A stretch of 64,000 nt of DNA from assembly GCA_015956445.1 (NCBI GenBank), contig WIUZ02000002.1, positions 930,001 through 994,000 on the forward strand. Reading direction: 5' to 3'. Every line of letters begins with the position of its first letter. Positions within the stretch are counted from its first letter, which is position 1. Shown here in pieces: positions 1-64,000 of this stretch. The notes below the pieces were generated by a model. That model had not been told where the DNA came from, searched no databases, and saw nothing but the letters and a program-made list of their open reading frames with translations. Position numbers and translations under genes: made by a program. The DNA comes from Thelephora terrestris. Lineage: Eukaryota > Basidiomycota > Agaricomycetes > Thelephorales > Thelephoraceae.

Positions 1-450
1 CTAGGTTAAGTTGACTATGTCAGGTTAGGTTTGGTCTAGGGTAGGTAAGACAGGATAAGATAGATAAGATAAGATAAGATAAGACCGAACTAGGCCAGGT
101 CAGAGTTAGGTTTAGGGCAGGTTAGGTTTAGGTTTAGGTTTAGGTTTAGGTTTGGTGCTAGGTTAGGTTTAGGGCAGGCTGGGTTTAGAGCAGGTTAGGT
201 TTGGGGTTAGGTTAGGTTAGGTTAGGTTAGGTTAGGTTAGGTTAGGTTAGGTTTAGGTTAGGTTAGGTTAGGTTAGGTTAGGTTTAGGTTAGGTTAGGTT
301 TAGGTTAGGTTAGGTTAGGTTAGGTTAGGTTTAGGTTAGGTTAGGTTAGGTTAGGTTAGGTTTAGGTTAGGTTAGGCCTAGGTTTAGGTCTAGGTTAGGG
401 TTAGGGTTAGGGTTAGGGTTAGGGTTAGGCTAGGTTAGGTTGTCCAGGAC
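1..450. repeat. Telomere-like degenerate array (TTAGG/TTTAGG/TTAGGG)
   Basis: The stretch is almost wholly built from TTAGG and TTTAGG units, with a run of about five perfect TTAGGG units near 398-428 and a GATAA-rich start (about 50-85). The G-rich strand is the plus strand, so it points into the window. A left chromosome end would show CCCTAA on this strand. The array is therefore read as interstitial, or as a window that begins inside a subtelomere. Confidence 0.85.
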
Positions 451-1112
451 TAGGTTTAGGGCTGGTTTATGACCACAAACTGGTCTTTACTTCATGGTGT
501 AATGAATGTTATAGATATATTTGTATTTTCCTATTTTTGTTTTTATTTTTTGGGATTTTTATGAATTTTTTGGGCAAAAAATACATTAATATTGAAATTA
601 TGGGCTATTCAATGAACCAAAAAAATTTTAAAAAGAATAATCTATATTCTGGAATTTTTGGGAATTTTTTCGGATTTTTTCCTGATTTTTCCAGCCAGAA
701 AAACAATTTTTTGGATATTTCTGGAATTGATTTACCATTTTGGGCACTTTCTAGACCTGTGGGAATTTTTCTGGCATTTTTCCGAATTTTTTAGCGCATA
801 ATTTCCTTTTTTGGTAATTTTTGCCAAAATAATTTCTGAGTTGCTTATGTAAGCCACCAAAATTTCCTTTTTTGGTCAGTCACATGACCTGATAACATAA
901 TCAACACCCACTTTTTCCAGTCACATGACCTGCTTATATCAGCCATCAAAATTTCCCTTTTGGGAAAATTTTGATCAGAAATTCCCACAGTCTATTTTTC
1001 ATTATATAAGCGATCCACTCTCCCGCGTCATCCACACCATCGGCACCTGCCTAATTGGGAACACCAGTGCCCGGTCAGCTGGGTCCTAGTCCCCCCATAA
1101 TTTTGATTAATA
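451..1112. other. AT-rich spacer, no gene seen
   Basis: T-rich sequence with reiterated GGAATTTTT-like words from 530 to 800. Two imperfect copies of a block containing CAGTCACATGACCTG lie at about 877 and 918, each near a CAAAATTTCC word. A TATATAAG box at about 1003 could be a promoter, but no convincing exon follows before the CACTA element starts. The open frame at 537-794 is low-complexity F/N/G and is not called. Confidence 0.6.
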
Positions 1113-1291
1113 CACTGTAGGAAAAGATTAGGTCGATTTTCAACCAAATAATATTGACCGAATATCGGTCGAAAATCGACCTAACCATTTGGTCGAAAAA
1201 CCGTGCTATGCCACACTGGGGTTCGGTCGGTTTTTGACCAAACCCACGTCACCTGGGGTTGATGGTCTGATGTCGGCTAGGTCGGTATAAT

Positions 1292-2657
1292 CACTGGGGG
1301 CAGGGGTTGGTTTACTGAGTCAGTAAACTGTGAGTAAATTGCAAGTAAATGGAAAAAGAACCCAGCCAAATACTTGCCTGGCAAGCACAAAGCAAATTCA
1401 CAATTTACTGAGCCAATTTACCTGCAATTTACTGGGTTCAGTATGTGCTCAGTATGTTTACAGTTTACTGGGTCATGTGACCACAGTTTCCCCATTAGGT
1501 AAACCTCGGAAAAATTCACAATTTACTGGACAAATTTACCCACAATTTACTGAGCCACTTGCCCAATCAGTATGTTTCCAATTTGCTGAGTGGTTTGATC
1601 ACAATTTACTGGACTCAGTAAACTGGAAAAAAACCAAACTGGTTTACTGACGACATCCCTGATTGGTCAATTTGAAAAATAACCGAAAATTTACCTGGAC
1701 GTGTCATTGTCAGTAAACTGCAAGTTTTCTTTCAGTAAATTGGAAATACACGTCAGGTAAACTGGGAAAACACGTGACGATTTGATTGTGGTTTACTGGA
1801 CTCAGTAAATCAGAAAAAAACCTAACCAGTTTACTGACGATGTACCTGATTGGGTAATTTGAAAAAAACTCGAAAATTTACCAGGACGTGTCTTTATCAG
1901 TAAACTGCAAGTTTTCTTTCAGTAAATCGCAAATACACGTAAAGTAAACCAGAAAACACGTAAACTTTGAATTTACTTACAGTTTACACGTGTTTTCTGG
2001 TTTACTTTACGTGTATTTGCGATTTACTGAAAGAAAACTTGCAGTTTACTGATAAAGACACGTCCTGGTAAATTTTCGAGTTTTTTTCAAATTACCCAAT
2101 CAGGCACATTGTCAGTAAACTGGTTAGGTTTTTATCTGATTTACTGAGTCCAGTAAACCATGATAAAATCATCACGTGTTTTCCCAGTTTACCTGACGTG
2201 TATTTCCAATTTACTGAAAGAAAACTTGCAGTTTACTGACAATGACACGTCCAGGTAAATTTTCGTTTATTTTTAAAATTGACCAATCAGGGACGTTGTC
2301 AGTAAACCAGTTTGGTTTTTTTCCAGTTTACTGAGTCCAGTAAACTGTGATCAAACTGCTCAGCAAATTAAAAACATACTGATTGGGCAAGTGGCTCAGT
2401 AAATTGCAGGTAAATTTATTCAGTAAATTGTGAATTTTTCCGAGGTTTACCTAATGGGGAAACTGTGGTCACATGACCCAGTAAACTGTAAACATACTGA
2501 GCGCATACTGAACCCAGTGAATTGCAGGTAAATTGGCTCAGTAAATTGTGAATTTGCTTTGTGCTTGCCAGGCAAGTATTTCACTAGGTTCTTTTTCCAT
2601 TTGCTTGTGATTTACTCACAGTTTACTGACTCAGTAAACCAACCCCTGCCCCCAGTG
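1292..2657. mobile_element. Foldback element, CACTGGGGGCA family, arm type A (copy 1)
   Basis: An almost complete palindrome of about 1.37 kb with its centre near 1980. It begins CACTGGGGGCAGGGGTTGG and ends with the inverse. The arms are reiterations of CAGTAAACTG/CAGTAAATTG-like words. It is a close relative of 12432-13799. Its flanks (AAT and ACC) do not form the expected 3-bp duplication, unlike the other family members here. It lies in the 5' subterminal region of the CACTA element. Confidence 0.85.
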
Positions 2658-2698
2658 ACCTCTGCCAAGCCTCTGCCTATCCCTACTATTGTACAGGG

Positions 2699-5600
2699 AT
2701 GGGCCGGAACATTTTCTGCACCTGTTGTTCACAATATGTGACTTCCAATCGCTACGAGGAACATGTGAAGCGGGCATCTATGGCAACAATGGTTTCAACC
2801 TTCGCTGGGCCTGCACCCCCCTTGCTGGCAGACTTTGGTTGTGAGTTTGAGTCAACTTACCACAAGCAAACCATTGATAACTCTGCTTCAAATAGATAAT
2901 GCCATGGATTTTCAGGAAGCACCACCTGATATTGAATCCTGGTTTCCATCCAATCTCTCAGAGACAGATGCTGGGCACCGCTTTTGGACCATCAGTGATG
3001 ATGACTTTGAGCCAGACACTGCCATATATCAGCAAGACCTACCTCCTGAGATAGACCCACCAGTTTATGATGAACACAGCGAGGGAGCAGCTCGAGATGC
3101 TGGACCTGACGAGCCAACAATCACCCCAGAAGAGAGTGCTTATTTAAAATTCCTGGAGAATCTGAAGTACAGTGCGTCCATTATCTATTATTCTGCTTTG
3201 TATAGGCTTCTGACATGTCTCTATGAAAGGTGGAGATCTCTCTGAATACGAACAGAAAATTTGCCGCCTCTTTGCCTACCTGGTGCGCTCTGGACAGTCA
3301 AAGGAAAAGTTTGCGATGCTTCCTTTTGTGTACCCAGATGCACCAGAGGGCTTCTTCCCCTCCGAGTACACGATCCGTTCACGTGCCACAAAACTCAGCC
3401 GTATCGAACCGAAACACTACGTCTGCTGCATCAAGTCTTGTGTTTGTTACGCTGGGATTTATGCTTCATTGGATACTTGTCCAGAATGCAAGGAGCCCCG
3501 TTTCCATGGTGTCAATTCCCAGGGAAAGCCTCGACCCCACCGCCAGTTCACCTATATTCCCATCACCCAGAGATTACACGATTATCTCGCCAACCAGTCA
3601 ATGGCTCAAATGATGCGATATCGTGCAGACTATCCACACACTCCTGGGACCTTCAAGGACATCTTCGACGGAAAGGACTATCAAGCCCTCCGTGGAACAC
3701 CAATTTCAGTCAACGGTACCCCACTCAAGTCTGGTGCGCGATACTTTGAAGATCCTCGAGACGTTGCCCTTGGCCTTTCAACAGATGGTTTTGGAATATT
3801 CAGCCGCAGTCAAGCCACAGCCTGGCCACTCATTCTATTCAACTACAATCTCCCCCCTGAGACTCGATTTCACGTTGACAACATCATTCCCCTTGGTATC
3901 ATCCCTGGACCCAACAAGCCAGCCATTCCAGACTCATTCCTCATTCCCCTTCTTGAGGAGTTATATCAACTTGCAAAGGGTGTCGAGACGTATGACGCGG
4001 TCTCAGAGTCAATGTTCTACCTCCGCGCCTTTCTCCTCATCATTTTTGGAGACATGCCTGCAATCTCCATGTTGATGAAAACGAAAGGTGTCAATGGTCT
4101 CTCTCCCTGTCGAGCCTGTGCCATCAAGGCGATACCCATCCCTGGCGACACCAACAAAACCCACTATGTTCCCCTCTCCACCAACCTTGCTGGCCTTTGC
4201 TGATTCCATGAGGAGTTGATGAGGCAAGCTAAGGAAGTTGACCAGGCTCCTACCCAGACAGCTGCTGATGCCCTAGCAAAGGAGTATGGAATCAAGGGTA
4301 CACCTATCCTTTCTTTTCTTGACTCTATTGCCTTCCCTCAGTCCTTCCCTTTCGACTTCATGCACATCGCCTGGGAGAATGTCATCAAGGCTCTTGTTGC
4401 CCACTGGACAGGTGAGTTCAAGGGACTTGGCCAAGGGATTGAATACTATGAGCTGGGCAAGGCTTGGAAGTCAATTGGTGAACTTGGAGCAAGTTCAAAC
4501 CCAACAATCCCTTCAGCATATGGACCGCGGATTCCAGATGTTTCCCAAAAAGGATCTTTTATGTCCGCTGATATGTGAACCTTCTGGACAAAGTTTCTGG
4601 CCCCTGTTCTATTGCGGAAGGCTTTCCAGAAGTCGGAATATTTTGAACACTTCATTGACCTTGTGAAACTTTTCAACATCTGCCTTCAATTTGAGATCTC
4701 CCAGGCAGAGGTTGAAAAACTCCGTGAGGGCTTTGAAAAATGGGTTCAAGGTCATGAGCGTCAGTTTCTCTGGTCCCTCAGATATCCATTAGTCATGACT
4801 CCCTTATAGGATCTACTACCAGAACAACCCAAAGCATCTACCTACTTGCACGCTGCCAATCCATACCCTCCTTCACCTTGCTGATTGCATTGAATCCTGG
4901 GGACCAGTTTGGTGTTACTGGTCATTTCCTATGGACCGCTTCTGTGGATTCCTCAAACCTGGTGTGTCAAGTATGCGCCATCCCTATGCCAGCATGGATC
5001 AGTATCTTCTGGACTGGGTTATGCTGTGGCACATTGGGACCATCTACAACATCAAGGATATGCTTCAACTCAAAGCACCAAAGAAAGAATCAGAGGGGTC
5101 CTCATTCCATGGCTGTAGGTCTCAAGCATTGCATTTAGATCTCACCTGTTAACTTGATGCCTAATTAGATGACACATGCGAGCTCATATCTCTCTGTAAT
5201 CCCACACCCCCAGTAGGGCCTGAGTTCTGGAAGAAGATTATCTCCCACTTTCGTATCCGCTTCTCTGAACTCCACCCCACTGGCAAGCAGGTTGAACAAC
5301 ACCTCCAGCAGGAAGCAGGGATCTATGGATGGGAGAAGGTTAAGCGAACTGACTCTGAAGCAGGTGACACAATGAAGGCTGCTGCTTTTGCTGGGCAGCA
5401 AGCAGACTCACGAAGCACATCTTACATCAGAGTATGTCTGCACTGTCATTCTTTTTTTTCATTCTCATGTCAGTTCTAGTATGAAATTCTTGAGCACATT
5501 GGAGGTGGATACCGACCTAAGACTTTTTATGGACGACTGGAGCACATCTACACCATCACCTTCCCAAATGGATGTCAAGGTCTTCAATTATTTCACCCAA

Positions 5601-5842
5601 CAACATACATCCTTGCCTGCATTCGCCGGTGCAAGATTAGAAGAGATGATCCACAGCTCACCCGCCTCGACATCCACCTCTACAAGGAGCGAGATGAAAT
5701 CCACCTTGATGTCACTGACATTACCAGTGTCCAGTGTTTAGTTGGTCGTGTCAGGGATGGGTCTGACGGCTGGGCAATCATAGATCGCAGTGGAACGCTT
5801 GCGCAGGCAGTCTACCTTGGTGAAGAGTCATTTGGGGGCTAA
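2699..5842 (+). pseudogene. Tnp2-type CACTA transposase, inactivated
   Basis: This is the Tnp2 family transposase that would cut and paste the CACTA element. The N-terminal part has a short Cys/His segment (about 2717-2780, CTCCSQ then a downstream HVKR). The core at 3223-4200 carries the family signature DGFGIFSRSQATAWPL and a CPEC zinc pair. It continues through 4216-4578, 4612-4800 and 4807-5130 (WSFPMDRFCGFLKP) to a C-terminal block with WAIIDRSG ending at a stop at 5840-5842. Two in-frame stops break it: TGA at 4201-4203, where relatives read Arg (CGA to TGA), and TGA at 4576-4578, where relatives read Trp. Introns near 4790-4809, 5115-5219 and 5430-5480 look real. The family call is firm from recall; exact exon ends are approximate. 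Confidence 0.85.
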
Positions 5843-6323
5843 ATAGTTTATTGTAGAGGCTACATGACTCAGGTTTAAGTATACAACATATGCTTCAAAA
5901 CAATAATTGACAAGATCAGCCTAAATACCGCCATTCCATGCTGTTGCTGGAGATGTCAGCCTCAATGCCATCGCCGCCACCATTGGTTTCCATGCCATCG
6001 TCGACCATCGCCTCATCGTTCAACCATATGGCTCATAACCTCCACAGATGGGACCCTGCCAACGCCTCGCTCACCACAGTCACCTTGTTGCTGGACATAA
6101 TGTCGAGTTGAAGCGACAGTAGTGAATTATGCACGTGTCGTGTTTCGTCACAGAACATTTGCGCACGTGGCGTTAGTGCGTGTTGGGGGTATCATGGATT
6201 GATTCCGTGCGTTCAAAGTCGGTCTTGTTGAAATCCAGTTCGATCTCGAGTTTGGCTTCGCAGAGGGTGTGGCTTTTAGGAAGAAGGCTACGAGGAACGA
6301 GACGATCGCTGGTTGATGGCAGG

Positions 6324-6824
6324 CACTGGGGGCAAGGGCACCTGGAATCGGTGATTACATCTTGATTACATGGTGAATTCATGTGCACTTTTCAATGATT
6401 GTAATCGCTGATTCCAGGTTGATTACATTTCAAATGTTACCTTGACATGTAATCCAGCCAATGTCCACCAATTACATTTGAAATGTTCTCTACAAATGTT
6501 TCTGGGATGTTTTTTACCTGTCGGCAAAAATGATACTGCAATGTAGTCAACATGTTCTTCGATCGTCCGAGATGTAATCTAAATGCGCTCAAAAACATGA
6601 GATGCTTTCACAATGTGCCCAGTGGGCACATTCAGGAAACATTGCTTGGGAACATTTTGAGGAAATTTCAGATGGAGTTGGTGGGCACAGTTGAATTACA
6701 TGTCAAGGTAACATTTGAAATGTAATCAACCTGGAATCGGTGATTACAATCATTGAAAAGTGCACATGAACTCACCATGTAATCAAGATGTAATCACTGA
6801 TTCCAGGTGCCCCTGCCCCCAGTG
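6324..6824. mobile_element. Foldback element, CACTGGGGGCA family, arm type B (501 bp)
   Basis: Begins CACTGGGGGCAAGGGCACC and ends with the near-inverse at 6824. It is flanked by AGG on both sides (6321-6323 and 6825-6827). The arms are inverted copies of each other, centred near 6570, and repeat TGATTACATT/AATGTAATCA words that are not found in the other arm types. It sits between the transposase and the right end of the CACTA element. Confidence 0.9.
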
Positions 6825-7560
6825 AGGGTCAGTTGGTTTTGGGGGATCGTGAGGGGGTGTGGTGGTGAGTTGAGTATATGTACCTGCGAAGGAGTGAATG
6901 ACTAATGCGCCCATGAGACCTGCGTTCGCGGCATCCCCGAGTGCTGAAGGGTGTCCGGTGCTACTCGCCGTTGCGCTCAGTAGCTGAGCCTCCATAGCAG
7001 CAAAGAACGTCATCTGTAAAGCACGCACAGGCCAATTCAGCTCCGCAGCAGGGGGGGGAAGGTCGAAAAACCCACAATTAAGCTGATCGCTGACAACCTA
7101 TCCTTCCACGACTGGATCAGGTTTTCCCTTGCTTGGTGCCACGCCTCCTTGTCGAAATGGTCCTGGTCGTCCTGGGTCCCTTGAATGCAGAAGAGGGAGA
7201 GTATATTAGGTTAGAATGGGGGAAACCGTTCGTTTTCGCACATGGACCTACATTGGCTCAAGGGTCGGAGGTGGTATGAGGCTTGAGAGAGATGTACGGC
7301 GGCTTCTGGGTCTTTTCCTTCGGGCGGGATGTCTGCGAGAGGGTCGGCACTAGCGGGGCCCCATCGCGTTGGATTTCTAATGCCACAAAAGCCTCTTAGA
7401 ACTACAAAGCCATGCCAACCAGTGTCCATCACCGCAGTGAGGCCGAGGGATGGCTCACAGGTTAGCATGGACCGGAAGGGTACGAATGTTCTGAGGAGAT
7501 CTCGCGACACCGTATGAGCCATACCGACCGGTTCCCGGAGCTTGCATCCTGTTATACCTG

Positions 7561-7851
7561 TTATTTGATGCTTTCGTCGTCGTCAGCCTTGATGCTGTCA
7601 TCAATATTAGTACCAGTCTTGATGGCCCACTCACACAAACGGGGTACACAAACCCAGGCCAGAATCGGCTCATCCAAATCGCCTTCCGGATCCCTTTCCA
7701 ACACTTGTTGGCCTCGTCCTTGCATTCCCCATATTGATCGCAAATGGTGGCGGAGACAGCGGGTCAAAGCGTTCCCGAACTCCGAGCCCAAATCAACCAA
7801 ACGTTGACCGGTTTGGCAACGGGCAAAATTCAAATCACTCCAGTCGACCAA
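7561..7851 (-). CDS. Possible accessory exon in the CACTA element, unknown
   Basis: A 96-codon open frame on the minus strand between the Tnp2 gene and the right terminus. It starts MVDWSDLNFARCQ and ends in an acidic Asp/Glu run. A GTGAGT donor-like site lies inside it at about 7632. Further minus-strand frames at 7211-7522 could be later exons (acceptor-like sequence near 7560), but no frame is continuous enough to prove a gene. CACTA elements often carry a second gene, which makes this worth recording; no homologue is recognised. Confidence 0.3.
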   Translation of the reverse strand: MVDWSDLNFARCQTGQRLVDLGSEFGNALTRCLRHHLRSIWGMQGRGQQVLERDPEGDLDEPILAWVCVPRLCEWAIKTGTNIDDSIKADDDESIK

Positions 7852-7995
7852 AGTTTGGTCGGAATTGGTCGGAAAGAAAGTGGCAGGTGTAATTACAAAT
7901 CACGAACTACCCGAAACCGACCGAACTTTGGTCGAACTATAGCCAAGTGACCAAACTTTGGTCGAAAACTGACCTAATCTTTTCCTACAGTGATA

Positions 7996-8098
7996 CTCTA
8001 TGAGTAAAATTTGCCCCCTTGGGGGCATTGAGGAACTCATGAGAAAAATCATTCACTTTTAAGACAAAACGTCACAAAGTCTTAATCATTTTAATAAG
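7996..8098. other. Short spacer between CACTA element and LTR-type unit
   Basis: About 100 bp of AT-rich sequence with no gene signal. It ends in ATAAG (8094-8098). The same five bases follow the right end of the LTR-type unit at 30530-30534, so this is possibly its target duplication. Confidence 0.4.
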
Positions 8099-8660
8099 TA
8101 CTACTGCTAGTGGCAACCTCAACGTACGTCCGAACATGAGGAGGTCGGGCCTAGACTCATGGGACATGAGGGATTACAGATTCGCTGGCGTTTCACACTA
8201 ATGGCTGCTTCCACATTCGCTTGGCTAACCAAAAGGAGTCTAAGGCACTCCTTCTAAATAACGGTGATTCCTTCCTCCAGTTAGGAGACTGTGATGTGAC
8301 TGTCCACGTGTGGGATCAGGGTCCAGGGTTTGTCATTATCATGATGTCATAAAAGAGTCATCAGGGTCGTAAAGGGGTTCGTAAAGGGGTCATCAAGGTC
8401 ATGAGACCTATTTTTAGTGCACGCGTGTTCTCAGCGTTCCGGAACGAAGTTCTTCCAAGGCCGTCCCGTGGGCTGAGGTGTCAGCTTGATGTAGTAAGCC
8501 AACGATGATGGTACAGTGGCGGAAGTTGATGTGACCCAGACCAATGAGGTTCGTCGAGGTAGGTCACGTGAAGGATCACTGATCTAGGCTATAAGAAGGT
8601 CGTCTTCTTGGAGCCATCCTTGATCAGCAACACCAGCAACTTCCCCATCATCCTACCAAA

Positions 8661-9480
8661 ATGTCTTTCCCCAACAACCATACCTACCAAGTCGCCAATG
8701 GTATCTCCACCATCTCCCGTATTGACCGCTGTGCCGCCAACCGCAAGAGCTACGCCAGTGAGGCGGGGGTTCCATACACCACCGATGAACAGGTGGGGAG
8801 GAGCTTGAAATAACTTTTGTTAATTCTAACTCTTTCTCAATGATCTTGGAGGTCGTCAAGCAGGTGGACGCTGAACGTCTCAGGGAGACGATCCCGCATC
8901 TGATGGGGTTGACCTGGGATGATGAGCTCTGGGTCCGGTCCATGATCGCCGAGAAGGTGATCTTCCAAATGAGGGGTAGGTTCAGGGAGTTGGAGCATCC
9001 AATCAAGAAGGAGCTCTGGTACACCCTGCAGAGAGGGATCTACGCTACGATCAGGGCCTGTTGGAGCACGGGGCAACCATTCCTCGGGCTGTCCGCCACG
9101 CCACTGCTTCCACCACGCTGTTGTGGTCGCTGGTTCGAGAGGGGGAAAGCCGGGTAGGTTTTCCGTTTGGATATATTCAAGTATGACTCTCAACTAACCA
9201 AACTGCCTAGGTTGAACGGTTGGAGCATGAGGTGAAAGAGGCGAAGGCTGAAGTGCTTCGTCAGTCAGCCGAGGGTCTCTTGATGAAGGAGACCATGGCT
9301 GCCTTCCAGAAGGGGACGAACAAGGCGTTGGAGGCGATGGTGGCTAACCATCAAGAGCTGGTCGCCGGCCTGAAGGTTTGGGATGTCAACATCAGGAAGG
9401 CCCTGGATACAAGGGACGATCGCCTGGATAGGCACTCGAAGAAGATTGGGGATGAAAGCGCAAAGGTTATTTCAGCCTTT
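8661..9480 (+). pseudogene. 5' half of the LTR-unit gene (copy of the 479-aa gene)
   Basis: Start ATG at 8661 (MSFPNNHTYQVANG). Exons 1-3 correspond one for one to the intact minus-strand copy at 15513-17251: N-terminal MSFPNNHT exon, donor after DEQ near 8792; a middle exon with LRETIPHLMGLTWDDELW; and a coiled-coil-like exon ending near 9463 at ESAK. The frame shifts near the end of the second exon relative to the intact copy. The following intron is interrupted at 9480 by the CACTGGGGGCA element. The rest of the gene resumes at 28413. Confidence 0.75.
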
Positions 9481-9834
9481 CACTGGGGGCAGACCCCTAC
9501 TTGCCTGGCAGGCAAATTGAGGGTTTTTTGAGGGTTTTTTAACAATTTACTCAGATTTTACCCAGTGGGTTAATTGTGAACAAATTCAAAACTTACCCAC
9601 CACTTTGCCCACACTTTGATCAGTGGGTAAGTTTTAAATTTGTTCTGAACAAGCTCATCAGTTTGCCCACGAGATACTTCTTTGACAAAGCTCCAAGGGT
9701 TCTTTCACAAATTGCACAAAATGTGTCCACCATATTATCTGAGCCACTTGCCCAGGGTTCTTTCACAAATTACCCAGAAATTTGCCCACAACATGTTCAA
9801 TCATGTACACAGTGGGATTGTTGAGAGTTTGTTG

Positions 9835-10745
9835 TGATTACATCAAAGAAAACTTGGTGGGTATGTTACTGAGTATGTTGTTGAACTAGCTGAACACTCC
9901 GGGTAGTCGGATACCCTAGAAAGAGTGGACAAGCAGTTGAGGTGGGTACCGGTTGAGTGTTGAGTTCTGTACGACCACCGGAACAGAAGATCTGTTCAGG
10001 GATGCCCGAAGATGTCTGGAGAATCACCGGGGAAGACTGCAATGACTAGAGTAAAGCGCAAGATTCGAGACAAAGCAGAGAGAGATAGGAACTGAGGTTG
10101 CGGAGAGTTGCGATGGAGAATCACCGCGAAGTCGTAAGGTAGTGGAGGTAGGCTTTGGTAGGAGCAGCAATAAGACACAGAGAAGCTGAGAACTTTGACT
10201 TGAGAACTGGAGAGCGAACCGGGAAACTGGAGAACCTGGACTGGAACTGAACTGGGGGATCTGAGTCGATGGATTTCAGGCTATCTAAGACACAGTATAT
10301 AAAGGAAACCGAAGAATCTCCTAAATAAGCAGTGTCGAGATAGTCTGTGAGAGAGAAGGGGGAATGGAAAAGCGAAACTAAGAGGAACTTGGTGAGAGGG
10401 GTAACTACTAGGGGGGGAATGACGACGAAGGCTGAGTAACTACAGGGATGATGACGAAGGGGTGACGACGGCACGAGAGGAAGCCGCGTCATACAGGAGA
10501 AGACGCAGGGGAACAGGAATCGAGAGCGGAAGATAGCAATGGAGGCAAATGCCCGGAGAACGGAACGGAACGGGGAATGGAACTGATCGATCGACGGGGA
10601 AGTTCTGATCGATAAGGAATCGCGGGGACGAGAGCGCAGAACGATGGGATAACCGGAGATCGATGGCGGGAGGAATCAATAACGATAGATAGCGATGGCG
10701 GAGGGCTAGAACGAGGGTCGAAACGAGGATGAAAGGCGAGGGGAA
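9835..10745. other. Central part of the 9481-28412 element, no gene seen
   Basis: Purine-rich on the plus strand with scattered GGAGAATCACCG repeats (about 10017 and 10113). The minus-strand frames at 9996-10754 are serine/proline/leucine-rich with no recognisable domain and are treated as compositional. Confidence 0.5.
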
Positions 10746-10990
10746 CATCAGCAAACTTGTCCCAGCCCGATCTGGCCAGACGGAGAATGCCGGGCCAGAT
10801 CAGGCCAGCCGAACCAAGATCCTGCGGGCGCCCCGCTGATCTTGATCCGACGAGGGACCAGTTCGACCCTTGGTGTGACCCAAGTGTGACCGGGGGTTCT
10901 GCCAGCCCAGATCACATGAGACGTGGCCATATCTGGCGGACGCCCTGCAGACCTTCGCAGTTGAGGACGGTCGGGCCTCAACTGTACAGT

Positions 10991-11031
10991 AGTAGTCACA
11001 CGTAGTCACAGATATATATAATTAATAAAAT
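10991..11031 (+). promoter_or_regulatory. Duplicated promoter block of the small-gene pair (copy 1)
   Basis: GTAGTCACA-type words followed by an ATATATATAATTAA TATA-like stretch (11012-11027) about 55 bp before the ATG at 11082. The same arrangement recurs at 11828-11865, before the second gene copy. Confidence 0.55.
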
Positions 11032-11081
11032 ATGAGATATGGCACAAGTGCGACCGCCTTCCCCCTTTTCCCTCTGCAAAA

Positions 11082-11677
11082 ATGGCCGGACTGCCCTTCA
11101 CCATTCATTTACACCCTACTCGCGATTCCCCCTTCCAGTGGATGCCCCCCCGCCTGGAGGAAAGATACCTGGAGCAAGCGAGGATTCAACGCCAACACCA
11201 GTGAGTCTGCCATCAATTACTCAATTGAATGTCATACCTGACAGCGCTTCCCATCAGGAACGCTTATTTTGACGCGGTCTCCAGCCTTTGCACGCCGAGA
11301 GTCCGGACCTTGATCTCGGCACATTGCCGAGAACGCCTCAACACGCTCAACGCGGCGGCGGAAGCCGCCATCAAAGAGAATGTGGCAGACGCCGACCCGG
11401 AATATGCAATGATGATCAACACGTTCACTCAGCTCGAGCTGAGTTATTATCTAAGCGAACAGTACCTGTAAGTTTTTCATTTATGTAACGTTCGCCCAGA
11501 CTGACTCGGCATGTTCCTAGGGAAGCGTACGAGGCGCTCATCAAAGCCATCGGCATGCCGTTCTTCGATGTCGCCGGAGACCGCCTCAACAAAAAAGACG
11601 ACCGCAAGGCAACCGAAGAAGAGAGCGAGGCAGACATGTTCTTGTTCCTCGCTCAAGCAGCGGCCATGCACGCATGA
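11082..11677 (+). CDS. Small helical protein, unknown (161 aa, 3 exons), tandem copy 1
   Basis: Model: 11082-11200, 11258-11467, 11521-11677. Both introns (57 and 53 bp) have GT..AG ends and keep the frame, giving 162 codons with TGA at 11675. The protein begins MAGLPFTIHLHPTR, is rich in Ala, Glu, Leu and Arg, and reads as mostly helical; there is no signal peptide or membrane segment. I do not recognise the family. The gene lies just inside the left end of Plavaka element 1 and is followed by a diverged tandem copy with the same exon layout, which supports the model. The conserved coding frame between copies suggests it once mattered. It may be cargo, or an accessory gene of the element. 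Confidence 0.65.
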
Positions 11678-11943
11678 GCGAACCGGGTATTTTGAGTAGC
11701 CGAAAAAAAATTGTATGTTTTTTGTATGTTTTTGTATGTTTTTTGTATGTTTTTTTCAATGTAAATGACTCGCCTGCAAACTCGACCTCAGGCCCCTGCC
11801 AGCAGGCTCAGCTGTATAGTGCAACTCGTAGTCACACGCGGTCACACTAATATATATAATTAAAAAAACATGAGATCATCAGATTGAATAGTGACAAGTC
11901 CGAGCGCCGCCTTCCCCTTTCCTCTACAAAACCGACGAGCACC

Positions 11944-13870
11944 ATGCAATATTATCCAACTCGTCCCGCCCCCTTCCAGTGTTTGCCCGGCTCTCTGGCA
12001 GAAGAATTCAGGTCCCGCGACAAGCTTCGTGAAGACTTACAGTAAGTTCAATGATCAATTACTCAATTAGATCAGTGACGGCCTGACACGACTCTTCACA
12101 TCAGGAATATTTTTTTTGATGTGGTCTCCAAGGTTTTCACGCCGAGAATCCAGGCCATTATCTTGGAGCAGTTCGAGGACCGCCTCAAGAAGCTCTGCGC
12201 GGCGGCGGAAATAGAGATTTAAAAAAATGTTGCCGTCGCCGAGCCGCAATATGCGGCCATGATCAACATGAGGACCCAGCTTGAGCTCCTTAACATCTTA
12301 TGCGAAGAGTACCGGTATGTTTTTCTGTTTATGTAACAAACGCCCAGACTGACATATTCTCAGGGAAGCGTACTTCCGGCTCATGAAGATCGTCGGCGTC
12401 CAACTCTTGGACGTCATCGGAGACCCCCTCACACTGGGGGCAAGGGTTGGTTTACTGAGTTAGTAAACTGTAAGCAAATTGCAAGCATATGGAAAAAGAA
12501 CCCAGCCAAATACTTGCCTGGCAAGCACAAAGCAAATTCACAATTTACTGAGCCAATTTACCTGCAATTTACTGGGTTCAGTATGTGCTCAGTATGTTTA
12601 CAGTTTACTGGGTCATGTGACCACAGTTTCCCCATTAGGTAAACCTCGGAAAAATTCACAATTTACTGGACAAATTTACCCACAATTTACTGAGCCACTT
12701 GCCCAATCAGTATGTTTCCAATTTGCTGAGCGGTTTGATCACAATTTACTGGACTCAGTAAACTGGAAAAAAACCAAACTGGTTTACTGACGACATCCCT
12801 GATTGGTCAATTTGAAAAATAACCGAAAATTTACCTGGACGTGTCATTGTCAGTAAACTGCAAGTTTTCTTTCAGTAAATTGGAAATACACGTCAGGTAA
12901 ACTGGGAAAACACGTGACGATTTGATTGTGGTTTACTGGACTCAGTAAATCAGAAAAAAACCTAACCAGTTTACTGACGATGTACCTGATTGGCTAATTT
13001 GAAAAAAAACTCGAAAATTTACCAGGACGTGTCTTTATCAGTAAACTGCAAGTTTTCTTTCAGTAAATCGCAAATACACGTAAAGTAAACCAGAAAACAC
13101 GTGTAAACTGTAAGTAAATTCAAAGTTTACGTGTTTTCTGGTTTACTTTACGTGTATTTGCGATTTACTGAAAGAAAACTTGCAGTTTACTGATAAAGAC
13201 ACGTCCTGGTAAATTTTCGAGTTTTTTTTCAAATTAGCCAATCAGGTACATCGTCAGTAAACTGGTTAGGTTTTTTTCTGATTTACTGAGTCCAGTAAAC
13301 CACAATCAAATCGTCACGTGTTTTCCCAGTTTACCTGACGTGTATTTCCAATTTACTGAAAGAAAACTTGCAGTTTACTGACAATGACACGTCCAGGTAA
13401 ATTTTCGGTTATTTTTCAAATTGACCAATCAGGGATGTCGTCAGTAAACCAGTTTGGTTTTTTTCCAGTTTACTGAGTCCAGTAAATTGTGATCAAACCG
13501 CTCAGCAAATTGGAAACATACTGATTGGGCAAGTGGCTCAGTAAATTGTGGGTAAATTTGTCCAGTAAATTGTGAATTTTTCCGAGGTTTACCTAATGGG
13601 GAAACTGTGGTCACATGACCCAGTAAACTGTAAACATACTGAGCACATACTGAACCCAGTAAATTGCAGGTAAATTGGCTCAGTAAATTGTGAATTTGCT
13701 TTGCACTTGCCAGGCAAGTATTTCACTAGGTTCTTTTTCCATTTACTTGCAATTTACTCACAGTTTACTGACTCAGTAAACCAACCCCTGCCCCCAGTGT
13801 CAGCCAAAGGGATGGCCGCAAGGAAACCGAAGACGTGAACCGCCTCAACAGGCTCGGGCGGCTCGCTGAG
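11944..13870 (+). pseudogene. Tandem copy 2 of the small-protein gene, broken by nonsense and foldback insertion
   Basis: Exon layout copies 11082-11677: ATG at 11944, donor at 12043, acceptor just before 12105, second intron at 12315-12363. At 12220-12222 the codon AAA of copy 1 is TAA. Exon 3 is cut at 12431 by a 1.37-kb foldback element and resumes at 13800, where GGCCGCAAGG corresponds to GACCGCAAGG in copy 1. The 3' part has also diverged (CGGCTCGCTGAGGCAGC). Its TATA-like block at 11849-11862 repeats that of copy 1. Inactive twice over. Confidence 0.8.
12432..13799. mobile_element. Foldback element, CACTGGGGGCA family, arm type A (copy 2)
   Basis: A 1,368-bp nearly perfect palindrome centred near 13115, very similar to 1292-2657 along its whole length. 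Its ends are CACTGGGGGCAAGGGTTGG and the inverse. TCA flanks both ends (12429-12431 and 13800-13802). It interrupts exon 3 of the second small-protein gene. Confidence 0.92.
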
Positions 13871-14010
13871 GCAGCTTCGGGGCATCGAATGAACTGATGA
13901 ATTTTTACTGTGCGACGGTTGCACCCGATATATTTTTTTGTATGTTTTCTTATGTAAATCATATTTCGATACAAAAAATGGATTCATTTATTGTGTGTCT
14001 CCAAGCGGCG

Positions 14011-14105
14011 GTTCCATTTGAGCGGCTCGCTGAGCCAGCGGCCGTGTTGCACTGAATGAACCGGGCAATTTTGACTGCACGGTTGCCATACCTGGTATGT
14101 TATTT
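14011..14105 (+). pseudogene. Third remnant of the small-gene 3' end
   Basis: The words CGGCTCGCTGAG, GAATGAACCGGGCAATTTTGA and TGCACGGTTGC repeat, with changes, the 3' end of copy 2 (13859-13930). They also match the stop-codon region of copy 1, which carries CGAACCGGGTATTTTGA. Only the 3' end is present. Confidence 0.55.
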
Positions 14106-15328
14106 ATATGTTATTTATATGGCACAAATGCATATCTCGAGACAAAAATTGTATTCAGATTGCGGAAACGGCTAGGTAAGAAAACATGATTATATAGTGG
14201 GTCTACCGTAGCGCCGTTGTTCTGTTTAAAGGTCTGCCATGCCATAGGACTCGTAACTGGCCTCGGACGTGATCTCGTCGGAATCATCCTGGCCTTCATC
14301 GCCAGCTGAGGCCACCGCTGAGTCCGAGTCTGAGTGTTCGGCTTCTGACTCGCTATCACTGGCACCGGAGTCGTCCGATGAGATCTTGGCATCCTCAGGG
14401 TCGTCGTCACTGTCGTGCGCGTCACCGCCATCACCTTGAGGGGGGCCGGGCTCGCGGTGGGGCTGCTTCCCATGCAAACGTTCTCGCGACATATTCTCGT
14501 AGTTAGATTCCACCTCCCGCATGTACTTGTGGCCAATACCACCTCCTCTGTATCGCATGAACATGTCGCGATCGACGAATCTGGTAGATAACAAAAAAGT
14601 TAGACCAGCTGTACCTATAGATGCATATTACTTACTGGTTGACGTAGTACGCATTCCAGTCGGACTCCTTCTTGAGGTCCCACACGCTTGCCGGGTCTGC
14701 CAGAGAATGGGATCGAAGTCCAAGGGTGAAGCCAGGGATGAGGTGAGAGCCGCGAATGACATCGTCAGGATCAAGGAACCCGAATGCGCCGTCTTCGAGG
14801 GATGGGACCAACTTGATTCGATACAGGCGCTTGGCCTTCCAGCCGGCTCGCAGTGTCTCGTCCAGCTTGAACCAACGAACCCAAAGGACGTCCATCCTGA
14901 CCTCGTCTGACATTGTTGGCCCATGGAGGACATCAACTTTGAATATCCCGAGAACTCGCGCGTAAGAATATGGGTGGTTCGAGTTGTTGGCTCGTGAGAG
15001 GGTCATGACGTGCGAGCGGTTTCGCATGTTCACCCTGTCCTTGCCGCGGCGGAGATTGTACGTCGTGTGGTATAGATTCATCCCGTATCGCTGTTCGAGA
15101 CGGTCCTCGGCTATGTAGAGGTCGCCGCGGTCCTTCCCAGTGAACGTGGGGGGGTCGGGGTCATACTGCCTGTTGAGGATGCGAGCAAGAAGGTGGTCCT
15201 TGAGCTTTGTGACAAAGCCCTGAAGGAGGTGCTGTTAGCTTGGTTTGAACAGGCGATGGAGTCAGTCCTTACGTTCAGCGCGGGGTCGCCAACGTGCAGG
15301 TTAGCCAGAGTATACAAGTCCACATGGT

Positions 15329-18300
15329 TGTCAGGAACATGGTATTTTTAAACTTTTTATAACACGCTCTTTCATCGAACTCTTCTTACCAATTCTTATG
15401 TTTCGAATGCTTCGCACTCCTTATCCTTCACACCAATCATTCGAAACACACACACGCGCGTACTATTCCCAGCGAATTCACAACGAGCTATACAAGTGCT
15501 ATCCTAATCCCATCAAAAGTCGACTCTATCTACGACAGGCCTGAAGGTCATCAACTGTCCATCCCGGAGATCGTAGTGCTGGCCCCTCCTCGCAAGAACC
15601 TCCCCGAACATGGCGTCACCATCTTCAGCACTCAGCTGAACGACTAGTTCAAGCCGATAGGAAGAGATACCTTCGAGCGGACCGATCAGCCTCCCAGATG
15701 TCACCGAACTCTGGAACACCTGGTCCCACATCGCCATCACCGGGTGACTGCTCGACAGCACTATCGACGTAGTCGGCAAGCGACCCTCCGTCTCCCTCAT
15801 CGGACCCCTGGGTGGGATCCTGTCTTGCGAGGCGAAGCTGGTGTCGGAGTTGGATCTCGGACTCGACCTGTCGGTAAGGACGGTGGACCCGATATCGGAA
15901 TCCTCGCTCCTCACCTCGACCAGAGAGGTCACCATCCGACTCAACTGGTCGAGGGTAAGGGTTAGCCGAAGGGGCCATGCGATGAGCAGGACGGCGTCGA
16001 GAGCGTTTGCAACGTTGCCCCTTAGTCACCGGACGTACCTCGGCGACCCTCGGAGCATCTTCGGCTCGGTCAACCTCCATGACCTCATCCTCGATCTTCA
16101 CCAACTGATGGATTGGCTGCAAGACGCAGCGACCACAGTTCTCCTTGTCGGAAGCGGCCAAGGTGGAAGCCGGACCCGGAGTTGGAACGGGAACCGCGTT
16201 TTCGATCGGAGGCGTCGCGTAGGACGACGGGTTAGGCGATGGGAGTACCACCTCGTCGGCGTACTCCAACTCGAACGGAACATCGGCGGTCCCCTCACCA
16301 ACCAACTTGGGACCCTCTTGGCAGTTGCAGGTCTTGTCCTGCAAGGACTCGACCTGCGCTGTCAACACAGCCACCACATTCTCGAGTTCTTCGGTCTAGG
16401 AAATGTCAGCTTCCCTCATTTCATCTTCGAGATGAGGAAAGCTACCTTTTCATCCCTCCTGGCCAATGCTCCCTTAATGTTGTTGTCCCTAACCTTCAAC
16501 CCGGCGATCAACTCTTGATGGTTGGCGACCATTGCCTCCAACGCCTCGTTCGTTCCCTGCTGGAAGGCAGCCAAGGTCTCCTTCAATTGAAGACCCTCTG
16601 CTGACAAACGAAGGACGTCTGCCTTCGCCTCCTTCACCTCACGCTCCAAACGTTCAACCTAGGCAGTTTGATTAATCGAGAGTCATACTCGAATATTCAA
16701 ACGAAGGACCTACCTTGCTCTCCCCCTCCCGAACGAGCGACCACAACAACGACGTGGCGGCAGTGGCATGGCGAACGGCCCGAGGAACGGTTGCTCCGTG
16801 CTCCAATAGGTCCTGATCGTAGATTCCCCTCTGCAGGGTGTACCAGAGCTCCTTCTTGATCGGATGCTCCAGCTCCCCGAACCTACCCCTCATACGGAAG
16901 GCCACCTTCTCGGCAATGATCGTACGAACCCAGAGCTCGTCATCCCAAGTCAACCCCATCAAATGAGGCATCGTCTCCCTGAGACGTTCGGCGTCCACCT
17001 CCGTGACAACCTCCAAGATCTAGAAGCCGTTAGCTGGACATCAACGCCCAAAAGAACGTAACCTCTACCTAGAGGAAGGCGTTAGTGCAAACACAAGAAG
17101 CTCTAGGTCTCCCCCATACCTGGTCATCCGTGGTATAAGGAGTCCCAGCCGCACAGGCGTAGGACTTGCGAGCGGCGGCACGACGGTCGATACGGGAGAT
17201 GGTGGAGATACCATTGGCGACTTTGTAGGTATGGTTGTTGGGGAAGGACATGTTTTGGTAAGATGATGGGGAAGTTGCTGGTGTTGCTGATCAAGGATGG
17301 CTCCAAGAAGACGTCCTTCTTATAGCCTAGATCGGTGATCCTTCACGTGACCTACCTCGACGAACCTCATTGGTCCGGGTCACATCAACTTCCGCCCTTG
17401 TACCATCATCGTCGGCTTACTACATCAAGCCGACACCTCGGCCCGCGGGACGGCCTTGGAAGAACTTCGTTCCGGAACGCCTAGAACGCGCGCGCACTAA
17501 AAATAGGTCTCAAGACCCTGATGACCCCTTTATGACATCACGAACCCCTTTTACGACCCCTCATGACTTTACAATTACGACCAACCCTGGACCCTGATCA
17601 CACACGTGGACAGTCACATCACAGTCTCCTAACCGGAGGAAGGACTCGCCGCTATTCGGAAGCATCGCCCTAGGATTCTTCTGGTTAGCCCAGCGCATGT
17701 GGAGTAGCCGTTAGCGTGAAACGCTGGCGAATCTGTAATCCCTCATGTCCCATGAGTCTAGGCCCGACCTCCTCATGTTCGGACGTACGTTGAGGTTGCC
17801 ACCTGTCCGTGATGCTGTTACCGCCTACAGACAACAAGGGATGTTGAATGTCTCTACTCCCGAATCCAGCTGGCAGAGGCCATGTAAAGGGAGATTGACA
17901 CCTGGCCCTTGGGTGAGATCCCCAGGTACGAACTTTCACGACCCCATGCTCCTATTTCCATTTGGACTAGTGTTATCTTTACCCCTATGTTTCATGCGGA
18001 CATTCCTTATCTTTTATGCAATCCTTCACACGCTAGTAAGGCCCTTTGTCTTTTATTCTCCCACGCGTCACCTTTGTTCGCTTCCCTTACTTAGCGTTCT
18101 CACACTCCTTATCTCCCTTTGTTCTGGACTTGATAAGGGTATATTAGGGTATTGACGTCATGGCCACTCCTTTAGTATAAGTAGCAACTGTGGCTGTATC
18201 GTAGTACCTTAGTTTTGTTACCTCAGGAAATCCTCTGCCCTTCTCAGCCCAGTTGCAGTTAAGGACAAGTCAGAGTTTCTTGTTTGATCCAAGACATCCC

Positions 18301-18631
18301 CCCCATCTGCTCTCCCTCCCGCTCTGCGCGTCAACTGCGCCTCGTAACTATAGACTCCCAGCAGTCATATTAGAACACCTCGAGCGTCCAGTCGATCAAC
18401 TGGTGGAGTCATCAATCCTGTTGTAGGGATCAACCCTTGCGTGTTAAACCGAACGAAGTACGGTTTAGGTTGGGTTTCTCTTTAGGATTTCGACCTGACT
18501 TGCAGTGACCTCGGACAACCTACCGGAAGAATAGAGACGTGATCGTTCTCTCACAAGCTAGTTGGACTAGTGAGTACTCTGCGGAGTCGGCTCAGTGCAC
18601 TGGTAGTTGTTGGGGTAGAGTGGCCCTGACA
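15329..18631 (+). mobile_element. LTR-type unit (3.3 kb) with antisense gene and no pol
   Basis: Begins TGTCAGGAACATGG and ends GGCCCTGACA, with ATGGT on both sides (15324-15328 and 18632-18636). TG..CA ends plus a 5-bp duplication are LTR-retroelement hallmarks. Only one copy of the terminal sequence is present and no reverse transcriptase is seen, so it is not a two-LTR element. A promoter-like GACGTCA followed by TATAAGTAGC at about 18155-18183 points along the plus strand. The left half holds a five-exon gene on the minus strand. The best reading is a very large solo LTR whose U3 holds an antisense gene; an unknown transposon type with 5-bp duplications is the alternative. Confidence 0.65.
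15513..17251 (-). CDS. LTR-unit protein, unknown (479 aa, 5 exons)
   Basis: Model (minus): 17120-17251, 16714-17019, 16446-16658, 16039-16395, 15513-15944. All four introns have GT..AG ends and every exon is a whole number of codons, for 480 codons in total. Exon 1 encodes MSFPNNHTYKVANG. Exon 2 has PHLMGLTWDDELW. Exon 3 is heptad-like (coiled coil, ELKET/ALEAMVANHQ). Exon 4 carries a TCNCQEG cysteine motif and a proline stretch. Exon 5 ends VDRVDF. Plus-strand copies at 8661-9463 and 28450-30341 keep the same splice sites, and a diverged relative at 31002-31244 keeps the C-terminal frame (YRLKL, GDIILG), which supports exon 5. It could be a gag-like protein, but that is only a guess. It is antisense to the unit's own promoter. 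Confidence 0.65.
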
Positions 18632-21600
18632 ATGGTCCCGGTCTTTCTTAGCCATCGAATGGTGTTGCTGCGGTGTAGTGGCGTCGGTGTCACTTGCGGA
18701 CGAACGGAGTTTGGACGTAACGCGGCCGCCTGTTTTGGCCCTTAAGGTATTGATGTACTTTCTGTAGTGACGCTCCATACGTTCGTGTTTTGCAATCTGG
18801 CGCTCAAATCGAGTCTTGTTGGTCCGCTTGTAGAACCGTTTAACTCGGCGGTGCTCGAGTTCACCCTATCCGAGTCATGAGACGGCAGAAATGAGATGTA
18901 GAAGAGAGGGGAGTATACCTGTTGAGTGGAGAAACAATCCGTCGGGCCGAACTGCTCAATATGATCTGCATAATCCCCCAGTGCATGTATCTTGTACGTC
19001 TGGAGATTGAAACCGGAGCCTTTGGGAGCGCTTGGTTTTGGCGGCACTTTGGGTTGACGAGAGGTGGGAGCGGTCTTCTTGGTCTTTGTGTCAGCAGCTT
19101 TGCGACGGTACGCGGCAGCAGCTTCCCGCGGCAATAGTTTCGTGGCATACTTGGGGCACAACTTTGTGGCGTAGAGACGGAGCAGGCGGCCAAGTTCTTT
19201 TGTCTGTGTTCGAAGTGATGTGATTGTGTGTGATGTTTGAAGGCGGAGCTTCGCATAGGCGTGCCAGGTAGCCAAGTCAAAGGCAAGGTCGAGTATGATC
19301 TTATTGTGCTCAGGGTTGGGCAGGATCCCTTCGAGAACAGGGAGCCAACACTGGAAGGGGAATAACGTTAGGATTTGGGTCTGGTGGGGAGCAGGGGAGT
19401 GACAGTTACCTGCAGGATGTCTTCAAAGTCTCGACCCGCGAGTTTCTTCATGGCCGAGACACTCCCTCCAAACCTTCGGATTGTGTCGCGGCCGAAGGTT
19501 GGGACCTGACGAAACCTACGAGGGAGGAAAATTGATCAGCTGAGAAGTACTGATTTGGGTACTATTACTTACCGTGCGTCAAAGGTGTTGACTGCTGCTT
19601 CCCCGATTGCATGAAGTATCCGGACATTGTGCGTGACCACATTCTTCCCAACGCCCAGTTCGCAGTCGTGAAGGATGTCAACGGGCATGATCTCGGCCGG
19701 GTTGAGACCTAGTTCTGTGTGATATGCATTCTAGGGTATGTGAGTGAGAGGTTGTGGGGCGGCGCAATGTAACTCAGGATTACCCTTGTTAGGATCAACG
19801 ACCCTCTCTTCAAGATATCTAGATCCCCACCAACGCTCCGCCCAAGGTCAAACACGAGCCTGCGCGCGTGTTCCACACGAGCCGCGGCATCATTCGCGTA
19901 GTCCCGCAGGTGACGCCGGACAGCCTGGTCAGAGTACATGCCAATCCGAGAGACCTTCTCCTTCAGGATCAAACAGCGCGGACACAGGAACAACCCAAGG
20001 CTTTTGATTGTTGCGAGGACAGACCTCGGTGATGATTAGGTTTAGATTTTCACGAGATGGAGAGATGTCCTTACTTTTCTTTGTAATCTGCTGAATGGAG
20101 CAGGAGCAGGAGCAGCCAACGCCGCAGAACACCATCGCCACATTTGACATGGCGGGAATGCTTATGGGCGTCTGCACACGAACCCCCCAAGATCAACCGT
20201 ATCACCGCGTGAGTCAGCTCGCGCCCGAGAAAAGTGAGCATATCTCCATTGGGTTCTTTATTGTAATGCTTCTTGTAGAACTCCTTGATGGTGTCTGGGA
20301 GCTGTTCGTGTAAATGAGATCGTGGTTATGAAAAGTATGTAAGAGGAAATTGACAACCTACCGTAGGAATGTACGCAATGTGGTGAGCAGCGAAAGAGCT
20401 CGGTCTTGAACGGATATACTTTGAGACGTTGCCGATGAAGAGGTAAATCGGCCAGAGTGACGCACTCCCGAACGAAGTGAGGTGGGTAGAGTCGGAATAG
20501 AGTAGTGCTGATACGAGGAAACTCTCTAAGTCCGATTCATCGTCTGGACCGCGTGTCGCATTGAGGGTGTCTCTCATTCTTGCATCGGCCTCGAGCATGG
20601 CATTTGAGTTGTAGGTTTCGGAGTAGATACGAATAGGATCTTCACCCTGGCCCGGGTCCCACCATTCTTCGTGCGGGGTGATGTGGATGTCGTCGAAGGC
20701 ATCTGGGTCCTCGAGCTCGGTTGTAATGACTTCAACGATATCCCGGTAGAGTATTCCCTCAACAATAAACTCTGGCGCCTCGGCTTCCTGCTTCTGCACC
20801 CCCGTACACGGTACCCGTATGCGCACCGAACCCTCCTTCCACCCATCACCCAGCTTGAGTCCTGCTCCTGGCTTTGAAATCCATTTTCGTTCGAATCGTC
20901 GGATCGCGGTAACAGCATTGAAGTCTTCGAGTGTCGAGGGAGAGAACTCTGGGTGCCTGATGACATTATGGACGAGATCGTTGACTCCCGCAGGGGTGTT
21001 TCCGAGTCCCCGAGTCAGCCATGCAAGGATAAGATCTTCCGAGAGGTTGTTTGAGTTGGAGAAGGGGTCGTCCCCAGGATCTGGAGGAATAACTACCATC
21101 AAGTTAGACCCAAGAGATTGGGGGGTGGGCAAAGGTGGGTGAGCGTCGGCGAAGGCGTCTGGATCGCGCGGGTTGTGCGTGGAGGTGGTGAGGTACTTGC
21201 GGAACACCCCGAAGGAGTTGGACTTAGTCATAGTCCACGAGTTTTTGATGGGACTGCCACGTCCTGATCCAGGAGAACTCTGTCGCTCGGGCTCTTCATT
21301 TTGTTCATCGGTACGTAGGATTGGTGGCGATGGCACGGGCAAAGGGTCACGGAAACGCACAGGGAGTCGCCGAGTCCTCGCCGCACGTCGAAGTCCCGTA
21401 TCGATTGCATGATCAAACAGTGGGATCTGGGCGTCACCATCAGCTTGTCTCGTATTTTGTGAGTTCAGTTCATTGAACGTACTGGTGGTGGCTCTGGCTG
21501 ATCATCCACAGTCTCCAACGCCAAACGGGCTTCAACATCTCGCCTTCGTTGTTCCTCCTCTTCCTCTTCGTCGCGTTTGCGCTTCAACAACCTCGAGCTC

Positions 21601-21880
21601 CCAAGGGATGTTTGTCCTTCCGGGGTGTCCCAGTGACTTTTATTTATGTGGATACCGAGTCCGCGGATTGAAGAAAACTCTCGCCCTGCACAATCTCCCT
21701 CGTAGCAAAGATGGGGCATCGTACCTGTGAGTGTTGCGATTAGAGTTGCACGATTGCAGCGGATGCAACTGGTGCATCGGATCTATCCTTGTTTGGAGTT
21801 TGCTAACTGAAACAAATAAACCGCACAGGAGGGATACATTAGGGGTGCAACCGCCCATCGAATCCCTCCCTCGAACGACC

Positions 21881-23361
21881 ATGGCAACGCAGCTTTCTGA
21901 GAACAATCCCCAGAGGTATGTAGCACCTCGCAAACCCCATCCGATAACCACGCGCTTACCCTACACTTCAGCGAGCCCAAGCTCACCCCTCAGGAGAACG
22001 AAGAAATCAGGGAAAAATCGAGTTGGCTCCGTCGAGTTGCAAATCCCTTCGTGGACTTGTATATTGTCGTCTCCATTGGAGCTGCTGGCTCTGCAGCAAC
22101 AGAAGTTTCTCGCCGTCCCGAGGATAGGCGGGCACGAGACCACGCCCAAGACCTGTGAGTGCCTCCAACGCCCACCTTACAATGATTATTCACTGTGCCT
22201 TCTTATAGCACACTGGTCCAACGAGAGATCTACACGGCAGACTTCAACGCAATCACCAGTCATCTGCCCTTTCTCAAATCCCGCCTCGAGTCCGATGTCC
22301 CATCAAAGTTTATTCAGAAGATCTTACGCCAAGTGAGTCATTGCAAGCTGTTCCTGCTTCTATTACTCGCGGAACCCATCAAACCACTTAGGTCCAATCA
22401 TTTGTGTCTCGTGCTCGGCAAACAGACACGAAGACGACCAAGCGCTCCATCGTCAAACTCATCCCACAGAAGTACCTGCCGCTCGGTGAAAACGGCAAAA
22501 TTCCGGCAAATGCATACCAAGACTTAGAAGTAAAAGATCCGGATGCCTCTAAGTCCTGGCGTGGCTGGGAGACTCTCACCACCGCAAGGCTGCTGTGCCC
22601 CATCGACCACCTAGCCACGTTTGAGACGGACCCAGAGAGGTAAGTGATTGAACATTTTTATGTGGGGTCCCTGGCCTAACGACTTACGCCGTTCAGTTCC
22701 AGAATGAAATTACGCGACGGGGGGCTCTCGTTGATCGACAGCAAAGGTGATCCAAAGTTTCCAGCATTCCTTTACGACGAAGACGTCATGGATGGCTCCC
22801 TCGCACAGGGCCTCTTCCGAGGCCCACTTTTGCTATCAGTAAGTCATCCGTCACTCCTACGCAATAGGTTGTCAACTAATCATTTCTATTCAGGTCTACA
22901 AACTCATCTTCATCGCGCCTTCCGCTGCGACAGGTGCAAAGGTCTCGTTAAAGCGGGGAAATTCACGAATCCATGGCATGGAGAAAGTCATCCCCTCGAC
23001 AATATGTTATGCGGCGATACAGGTGCGTGTTTGACATCCACCAAAGTAACACAATTTAAAGGTGCCGGCCGCCGCAGTCTTCTAGGCGTACATCGCGTTG
23101 TGCAGTGTCTCAGAATGGAAGGAAGAATGGAAGGGCATCAAGTTTCCACGCCTCTACATGCTTCTACGCGAGCAATTTGCTTATCCTGATGATCCCTGGT
23201 ACTCCAACACCTTGCAGTGGTGGAACGAGCAGGTCTTCGGCGCGTCCCAACAAACCGATGGGAACCAACCCCCCGAAACAACTCAGGATGCGGAGGGACC
23301 CTCCACTCGCGAGCGCAGTGACTATGAACGGCAGGAGAGGATGCGCACAGCAGCAGAATGA
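21881..23361 (+). CDS. Intact 7-exon gene inside Plavaka element, DUF6698-like (378 aa)
   Basis: Model: 21881-21915, 21972-22154, 22209-22332, 22392-22639, 22697-22838, 22894-23022, 23086-23361. All six introns are GT..AG, 52-63 bp, and phases agree throughout. The protein starts MATQLSENN and contains LYIVVSIGAAGSAATEVSR, then a core with RSIVKLIPQKYLPLGENG, RGPLLLS, RIHGMEKVIPSTICYAA and WYSNTLQWWNEQVFG, and a polar tail. The last blocks recall a widespread Agaricomycete family of unknown function that I associate with DUF6698; this is from memory. The gene is divergent from the Plavaka transposase, with starts about 160 bp apart (21719 and 21881), so they may share a promoter. The open frame implies selection or recent acquisition. 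Confidence 0.7.
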
Positions 23362-23687
23362 TTTTTTGTTATCAGCTTATCTACTATCCTACACATGTAA
23401 CAATGCCCACCTGCCTGAAGAAATACTCGAAGTCTGAATGTCGCCAAATTAAGCTTTTTCTATTTGGTCGTGTTTGGCAACGACCCCATCAAAGCGGGAG
23501 TCACTCAAAACAGGAGCCGCCCAAAATAAGAAAATTGAACAACCGTAATGGCCTCTTCCGGGCCGTAGGCACTCCCACGTTCGTGAGAAACAAGGGTGTT
23601 TCTCCTGCCTGGGCATTTATAATCTCGGGCCTCACCAAATCTGCCCTGTCTGCATCCTCTCCACCTTCTATCACATTCTCAGTCTCG

Positions 23688-24267
23688 ATGGGCTTCCCTT
23701 CTCGGAGATCTTTCGTCGTCTTCTCCTCTGATTGCAAGACAGTTTCACGGTATGTCTACTACTTCCCATTATGGTCATGATTATTTTCTGCGAGACTGAT
23801 CATCGTCTTTATCACTATCGCGGCAGCTTCAAGTCGATCTACCCGGATGAGTCCGCCACACCCAATCCACTCACAGTGAGTTCCCTCTTAACGATTATGT
23901 CGGTTTTGAACGATTAACAACCTCATATGCCTACAGTCATTGTGTTTATTCACCCGCTTATCTAGACGAGGCCACCGGCAGATCAAAACCAGCTTTCAAA
24001 CCCTCAGCAATTTCAGGGTCAGTCGGGGAGAGTCCCAGGTGAGTGTGGACCGATCATTGATTCCGTTAACTCTTCCGCCCTTGTTTAATTATTGCACCCC
24101 AGATCTGTGCCTCCGCAATCGACTCCGACTCGATCCCGGCAGATGATGAAATCCCCGCCCTCCTGTCCCTAGACGACAACCCCCCCTCCCGACTCCTATC
24201 GCAATTCCCGCCTCTCGCTGTCCCCTCCTTGAAGTCGCACAGCGTGCCGTCCTCAAACACCTTCTGA
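23688..24267 (+). CDS. Putative small 4-exon gene, unknown (125 aa)
   Basis: Model: 23688-23749, 23827-23875, 23937-24038, 24103-24267. Three introns with GT..AG ends keep one open frame (126 codons including TGA at 24265). The last exon is rich in Asp/Ser/Pro/Leu (SIPADDEIPALLSLDDNPP). The start codon is the weak point: the frame is open further upstream and a 5' exon may be missing. No homologue is recognised. It lies between the 378-aa gene and the right end of Plavaka element 1. Confidence 0.4.
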
Positions 24268-24529
24268 GCTGGGACCGCCTCTGTCGCCAGCACGCCTTCC
24301 TCGTATTCATTTTTCGCTGCTCCCTATTGTTTACCGTCGCTGTCTGCTACCTCTCGGTGTATTCCGTTTAATATACGCCGGATATTTTGTATTTTCCGCT
24401 AGCAGTAAAATAAATCGTGATCATTTGAATAATTGTTTTTATCGTGAATAATGGATATTATATAATTTGATTTTGTGGAAATTGGTACGGGCAATATATT
24501 AAAATAATATCTGTTCACACACCTCAGGA

Positions 24530-24727
24530 GATCTGGCCTGATAGCCCTACAGGTGCTCATGATCTGCCCAGCTCGTGACAAAGGTGGGACAGATCTCTCG
24601 AGGAAATCCCGGATCTTCGGTTATCTGTATAGCTCTCTGCCGATCAACTCTGTATGGACAGATGGCCGCATATCTGGCCTTTTATGGGAAGAGCTGGCCA
24701 GATCTCTCCCGGACTAATCTGCTGATG
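24530..24727. repeat. Right subterminal repeats of Plavaka element 1
   Basis: Reiterated words of the type GAGATCTGGCC, GCATATCTGGCC and GGCCAGATCTC. The left subterminal zone 10746-10950 has the same words (GATCTGGCCAG, GGGCCAGATCAGGCC, CCATATCTGGC). Probable transposase-binding sites. Confidence 0.6.
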
Positions 24728-25203
24728 AACGAGGTGTCAGGGATATCAGAGTTCCAGACACTGGGGGCAAGGGGTCAAATACCCAGTGGGTACATGTTGA
24801 ATACATTGTGATCACAGTCAAAAAGTGATCACAATGTGCCCAGTGGGGAAAATTTGAATACATTCAAAATGTGCCTGGCCATGTGAATCCAATGTACCCA
24901 TCAATGTGATCTCAATGTACCCACTGGGGACATGTCACAAATGCGTGACATAGTAGCCAAGATCGCACAAGTAATACAAGACATTGGTCTTATTCGCAGT
25001 AGTAATAGTACAAAAGCAACTAAAAGAAACTACAAATTCAAACAAGAACGAACGGGTCCACGTCACAAGCACAGTCCTGAGCAAACGGACAACGATGAGC
25101 GAAGTGGTGAGGGTTATGCACGCTCTGAGGACAGTACGCGTACTCTCGCGTTACCGGATCCTGCCAACACTCCCTGCACCCCAATACATCATGAAACAAA
25201 CTG

Positions 25204-25932
25204 TCATGCATTTCCCGCTTCACGTCCGTTAACGCCGCGCTCACTAATGCAAACCCATAACGGTCCTGGAGACCCGCTACCTCCACCTTCAACCTCATTT
25301 GAACCTGCTGTGACTTGTTGGAGGGACGACAACGTTGACCAGTACGAGTCATCGGACTCTTGCGACTTTTCTTCTCGGTCCTCTTCACCAACTGACAACT
25401 CGGGACAGGACTCCAAGGAGGGGACTGAGGAAGAGGAACTCCTCGATCGTGGAGATGGCGGAGGGACGCCGGGGGGGTGAGGAGCTGCGTCGGTACAGTA
25501 CGCTCCGTGGCATCGATGACCAAAGTATCGGATGAGAGATTCCTGAAAGGGTTTCCAATGTTCCAAGGCAAAGTGAGAGAAGTCTTCGTTAAGACTGTTA
25601 ACAACGACATACATAACATCCATCCTCTTCTCCAACTTCAAAATCCTATCCTCCCTCTCTTGTTCCATGGCATCTTGCATGGGGGTGACCCCAGGAGCCC
25701 ATCGCCTGGTCCTGTTGGGATCCTCGTACCCCGCTTGTTCCCAAAACTCGGCAGGGGCGTTGTGAGCGGTCAAGAAGTCCACCGCCACCTGGTTGTCATG
25801 AGCGATGTTGGCGGGGGAATCATATAGGTGTTGCTCCACGTCCAGGGGAGCGTCCGTCTCGAACGACGGAGAGAAGTCGAAGGGGGTGGCCGCAGCGTTG
25901 AGCAGAACGTTGTTGGCAGCGTAGGCAGACAT
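25204..25932 (-). CDS. Antisense protein of the 2.24-kb LTR-type unit, unknown (242 aa)
   Basis: A single open frame from ATG at 25932 (MSAYAANNVLLNAAATPF) to a stop at 25204. The N-terminal half is acidic and globular-looking. At residues 105-145 there is a coiled-coil-like segment (RILKLEKRMDVMYVVVNSL). Then come a Pro/Ser-rich stretch and an acidic tail. A second minus-strand frame overlaps from 25619 to 25038, so a spliced longer product is possible. No family is recognised. Position and strand mirror the 479-aa gene of 15513-17251, including a start near the unit's middle and an end a few hundred bases from the TG end. Confidence 0.5.
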   Translation of the reverse strand: MSAYAANNVLLNAAATPFDFSPSFETDAPLDVEQHLYDSPANIAHDNQVAVDFLTAHNAPAEFWEQAGYEDPNRTRRWAPGVTPMQDAMEQEREDRILKLEKRMDVMYVVVNSLNEDFSHFALEHWKPFQESLIRYFGHRCHGAYCTDAAPHPPGVPPPSPRSRSSSSSVPSLESCPELSVGEEDREEKSQESDDSYWSTLSSLQQVTAGSNEVEGGGSGSPGPLWVCISERGVNGREAGNA

Positions 25933-26498
25933 TTAGCAAAGTGGTTTAAAGGGTAGTAGTTGGTTTGGTGGGAGTGGAAAAGAGATGATGAGGGGAACGA
26001 TCATTAATCCCCCTGATTTAAATACATCCTGACTCAAAGAAAACTGGAAAGGGAAGACAATAACCTATTATCCATTAACGTCCCAATTAGGATAAACAAA
26101 CCCTCAACCCCAGTCGTGATCCCATCAAATCCGAGAAATCCCCATCGATCATAGGAAATCCCCATCAGTCTTCTACTGCTACCATGAAAACGAGAGAAAT
26201 CCCCATTGTACTCCTAATGACTCATTTGCTATTGTTCCCCTATTTTCATTTCGTCATTTGTCGCTCCAAAGTCCCACTTCTCTGACTCATCTACCCTGCC
26301 CTAAACTACGCACAGACCATGTTGATCCCTGTTTGATTTGTTATAGAATAATGACTCTTGTAGAGAACGGGGTATATAAGGAAGAGCGTTCGCTCCTTTC
26401 TTTTCCCCATTCTCAATCTCTTCTGTACTCATCTACCTGTCCCCTCAATATAAAGTAAGCCCAGGAATCCTCCTCGTGCCTTACCCTTCTCTGACTCC

Positions 26499-27152
26499 TT
26501 GAAGCAGGAATCCTCCTGCCAGTGTATGTTCAGAGCCCCTAACCCCTTCCCTTCCACTAGTCCCATCCAACGCCCCGTCATACCCGACGCTAGAAGGTCT
26601 GTCTGGGAGTATAAACTCATCAGAAGCCTTCAAGTAAATCGAACTACCGGTTTACTAACCCATTTCCCTTATTATCGTCCCTTCGCAGCCCTCGACTCCA
26701 GAGTCACCACTCCTCCTTTCTTGTTAGGAGCAGACCATCAGTTCCTCTGGAACTCAGACGTCACTGAGAGCGTACTAGCCACCGTCTATTTCAGCATAAG
26801 CCCGGCCTTTTATTTCCCCAATCCCCGCATTCATCTTACCACTAACGTTCACACCCACTCCCCTGCCATTATCGTCTTGTGGTGGGAAATCCCAACTGAA
26901 CTACCTTATTCTGTTCTAGAATACCTCGTGAGCTTTGAACGTCTTAGCGACCACGACTTCGACCCCTTTATTCAGCAACTAAATCAGTTTTGTCACGACT
27001 ACCACTCACCCTTCCACCCTTATCAATCGGAGTCACCACTCTCGCTTGATATTCCCCCTCCTCTCACTTCCACTCCCGGAACTCCTTTCAATACCCGCCT
27101 CGATACTCCTTACCCATCCACTAATCCTCTAGCGCCCCCTTTAAAACAGTAA
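26499..27152 (+). CDS. Open frame downstream of the LTR promoter, unknown (217 aa)
   Basis: A plus-strand frame starting MKQESSCQC and ending PLAPPLKQ just before the unit's right end, about 125 bp downstream of the TATATAAGG box. It is rich in Pro, Ser, Thr and aromatic residues with no domain I recognise. It could be a read-through of R/U5-type sequence and not a gene. Confidence 0.25.
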   Translation: MKQESSCQCMFRAPNPFPSTSPIQRPVIPDARRSVWEYKLIRSLQVNRTTGLLTHFPYYRPFAALDSRVTTPPFLLGADHQFLWNSDVTESVLATVYFSISPAFYFPNPRIHLTTNVHTHSPAIIVLWWEIPTELPYSVLEYLVSFERLSDHDFDPFIQQLNQFCHDYHSPFHPYQSESPLSLDIPPPLTSTPGTPFNTRLDTPYPSTNPLAPPLKQ

Positions 27153-27886
27153 GCAGGCCCACAACCCTGACAGGACATTTTGATTGTGATCAGAACGTGC
27201 CCATCAATGTGATCTCAATGTGCCCAGTGGGGACATTTTGATTGCAATCACAATGTACCCATCAATGTGTTCACAATGTGCCCAGCTCATTACATAATGG
27301 TTTCTTTCACAATGTTGTCCACAATGTCTCCAGCATGTGGCTGAGCCACACATTTAAACTTCTTTCAAAAATTATCCAGTGATGTGTCCATAATGTCCCC
27401 AGGGGGTTCTTTTTGAAGTAATCACAATGTAATCACAATATTGTTCAATTTCACCATGAACTTTAAAAGAAATCACTATGTATATGGGTGTACACATTCT
27501 AGACACATCACTGGATACTTTGTGAAAGAAGTTTGAATGAGTGGCTCAGCCACATGCTGGAGACATTGTGGACAACATTGTGAAAGAAACCATTATGTAA
27601 TGAGCTGGGCACATTGTGAACACATTGATGGGTACATTGTGATTGCAATCAAAATGTCCCCACTGGGCACATTGAGATCACATTGATGGGCACATTCTGA
27701 TCACATTGATGGGTACATTGTGATCGCAATCAAAATGTGCCCACTGGGCACATTGGATTCACATGGCCAGGCACATTTTGAATGTATTCAAATTTTCCCC
27801 ACTGGGCACATTGTGATCACTTGTTGACTGTGATCACAATGTATTCAGCATGTACCCACTGGGTATTTGACCCCTTGCCCCCAGTG

Positions 27887-28124
27887 AGAGGGTCAAGTAG
27901 CGGGTGGCAGATGGCAGAACGCGAGGATTCGAAACAGGGTTCCTGAGGGGGGATGCAAAGCGGGGAAGAACGTCCAAGGAACAATAGAGGCGGTCCGGTG
28001 ATCAGGGTGAAGGTTGCCTCAGGGCAGTCGCGAGGCCGGGAAGAGTCCGGAACTCAATGGGGTCGAACGACCAATAGGAAGGAATCGGAGACTGGGAGTT
28101 TCAACGTCGCGACATCGTGAGCAA
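27887..28124. other. Remainder of the 9481-28412 element between nested insertion and right arm
   Basis: Two hundred and forty bases of mixed composition with no gene signal. It joins 24758 across the AGA duplication when the nested element is removed. Confidence 0.4.
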
Positions 28125-28449
28125 GTTTTGAAAGAACTCTTGATGAGTGGCTTGGAGCATGTGGTGGGCACATTTGGTGCAATTTGTGAAAGAACCCTTG
28201 GGGTTTGTCAAAGAAGTACCTCATGGGCAAACTGATGAGCTTGTTCAGAACAAATTCAAAACTTACCCACTGATCAAAGTGTGGGCAAAGTGGTGGGTAA
28301 GTTTTGAATTTGTTCACAATTAACCCACTGGGTAAAATCTGAGTAAATTGTTGAAAAACTCTCAAAATACCCTCAATTTGCCTGCCAGGTAAGTAGGGGT
28401 CTGCCCCCAGTGTTTGCAGGTTTATGTGATTGCTGACAGACTTCTTCTA

Positions 28450-30341
28450 GATCGAGGAACTCGAGGACTTGGTGTCTGTGTTGACGGCGCGGGTCGAGTC
28501 CTTGCAGGACAAGACCTGTAACTGTAAAGAAGGTCCTGTGTTGGTTGAACAGGGGACAGCCAATGTTCCATTTGAGTTGGAGTAGGCCGACAAGGTGGTA
28601 CTTCCGTTGCCTAACCCGTCGTCCTACGCCACGCCTCCGGTGGAGAACACAGTTCCCGTCCCCACTCCGGCTCCAGCTTCTACTTTGGCCGGGTCTGACA
28701 AGGAGAATTGTGGGTGCTGCGTGCTGCAGCCGATCAGTCAGCTGGTCAAGATCGAGGATGAGGTCATGGAAGTTGACCGAGCCGAAGATGCTCCGAGGGT
28801 TGCCAAGGTACGTCCAGTGACTACAGGGCAGCGTTGTAGACGCTCTCGACACCGTGTTGCTCATCGCATGGCACCCTCGGCTAATCCTTACCCGCATCCA
28901 GTTGAGTCGGATGGTGACGAGTCTGGTCGAGGTACAGGAAGACCCTTCCGATATCTGGTCAACCGTCCCCACCGACAGGTTGAGTCGGAGGTCCAGCTTA
29001 GGCACCTCACCCAACTCGCAGTACAGGATCCCGGTGACCCGCTGTCTATTCGCACGATCTTCGAATCTAGTATCGGTACCCAGCCTCCACCTCCCTACCC
29101 CGTTAACCGCCAGGTACGCAATTCGATGACTCCTTGATCAGTCACAGAAGTGTCACGCCCGCTCGACGTCACGATCGCTGAACCACTCCCGCGATCCCAT
29201 CGACGCATGCCCCTATTCGCTATCTCTGCCTCCGTGTCCACCCTCCCCGAACGGCACATGACGTTACAATCTGCCGATGTCTCCTGATCCCTTATCTCGT
29301 CGCGATGACGCGTCCCCTCCCCCGGTCCGGTTCCCTTCAGTCGAGACACGTGTCAACTCATTCCCTCACGCTCGCCAATCATCTTCAACTGCTCCCGCTC
29401 TCCCGCCCAGTTACGATCTTTTGATCTCGAACCCGTAGACTTCCCCTTTTGGTTCTGTTTCTCACGATCGCTCCATCCTCTCGGTAAGACCTGTCCCAGC
29501 CTCGTTCCGCCCTCCCGATGAACCGTTCGCCTCCCTACCCTGTGTCGGACTCTCGTTTATCTCCTTCTATATACCTGTTCTTATTCTCCCACTGTTTCTC
29601 CATTTGTTCAATACTTTTCCCATCTCTTTCGCGTAGATCGCACTGTCCTTACCTATAAATACCCTGTACTAGCTAGTTGAACGAACAAGAAACCCTTGGG
29701 CCTCTTCACACCTCTTCTCCCTTCTGCCTGAACAACCTGATCATCAAAAACCTCCAGCTCCTCGCTCTGACATCAATTCCACTAGCCCCATAGTTCCAAT
29801 AGCCCCCTAGCCCACTAGCCCATTGCCCACTAGCCCCCTAGCCCATCGTCATTGTCTAGCAGGAGTTTGCTAGTACGGAGTTCTCCCTTCTCGTCCCGAC
29901 AATGTCGCGACCTACCGTGGTTCCCCCTCCTCTGTCTAGCTTCTCTCCCCTTTCCGACCTCTGCACAACCGGCGACCCCTCACCCCCACTTCTGCTATTC
30001 TGGTCGTGTCCCGACTCCACCCAGATAGTAGCAGTTCACCGGCCAGGCCTCTGATGAGGGAGATGGAGGGTCTCTCTTCGACTATGTTGACAGTGCTGCC
30101 GAGCAGTCACCCGGTGATGGAGATGTGGGACCAGGTGTTCCGCAGTTTGGTTACATCTGGGAGGCTGATCGGTCCGTACGAAGGCATCTCTTCCTATCGG
30201 CTTGAACTAGATGTTCAGTTGAGCGCGGAAGATGGGGACGCCATGTTTGGAGAGATCCTCGTGAGGAGGGGCCAGTTCTTCGATCTCTGGGATGGAACGC
30301 TGATGACCATGAGGCCTGCCGTAGATCGAGTTGACTTTTGA
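28450..30341 (+). pseudogene. 3' half of the LTR-unit gene, with nonsense codon and inserted LTR
   Basis: Resumes after the CACTGGGGGCA element with the acceptor CTTCTAG at 28444-28450, then EELEDLVSVLTARVESLQ. A TAG replaces a codon in the block FELE-ADKV (about 28582). The intron donor GTACGTCC (28809) and the acceptor before TTGAGTCGG (about 28902) are conserved with the minus-strand copy. The last exon is cut at 29034 by a 1-kb LTR and resumes at 30043, ending VDRVDF with TGA at 30341. Confidence 0.75.
29035..30038 (+). mobile_element. Probable solo LTR (1,004 bp)
   Basis: Begins TGACCCGCTG and ends GCAGTTCA, with CCGG on both sides (29031-29034 and 30039-30042). Removal makes the surrounding exon the same length as in the homologous copy (15815-15830 region), which fixes the borders. 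A CTATAAATACC promoter-like box lies at about 29654. CTAGCCCACTAGCCC repeats occur at 29780-29850. No coding capacity is seen. Confidence 0.65.
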
Positions 30342-30529
30342 TGGGACGTTGATAGCACCGTATATAGCCATGTTGTTACGATTCGCTGGGAATGGTATGT
30401 GCGTTTGTGTGTTTTGAATGATTGGAGTGAAGAATAAGGAGTGTGAAACATTCAAAACATAAGAAATGGTAAGAAGAGTTCGAAGAAAGAGCGCGTTATA
30501 AAAAGTTTAAAAATACCATGTTCCTGACA

Positions 30530-31000
30530 ATAAGGTGAAAGGATAGGGGTAAAGGGGTAGGGTGGAGTTCCTTTAGGGGGAGTTCCTGAGGGGAGGGGAT
30601 CATTTTTTTCTTAGAATTGTGGTTGAGCTTCTTATATACTTTTACAACTAAGATTATTCTAGAACATTCCATCTGCTTCCATCTTGTTCTATGGTAAACT
30701 AAACTATTTCTATGTGTGACTTGTGTCACAAGTGTGATTAAATGTTACAAAGGTGTGACCTGTGTCACATGGGCTGTGACATTTCTGTCACCTTCTGGAA
30801 CATTCCAGCAAGTTCCAGGATATTCCGGCTCATTCCTGAACATTCCATTACTTTCCATAGCTTTCTATGACTTTTCCTGCTTCTTATCTTATCTGTCAAA
30901 ACTTTAATTTCATCTGCTTTGTCTGTTATCTTATCTTATCTCTGTTGTGGTAAATTATCATAAATAAGACATGGTTTTTCTGATGTCCGACATCAGCTAT
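30530..31000. other. Spacer with direct and palindromic words, no gene
   Basis: AT-rich, with TGTGACxxGTGTCAC words at 30715-30790 and a run of TTCC/GGAA palindromes at 30793-30860 (GGAACATTCC, AGTTCCAGGA, GAACATTCC). A TCTTATCTTATCT run occurs near 30930. No exon is supported. Confidence 0.5.
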
Positions 31001-31477
31001 TATGCCAGCTCTGAGTCTGATAGAGAGTCAAACAACTCTAAGGCCTACTTCCTCAATGGACCAAAGGGGAAGGGTGTTCTCCCCTCTCAGTAGGGTGATC
31101 CCGGGTTGGCTCGGTATCTTGGAAAATGGGCAGGGCTATCGCCTCAAGCTGTTCAGGCACATCGGGCTCAACAAAGGGGACATAATCTTGGGGATGATGA
31201 TGGATCACACTGGAGGCAAAGAGGTCGTGGATCCTGTTGATTAGAGAGGACTCTGTATGGCATCATTTAGAGGCTTGTTTGCACCTCATATAACCAGAGT
31301 TATCCAGCTATGTTTGGAATGATAACTCCTTTGCACATTTCTTATCTGGGTGATGGTAGAATGAATGAAAAGGAGTGTGTTGTGTTCAAACCAGTAAGAG
31401 AAGAGGAAAAAAGTTCAAAGAAAGAGCATTGTTATAAAAAGTTGAAAAATACCATGTTCCTGACACATCTAGCCAAT
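31001..31477 (+). pseudogene. Diverged end of another LTR-type unit with its gene's last exon
   Basis: The frame 31002-31244 (GQGYRLKLF, NKGDIILGMMM, ending VVDPVD) matches the C-terminal exon of the 479-aa gene in position and pattern. About 230 bp further on, ATAAAAAGTTGAAAAATACC and CATGTTCCTGACA reproduce the unit end seen at 30491-30529 and, inverted, at 15329. It is too diverged to align upstream. Confidence 0.55.
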
Positions 31478-32049
31478 GTGTTTTGTCAGAAACAACTGCA
31501 AAGAATTGTCGCTTGGGCGAAGTTTGTTGCTGACCAATTCAAATCCAACAATGACCATCCAATCATATGGCGGCAATATGTTGTTGGTGACATAGCAAAC
31601 CATCATGAAATTGGGGGATACAAAACTGTATGCACTTATCCTCTCCGCTGACATTGATTTCTCAGACTTTTTTTCAGACACTCTGCGGCCCTAGAAATGT
31701 TGCTCATCTATTATTCTTCGTGTGGAATCATGGATGCCACACCCATCAAAGACCCAGGAGAGAGAAGCTGCCCCATTGGAGCTCTTGCCATGGTTGCTGC
31801 TGCGGTACGTTTCATTGACCTCACAAGCTAGTATCCTCCCCATCTGCAGGCCAGGTCAAGCATGTGTATCGGCTGCACTTGTCCGGTGACTATGTCGGAC
31901 CAACTGAAAGCTTTGATACCAAATTCTGTGGACCCCACGCGGAGATATTTATGGCTTATATCTCCAAAGACCTAGCAGAAAAGCATTGGGATGTAATTTT
32001 CAGGGCACTCATAGTTGTCTTGAAAAGGGTTGATTCAAGAGGTCAATGA
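31478..32049 (+). pseudogene. C-terminal fragment of a DUF6532-like gene
   Basis: Exon-like frames contain KFVADQFKSN, SCGIMDATPIKDPGERSCPI and, after an intron at about 31805-31850, HVYRLHLSGDYVGPTESF ending at TGA 32047-32049. The order (conserved ALAMVAAAV helix, then a variable strand and an F...IFMAYIS block) recalls the DUF6532 family, as does the gene at 56972-59296. The 5' part is missing because an LTR-type end abuts it at 31477. Confidence 0.45.
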
Positions 32050-32312
32050 TCAGGCGGGAGCTTCCTGCACTGCACACAAGCATGTTCCCCTCCCCATGCC
32101 AGATCCTCCTTCACCACCCCTGATGAGAGGCATGAGCCAGGAGGTGTGATCAGTATATTGAACTGACCGCGATCTCAACATCCCGGACCAATGACCGCCG
32201 GGTTGGTCATGTCAGTACAGTATCAGGGAGTAAATATACCAAATGTTATACAAAATGCGATACAAATGAGTGGTGAGCAGAATCAATTATACTAGTTTAA
32301 TGTATGCAAAAT

Positions 32313-33670
32313 CTACGCCTCCAGTTTCAGTTTAGCATATGGGGACGAAGGTTCGTCCTTGGTCTCCGCGAGCTTGCCGTGGTCCTCTTTTTGGGGGTGG
32401 AATATGATGTTCCAGAGTTCTGGCCCGTCCCTGATAAGACACTGTGTGGCGGTCGAGTGAGTGAGTCTGAGATTATGATGAGAGCAAGTGACATACGATG
32501 ACGACCTCCACGGCGATGAGGAGGATGATGATCAACTCCATCCTTGAGGCGGAGGTCTGGAATGACGGGACATTGAGATGGTGGGTGATAGTGCAGCAGC
32601 GGTTAGGTACACACCTCAGTCAGCAGTTGACGTAGCACGGATTGCAGCTCGGCGGCATAAGTGATCTTCTCGTTGACCAATTGTGTCCTCGCCTTGATCT
32701 CCAAAGCGTCACTGACGGAGTTAAAGTAGCCTAGAGTCGCAACGTGGTAAGCGCCTCCCTTTTCTTCTTATAATGAAATTTAAAAACCTTCCAGAACGGG
32801 TTGGGCCCAATAGAAGTCCGGCGTGTCGGCAAAGTTCTCTCGAGAAAGGTTTAGACCTTGCCTGAACTTCATCAGCTCTCCAAGCTTTTTGATCAAATCC
32901 CGTCTCGCCAACCCCGGCTTTCCTGTCTTCTCGAGGTTGTGCGGGAGGTTTGCCACCGACGAGAGGTACTCTTCCAACGACACCTCGAGCGCGGACAAGG
33001 AAGTCGACCTTGAAAGCGCTTGCGAGAACGCGTAACGAGCCATAAAAGTGTCTTGGGGGAACACGGAGTTGGGCAAAGACGATACGACGTCTCCGGCCTC
33101 AGTTTCGCTCCGCCCTTTTCCTAGAATGATCATGTCGCCTTGTAGCCTTGTCTCCTCACTCGGGTCTGTGACGAAATCCAATTCTTCGGTCTCGGGATCC
33201 TTCAGCTGTCCTACCTGGACACCCTGGGGTGCCAACAACCGGCCAACGAACTTCCACGCATCGGCTTCGCTCAACCCCCAACATACGAAACTGCCGTTGT
33301 TGGGAAAGACAAAGACCTCGCCTTTGCCGTATTTTGGGATCCACCACGCCTCGTGAACGCTTTGAGCGGAGGAAGGGAGGCGGTCACGAAGGATGTGGGA
33401 GTTGTAGCGCTCGGCGGTGGAGAGGGTGAAGACGGATTGGATTTCAGATCGCGTCGGGGTTGGGTTGGACCGGATTGGTTGGGAGGCGGCGGCAGCTCTA
33501 CGTAGGGGTGTGGATTCTTTAGGTTTTGGTTTGGAAGGTCCGGAGGCGAACGTCCGCAGGAGAAGAGACGAGTTGCGAAGTGAGGGTGATGTGAGGACTA
33601 GCCTCGAACTGGACGATAATGCCACCGGAAGATTGACTCGAGCGCAACGAACGACGGCCGTTCTGAACAT
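32313..33670 (-). CDS. RMND1/RMD1 family mitochondrial protein (DUF155), 395 aa
   Basis: Model (minus): 32788-33670, 32615-32730, 32497-32556, 32313-32441. Introns are 57, 58 and 55 bp with GT..AG ends, giving 396 codons. The first 45 residues are Arg/Ser/Leu-rich without acids (MFRTAVVRCARVNLP), a typical mitochondrial targeting sequence. The DUF155 domain follows: VHEAWWIPKYGKGEVFVFPN, NGSFVCWGLSEADAWKF, LNLSRENFADTPDFYW, then GYFNSVSDALEIKAR. Near the C-terminus is one hydrophobic segment (LIIILLIAVEVVI), the inner-membrane anchor of the family. Family members (human RMND1, yeast YDR282C/Mrx10) support mitochondrial translation. It shares a 690-bp divergent promoter region with PP2Ac. No defects seen. 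Confidence 0.9.
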
Positions 33671-34363
33671 CGCGGTTCCCTGAAGGCCACCGTCGGGACG
33701 CGGCTGAAGATGAGAGAGCGGTGGCCAGCCGAGCGGACGCGTAAAGGCGCGACATCAAAGTCACGAATATCGGGAGACGCACACGGATCACGGGCTGCCG
33801 AAGGGTGACTTTGGCGGGCAGCCGAGGGTCTGGCGACCTGTTGCGGAGGCAAGATAAGTGGTTGGATCCACACCTGCATCGTAAGATGAACAGAAGTGTA
33901 ACGAAGTCGCCTGGTTTTGGCCGGGTGCCAAACGGCTGGGAACGGTCTCTTTTCTTTCACATTTTAATACACCCCCGCACGGTGATATCGGCGACCCTCC
34001 GCCAAAGTAATCAAGTCATTGGGGTGGGTGTATTTCGAATACGTGAAGCTATACGAAAAACGGACAAGAGGATCCTATATACCAATACTGAATCTCTCCA
34101 GAGGATCTCTACCAGGGCGCCCTTTTCACATTGCGCGTTTCAATCTGATGTTAGGGTATCTACTCGTGAAATCGAACCAAGAGTAGGAATTTGTAGAGCA
34201 GGCAGCAGTTCGAGGGCCGGGGGAGGCGAAGAAGGCGATTGGTTTCCAGATTCGGATGCCGCGCTGATATCCCAATCTTACCGATTTTCGACCTCGTACC
34301 GCCGTCTTTCTCGCTCTCAAAAACAAAGTCTCTTTTCCAAAACCCGCATCTCACCGCCGTAGG
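33671..34363. promoter_or_regulatory. Divergent intergenic region between RMND1-like and PP2Ac genes
   Basis: About 690 bp separates two head-to-head starts. It holds GC-rich sequence with no clear TATA box and a pyrimidine-rich stretch just before the PP2Ac ATG. No gene is seen. Confidence 0.5.
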
Positions 34364-35794
<1,431 letters not shown>

Positions 35795-36325
35795 TAGACT
35801 TGAAAGCACGACTGGACACGAGCAACGACCAATTAGTACTGGTGATTTACACAATGACTGTTTGCAACGACTTATTACTGTACATACCATCGTCTCTCTA
35901 CAATTGTTCTTCACTAGTCTCTGTTCTTGTCTCCGTGCGAAGCTTCAAGCTTCAGGTTCCTTCCTTTTCTATCCCTCCCCCTCCCCCCTTATTCTTTCTT
36001 TGTAGCCGTTGTCAAATAAGGACGCAGTGAAACAATATCTCTCACCCTCCCACTAGCGTGCGTACGCCAAGCGACGTTAACCATGCGGTTTTGGACACAA
36101 AATCTCTTGTGTCGATCACGATCGATGCCGTGTAGTCAGCGTAGTTACGCGAAAAAAGTGGGCCGATGCTGCTGCCCGGCCATTATTATAAATTCACTGG
36201 TTTTTTCGCCACTTGTAACCCCGAACTCACTCCCCCTCCCTCCCGCTTTCCGTCGCGAGCAGAGAGCTTTCTAGCTCCTCTAGCCCAAACCCATCCACAA
36301 AACCCCCCACAAAAAACAAGTCCCA
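35795..36325. other. Spacer: PP2Ac 3' end and ERG3 promoter
   Basis: Pyrimidine-rich with a TTATTATAAATTC TATA-like stretch at about 36184-36196, 130 bp before the ERG3 ATG. No gene is seen. Confidence 0.55.
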
Positions 36326-37396
36326 ATGGATTTAGTCCTGGAAGTGGCGGATCACTTTGCGTTGGACAACTTGTACGCCAGGCTGGTTCCAGTTGCCGCG
36401 TTTCTTCCGCGACCTACAATTAATGGCACTGTATGGAAGCATTCAACGTGGAACCAGCTCGTGTCCTACCTTCCCCACCCCCCAATCCCTTACGAACTTC
36501 ACAGGGGTCATCCCGGTCAATTCCTCTCCCCTGTCTCCGCCTGGCCTCGAGACTACATCCCGCGGCAATGCCTGTCGCTCATCATCACCACGCTCGTGGG
36601 TGTCCATCTGCTGTATTTCCTGTTTTCCACGTTCTCCTACTATTTCATCTTCGACCACGAGATGATGAAGCACCCGAGGTTTCTGAAGGGCCAGGTGCGG
36701 CAGGAAATCGTGATGAGCTTGAAGAGTTTCCCTGTCATGATGCTGTTGACCCTTCCGTGGTTCGAGGGAGAGGTCTTGGGGTATTCGAAGTTGTATGAGA
36801 ACGTTGAAGAACATGGGTGGGCTTGGTTCTTCCTCTCGATCCCAATGTACGTGCATCTCGAAGTTTGCCGTTTCCCACTGGCTCGCTCAACGTGGAATTT
36901 AACCTTCTACCTCTTTAGGTTTCTCGTGTTCACGGATTACTGCATTTACTGGATACACCGATGGGAACACCACCCGCTGGTCTACAAGCACATCCACAAA
37001 CCGCACCACAAATGGGTCATCCCTACCCCATTCGCCGCCTACGCCTTCCACCCCGTCGACGGCTACCTCCAATCCCTCCCCTACCACATCTTCCCCTACC
37101 TCTTCCCCGTCCAAAAACACCTCCACCTCGTGCTCTTCGTGGGCGTGAACGTCTGGACGGTCTTCATCCACGATTCGGACATGATCACCGGCCATTGGTT
37201 GGAGAACGTCATCAACGGACCCGCGCATCACACCCTGCATCATCTGTATTTTACGGTGAATTACGGGCAGTATTTTACGTGGGCGGATAAGGCTGGAGGG
37301 TCGTACCGGAAGCCGGACAGCAGTTTGGATCCCTTGTTGGAAGTGAAGGGGTTGCAGGCTGAGAAGGAGACCGTCCTTCCGGGGAAATCGCTGTAG
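36326..37396 (+). CDS. ERG3: Sterol C-5 desaturase, ergosterol pathway
   Basis: Model: 36326-36846, 36919-37396 (332 aa). ERG3 inserts the C5-C6 double bond of episterol in the ER, using cytochrome b5. The three histidine boxes of the fatty acid hydroxylase superfamily are present: HRWEHH, HKPHH and HHTLHH. At least three hydrophobic segments precede them (LSLIITTLVGVHLLYFLF and others). A 72-bp GT..AG segment at 36847-36918 is in frame and without stops. I treat it as an intron because removing it joins FLSIPM to FLVFTDYCIYWIHRW as in other fungi. Retention would add 24 residues. The C-terminus LQAEKETVLPGKSL is duplicated at 49873-49917. Confidence 0.93.
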   Translation: MDLVLEVADHFALDNLYARLVPVAAFLPRPTINGTVWKHSTWNQLVSYLPHPPIPYELHRGHPGQFLSPVSAWPRDYIPRQCLSLIITTLVGVHLLYFLFSTFSYYFIFDHEMMKHPRFLKGQVRQEIVMSLKSFPVMMLLTLPWFEGEVLGYSKLYENVEEHGWAWFFLSIPMYVHLEVCRFPLARSTWNLTFYLFRFLVFTDYCIYWIHRWEHHPLVYKHIHKPHHKWVIPTPFAAYAFHPVDGYLQSLPYHIFPYLFPVQKHLHLVLFVGVNVWTVFIHDSDMITGHWLENVINGPAHHTLHHLYFTVNYGQYFTWADKAGGSYRKPDSSLDPLLEVKGLQAEKETVLPGKSL

Positions 37397-38538
37397 GAGG
37401 GAAGACGACCCTTGGTAATCTCATTCCTCTTTGCTCCCCGCAGTCCCTCCCTCCTTGCCCTACCCGACGCGTACTCCGGCCGATCGGAGCGCCGAAGGCC
37501 CTTCACCGCGCCGTGCCGATCTGCCTTCCTCGTGGTCATCCTCCTTCCGCAACCCTTTCGTCACACACCCATTCCAGAGACAATCGTAACGCATTCGATA
37601 TTCAATGTCCATCACGCATTCTCGACAATCCAAGCATCCTTCTCCCCCCACGTTATTCCGTTCATAATTCCTTCACGTATTTATACTCTTTCACTGGTTT
37701 AGCCCACCCAACCCATCGGCTGATAGCTTATTACTTATCTACAGATACACTAACTTCTTCCCGCTCCGCTTTTAATCAGAACGTTCCTGTGTATATCTAT
37801 CGTTAGCCTCGCTTTTTTTGTTGTTCCGACTGAAAATTTCAATCACCCCCGCGCCCCCCCCTTCCCTGTTGTTTTTGAGGTATGGGCCCAAGGATCCGCT
37901 AGAGTGTACATACATACATAGGTAGAAAAGCGGTAAAGTTTGGTAGAGATTGACAAGGTTTTTGCAGAAGTCACGATGCGCGTGAGACCCGCCGGGACGA
38001 GGATCATCGTCAAGGACCGTCCTTCAATGACATTTGTGGTCCTTTTTTTGGTATAGTGGTCGGGTAGAACGCTTGGTCGCTCGGAGCACACGATGAGGAA
38101 ATGCCCTGGTACCGTATCAGCAAATCGCGGAAAGTCCGGCAATTTAATATATGGGTCTACGAAGGGTTACAATGTGTTATAATGCGTTATAAGCCCTTGT
38201 AGGTGAAATACCTCGATCACCAGACTTTCCACGACTTGCTATTCTGATCGGAGGATGCTCTCCATTACTGCCGGTTTCGAAAAAGTTGGCACACGTGAAT
38301 TTTGTCGCGTCGTGAAAAATACATACCTTTGAACAGTGAAGATTTCGCTCAGGTGTTTCGCCTCGATGACAACGTGATTTCTATTTTCAAAGCTCCTGTG
38401 AAGCCCACCTCTACCTAGGGTACTCCAGATAGTATTATAGACCGAAACGATACACGTACTAAACCTGGAGCTCATCGCGATCGAAGGAAATCTCTCGTTG
38501 CGCTCGGCTACCCCAGTCACCGCTGATCATTTCTCGCT
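37397..38538. other. ERG3 downstream region, no gene seen
   Basis: Pyrimidine-rich 3' flank. The part 37690-37990 is recognisable again at 50020-50260 (shared words AAAGCGGTAAAG, GATCCGCTAGA/AATCCGCTAGA and TTATCTACAGA/TTATCTGCAGA). Minus-strand frames at 37843-38142 and 38239-38520 look compositional. Confidence 0.5.
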
Positions 38539-38979
38539 ATGTCAAAGAAACAAAACATAGAGAGCCAGGCTCTCCGCCGCAGCACACGCAGCCAAAAAAC
38601 CACCACCGAAGGATACAATTCTAGCAATCCTGGGGATATTTCAGGGTCAGCAACGCCTATATCGTCAGGAGGCCCGGACGGCAGCGAGCGGGATGGATCT
38701 GGCCAACGTTTCAAACCCGTGGCACCTGAATCCGCAGGAAATCAAACTGAGGACGACGACTTTATGCCCACTGCACAAGAAGTGGCAGAGACGTTAGCTG
38801 GAATGAGATCCAGACATGGTGACAATAGGGGTCACGAGGTGAGCTTCACTCAACCCGGCAGATAGCCTCATGGACACTGGATTTTGACCGCAACGCTTGA
38901 TAGGAGGTGACGCACAGCCAAGTTCCATTGATAGTAGGAACAGAAGGTCAGATTTGCGCATGCCGTTACAATTGTGGAC

Positions 38980-39333
38980 TGTTGAGCAGGCAGAGTATAA
39001 TATTATACTACTACATGGATACTCTAATCCTTACCTGAAGGGGAGAGGTTTTATAGTTGCTAGTGGGAGAGAGAGAGAGAGAAGCGATTGATTGATCTAT
39101 GGACACATGAGGGGTATATATACTATCTACTCTATTAACGTCACATCTATACAGTGTGACTGATGCATGGTCCGTGCGGCGGCTTAAGGCACGCGCGCGT
39201 TATACCGATCGATCGGGTCACTGATGTGACACCGTCCCTTCGGGTCGCTTATTCAGCGCTCTCCGGCATCGGCTCTCGCACGAAGCGGTAGAGCCGGTTG
39301 ACCCGTTGCCGGACACAGACCTTCGGTTCAACA
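38980..39333 (-). repeat. copia 3' LTR (element orientation)
   Basis: 354 bp, starts TGTTGAGCAGG and ends GGTTCAACA. It contains a TATATATACTA stretch and an AGAGAGAGAGAGA run. The same sequence occurs at 44713-45066. Confidence 0.95.
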
Positions 39334-39345
39334 CTCCCCCTTACT
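39334..39345 (-). other. Polypurine tract of the copia element
   Basis: Reads AGTAAGGGGGAG on the minus strand, immediately before the 3' LTR; the plus-strand DNA priming site. Confidence 0.8.
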
Positions 39346-39409
39346 AAGTACAGCTCCCTATATAACTTCATTGGTGGGAACTGGACTGTAGTAAGTTGGA
39401 GGTATGTGC

Positions 39410-42400
39410 TCAGAAGAATTCAAGGCCTAAGGCATCTCTAAATTTTCTGAGTTTGACGACTCCAAGGTTCTTCGTCAGGAGATCCGCGGGATTGTCATCT
39501 CCGGGAATGAAATACACCACCACGCGTCCATCATTGATGACCTCGCGAATATAATGATAGCGGATGTCAATGTGTTTCGACCTCTTTTCAGTGACCGGGT
39601 TTGAGGCGATAAAGATCGAGCCTTGGTTATCTCCGCAGATTGGGATGGCTTTAAGGTCATAGCCGAGCTCCCCCAGTAGGGTATGCATCCAGACTACTTG
39701 GCGGCTACAATCGGAGAGCGCCATGTATTCAGCCTCAGTGGACGACAGCGCAATGGTTCTCTGCGCTCTTGAGGTCCATGAGATGAGCCCTTTTGCCATT
39801 CGGACAAAGTATCCACTTTGGGATCGTCTCTGAGTGGGGTCTGAAGCCCAGTCTGAGTCGGTACAGGCTGAGATACCTTCCCGTGAATCTCCGTCGTAGG
39901 TTAATCGATATTTGGAAGTCCCGATTAAATAGCGGCAGATATACAGCGCTTTCTCGACGTGCTCTTTTGATGGGTTTGCAGCATATTGCGCAAGTTTGGT
40001 GACCGCGAAGGCGATATCAGGTCGGGTACCCAGCATTAGGTACAGTAAGGAACCGATTATGGTCTGGAACCTGCTTCGTCTTTCCGGGCATGCTACCTCT
40101 GTTGATGGAGTCGGTACATACCCGGCTGGAAGGGGGGTTGGAGCAACTTTTGCATTTTGCATCCCACATCGCTCGAGGACTGTCTGGAGGTAGGCGCATT
40201 GATCTATAGAAATCTTGCTGCCATGTCGAGTGATCCTCATGCGGAGGAAATCGGTTAGGTCTCCTAGATCCCTAGTTTCCCATATCTTCATGAACTCCCC
40301 CTTGAGCTGCTCCGTAAGCGCTGTGTGGGGTCCGGTAAAAATGGCATCGTCTACATAGATTAACGCAATTACGAATTTTCCATCTTTATCCTGGTAAATG
40401 AAGATCCCGGCATCTGAGCTCAAGGATTTGAATCCGAGCTTTTCCATGGACCGTTTCAGGGCTCGCCACCACGCGAGCCCGGCTTGTTTCAGTCCGTAGA
40501 GGGCACGCTTTAAGCGGAGAACATGGGTCTCTTTTCCTGGGGCTACGAATCCCTCTGGTTGTTCCATGTAGATCTCCTCGTCGAGTTCGCCGTATAGGTA
40601 TGCATTTCGAACGTCAAGTCCTTTAAGGACCCATCCTCCGAGGGCGGCCATTGCGAATATTAGGCGCACTGTCTCGAATCGGACAACAGGAGAGAACACG
40701 GCATCGTAGTCCATTCCCTCAACCTGTGAGAAGCCTTTCGCTACTAAGCGGGCTTTCTTGCGACCATCTGGTTTCTGGTCGAATACCCAGCGGTTTTTAA
40801 TAACCTTGCGGCCTCGGGGGCGCTCTACCAGGTCGTATACGTTACGCTTGCGAAGAGCTTCCAACTCTTCGTTGCAAGCTGTCCTCCATTCCTCGAGCTC
40901 AGCCTGTGGTAGTGTGGCGATGTCTCGGTATTTCCATTCTTTTGGAGTTTTTCCGTCGGCAGTTGGTGAGACAGCCTTCGAAATTAAGAGGTTTTGGAGT
41001 TCTACTCCCCCTTCCCGGCATAGCCTAGCCAGAAGGGCATCCGTGTCTTCTTCAGGGGTGGTAAATCCGGATGGTTCAACGGATTTCTCGACCTCATCTT
41101 CGGACTCTGACGCCTCTTCTATCTCCTCCTCAGCGGAGGATTTTCTCTCAGGAAGATGTTGCGTGCTAGGTCCGGGAACTGGTACTGCTCCTGAACTTCG
41201 CCCGCGCCTAGGTGCTACGGAGAAATCTCCGACAACCTTCTTCCAATCCTTCATACGCCGGGTAGATTTTAATATTTTTACCGGATGTTCACTTCCGTAA
41301 ACATTACCAGGCTTGGTCGGTACTTTCCGCTCACGCTGAGGCCTCCGAGCCTTATCTGGTGACGGAGGCATAATCGTTGGTGGAGCGGGTGGCGCATCCT
41401 CAGGGCCGGAATCAGAGCTAGAGCTGGGGGTAGGTGATCTCGGCGGCTCCAAACTGGGCGCTCTAGATTGCACCGGCGTTTGCGGCCGTGGTGCGGGCTC
41501 AACAGCACGTTCCTTGCCTTTTGAGGAAGGCCTGGGGGTAGTTTTGGGACGCGCAGAGGGTGTTGCGTCATCCTCCTCTTGTCCTCCTGGAAGGGGACAC
41601 TGGCAGTCACCGTCTTTATGACAGTGATGACTGGGTAAGGGTGGCGCAGTAGATTGCAGCCGTGTGTTGCGCCGTGTACTGGCAGTTGGGCACTTTGGAA
41701 AGTGCAACTCATCGAAGGTGGCTTGTGCGGCGGAGAAGATAATGTTATTTGGTCCGCGCATGAAGATCCATCCTTTTCCTCCCGGGTGGGTCCCTAGGTA
41801 GGTCATCAACTCCGACCGGGGTGCGAGTTTATTTACCCGTACTTCTTCCGGGATGAAGACGTATGCTCCGCAACCGAGGACCCGAAGATGATCAATCGAT
41901 GGCTTACTTCCATTCAATAGCTGGAATGGGGTCTGCCAGTTTAGGCGACGATTCGGCGTTCGATTGTAAACGTGAGTTGCGTGGTCAATGGTGAATTCCC
42001 ACCAGGATTGAGGGAGGCAAGCCTGCAATCTCATGGATTCTGCCTTATCCATCAATGTTCGAATGATCCTTTCCGCGCGGCCATTTTGCTGGTGTGCATG
42101 CGGGATAGACTGGAGGATCTCGATTCCCTTTTCCTTGAGCATCGTTGTAAATGTTAGGGACGTGTATTCTCCCCCGGCATCGGACATCCATCGGCGTACT
42201 CTCTTCTGGTACTTGGTTTCAACCATAGCCAGGAAATGCCTGGTAGCCACGAGTGCAGCGTCCTTAGTGCGCAAATTCATGGTCCAGGCGTGTGAGGTAT
42301 AGTCGTCATAGAAGACGATTGAGTACTTGTATTTGCGATAGGATTCAATGGGGAAGGTCTTCAGGTCCGAGTGGATCAGCTCGAAAGGGGCAGTTGCTCT

Positions 42401-44332
42401 GGTGCTGGAAGGGGGAAAGGTTTTATTGGTCATCTTTCCTTGCGCGCATCCAGTACAGAGGTGCTCTCTTGGGATTTCGACATGAGGAAAATCCTTGACA
42501 TGTTTCCCGGCCTTTTGGATCACTTCTTTAGAGGGGTGAGCCAGTCGGCGGTGCATGATTTCAAAATCAGCATCGTATATGGTTTCAATTTTGGCAGCAG
42601 TAAGTTGCGCCCCGAGGAGAGTTCTGATGATGTAAATACTATCATCCTCGGTTCGAGGGTGGAAGGTAAGAAACTTGGTTTCTTCTTCGTAGAGTGAAAT
42701 TTCGCGAGCACTCCCCCTCGAGAAGAGTCCGCTTTTGAGGAACTGGCCAAGAGATAATAGCCTATGGGATATTTCAGGAACAAAATAGACAGGGTTTAGC
42801 CTAACAGCCCTTTCGTCTACGTAGAGGATCACTGTTCCTTTACCGATGATCGTTGTGAAAGTAGTCGCAGTCCTTAGAGGAATGGGCTCGATTGCCTCGT
42901 ATTCAACAAAATCATTCATATCGAAGGTAAAGTGCCGGGACGCACCAGAGTCGAGCATCCACACGGCTTCAGTTTCACTCAGGGCGGACAAGGTCAAACA
43001 AGTGTATTCGGAAGCTACTACTGAAGAATTACGTTTATCTTCAGCTGCTGTGGAGTCGTTAGTATCGTTACTCAACACTTGAATACTTGTTTCATACCTT
43101 CCGCCAGACGGGCCGGCAACCGACACGGGGGATCCAACAACCATCTCATCACCCGACCATCCCAGGCTCACTTCATCCTCGCTTGGCGGGGTACGCGCCT
43201 TTTTGCGAGGTCGAGGATCGACCGTCTGCTCGCAGGAGCGCTCCAGTCGTTTGAGGGTCTCAATCGTGGGCGTGACGCCTAGTCGTGCTGAGAGATCTCT
43301 TGCCTTCTGAACGGAGGGGTAGAAGGAAGGGGTCCCTGCACCTTCACGATGGACCGGGAGGGAGCGTGTGGGAAAGGCTGCCATAGAGGCGAAGCCGTAG
43401 TCGGTGGCTGACATACCGGAGCTAGACGCAACTGGAGGTTGAGGGGGGATGGGAGAGGGTATGGGGGGCTCCTCAGACTGTTGTGCCTGTTGTTGGAACC
43501 TTCCTCGGCCTCCTCTGGTTCCTCGTCGGTTACGTCCGCGTCCGCCTTGGCCCTGGGGTTGATCCCCGCTGTACTGCTGCTGTTGCTGGAAATTGGGGTT
43601 TCCAGGAGTGCGCTGTACATTGGACAGCCTATGCGCCTGCTGTCTACCTTTGCCGTTGGACGTCTGCTCCCATGCGAGGAGGATTGACCGCCGAAGACCA
43701 TCCACATCAAGCTTGGTCAGATCCTCCGTCTGGCAAATTGCCTGTGGAATGTTATTGTATGACGGAGGAAGCTTTGACATGAGCATCATTGCTTTGATGA
43801 AGGGGGGGATGACGGCGTCTTCCCCGTTGCTCTCAAGTCGGCCGATATGGGAAGCAAACTTGTCTAAGGCGGGCGTGGGGTCTTGTCCCTCGAGGATCTT
43901 GACCTCCATCGCATGTTTGAACTCCAGGTAGATTCCGATGATCCCTGGCTTTCCATACTCCTTCTCGATTGCTTTGAGAAGGGCGGCAGCGCTGGTTTCA
44001 GCTCGGTACTTGTACTGGATATCCGGGACAAGGCGCAGGAGGATGTTGCCGAGGGCTTTATCATTTGCCTCAGCCCATGCGTCTACTTCGTCTTGGTTAT
44101 CAGTGCCTTCCTGTGCCTGAGTCAATAGGTTGTTCTCGGCATCATAGGTGGCTTCAGTTTTTGGCCATACCTCGAGGGTAGGTTCCTTTTTCTGGATCGT
44201 CCTCCATTGTCCTTGCGACATTAGGTATGAACGCATTGGCCCAGCCCACTGTTGGTAGTTTGGGCCGGAGAGGACGGGGACGAGGGAGGTGAGTTGAGAA
44301 GACATTTGTTTTGGGAGGTGGAAGTCCTGCAA
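39410..44332 (-). CDS. copia Gag-Pol polyprotein (1,640 aa)
   Basis: One frame without stops. Residues 1-230 are Gag of the UBN2 type (SGPNYQQWAGPM); no CCHC zinc knuckle is seen, and an Arg/Gly/Gln-rich stretch takes its place. Protease: WMLDSGASRHFTF. The integrase zinc domain has the HHCC-type pattern (HRRLAHPS ... CTGCAQGK). The integrase core has D (IHSDLK), D (SDAGGEYTS) and E (GRAERIIRT). Reverse transcriptase: KNRWVFDQK, KARLVAKGFSQ and YVDDAIFTGP. RNase H: TDSDWASDPTQRRS, SSTEAEYMALS and HIDIRYHYIRE. An in-frame ATG follows at 44305, and TTGCAG just upstream of it looks like an acceptor, so the true start may be MSSQLT. Domain order INT-RT-RH marks it as copia, not gypsy. Confidence 0.97.
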   Translation of the reverse strand: MQDFHLPKQMSSQLTSLVPVLSGPNYQQWAGPMRSYLMSQGQWRTIQKKEPTLEVWPKTEATYDAENNLLTQAQEGTDNQDEVDAWAEANDKALGNILLRLVPDIQYKYRAETSAAALLKAIEKEYGKPGIIGIYLEFKHAMEVKILEGQDPTPALDKFASHIGRLESNGEDAVIPPFIKAMMLMSKLPPSYNNIPQAICQTEDLTKLDVDGLRRSILLAWEQTSNGKGRQQAHRLSNVQRTPGNPNFQQQQQYSGDQPQGQGGRGRNRRGTRGGRGRFQQQAQQSEEPPIPSPIPPQPPVASSSGMSATDYGFASMAAFPTRSLPVHREGAGTPSFYPSVQKARDLSARLGVTPTIETLKRLERSCEQTVDPRPRKKARTPPSEDEVSLGWSGDEMVVGSPVSVAGPSGGRYETSIQVLSNDTNDSTAAEDKRNSSVVASEYTCLTLSALSETEAVWMLDSGASRHFTFDMNDFVEYEAIEPIPLRTATTFTTIIGKGTVILYVDERAVRLNPVYFVPEISHRLLSLGQFLKSGLFSRGSAREISLYEEETKFLTFHPRTEDDSIYIIRTLLGAQLTAAKIETIYDADFEIMHRRLAHPSKEVIQKAGKHVKDFPHVEIPREHLCTGCAQGKMTNKTFPPSSTRATAPFELIHSDLKTFPIESYRKYKYSIVFYDDYTSHAWTMNLRTKDAALVATRHFLAMVETKYQKRVRRWMSDAGGEYTSLTFTTMLKEKGIEILQSIPHAHQQNGRAERIIRTLMDKAESMRLQACLPQSWWEFTIDHATHVYNRTPNRRLNWQTPFQLLNGSKPSIDHLRVLGCGAYVFIPEEVRVNKLAPRSELMTYLGTHPGGKGWIFMRGPNNIIFSAAQATFDELHFPKCPTASTRRNTRLQSTAPPLPSHHCHKDGDCQCPLPGGQEEDDATPSARPKTTPRPSSKGKERAVEPAPRPQTPVQSRAPSLEPPRSPTPSSSSDSGPEDAPPAPPTIMPPSPDKARRPQRERKVPTKPGNVYGSEHPVKILKSTRRMKDWKKVVGDFSVAPRRGRSSGAVPVPGPSTQHLPERKSSAEEEIEEASESEDEVEKSVEPSGFTTPEEDTDALLARLCREGGVELQNLLISKAVSPTADGKTPKEWKYRDIATLPQAELEEWRTACNEELEALRKRNVYDLVERPRGRKVIKNRWVFDQKPDGRKKARLVAKGFSQVEGMDYDAVFSPVVRFETVRLIFAMAALGGWVLKGLDVRNAYLYGELDEEIYMEQPEGFVAPGKETHVLRLKRALYGLKQAGLAWWRALKRSMEKLGFKSLSSDAGIFIYQDKDGKFVIALIYVDDAIFTGPHTALTEQLKGEFMKIWETRDLGDLTDFLRMRITRHGSKISIDQCAYLQTVLERCGMQNAKVAPTPLPAGYVPTPSTEVACPERRSRFQTIIGSLLYLMLGTRPDIAFAVTKLAQYAANPSKEHVEKALYICRYLIGTSKYRLTYDGDSREGISACTDSDWASDPTQRRSQSGYFVRMAKGLISWTSRAQRTIALSSTEAEYMALSDCSRQVVWMHTLLGELGYDLKAIPICGDNQGSIFIASNPVTEKRSKHIDIRYHYIREVINDGRVVVYFIPGDDNPADLLTKNLGVVKLRKFRDALGLEFF

Positions 44333-44700
44333 CCAATAACAAGTTTCATCAGTTTATCGTACGCTTTTCTTTTGGTGCCAGAAGCAAATGAAAGGGGAAG
44401 AAGCAGTCTTTCCTTTCAAGGATTACTTTAGTGAGAAGCTTTATCGCATATTGCCTCATTCCACACCGTCGGCAGATGTTAATCGACTACCCTCCCCTGT
44501 GGGGTCTACGAATGTGTGTTGTGCTCAGCTTTGGCTAGTCACTGTTTCATCCCTTCTTGGGGTTTTTGACTTTTTGTTCTAAGTCCCCTTCCTACGCAGT
44601 GGATAGCGCAGTGGCAGCCATTTAAGGCGCACTAAGGTAAGATTAGAGCCTGTTCACAGCGCAGCCACAGAGGCGCAGCTTGGAACACAGGGCATAGCCC

Positions 44701-44712
44701 GGGCTCATAACC
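44701..44712 (-). other. Primer-binding site, initiator-tRNA anticodon-loop type
   Basis: The plus strand reads GGGCTCATAACC directly next to the 5' LTR. This equals the anticodon stem-loop of fungal initiator tRNA-Met (GGGCUCAUAACC), so the minus-strand RNA would pair with the internal part of that tRNA. Priming from a half-tRNA is known for Drosophila copia and yeast Ty5. Confidence 0.8.
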
Positions 44713-45066
44713 TGTTGAGCAGGCAGAGTATAATATTATACTACTACATGGATACTCTAATCCTTACCTGAAGGGGAGAGGTTTTATAGTTGCTAGTGGG
44801 AGAGAGAGAGAGAGAAGCGATTGATTGATCTATGGACACATGAGGGGTATATATACTATCTACTCTATTAACGTCACATCTATACAGTGTGACTGATGCA
44901 TGGTCCGTGCGGCGGCTTAAGGCACGCGCGCGTTATACCGATCGATCGGGTCACTGATGTGACACCGTCCCTTCGGGTCGCTTATTCAGCGCTCTCCGGC
45001 ATCGGCTCTCGCACGAAGCGGTAGAGCCGGTTGACCCGTTGCCGGACACAGACCTTCGGTTCAACA
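44713..45066 (-). repeat. copia 5' LTR (element orientation)
   Basis: 354 bp, same sequence as 38980-39333 by eye. It would supply the promoter for the minus-strand polyprotein. Confidence 0.95.
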
Positions 45067-46571
45067 TGGACTTACTGTACCAGTAAACCGACCTGTCTCT
45101 CCCCTCTTCGCTTTCCCAATTGGGAAAAACACGTTGTCCGAAACTTTCCTCAGTGAAGACGTTACTTGGACCAGGTTCATCAAAGTCGCTTCTGGGGAAA
45201 TGCGCCTAAAGGAGGGTCATGTGCCCCAACTTGCATGGAAGTTTAGCAACGGCCTGGGCTCAAAAGCATGGGTCACCCTCTCGGACGAACGCTCATACAA
45301 GCGTATGATGAAAGCTGGGGCAAAGCAAATTCGGGACCGAGCCAAAAAGGAAAGTAACTTGGCCGATGCTGACCTTGCTTCAGGATGGAGGATCGATCTC
45401 CAGGTTTTAAATAAGGTGGAGAGGGTATCGGACACAGAGGATGCTGATGAGGGTGAGATAGAGGCGCCAAAGAGAAAGGAGAAGGCGAAGAAGACGAAGG
45501 GTAAGAAGAAGACGAAGGGGAAAGCACCGGCAACAAAGCGAAAACACGGTGGTCCAAAAAAGGCATTCATTTTCTGGATCAGGGTCCTATGGCAACTGAC
45601 ATATGAATCGTTCTCAGCCCCGGAAGAAAGCCAAGCAAGTCCGAGGAGATCCTGACCCAAACATTGGATCAGGAACGTCAGACTCAGACATCGAAAACGA
45701 CTCGGGGTCTGACAGTACCAACGTCTCTGAGACGGGGATCGTTGAAAAGATCCGAAAGGAGAATCGTTGCGCCCGCTGTGACGCTCCATGTGTGTTGCTG
45801 ACAAACGCTACCCACCATCGCTACTCAATGGAGGAACTTTCCATGTGGGCTACAATGATAGTGAGACGCGGTTGAATCTTCCCATGTTCGCGATTTCTGA
45901 CATGCGCCCATCTATCTAGAATCACAGTGAGTGGGAGAGCTACAGACGTCCTCCAAAGGAGGTACTCGAGAGAGTTTACAAAAACTATCCACGGGTAATG
46001 TTCCCTACGGATCTTACCGGCCAACCGACCGTCTTAGCAAAAGGTCGGAGACCTCCGGCCTCCGATTCCGCATACGGCTATCCACCAAATCCGTTCCCCG
46101 GGTGGAACCCGTATCTGGCGGGCGGATTTTTGAACGTTCCCCCAGGTCCTTCGTACCCAATCCCTGGTCCTTCCACTGTGCCCTTTTATTCTCCAGATAC
46201 TACTACCTCCTACACAAACATCCCACCTAATCCTCCTGCTGACAAGGAGAGGTACAGGTCACCGAGCAACGATGATCAAAGTGTCGAGTACCCCACCATC
46301 TCCGACTTCTTCGTGGAGCTTGAAACCACCGACCGCGGTAACCACTACTTCACCAACTATACGAATCTCTTCAATCAGCACGGTTACTTCCATCTCGATG
46401 AACTTGCGGTTGATTCGCTCACTGCGGAACACATGGTGGAGATAATCCCGGGTATGACAGATGGAACTGCGCGTGCAATCAAAACCAAAGTATCTTCGAA
46501 AATCAAGAAGATCAAGGGCGGGAACAGGGCGAAGCACTAGTTACATGTACCCGTATTTTGAATGGAAACCC

Positions 46572-47751
46572 TCATCTGTACCCGCACCTTCGAAACCACC
46601 CACAGGCGTCTTCGGGAGTGACGGAAAAAACCGCGTCATGTATTGCCACAAGAATCTCCTTTTCATTGCTGGTTGTCATGTTACGCTCAAGTGCGGGCAA
46701 GCAGTGGCGAAAGTCGGCCTTGATTGCGGAGAATGCCAACTCAATTGGGTTATAATCTGGAGAGTAGGGGGGGAGAAATTCACATCGCATGCCCCTAAAT
46801 AGATCCGAGTGAGTGACAGTAAGAGAATCTGGTGGCAGATTATTACCGTTCGTAAATCATCTTCGAGACATCTCGGGATTTGTGGATCCGACAGTTGTCC
46901 ATCACTACAACTGACTTCGGGCCAGGAAATTCATTCATCTCGTCCAGGAGATCGTGAATGAATTTTTTGAAGCGCTGTCCATCGTAGGAGCCTTGAACAA
47001 TATCCAGGGCAATGATCCCATCAAGTGTTAATGCTGGGAGAACTGAATAACTGACGAAACGTCAATCAAACAAAAGTAATTTGACTAGTCACTCACCGCT
47101 TGCCCCTGCAGAGTAAAACTTTTGTTGACACACGCTGTCCCTTGCTTGCCCACGCATTCTTGCGGTGCGCGACACGGCGGTCGAAGGAAGTTTCGTCTGC
47201 GAAAACAAGTTGATCAATCGTGTACCGGCCCGACATACGGAGCACATATTCAGCTCGTTTGAAAGCCGAGCGTTCTGCCGCGACACGCGATGCCTAGGCC
47301 ACAGTTTCATCCTCAGTAACAAGGGGGAAAAGATGGTAGTCACCTTCTTTAGGGTAAGACCATTTCGTCTGAGTGTTTCCCAAACTAACTTGCGAGAGAC
47401 TGTGACCCCTAAGTCGATCGCAATTTGGGAGCTGAGATCTTCGAGGTAAACGTCGGGTGTTCTTCGCACACACTCAACTACGTACTAGGACCGAACTTCG
47501 TTGAGGGCAGCTCTGTGAGAGTTAAAAAAGAGACTCACTGCTTCTTCATTTTGCGAGAGAAAACGATGCCTCCCAGTCCTCCTCCCTGCCTGCTCAGGTT
47601 CAACGGATCCAGTGGTTTCCCAATATTTTCTGATGCGGTAAATTTGACGGCGGCTTACGCCTGTCAGGCTCTCAATTTCGGAGACAGAGTGAAGGTCGCC
47701 CAAGGCCAGGATGGTGCGCTTAAGATCAGCTGATATTTTCTTGCCTCTCAT
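46572..47751 (-). pseudogene. Tc1/mariner-type transposase
   Basis: The path starts at 47751 (MRGKKISADLKRTILALG) with helix-turn-helix blocks (SEIESLTGVSRRQIYRIRKYW). It continues with TPDVYLEDLSSQIA and VSRKLVWETLRRNGLTLKK, then the catalytic part: FADETSFDRR (first Asp), VVVMDNCRIHKSRD (second Asp) and LPPYSPDYNPIELAFSAIK (third acidic residue), ending at 46572. Introns near 47045-47100 and 46800-46850 may be real, but frame changes around 47280-47480 also suggest decay, so intact function is doubtful. Terminal inverted repeats and TA duplications could not be fixed by eye. It lies tail-to-tail with the SAM-like gene. Confidence 0.7.
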
Positions 47752-48095
47752 GGCGCAATCTTGTCTGACGAAGTCTCTGGGATCCCAAACTGGTACTGTC
47801 GCTTATACTGTTGGTGGGAAATATTTCCGTTGAGAAGTGGGCCGGTGATATTGTCTTGCTGTTGAAGAAGAAGGGGAAGTAAGTCGTCACTGTCTGAAGT
47901 CGTCTATTTTTCACGACGCGGCACTTCCCACGCGTGCCAACTATTTCGAAACTCGCAGTAGTACACTTACATCACGATTGCGCAAGTCTAGTTCTGATGA
48001 GCGAACTAGCGAATATGATTTCTTGAGAATGTGGGTGGAAGCAGAAAGGTCAGATAGAAGCATGTCGCACTACATCGCCAAGAAGTGGAGTTTCT
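47752..48095. other. Spacer, no gene seen
   Basis: AT-balanced intergenic sequence between the Tc1-like gene and the F-box copy; only short frames. Confidence 0.4.
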
Positions 48096-49733
48096 TCAAT
48101 ATTCCATCCTCTGTAACAGGCTGGAGGTACACCAAGTTAGTGCGTTTATTTTAACACGCCTTGTTATTGCATAGATCCTCACCAAGCTGACAAGGATGCC
48201 ATTGTCTGTGAAGTCGAACAAATCGTCGAGATGGTCAATGTCCATTGAATACATTCGAACCTCGTACGGTGGAACCCCCGCCGAGAGATCTTTTTGTGCC
48301 TTCCGCCTTCTACATCGGAGCGAGAAGTCGTGAACTTGCAATATCCAGGAATCGATGCCTCCATAAACGGTCAGGGCCCGTGAGTGAAGGACGTGGGTGG
48401 GCGGGTGAATCGGGCGATTCCAAATCGAAGTCGAAAGGTGTCGCCACTCCCACCACTCGAGCTTCCCTGTCGGCGGGAGTTCGATGAGGGTTTTGACAGG
48501 GATAACGTACATTTCAACGAACGTCGCTTCGAAGCCGGGATGGCGAAGCGTGAACGCGACTACGCCCGAGGAGTGGCTCTCGCGGAAAGGTAGCTCGTGG
48601 TTCATGTTGTAATCTGGGACGGTCAGGCCCGAGACGTTTCGTGGTTTTGTTTCGAGAATGAGTCCATGGGGACGCATGTGGTCGTTTGTGGTATCGCTTG
48701 AGGTATCCCATAGAATTAACACGTTTTTGTCGCTGCGTCGAACTGTGCCAATGAGTCGGTACTCGTCGATGAAACGAGCGGTCATGATCCGCGTTTGAGT
48801 TCGCTCCTTTAACAAATTGCGTGAGGCTCGTTTATTTCGAGAGTAGGAAAATGGCGTGGCTGACCAAACGCTTCTCTCCTGTCCTCCAATCCCATACGAA
48901 GAGATCTTGAACGTTTCGCTCAAAGGCACCACGTCCGAGTCTCGTTAGGGTCAACACCCTAGCGGAAATTCTCCGGCCCGTCAACTCGAGGCGGATCCCG
49001 TTGATCCGTTGTCGGGGGCCATAGTCGAATCCCATGACGCCATAGTTTGGATACCGTGTGCCGTCAGACATGTGGAACATCTCTATTTGGAACGAGCTGA
49101 TAAGTTACGTCCGTGAGCGGGCGACGAACGGAACATCCGACAACCGGTACCTTTCTTCTTGGGATAGCACCGAGATGGCAAACAAATCCAACGGTGGATA
49201 GATGGCTCGCCTGCGACCGTAAGGAGTGCTCGCAGGGGGTGCCTGAATCGTCCACTCCTTCTGTGTTAGCCCTATCGCGGGTGATGGGAGGCGCATAAAG
49301 TGGATGTCCTCTTTGCCGCCACCTGCGTCCTCGCCGCAGATGAAAAACCCCTTGTCGACATATGCATCGTCGATATCGGGAAGCAACAGCGGCGCGGCCC
49401 GCTCTGCGCGGTCGAAGCTCTCCCACCTGGAACAATAACTCTCCAGTTTCTGCTGACGATCTTGGATTGACAATGAGCCAGTATCGGCCCCCTCTTCCAA
49501 TCCAGCTGAGAAGAGGTCTAGATAGTACTTGATCACAGGCGAACCGTCGATGAGCTCGCAGAAGCGACGATTGAGCTGATGAATGGACCCTTATCAACGG
49601 AGAATCACAGGAGGAGCGGTAAGAGAGATCTCACGAGTCTGATTGATGGGATTTTACTCGGCGGTAATCGCAGAATGATCTCTTCCCAGCATTCTGCAGG
49701 TAGTGCACCGCCATTCGCTGAAGTTTGTTCCAT
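48096..49733 (-). pseudogene. F-box protein, decayed tandem copy
   Basis: Homologous to 50851-52479 throughout. Exon 1 is 49635-49733 (MEQTSANGGALPAECWEEII, F-box start). Exon 2 runs from 49575 and has SYCSRWESF and KGFFICGEDAGG. Two defects are seen relative to the intact copy. First, near 49107-49135 there is an extra base and then two extra bases (CGGACGTAACTTATCAG for CGGTCGCAACTTCAG), which brings a TAA into frame. Second, the acceptor before ATCATGACCGCTCG (about 48789) reads GCGG where the intact copy has CCAG. The last part ends at 48096. A new splice arrangement could rescue some of this, so loss of function is likely but not certain. Confidence 0.7.
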
Positions 49734-49872
49734 GCTTCTGAGGATTGAGCCCGTTCGGCGACAGCCGATTCATGCTGAGCTCACGTGGCTGGTGACCAGG
49801 AATGGCCCGGCCTCCCACGACCTCCCACGACTCGCCACATGCTTCCTCCCTCGGCCACTCACTGGTTCGAGC

Positions 49873-50262
49873 TTGCAAGCTGAGAAAGAGACTGTTCTTC
49901 CAGGGAAATCACTGTAAGCAAGAGAACTACCCCTGACTTCAACTGAACGCTCTTCGTTCCCTGAACTCTTTCCTCGCGTTGGTCTGCTCACTGTATCTAT
50001 CACTAGAAATCTGGGCTGATTTTATTGCTTATCTGCAGACATCAACACCTCCCTCTCCACTTTTGATTAGGTCCGGCGTCCCTCGCATCTATCGCCGAAG
50101 CCGCTTTGAAGTGTCCGTTGTTTGCTACTCCAGTCTTTGACCAAAGATCTCCACTCTCTCATTGTTTCCGAAGTATACGGCGGGAATCCGCTAGAAGGAA
50201 GTAACAAAGCGGTAAAGCTCGGTGGAGATTAGCAAGATTTCGCAAGAGTGAAAACGCAGTTA
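49873..50262 (+). pseudogene. Duplicated ERG3 3' end and downstream flank
   Basis: Bases 49873-49917 encode LQAEKETVLPGKSL and a stop, the exact C-terminus of ERG3 (37352-37396) with silent changes. The following 340 bp keep scattered identity with 37400-37990, including AAAGCGGTAAAG and AATCCGCTAGA. Nothing recognisable of the upstream ERG3 coding region precedes it. Confidence 0.75.
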
Positions 50263-50559
50263 TCGCACCTCGGCTTGAGCCGCCTCGTCAGCGCTAGCTG
50301 AACGCGAGCTACGCAGGTTCGTCTCTCGTTTGAGGTTGATTCATATTCAGACCTCGTCAAAAGAACGGGGGACCCGTGAAACACGAACTCATCGAGGGCA
50401 CTCTTCATTCGCCGACGTGCGCATGCTGCATCGCGGTCAGGCAAGTCTGCATGTATTGAGTGAAGTTACGGATGTATGTTTGCTTGGTCGGAAGAAGAGA
50501 GGTCAGATGGTAGTGATACTAAACCGCCAAGTGTCGTTTATTCATTCCATTCCTCATGT

Positions 50560-50670
50560 CAGGCTGGAGGCACGTGAAGCGAGTGCTTCAGCGTCATGCC
50601 TCGTTATCGAACGGATCCTCACCAACTCGACAAGGATACCACTACCACTTTCCGTGAAGCGGCTTTGCCT
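50560..50670 (-). pseudogene. F-box gene 3'-end remnant
   Basis: The words CAGGCTGGAGG, ATCGAACGGATCCTCACC and CGACAAGGATACCA match the 3' ends of both F-box copies (48118-48210 and 50845-50910). Only the last exon's end is present, as expected after unequal crossing-over. Confidence 0.65.
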
Positions 50671-50850
50671 GTTCTGGGAGGATTCCACAGAAATGCACCG
50701 TGATTGGGACTGATCTTATGAAAGTGTGTAAGTTGATTGATTTGATTCCTTGAGAACGTGACCGAAAGCGTGGAGCTCAGATAGCAGCACTAAATTGTAA
50801 AGAAGTACCGACACATTGTTCCGCCTCCCACATCCTGGAGGTTGCACACA

Positions 50851-52479
50851 TTAGGTTAGTGCTTCAATGTGCCTCATTATCATATGGATCCTCACCGAAG
50901 CGACAAGGATACCGCCTTCCGTGAATTCGAACGAGGAGCTGCGATACCTTACGTTCAACGGGAACTCTTGAACCGTGTACGGCGGAAGCGGCACAGAAGG
51001 GTCGTCTCGTACCTTCCGCCTCCTAGAACGGAGTGAGAAGTCGTGAATTCGCAATATCGACGTCGACCGAGGGGAAGAATTGGCTCTGTGGACGCTCAGC
51101 ACCTGGGAGTGGGTGATGTATATGTGTGAGGGAACCCAACGAATTCCGATCGGAGTCGTAAAACGCTGCCAATCCTGCCACGGTACACGCTCGATTGTTC
51201 CCATCAACTGCGTGAATCTGACGAGGTCCCCTACCGGAATAATATACGTTGGTTCGCCCATCGCCGAAGATTCCCTCCGTCGGAACGAGAACGCAACCAA
51301 GCCCATGGAATGATTCTCACAGAAAGGTAGGGCGTGTTCCATTTCGTGGTCGTGGACCCCTAGGTCTAGGTCCAGGCTGGTGGTATCACCTGGTCCTGTA
51401 TCGAAAACGAGTCCAGGGAGGTGGCTGCGATCGTTCGAAGTATCCCATAACATCAGCACAACTCCACGGCCGCGGCGAACTGAGCCAACGAGTCGATACT
51501 GGTCGATGAAATGAGCGGTTATGATCTGGGCTTGAAAGTGCTGCCAACAGTTCCGTGAGGTTTGTTCGTTCGGAGCAGGAAAATAGATTGGCTGACCAAA
51601 CACATCTTTCCCGTCCTCCAATCCCACACGAAGAGGTCCATATCATCGCTTTTGGCAGCGTAGGGATCCATCTCCCTCTTTAAGACAGTAGCAGAAATTC
51701 TGCAGCTCGTCAACTCGAGGGTGACATTGAAATTCTGTATGCGGGTACCATAGCTGCTTCCCATGACGGTCGGATGAACATCGTTCAAATAGGGTTTGCC
51801 GTCAGACATGTGGAACATCTGTATTTGGAACGAGCTGAAGTTGCGACCGTGAGTGAGCGCTAACAAGAACATTCGACAAGCGTACGTTGCGTCTTCGGAC
51901 GACACCGTTATGGCCAACAAGTCTAAGGGTGGATAAATGGCTCGCCCATGACCGTACAAAGAACTGGTAGGAAGTCCTCTAATAATCCATTCGATTCGTG
52001 GTACTTCCATCGCGGGAGACGGAAGGCGCATGAAGTAGATGTTCTCTTTCTCGCCACCTGCGTCCTCATCGTACATGAGGAAGCCTTTGTCGACATATGC
52101 GCTTCCATAGTTGGGAAACGGCGGTGGGCCAAGGAGAATCGGCTCTGGGTGGCGAAACCTCTCCCATCTGGAACAATAGGTCTCCAGTTTCTGCCGACGG
52201 TCTTGAATTCCCAATGGATCCTCACCAGCGGTCCTCTCTTCCAATCCGGCCGAGAAGAGGTCTAGATGGTGCTTGATCAAAGGCGACCTGTCGATGAGCT
52301 CGCAGAAATTGCGATTGAGCTGACGAATAGATACTGGTCAACAGCGGATATCGGGGTAAGCGGTTAGAGGGATATCACACAAGTCTCATCGATAGGATTT
52401 CGATTGGCGGCAATCGCAGAATTATTCCTTCCCACAGCTCTGAAGGTAGAGCGCCGCGACCCACCGGAGGTCGGTCCAT
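50851..52479 (-). CDS. F-box protein, intact copy (498 aa)
   Basis: Model (minus): 52381-52479, 51597-52319, 50851-51525. Each exon is a whole number of codons and both introns (61 and 71 bp) are GT..AG; 499 codons. The N-terminus is an F-box: ALPSELWEGIILRLPPIEIL in exon 1, MRL then LNRNFCELIDRSPLIKHHLD across the first intron. F-boxes bind Skp1 in SCF ubiquitin ligases. The rest (YCSRWERF, YPPLDLLAITV, MFHMSDG, DLFVWDWRTGK, HFIDQYRLVGSVRRG) is the long variable region usual in Agaricomycete F-box families, with possible beta-propeller character. The substrate is unknown. Its neighbour at 48096-49733 is a decayed duplicate. Confidence 0.85.
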
Positions 52480-54012
52480 GTTTAAGTCGGGTATCGAATC
52501 CGCTCAGCGATTAATCGAATTGTTGTGGGAAAGTATCGTGGCTGCCGCCCTGCTGAGGTGTCGATTGAGGAGGTGAGGAGGGTCGTCACCGGCGCTCAAT
52601 ACGTGACACTCTGCCCGTCACCAAGTTTTCACGCCTTTCCCTACTACTACTAGACTTCCAGGTGGGCACAGCCCTGCACGCCCCGATTGTCAACGTATAG
52701 TTTGTCCTCGCTCAACCCAACCGGGTCCAAGTTGCATCCAATGCTCGTCTGTTTTCATTGTCGACGTTCTGTCAAAATCCAAAGCGAGCTTGCACAAAAT
52801 TTTCAAGAGACAAATCACATCCCGCCCAGGGTTGTCGACGCTTGTGCTGCATCCCGGCTCTACCGCTTCCCGTGTACAGGCTTTCCTCTGCCCCGGCCTG
52901 CAAACCTCGGTCCTTACCGCCCTTTATCAGGCTGGGAAGGCGACGGTTGAACCAGACAGCACCATGGGGGTGTCTTCCCCTCCTCCTCCTCGGTCGTACT
53001 CCCGGTTGTTGTCAGCGTCGTCGTCTTGGTTTCTCTGACTTTGGTATTATCAACTATTGCATATGCTGGATCCCCATCCTGCTGAACCACTCAAGGAAGC
53101 CGGGCGGAATACGTTCGAATGAAGGAAATGCAGAATACATCGGACACAACGCATTGCACCCTGGAACCCATCACCATGCTCTCCATCCTCAGTCAAGATA
53201 AAGAAAGCGCCCTTCGGCGTGATCGTGGGCTTCAAAGATGTAGAGTCCTCGGGTGGTTTCTAAGATGCAGTCCTTGCCCATAGGTGTGTAGCAACATTTG
53301 TTCAGCTCCTCCCAGGTTTGTGCAAGGTACCTGACCGCCACTCCTCCGAAACAAACTTCGGCGCTAAACATCCCCGCAGAAATGGTCCATTCAAGTAATC
53401 ATCTTATTGGTTGGCTCCTGCTTGTTTCTCGCCAAACACAACACCGGTTGTGTGAGAACGAGCAGTGCATGATCCACAATTCCAACTACACTTTCTCGTC
53501 ATCCCGATTCTGTGCGCTCACTCGTCATATTGTATGGCGCGTTTCACTCTGAGAACTAACTTTCAGTTTGAGTGCAAATGCCGTGTCGCTTTTGCCCGGC
53601 GTTGTTCACGTTCATCACTCCAAAGAACGTGGTCAGTCGTTTGCTCTCTGATCGAACATTTAGGGTGCCTACGAACCATCACAGTTGTGAGCGCCTTTGC
53701 CACCTTTGTATGGATCTGAGTCGGTGGCACTGATTCCGTTGTGCGTGTTCTCTCGGAAAATTGTTCGGTCACTGCGAAGAAGTAGATGGGCATGAGATGA
53801 CTCATTTCTCTGCGTTGTGAAAGCGCCGACGTTCGCTCGCCTACCATTGGACTCTTGGATGAACTTGAACACACCCCTACATTGGACGTGAATGATCGTT
53901 TCACAAGGATGGCTGCCGGGAAAGGTAGCAGGCCTTGTCCTTCATCACAAAACATCGCCATTTGGCACATGGTCGGCATACGATGTACGCAGGATGGGAA
54001 AACATACTTTCA
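52480..54012. other. Spacer, no gene supported
   Basis: Open frames on both strands are short and contradict each other. A stretch at 53050-53075 (ACTATTGCATATGCTGGAT) resembles the ERG3 segment encoding YCIYWI, but too little follows to call a remnant. Promoter sequence of the F-box gene and the 3' side of Rds3 lie here. Confidence 0.45.
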
Positions 54013-54585
54013 TCAAGCCTTCTTGAACCCTGATGTGTCGAAAATGTCAGTTTCCTCACATGGTGTTCGAGGCAAACGGACGTACCGAGCTTACGACGCT
54101 CGTAGGAAAGATCCTTTCGACTCGCCCCTAGATTGACGATCTTGGGACAGCCGTCCCGGTCCTTCTCCATTCGCGTACATTCCGCGCAGTAGTACGCATC
54201 AGAAATGCCTATGGTCTGGTGTGAGCAGCGCAAACACACGGCAGACTACGGACTCCACGAACCTGGTGAGTCGCAAATGACACAGCGCCCTCCGTGTGTG
54301 CCAAAATTACATTCATCGCATATTCGAACGAGGGTATCCGGTCGGACGGTTGAGTCGCATATTGGGCTATATTGGTGTGAAGAAGTCAGAGGAGGAGCCG
54401 GGATGTTTGAGGGTAATGCTGCGCGTACCATTGTCTGTCGTGTTTCTCGCATAGTAGTAGTCGACCTAAAGCTGTGAGACAGAACCATGCCATGTTAGGA
54501 GGGGCTAGAAATACGAGTCTGGGGGACACGGACCTATGCCTGGTTGACGTCTGCACATTATAAGATCAGGGTTATGTTTTGACAT
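54013..54585 (-). CDS. Rds3/PHF5A, SF3b splicing subunit (112 aa)
   Basis: Model (minus): 54534-54585, 54429-54471, 54263-54366, 54086-54208, 54013-54029. Four introns of 50-62 bp with GT..AG ends give 113 codons; PHF5A has 110 residues. The start is [17 protein letters not shown]. The core is [50 protein letters not shown] and [13 protein letters not shown]. The end GFKKA sits on a 17-bp last exon. The protein knots three zinc sites and holds the U2 snRNP SF3b complex at the branch point. Oddity: the canonical CEKCDGKC is CEKHDRQC here, preceded by two extra Leu, so one zinc ligand would be His in place of Cys. Confidence 0.88.
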
Positions 54586-56176
54586 GTTGAGGGGAATGGA
54601 GGACTTCGGGGAGCAATCGCGATTTGTCAGCCCGTTGGCAAAAACACCTTTATAGCCAAGCGCTTGAGGTGAATTTTCTCTGGTCTCGGGTCTCGTCCAG
54701 TGTTGCGCGAGTCATTCATGGTCAATATCAATGGCTGCGATGACTTTGGACCATGACTTGAGTCACTAACTAAAAGTCATTTGTTTACCGATCCTGGCGA
54801 GCGTGAGAACACTGCTTACTGTGAGGGCGTTTGATTTCTCCGCGCTAACGCGTTCTGTGTCAAAGGTCAGTGCTTCGACTCTCATCTGTACGACACTGGT
54901 CTCTCTAGGCTGAAGTTTAGCCTCAGGTTCGGAGGAAGAGAAGAGTGGAATGGTCTCGTGTTGCATGCGTGACCCGGGGGGCGCCCACTCACAAAAACCC
55001 TTGCACTACATATACTATCTCACTTTTCTCTACCGCCTTGGCGTCGTACATGTCGAGGACCCTTCTTCTGACCGCGTCAGTATAAACACCAGTCGCCCTA
55101 CTCACTAGCTGAATACCATCAACAAAAGGGAATCAGCTTATTTTTCCCACCCGCCAAGTGTGACGGGTTCTGTGGTGTAAGTGGCGGGGGCGCCAATGAC
55201 ATAACTCCTTCATTTTACTAACCCCCAATTACCACCAGAAGAACACTTTGCCAGGCCTCTGTGAGCCCGTTCTGGAGGTTGTGTCAAGCCTCTGGAGTTC
55301 GCATCTAGACTCGGGGTAGATCGAAGAGGCAATCCTGGGATGCAGGCAGGCATTGTGGCCACTTTGACACGATAACTACCACCCCATTATCTCAACGTCA
55401 ACAATGGCCTACGCGTAGACGTGAAGAGGTGAGAAACACGGATCGACATCGCTGTCTGTTTTGGAGTCCGCCCTACTCCGAAAACACCGCTCCCTCCCCA
55501 TCGCAGCACCACTGCGCCTGGCGCGACGTGTTTCAGCGCGCAGTGACTGCTCCGAATATATGGGGTGGCCTGTTTCGTGACGCGACGAGAGGCAGGTGGC
55601 TCGCTCGAGGGTTCAAACAATTTTCACCGGGGTGGGGAGTAGTGGTTCACCCGCCCAAACGAAGATCCCAGCCACGACGCGTGCTATAAACGGTTGTTCA
55701 CCGGGTGTATCACGCGTCAAGTTGCTCTGCATTGTGCAAGTCTTGTAACACATTCACGACCGTGTCATCGACGAGATGGTGGTGAGCCAGTACATACCTG
55801 AATCCGGGGATGTTTTGGGACGGAGACACCTCCATCGTGCATGACAGTACGATCACAAATTGGAAGGCATAGAATGGACTGAAGTATTCAGGGTTCAGTG
55901 ATTTACTTTGGGTGGGATAAGAGGGATGTGGGAGCATTGAAGCGCAGGAAGCGGTTGTGACCGTGACCTGGTTGTGACAATGCGAGGAATTTGGGATGAT
56001 CGACCCGAAAATCCGGACTTGACCATGAACAGTCCGAATACACTTCACCAAATGGGTATGCTTGAATGGGGACGTGAGATGGACGCCCGTCTCCACTAGC
56101 GTTCGGACTTTTCTTCACTACCTTTACGCCACACTCTCGCCACACTCTTGCCCCCAGCCCACTACGAGTCCCGACG
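54586..56176. other. Spacer, no gene supported
   Basis: Only short, unsupported frames. A small minus-strand frame at 54766-54966 (MQHETIPLFSSSEPE) has no recognisable features. No tRNA-like or rRNA-like sequence was noticed. Confidence 0.4.
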
Positions 56177-56971
56177 ATGTCTACAAACCCTCCCCAGCCC
56201 AAAGGGCGAGACCGTATTGTCTCGATGTTAAATGCACTCATCCAACTTGTGGATATTGCGAAGAATGCCTGTGCAATTCCGCCAGCTCAAGTCGCCTTCG
56301 GTTCCGTCAGCGTCCTCCTGACTATGATCAGGGTGCGTTTTCTCATATTCTACGATGGCGAGCCCCGAATTCACGTTTATCCAGGATAGCCTGGCCAACA
56401 GGCAGGACTATGTAAAGCTTGGATCGAGTTGCGCCAACGTGTGTAAGGTCCTCGACCGGGGGTTGGATGGGAAGCGATTGGACGAACTCAGCATTTCCGT
56501 GCTTGAGGCGATCCAGCAGTTGACTACGTGAGTTGAACGAGCGGCGATGCGTACCCTGGGCGATCAGCTGACCAGGCTCCAAATTGCAGAACGGTACATC
56601 AGCAAACAATCTGATCACTCATTAGCACTACGCGGGCCGATCGTCGTGTTTCACGGATTTTGAGGGGAGAAATGTCACTTCGGGAAAAATAAACTCGTCT
56701 TCCATGCATGCCGGAGGTTTGATGCACGGAAGCCCATTTCGCATGCAGCATTTCTAGCCGCAAGAAGTTCTGACCTACGCTTAGCAATTTTTTGATTGAT
56801 CAGCTCACACTGTATGCGAAGAAAAGAGACATTTGATTGCTGTATGAATCAAGAGAAGCGCGTGACATAGCCAGTAATTAGACTATTCACTAAAACAGCC
56901 ATCAAGGCAGGGATACGAAAGAAAAAAATGGCGCAGCCTCGAGGCGGGAAAGGGGGAATGGTCAATGGTCA

Positions 56972-59296
56972 ATGGATTGTGCTCATGCGTGCCCAAGAGG
57001 CAAATCTCTTGCGAATGGCATCTCGGCGCAGCTGGTGGGACCACTCGGAATAAATGAGGTCAAACATGCCATCGTACTCCGAAAAAAAGGTCGTTCCGTG
57101 GAGGTTGATTGGCGCATGTGTCCCAGAACGCCATTCCTCGTAGCATACTTGAAGAATGGTTCCCGCGAGCGCGACGAGTCGGGGTGGTGGCACCTTGGAC
57201 CAATGCGCATAGTAGCCTGGGTCGCCTGGGACAATAGGTTGTTTGTTGAGAATCTCCTCGCTTGGGGAGGCGCGAAGAGCATCTTGGGAAAGGGGGTAAT
57301 CGTAGATCTTGATCACTGCTGCACGGAGCATTGGGGAGTTGAGGGAATTTCCACCTGTCCGGCCGCTCTAAGATATATATAGGTTAGATCTACAGGCGTT
57401 GCAGGAACATGACTTCTTGCCATTAACGTGGCCCATGGACCATCCAAGAACCTCTTCCCACATAGTTTCTTCCTTATGAACTCACGAACGATGGTGTCCT
57501 TTTCTTCGGTCACTTCCAGAGACCTTCCATTGGCATCAGAGAGAATGATGGGGGGAGCGTCCTCGATTGCCTTTGTCACTTCATCCTTGATGAGGCTGCG
57601 AATGTGATCACGGAGGATGCCGCGATAAGTGGTGGGATGCTTTGATATTAACTTTGCCATCGACTCTCGGTGTTCCTCGACTGTGGAATGTAAGCAATTT
57701 GTAGTTTAAGTGAGATAAATGACGTACGGAAGTGGTCGTCAAGACGATTGGACGGACGTGCTCGAACCGTTGCAACGGCGTCGGTCAGGCATTCCATCGA
57801 GTCAGCAGCAAGGTCAGTGGCGTTGGGGAAAGCATAGTCCAATATCACCCGACCTATAAGCAGGTTTCGCGCGAGGTCGAGGACCTTGGACCAGGGGCCA
57901 GTGTAGAAATGGCGCGAGTCGGGAGATGGCTCTGGTCGGACTCGTTTTGGACGAGGGCCAACCTTGAGAGTTGGACGGCCATTGGTCTTCCAATGCTTCT
58001 GCAAAACGTCAACGATAGTTGGGGAGAACTGGAAGGGTGGGGTCAGGGAAGGTGTGATCTCATTAGGGAAAACTTTTACCTTGACACCGCTTGCAGAAGA
58101 TTGTTCGCTCGCCGCGAGGTATTCAATCGTGTCGTCAGGGCTCTCTTCGTCCTCCCCATCGCTGGGATTACTGCTGTCATCCTCGCCAAGTTCATCAACG
58201 TCGATGATCTCAGCTTCCTGAGAATGCTGTGGGTTGAGTGCAGTGACACCAGATCGCTGGGCTAGATTTGGTGGTGTGATCCTCATGGGCGACGGATCGA
58301 GGAAGCGATCTGCAGCAGGGAGTGGAAGGTCAGGGACGTGACTGGATGGAGGTCCTATGTGGTGAGAGCGATGAACTGGGTACGAAAGTTGGGATCGGTC
58401 AGAAGTATTGACAGCCCGTACAGGCGGGGGCAACGTGTGAGTAGTGGTGAGACCGGGATGATTGACGGCATGGACAGGTGGTATCTGATGGGTGGCGATG
58501 GGGATGGGACGACCGGGAGTCTCGACGATGTGGACAGGCGATGGGCCCTGATGTGGTGCAGGACCAGGATGACGAGGGGTATCAATGAAACGGACAGATG
58601 GGGGTAGCGAGTGTGCAGCGTTGAGATTAAGATGTCCAGGTGTATTGACGGCGCGAATGGGTGAGATCGTTTGGTGTACAGGAGTGAGACCGTGGCGGCC
58701 AGGGATATCGATCAAATGAACCGGTGAGGATGCCAGGCGTGCAGCAGAGTTACCGAGTTGATGGGATGCATCGTTATAGTGAACAGGTGGGATTATCTGG
58801 CGTGCAGTGGAAAGACCGGGGGAGTGATTATTCGTAAATACGGGCGAGGGATGTGACCTCGCAATTAGAGGCTGATTCGTAGTAAAGTCCAAGTTGTGAT
58901 TGAAGCGTGTCGACGTATTTGCAGTAAAGCCCTGCATGGAGGCGGGATTGATGGATTGTGGAGGTTGGGAGACAAAGCGATCTGAACGAGTGGGAGTCGA
59001 TACGTTCCCGTACCGTTCAAATTCGGTATTGACAGCAGAGCGCGGGGCTGGACTATTCACGGTTGGCGGTTGTCGTTTGTTGGACTTTGACTTGCCTTTC
59101 CCAGACCCCTAAAACCCACTGTCAGCTCCGTAAGATTTTTTAGATGGATGAAACACGTCACCTTCTTCGGTTTTTTGGGGGCCATGGGGTTCGGTTCGGG
59201 TTCATCATCTTGAGGATGTTTCCGATCGTTTGGCGGGGGTGAGGAATCAATCGGAGCAAGTCGGTTTGAGCGACGAAGGGCTGAATGAGTCTGCAT
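56972..59296 (-). CDS. DUF6532-like gene carried by Plavaka element 2
   Basis: Exon 1 is 59162-59296 (MQTHSALRRSNRLAPIDSSP) and exon 2 is 57728-59108. Exon 2 has a long low-complexity part rich in Pro, His, Ser and Thr with repeated PVHxxxTPGR-like units, then an acidic stretch and the start of the folded domain (DLARNLLIGRVILDYAFPNA). Exon 3 starts at 57680 (EEHRESMAKLISKHPTTYRG). One or two short introns around 57330-57440 lead to the last part: IKIYDYPLSQDAL, HWSKVPPPRLVALAGTILQV and EEWRSG, ending at 56969-56972. The order and the conserved LA..I..C.EEW block recall DUF6532, a basidiomycete family of unknown role. Splicing in the last third is uncertain. Confidence 0.55.
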
Positions 59297-59466
59297 TACG
59301 AGGTATGGAAGGTAGACAAATGAGAGTGGATTCGGCGGTCGGATGCCTTGGAAGTCAGGGGAAACGGTCTAATCGGAGAGGTAGAGAAGTAGAGGTAGAA
59401 AAAGAAGAGAAGAAAAGGAAATGCGGAAGAGAGAGGATAGAGAAACAAGATATCGGACCAGTGTAT

Positions 59467-60135
59467 TTAAGTTCTGGGCACAAGGCGAACGGTACATCTC
59501 GTAAAACGACAAAATGACAAGGAACATTCACAATGGATCCTGGACGTAAAGATACTGAGGATAAGTACATAAATATGATCTAGAGGAACACGCACCCTCT
59601 CGCTTGTCTCATTGTTGACGGCAAAGATTGGACCAGCTGACTCCTGCACATGCTCCGAAGGAGTTGCGGTGGTTTCATCGCGAGTGAATAGCTGGGAAGA
59701 AAGGTCAAGTGGCGTCGGCGAATGGTGGACACGGGGTGGGATGGAGACAGGATGAATAGGAATTCCACGCGCCCGGAAACGCGACCTTGCTTCCCCGATA
59801 AAGTCTTCAACGGCGCTGGCTGTATTGGCAAGGTGATTCGCTCGAGCTTCGTGTAACTTGAGGCGTTCACGAGCTGCTATTACATCTTGGCGTGATGTTT
59901 CGCGTTGGGCTAGAAAAGTATCGCGTGCTGACCGGGCTGACATTAAAAGCGCAAGGCACTCGTTGTCAGAGGCGGTGGGGTTGAAGTTGTTCGCCTGGTC
60001 AGGAGTGAGCACGGAATTTGGTGGAGTTCAAATTATACACACCGGGGTAAGGGCTTCCAGGCGCTGATAAAGCTCGACGACGGAGAGGTATGGGTCTGTA
60101 GAGGGTGGATCCATGGGTGGAGGCGGTTGTGACAT
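59467..60135 (-). CDS. Small coiled-coil protein gene in Plavaka element 2, unknown
   Basis: Exon 1 is 60043-60135 (MSQPPPPMDPPSTDPYLSVV). After a 48-bp GT..AG intron, exon 2 starts at 59994 (ANNFNPTASDNECLALLMSA) and encodes a strong helical heptad region (RETSRQDVIAARERLKLHEA). The 3' end is unclear: the frame reads on to a stop at 59467, but GTGCGTG near 59596 and TCCTCAG near 59556 could form another intron. No family recognised. It is head-to-head with the transposase, with starts about 140 bp apart (60135 and 60278). Confidence 0.5.
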
Positions 60136-60277
60136 GAGAACCCAGATGAGAACTTTGCGCAAAGTCCAAGACTCAGTGTGACGGACACGTCACGACCTTG
60201 CCGCCCACCCACTCCCGACCTCACGCACAAGAAGACTACCCACTAGTACTGCAAACAAGAACAACGAGTGGACCCTG

Positions 60278-63200
60278 ATGGCCCCTGCTAGGAGCGAGGT
60301 CCTTTGTCCGAGCTGTGGACATGGGTTTGACAGCGCCGCCTCTGTCGTGAGGCACCTCAACCATATCTACTCCTCCTGTTCCCGTTGGTTCATCTCGAAC
60401 GAACAAACCCCCCCCCGCCGCGCCAGCAATAGACGAAGAGATCGCCATTGACGCCGCTGCCTATATCGACACTAGAGGGATGTCCATCAAGTATCCATTC
60501 GCTGGTCATATCTTCAATCAATCGGGCGGTTTTATGGAGAACTTTTACACCGACAAATTTTCCGAGGAGCGGGCAAGCAATCTACATTACCCCTTTGCGT
60601 CAAGGGGTGAGTGGCAACTGGGATCATTTCTTTCGAGAGCAGAGCTCTCGTTGAAGTTTATCGATGAGTTTCTCTCCCTTGACCTGGTGCGTGCTCTCCG
60701 CCACCCTCGTTTCATCAACCCTTACCTTTTTGCCAGATCAAAGGGCTGGGCCTCTCGTTTTCATCAGCAAGGTCATTGCGCGCACGGGTTGAACTTCTCC
60801 CTAGTGGTCCAAGGTGGCTTTCAAGGGAAGTCTCCATTCCCGGCTTTGCGACCAAGGACCCCGTCGTCCTCTATTACCGGGATTCAGTCGGGTGCATGAA
60901 GTTCTTGCTTCAAAACCCAATTTTCGCCAATCGCATTCGCTTTTCCCCTGAACGCCAGTACGATATACTGGGAAACCGGACTTACGGTGATTGGGTAACG
61001 AGCGATGGTGCCTGGGAAATGCAGGTATGTGGGGTGGCGTTGCCGAGAACGTTGCTGATGAGGATCACCAGGAACAGGTCCCAGTTGGTACAACGGTTCT
61101 TGGCACCATTCTTTCGTCGGACAAGACTCTTTTATCCGCGATGAGTGGCGATCGCGTTGCACATCCATTGCTCATTACAGCAGCAAACATCGACTCGGAT
61201 GTTCGCATGAAAGCTTCCTACAACTCCCTTCTTCTCCTTGCGCTCCTCCCTGTTCCAAAATTCACCGGCGTACCGAAACCCCTCCACGGAATTCTGGAGA
61301 ATAGAGTCATACACGCTTGCCTCGATCTGATATGCGAACCCCTCAAGGTCGTTGCTCGTCACGGCGACTGGATGTCGGACCACGCCGGAAATGTTCGGTA
61401 CTGCTATACTCCGATTGTTGGCTACATTGCCGACACGCCCGAAGCGGCTGCCCTTGTCGGCGTTTCTGGGAAGACATCACACCTAACCCTTGCCTTTGGC
61501 CCTCACTTCGGGGACGAGTTTCAGCATCCGCCTCGCACAGCATCCGATATCCTGTCACCACTCTCATCCCTCTCATCCTCTATGGATCCATGGAATGTTG
61601 CGGCGTACACAAAGGAGGCCAAGACCCTCTACCGCCTAAATGGGGTTGACAGGCCATTCTGGCGAGATTGGATATTGACCACTGCCGGAATGCCGCCCAA
61701 CCCTCATCAAATCTTTCCAATCGAGGTTCTGCACCATTTCCACAAGTGTTTCTGGGACCACGACGTCAAGTGGTGTATCCGGGCAGTAGGGGAGGACGAG
61801 ATCAACTTTAGGTTTGCGCTTCTCCAGCCGCGTTGCGGGTACCGACGTTTCCCTGCGGGTATCTCAGCGCTGAAGCAGGTCACCGGCCGAGAACACCGAA
61901 ACATACAACGATACATCCTTGGCATCATTGCCGGAGCCGCCCCCCTCGAATTCATCGTCTGTATTCGGGCGTTGCTCGACATCCGCTATCTTGCACAGAT
62001 GCGTCGAGTGACGACAGAGGCCCTTCGTGCGATAGGGGACGCACTCCAGACTTTCCACAGGTACAAGGACATCATCATCACCGGCCAATATCGCGTTGGA
62101 AAGAAAAACAAACCAATCCTACACTTCGAGATACCAAAACTTGAACTCCTGCAGTCGGTCGTCGCTTGCATCCAGTGGTCTGGGTCTTTACCACAGTGGT
62201 CCGCAGATTCAACAGAGCATTCGCACGGAAAGTTCGTCAAGAAACCCAAGTTGAAGACCAACGGAATTGAATACTACTCGCAAATATGCCGGCACCTCGA
62301 CCGCGACGAGAAGGTGCGAATGTTTGACATAGCAACCTCCACCCACGAATCTGCGTCCGCCGGTTCGCTGGGCAGCAATGTCGCGGATTTTGATGACTTC
62401 GCTTTGGACATGGACGAGTGGTCGGCGGGACTTCCAGCGGTTGGGCCCGACCGTGCTGGAAGAAAGATGCCTGACTTCTTTTCGGTCGCCGCACCAATTC
62501 TTCCCTCGGATTCTCTCACATCACCAGTCCCCCGCACGTTTTCGACTGCAACAACCGGGTTCCACTTCAACCTCAAACCGAACGTTCCACGGGCTGAGGT
62601 CAACGACGTCGCTGAAGATTTCAATATTCCCGGCCTCTATGTTTCGATCCGCGACTTCCTCTCACACTACCTCTACGACCAAGACAACAGGAGAATCTCT
62701 GGCAGACAGGGTCCCACACACGGCACAGTGTTACCATTTGACGGGGTCCAAGTATGGCACTCGGTTCAGGTTCAAAACTTCAATTGCGATGGCATGCTCC
62801 GTCCCCCGCAGCGATTATTCGCTTCACCGCCCTCCGATGATTGGCCATCGGGTCGGTGCGATACCGTACTATTCCGCGAATCCGTTGATCCCAGGAGTCC
62901 ACAACGCCCGGGGCTAGGTTTAAGTGGTTCGCACTTCACTTATTGATTTTGAATCTACGCTCACCCATATCTCTGATAGGTTTCTTTGTCGGGCAGATTC
63001 GACTGATCTTCCATCCCATATGGACCTTGAAAACCAAGCTCCCATTCTACCTCGCATATGTCCAACGATTCGATATCGTCTCGCAACCGTATATGCCGCG
63101 CGGTCAGCAAACTGTTCCCGACCCGATCACTGGCATGTATGTTTTGAGAAGGGCCAGGCGAAGTGACGGCAGTCCGATGGGAGCCATTATACCTTTCTAC

Positions 63201-63353
63201 CATTGCCACATGCCCGTAAATCTCATTCCAAAGTTTGGCGAAAGTGCTGACCCCTACTTGACTGCGGAGACGAGCATGGAGGACACCCGAGAATTTTTTC
63301 TCAATCACTACTTTGATGTGGAGGATTTCTTTCATTTGCGCAGTAGCTTGTAA
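60278..63353 (+). pseudogene. Plavaka-type transposase, one homopolymer frameshift
   Basis: ATG at 60278 with a C2H2 finger (LCPSCGHGFDSAASVVRHLNH). A run of nine C at about 60409-60417 throws the frame; with one C fewer it joins to AIDEEIAIDAAAYIDTRG and stays open. Exons then run to 60686, 60738-61023 and 61071-62918, and the last to 63353, separated by GT..AG introns. Core motifs are TTVLGTILSSDKTLLSAMSG (first Asp), HACLDLICEPLK, GKTSHLTLAFGP, RLNGVDRPFWRDW, LHHFHKCFWDHDVKWCI and GCGYRRFPAGISALKQVTGR (family blocks). The C-terminal exon has FVGQIRLIFHPIW and ends LRSSL. If the C-run is an assembly error, the gene is intact. Confidence 0.8.
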
Positions 63354-63699
63354 CTCTCATAGATTCTAACGAAGCTTTTTGCGTGCTCTGCTCTGAATAA
63401 CGAGGCGTTGTCTTCAACTTTTGAAAGGATTTCGAGGCGTTGCCTTCAACTCCACGGCACCGGCAAAAACACAGAGAAGCTTGAAGCTTCTACAGCGAAG
63501 CCTCTCGCGGTCCCCAAACCGATCGACAAACCCAAGCGATCCAAAACTGAGCATTTCGCTGTCTCGCCACCAAGTAACCGTGACACATGTCAACTTATGT
63601 CGCAAGACTGCTTCTTTTGACGATCGATAAAGGATCCAACGGTATCATTCGTCTGAAACGCTCGGCAGATGCTACGCGGGGCCGGATTGTTTACTGATG
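63354..63699. other. Right terminal region of Plavaka element 2
   Basis: Non-coding; GAGGCGTTG is repeated at 63403 and 63432. It ends in the inverted CATCAG tip. Confidence 0.6.
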
Positions 63700-64000
63700 T
63701 AGCCGAGATTCAAAGGGATGTGGTCAACCAGGGTCAACGAAATGCGGCCTCTCGATTCTTCCATGCGATGAGCGATAAAGACGCGATCGCTGCTTGGGGC
63801 CGGGAAATCGATAGGATCCTCCATATCTTCACCGTGCGTTCGGTCACCCCCCGTTTGACGATCGTTAAGCGCCTCCATTACAGGCAGAGTTGACATTGAA
63901 TAACCACACGATCCTTTTGGATATCCGTTGTGATGTGCGGGCAGGCCAGGGCACTGGCGGCGGACAAAAACCGGTAAGCGCCACATTCCTGTTCATCAAT

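Follow-up and report, generated by a model that had tools for sequence, protein, structure and literature searches.

The 64,000-nt window analysed here (Thelephora terrestris, GCA_015956445.1, contig WIUZ02000002.1, 930,001-994,000; positions below are those of the window) appears to hold mobile elements inserted successively into one another five levels deep, with conserved genes both in the LTR family to which level 1 and 15329-18631 belong and in the unit 24933-27172. We put the probability of this reading, drawn from sequence comparison, at about 0.85. The nest itself is ordinary, but the gene-bearing LTRs are not. Solo LTRs are usually regarded as gene-less scars, and LTRs as mere end pieces; here, LTRs and LTR-like units seem to spread complete conserved genes of unknown function through the genome, and repeat masking would therefore conceal a protein family.

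Structure of the nest and order of insertions

A search of the 40.6-Mb genome for uninterrupted copies at other loci confirmed six of the seven elements described in the initial annotation (Table 1). Such copies support the nesting and the order of events proposed there, and all seven claimed pairs of target duplications are literally present in the sequence. The depth had been given as four levels; it is five, because an overlooked solo gypsy LTR (9882-28114) sits between the CACTG-type element of level 2 and the Plavaka element. The level-1 gypsy LTR would have been the first to arrive, followed by a CACTG-type element inserting into it (level 2), a solo gypsy LTR into the latter (level 3), the Plavaka element and a second CACTG-type element into this solo LTR (level 4) and, finally, a foldback, another solo gypsy LTR and an LTR-like two-gene unit into the level-4 elements (level 5). 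Presumably, chromodomain-bearing integrases and the other elements land in tolerated DNA that is already filled with repeats, and this is how such a pile grows.

Table 1. Elements and predicted genes of the nest, with loci of the same genome at which the element is absent
Level	Feature	Position	Strand	Properties	Target duplication	Locus without the element
1	Solo LTR with truncated 3' end	8107-30529	-	82-86% identical to the 15329-18631 gypsy family; 5' end at 30529
	Solo gypsy LTR within level 1	29035-30038	+	TGACC..GTTCA; 1004 bp	CCGG (29031-29034, 30039-30042)
2	CACTGGGGGCA element	9481-28412	.		TTT	L044 (3-bp overlap TTT)
3	Solo gypsy LTR	9882-28114	-	TGAAC..GCGACA; ~1.1 kb minus inserts	TTGT (9878-9881) / TCGT (28115-28118), one mismatch	L084, L085 (TTGT)
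4	Plavaka element	10746-24727	-	CATCA..TGATG; Plavaka transposase domain on - strand	AA	L041
4	Second CACTGGGGGCA element	24759-27886	.	Outer arms 98% complementary	AGA	L041
5	CACTGGGGGCA foldback	12432-13799	.	Arms 675 nt, 98% complementary	TCA	L047 (3-bp overlap)
5	Solo LTR of gypsy chromovirus	15329-18631	+	3303 bp	ATGGT	L047 (5-bp overlap)
	Predicted five-exon gene, antisense to LTR	15516-17251	-	~497 codons; exons ~17251-17120, 17019-16714, 16658-16446, 16395-~15790, ~15749-15516 (last intron approximate)
5	LTR-like unit	24933-27172	+	2240 bp; TGTCA..TGACA; two divergent genes	GGACA	L040 (6-bp overlap)
	Conserved divergent gene	25038-25932	-	Coiled-coil-like N part (to ~25494; by eye), then Cys/His-rich C part
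	Conserved 208-aa gene	26526-27152	+	Stop codon 20 bp short of unit terminus

That the whole nest is an assembly artefact is highly improbable, since the borders of every inner element coincide with a family boundary and a duplication (one with a mismatch), unlike those of chimeras. The solo LTR 29035-30038 had also been missed. For 9882-28114 and this LTR, same-strand pairs bracket reverse transcriptase (RT) matches (C2, C15 and C1, C14, C7, C5, C4, C59, respectively; coordinates compared by eye), as is typical of gypsy elements, and the strands of both LTRs were inferred from these pairs.

A target duplication had been said to fix each border; this holds for the other elements but not for level 1, which has lost its far end. 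The proposed left border of level 1 at 8099 relied on an ATAAG duplication, and ATAAG does adjoin both points. Yet such a border is practically out of the question: ATAAG (8094-8098) belongs to a repeat terminus found at other loci, as a neighbouring long-inverted-repeat element ends with the segment 7993-8106 (99% identical to C10:233400-233513 and 98% to C12:913664-913777), and the LTR family goes on for about 826 bp more at L044. The level-1 LTR has its true left junction at 8106/8107; beginning at 8107, it lacks these ~826 bp of the family's 3' end. An LTR piece beyond the neighbouring element was considered as the lost end and rejected; it lies on the opposite strand, stops at LTR position 987 and is therefore another copy.

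A conserved antisense gene within the LTR of a gypsy chromovirus

Full-length members of the 15329-18631 family have paired LTRs around gag-pol with RT and integrase, each pair sharing one 5-bp duplication, which places the family among Ty3/gypsy elements. Among the 30 fetched loci, 15 copies have a perfect 5-bp duplication of their own and one (L036) retains 4/5 bases, giving 16 solo LTRs, while four same-strand pairs, each with one common duplication and common inner flanks, represent full-length elements. The internal region, read in one element, encodes gag, RT, integrase and a chromodomain. The family shares with Tf1/Tf2-like Ty3/gypsy chromoviruses the gag knuckle, RT/RNase H, integrase, a Tf2-1-like SH3 and the chromodomain, as well as 5-bp duplications and TG..CA LTRs, but differs from them in that its 3.3-kb LTR holds a conserved five-exon antisense gene.

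This gene is intact in 27 of 29 copies, and the GT-AG borders of introns 1-3 are kept in all 29. Across its 497 codons, variable sites are distributed over the three codon positions as 105/65/306. Singleton dN/dS, a rough count from majority codons and not a likelihood fit, is about 0.34 (0.17-0.59 for single exons); the noncoding stretch of this LTR gives 1.09. The third-position excess is also seen against the sister family, clearly in exons 1-4 and weakly in exon 5; exon 2 is damaged in some copies of that family, with gaps of 13 nt in C59 and 5 nt in level 1. Judged by these codon patterns and those of the two-gene unit, the genes in what had been called LTR-type units are under purifying selection. 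The antisense gene is probably expressed and spliced, and may be an accessory gene of the retroelement.

Because the gene is antisense, its introns would not be recognised as such in the sense genomic RNA and would thus survive retrotransposition; this intron-keeping layout inside an LTR offers a testable explanation for the carriage of an intron-containing gene by a retroelement. Its position within the LTR would also mean that it is doubled in full-length elements, with one copy retained by each solo LTR. The superantigen gene of MMTV, a mammalian retrovirus, likewise encodes a protein inside an LTR, in that case in sense orientation; no similarity between the two is claimed. The plant LTR retrotransposons Grande (gene23), RIRE2 and Retand have, according to the part of the source consulted, conserved antisense additional ORFs, also with no known function, between pol and the 3' LTR (PMC7264820). 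In contrast to these, the gene described here is located within the LTR, and its model contains introns. In the partial texts of the literature searched, we found no precedent for an antisense gene embedded in a fungal LTR.

Pfam searches with the LTR-borne proteins gave nothing above the curated cut-offs, and matches below them (Dscam_C, E 0.0063; SlyX, E 0.021; DUF7500 and GH101_dom-5, E about 0.2) were rejected. When the LTR-borne protein alignments were compared with PDB, no match was obtained for A1 (E up to 10) or A3 (E up to 1), and those for A2 were at chance level (best E 0.43); exons 4 and 2 of the antisense gene had no PDB match either. A search for relatives in viral contigs returned 36 pattern matches, none of which was confirmed.

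A two-gene unit with LTR-like ends

The unit 24933-27172 is present in about 100 copies by 3' ends (107 in all, 100 of them listed). In the 11 copies compared, which differ by 11-18%, variable sites of the plus gene are distributed as 57/21/166 over the codon positions with a singleton dN/dS of 0.25, and the two parts of the minus gene give 0.32 and 0.42 versus 1.02 in an intergenic control. The C part of the minus gene lies in the next frame, the join being either a 70-nt GT-AG intron or a frameshift. A part of the unit's minus gene was compared with exon 4 of the antisense gene and showed no similarity to it, and a single-sequence fold of the 208-aa protein was uninformative (mean pLDDT 35.5).

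The designation LTR-type unit is justified for level 1 and 15329-18631, whose family has full-length gypsy members. It is unproven for 24933-27172, where paired copies around an RT-containing internal region were not found, and we class this unit as LTR-like. Chances are roughly even that it is the solo LTR of a gene-carrying gypsy family, all full-length members of which have been lost by LTR-LTR recombination. In its termini (TGTCA..CCCTGACA) and its 5-bp duplications it resembles the gene-bearing LTR 15329-18631, and in the family of that LTR, too, solo LTRs are more numerous than full-length elements (16, including the one with 4/5 bases, against 4). Yet none of the 27 units with both ends read is paired (Fisher p 0.027 against 4/20 in the 15329 family, and 0.0006 when 99 ends are counted), and among the 100 listed of the 107 3' ends the only flanks shared are those of one identical pair and of a second pair with a single mismatch. 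Furthermore, RT matches are bracketed by the three remaining LTR families of the nest, but none of the 92 is bracketed by the compared unit copies. The insertions also look young, with a perfect 5-bp duplication of their own in 24 of the 27 units, though the compared copies have diverged to the extent given above.

Since no RT match is bracketed by the compared copies and 24 of the 27 units with both ends read have their own perfect duplications, the unit may instead be a self-standing two-gene mobile element, moved as DNA by its own protein or by a gypsy integrase in trans, a reading to which we give somewhat less than an even chance. The perfect duplications, the selection on both genes along terminal branches and the failure to find an RT-containing partner among the 92 RT matches agree with it. 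On the other hand, Pfam shows no transposase or integrase domain in the unit proteins, and the unit ends resemble LTR ends. Six RT matches lie <9 kb from one listed unit end, and two of them (C1, C45) have the unit's orientation, though no second unit lies on the other side. Only tentatively do we propose from these comparisons that 24933-27172 could represent a new kind of self-standing element, having LTR-like ends, 5-bp duplications, two divergent conserved genes, about 100 copies by 3' ends and no recognisable transposase or RT, and moving as DNA by its own proteins or gypsy integrase in trans. If the two-gene unit does move without paired LTRs, it would do so by a transposition route that has gone unrecognised.

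DNA transposons of the nest

The Plavaka element 10746-24727 has the transposase domain, CATCA..TGATG termini and 2-bp duplication by which PlavakaB DNA transposons are characterized in the part of the source consulted (PMC12730594), the duplication being within 2-3 bp; it differs from them in carrying DUF6698 frames on the + strand. No TET/JBP domain was found in the 12 of its 18 frame readings that were scanned. A 98% identical, uninterrupted copy at L047 demonstrates at the DNA level the continuity of the element across the insertion points.

The CACTGGGGGCA motif occurs 1153 times genome-wide versus 14 for a reversed control. The CACTGGGGGCA elements of the nest have CACTG..CAGTG termini and 3-bp duplications, and three of four paired copies also show a 3-bp duplication; these features correspond to the CAC..GTG termini and 3-bp duplication given for EnSpm/CACTA-type elements in the same partly consulted source (PMC12730594). 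The nest-family copies examined differ in being short and nonautonomous-looking, and their class is placed by termini and duplication. Removal of inserts had been claimed to restore an inverted-repeat arm, and this is borne out for the second CACTGGGGGCA element (24759-27886) by its uninterrupted copy L040. Uninterrupted copies likewise agree with the placement of the level-2 element in an intron (intron 3) of the antisense gene of the level-1 LTR. The family of the level-2 element is 723 bp long and nonautonomous-looking, with inverted arms of ~291 bp, and two of its copies are flanked by the duplications TCA and TGA.

Borders and depth of the nest

Border comparisons with other copies across the 40.6-Mb genome (60 contigs) confirmed six inner elements (L2, Plavaka, CACTG2, the foldback, the LTR at 15329 and the two-gene unit) by copies lacking them, and all seven target duplications claimed in the initial annotation were found in the sequence. 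A level-1-type LTR on contig C59 (locus L044) lacks L2, with a 3-bp overlap (TTT), and L041 is unbroken at both the Plavaka and the CACTG2 sites. In turn, a Plavaka copy on C22 (L047), 98–99% identical to that of the window, is unbroken at the foldback and 15329 LTR sites, with overlaps of 3 and 5 bp, respectively, while a CACTG2-type element (L040) lacks the two-gene unit, with a 6-bp overlap. Nested elements and solo LTRs of this kind are ordinary. The window corresponds to C12:930001–994000, and the presence of Plavaka, CACTG elements, and short GT-AG introns would fit a basidiomycete host.

The nest, described as four levels deep, has five, because a previously overlooked solo LTR (TGAAC..GCGACA) stands between L2 and Plavaka. 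In the L2 family (L084, L085), the element measures 723 bp, and the whole of 9882–28114 is foreign to it. The duplication of this LTR is TTGT/TCGT, with one mismatch; empty sites read TTGT once. A second overlooked solo LTR, at 29035, is flanked by a CCGG duplication. Judging from coordinates compared by eye, same-strand pairs of the 9882 family on C2 and C15, separated by ~10 kb, enclose an RT match, as do pairs of the 29035 family on C1, C14, C7, C5, C4, and C59.

The left border of level 1 had been wrongly placed at ATAAG. A neighboring repeat, whose copies are found as inverted pairs, extends up to 8106, where it reads ATAAGTACTACTG both in the window and on C10, and the level-1 family continues in L044 for ~826 bp more, reaching the LTR 3′ end; thus, ATAAG belongs to the end of the neighbor and the level-1 LTR is truncated. 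Its missing end was sought past the far end of the neighbor and not found; a different LTR copy lies there in opposite orientation. That the LTR pieces flanking the long-inverted-repeat element are different copies in opposite orientation suggests rearrangement.

Features of the window and its surroundings (window positions unless a contig is given)
Feature	Position	Strand	Remark
Long-inverted-repeat element	1–8106 (C12:913664–938106)		left end C12:913664, right end 8106
Insertion in the former	1114–7991		~6.9 kb; inverted ends ACTGTAGG..CCTACAGT; sequence without it at C10 (L045)
End of the repeat	7993–8106		99% identity to C10:233400–233513, 98% to C12:913664–913777
Level-1 LTR	8107–30529		
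L2 (CACTG)	9481–28412		
Solo LTR	9882–28114		in L2
Plavaka	10746–24727		
Foldback	12432–13799		in Plavaka
Solo gypsy LTR	15329–18631		in Plavaka
Antisense gene	15516–17251	−	five exons
DUF6698 frames	~22400–23030	+	in Plavaka, opposite to transposase
CACTG2	24759–27886		
Two-gene unit	24933–27172		in CACTG2
Left end of unit	24933–24950		near-palindrome with own terminal motif in both directions
Minus gene of unit	25038–25932	−	
Plus gene of unit	26526–27152	+	
Solo LTR	29035–30038		
Start of another LTR	31362–31465	−	TGTCAGGAACATGG terminus; just beyond nest

An antisense gene within a gypsy LTR

Members of the 15329 family, among them level 1 (82–86% identity), are LTRs of a gypsy chromovirus. 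Both the LTR at 15329 and level 1 had been annotated as LTR-type units, which is borne out by full-length pairs. Among 30 fetched loci, 15 are solo with a perfect 5-bp duplication and one (L036) with four of five bases matching; eight form four same-strand pairs with one duplication across each pair and common inner flanks, and six match neither pattern cleanly. The internal region, read in one element, encodes a zinc knuckle, protease, RT, RNase H, integrase, Tf2-1-like SH3, and chromodomain. At C23:671349–680594 (L033/L034), two LTRs in opposite orientation carry crossed 5-bp duplications (GTCCT, GAAAG), an arrangement suggestive of an inversion or a recombination event involving the two.

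On the antisense strand of this LTR, variable sites concentrate on third codon positions through five consecutive exons (105/65/306 by codon position over 497 codons) in the 29 copies compared, L037 being left out for length. Singleton dN/dS is ~0.34 (0.17–0.59 by exon; 0.30 in solo copies alone), compared with 1.09 where this LTR is noncoding. The ATG and the GT-AG borders of introns 1–3 are present in all 29 copies, and the modeled exons are intact in 27, the position of the last intron in the model being tentative. The sister family, which includes level 1, also shows the third-position excess in exons 1–4, weakly in exon 5; in its C59 and level-1 copies, exon 2 has gaps with lengths that are not multiples of three. 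L2, thought to lie in an intron of a level-1 gene, is indeed found in one: intron 3 of the copy of this gene carried by level 1.

We propose that this is a retroelement accessory gene, whose antisense orientation would allow introns to outlast the RNA stage and of which solo LTR formation would retain one copy. The proteins of this gene and of the two-gene unit matched no Pfam family above its cut-off, and PDB searches gave no convincing match; our guess is that they regulate or protect the element. Extra ORFs in antisense have been described for LTR retrotransposons of plants, where they lie between pol and the 3′ LTR (PMC7264820), and not inside the LTR as here. The literature searched, covering part of what is published, yielded no antisense gene inside a fungal LTR.

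The two-gene unit: solo LTR or self-standing element

Two divergent genes occupy the 2240-bp unit, one of 208 aa on the plus strand and the other on the minus strand; singleton dN/dS is 0.25 for the former, 0.32 and 0.42 for parts of the latter, and 1.02 between the genes. Of 11 copies, eight keep the plus frame open from end to end. Its protein alignment (A1) includes ten of the 11, with L050 and L058 beginning at residue ~41 and L054, a 73% match, excluded; identity to the window copy is 87–96%. The minus gene, aligned in two parts (A2, 9/11 copies; A3, 7/11), shifts frame around position 25500, which a conserved 70-nt intron (GTATGT..CAG) could explain, but the stretch itself appears coding; copy L051 is in frame there via a 1-base difference.

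We lean slightly toward a solo LTR whose full-length form was lost (probability about 0.5), the simpler explanation as the ends of the unit resemble a real LTR; a self-standing element is somewhat less probable. Both ends were read in 27 units (the window copy plus ten, ten, and six; the last batch of 18 stretches included ten without a recognizable start and two with a partial start, all uncounted). A perfect 5-bp duplication of its own flanks 24 of them, two after a 2-base end shift, and the other three are near-perfect (two with 4/5, one with a 4-bp match).

The 3′ end pattern of the unit occurs at 107 places, and the flanks of the 100 listed all differ, save C39/C58 (identical) and one pair one base apart, so that no common internal region follows. 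PF17917 gives 92 RT matches genome-wide, none of which lies between two copies of the unit, considering the 100 listed ends and 41 of 57 copy matches. Six RT matches are <9 kb from one listed unit end, two on the same strand (C1, C45), and that on C1 lies within a 15329-family element. The 15329 family encloses four RT matches in the same comparison, and the 9882 and 29035 families enclose RT matches too. Against four full-length among 20 insertions in the 15329 family, Fisher p is 0.027 (27 units) or 0.0006 (99 ends). Eleven compared copies differ mutually by 11–18%, yet their duplications are nearly intact, hence most divergence seems to predate insertion; several active lineages with the unit itself as the mobile form would fit.

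Four of ten copies of the unit start with TGTCACGAACGCGTG. At C12:911603–912245 (L083:4–646), a sequence related to part of it but diverged (71%) points to older lineages of the family.
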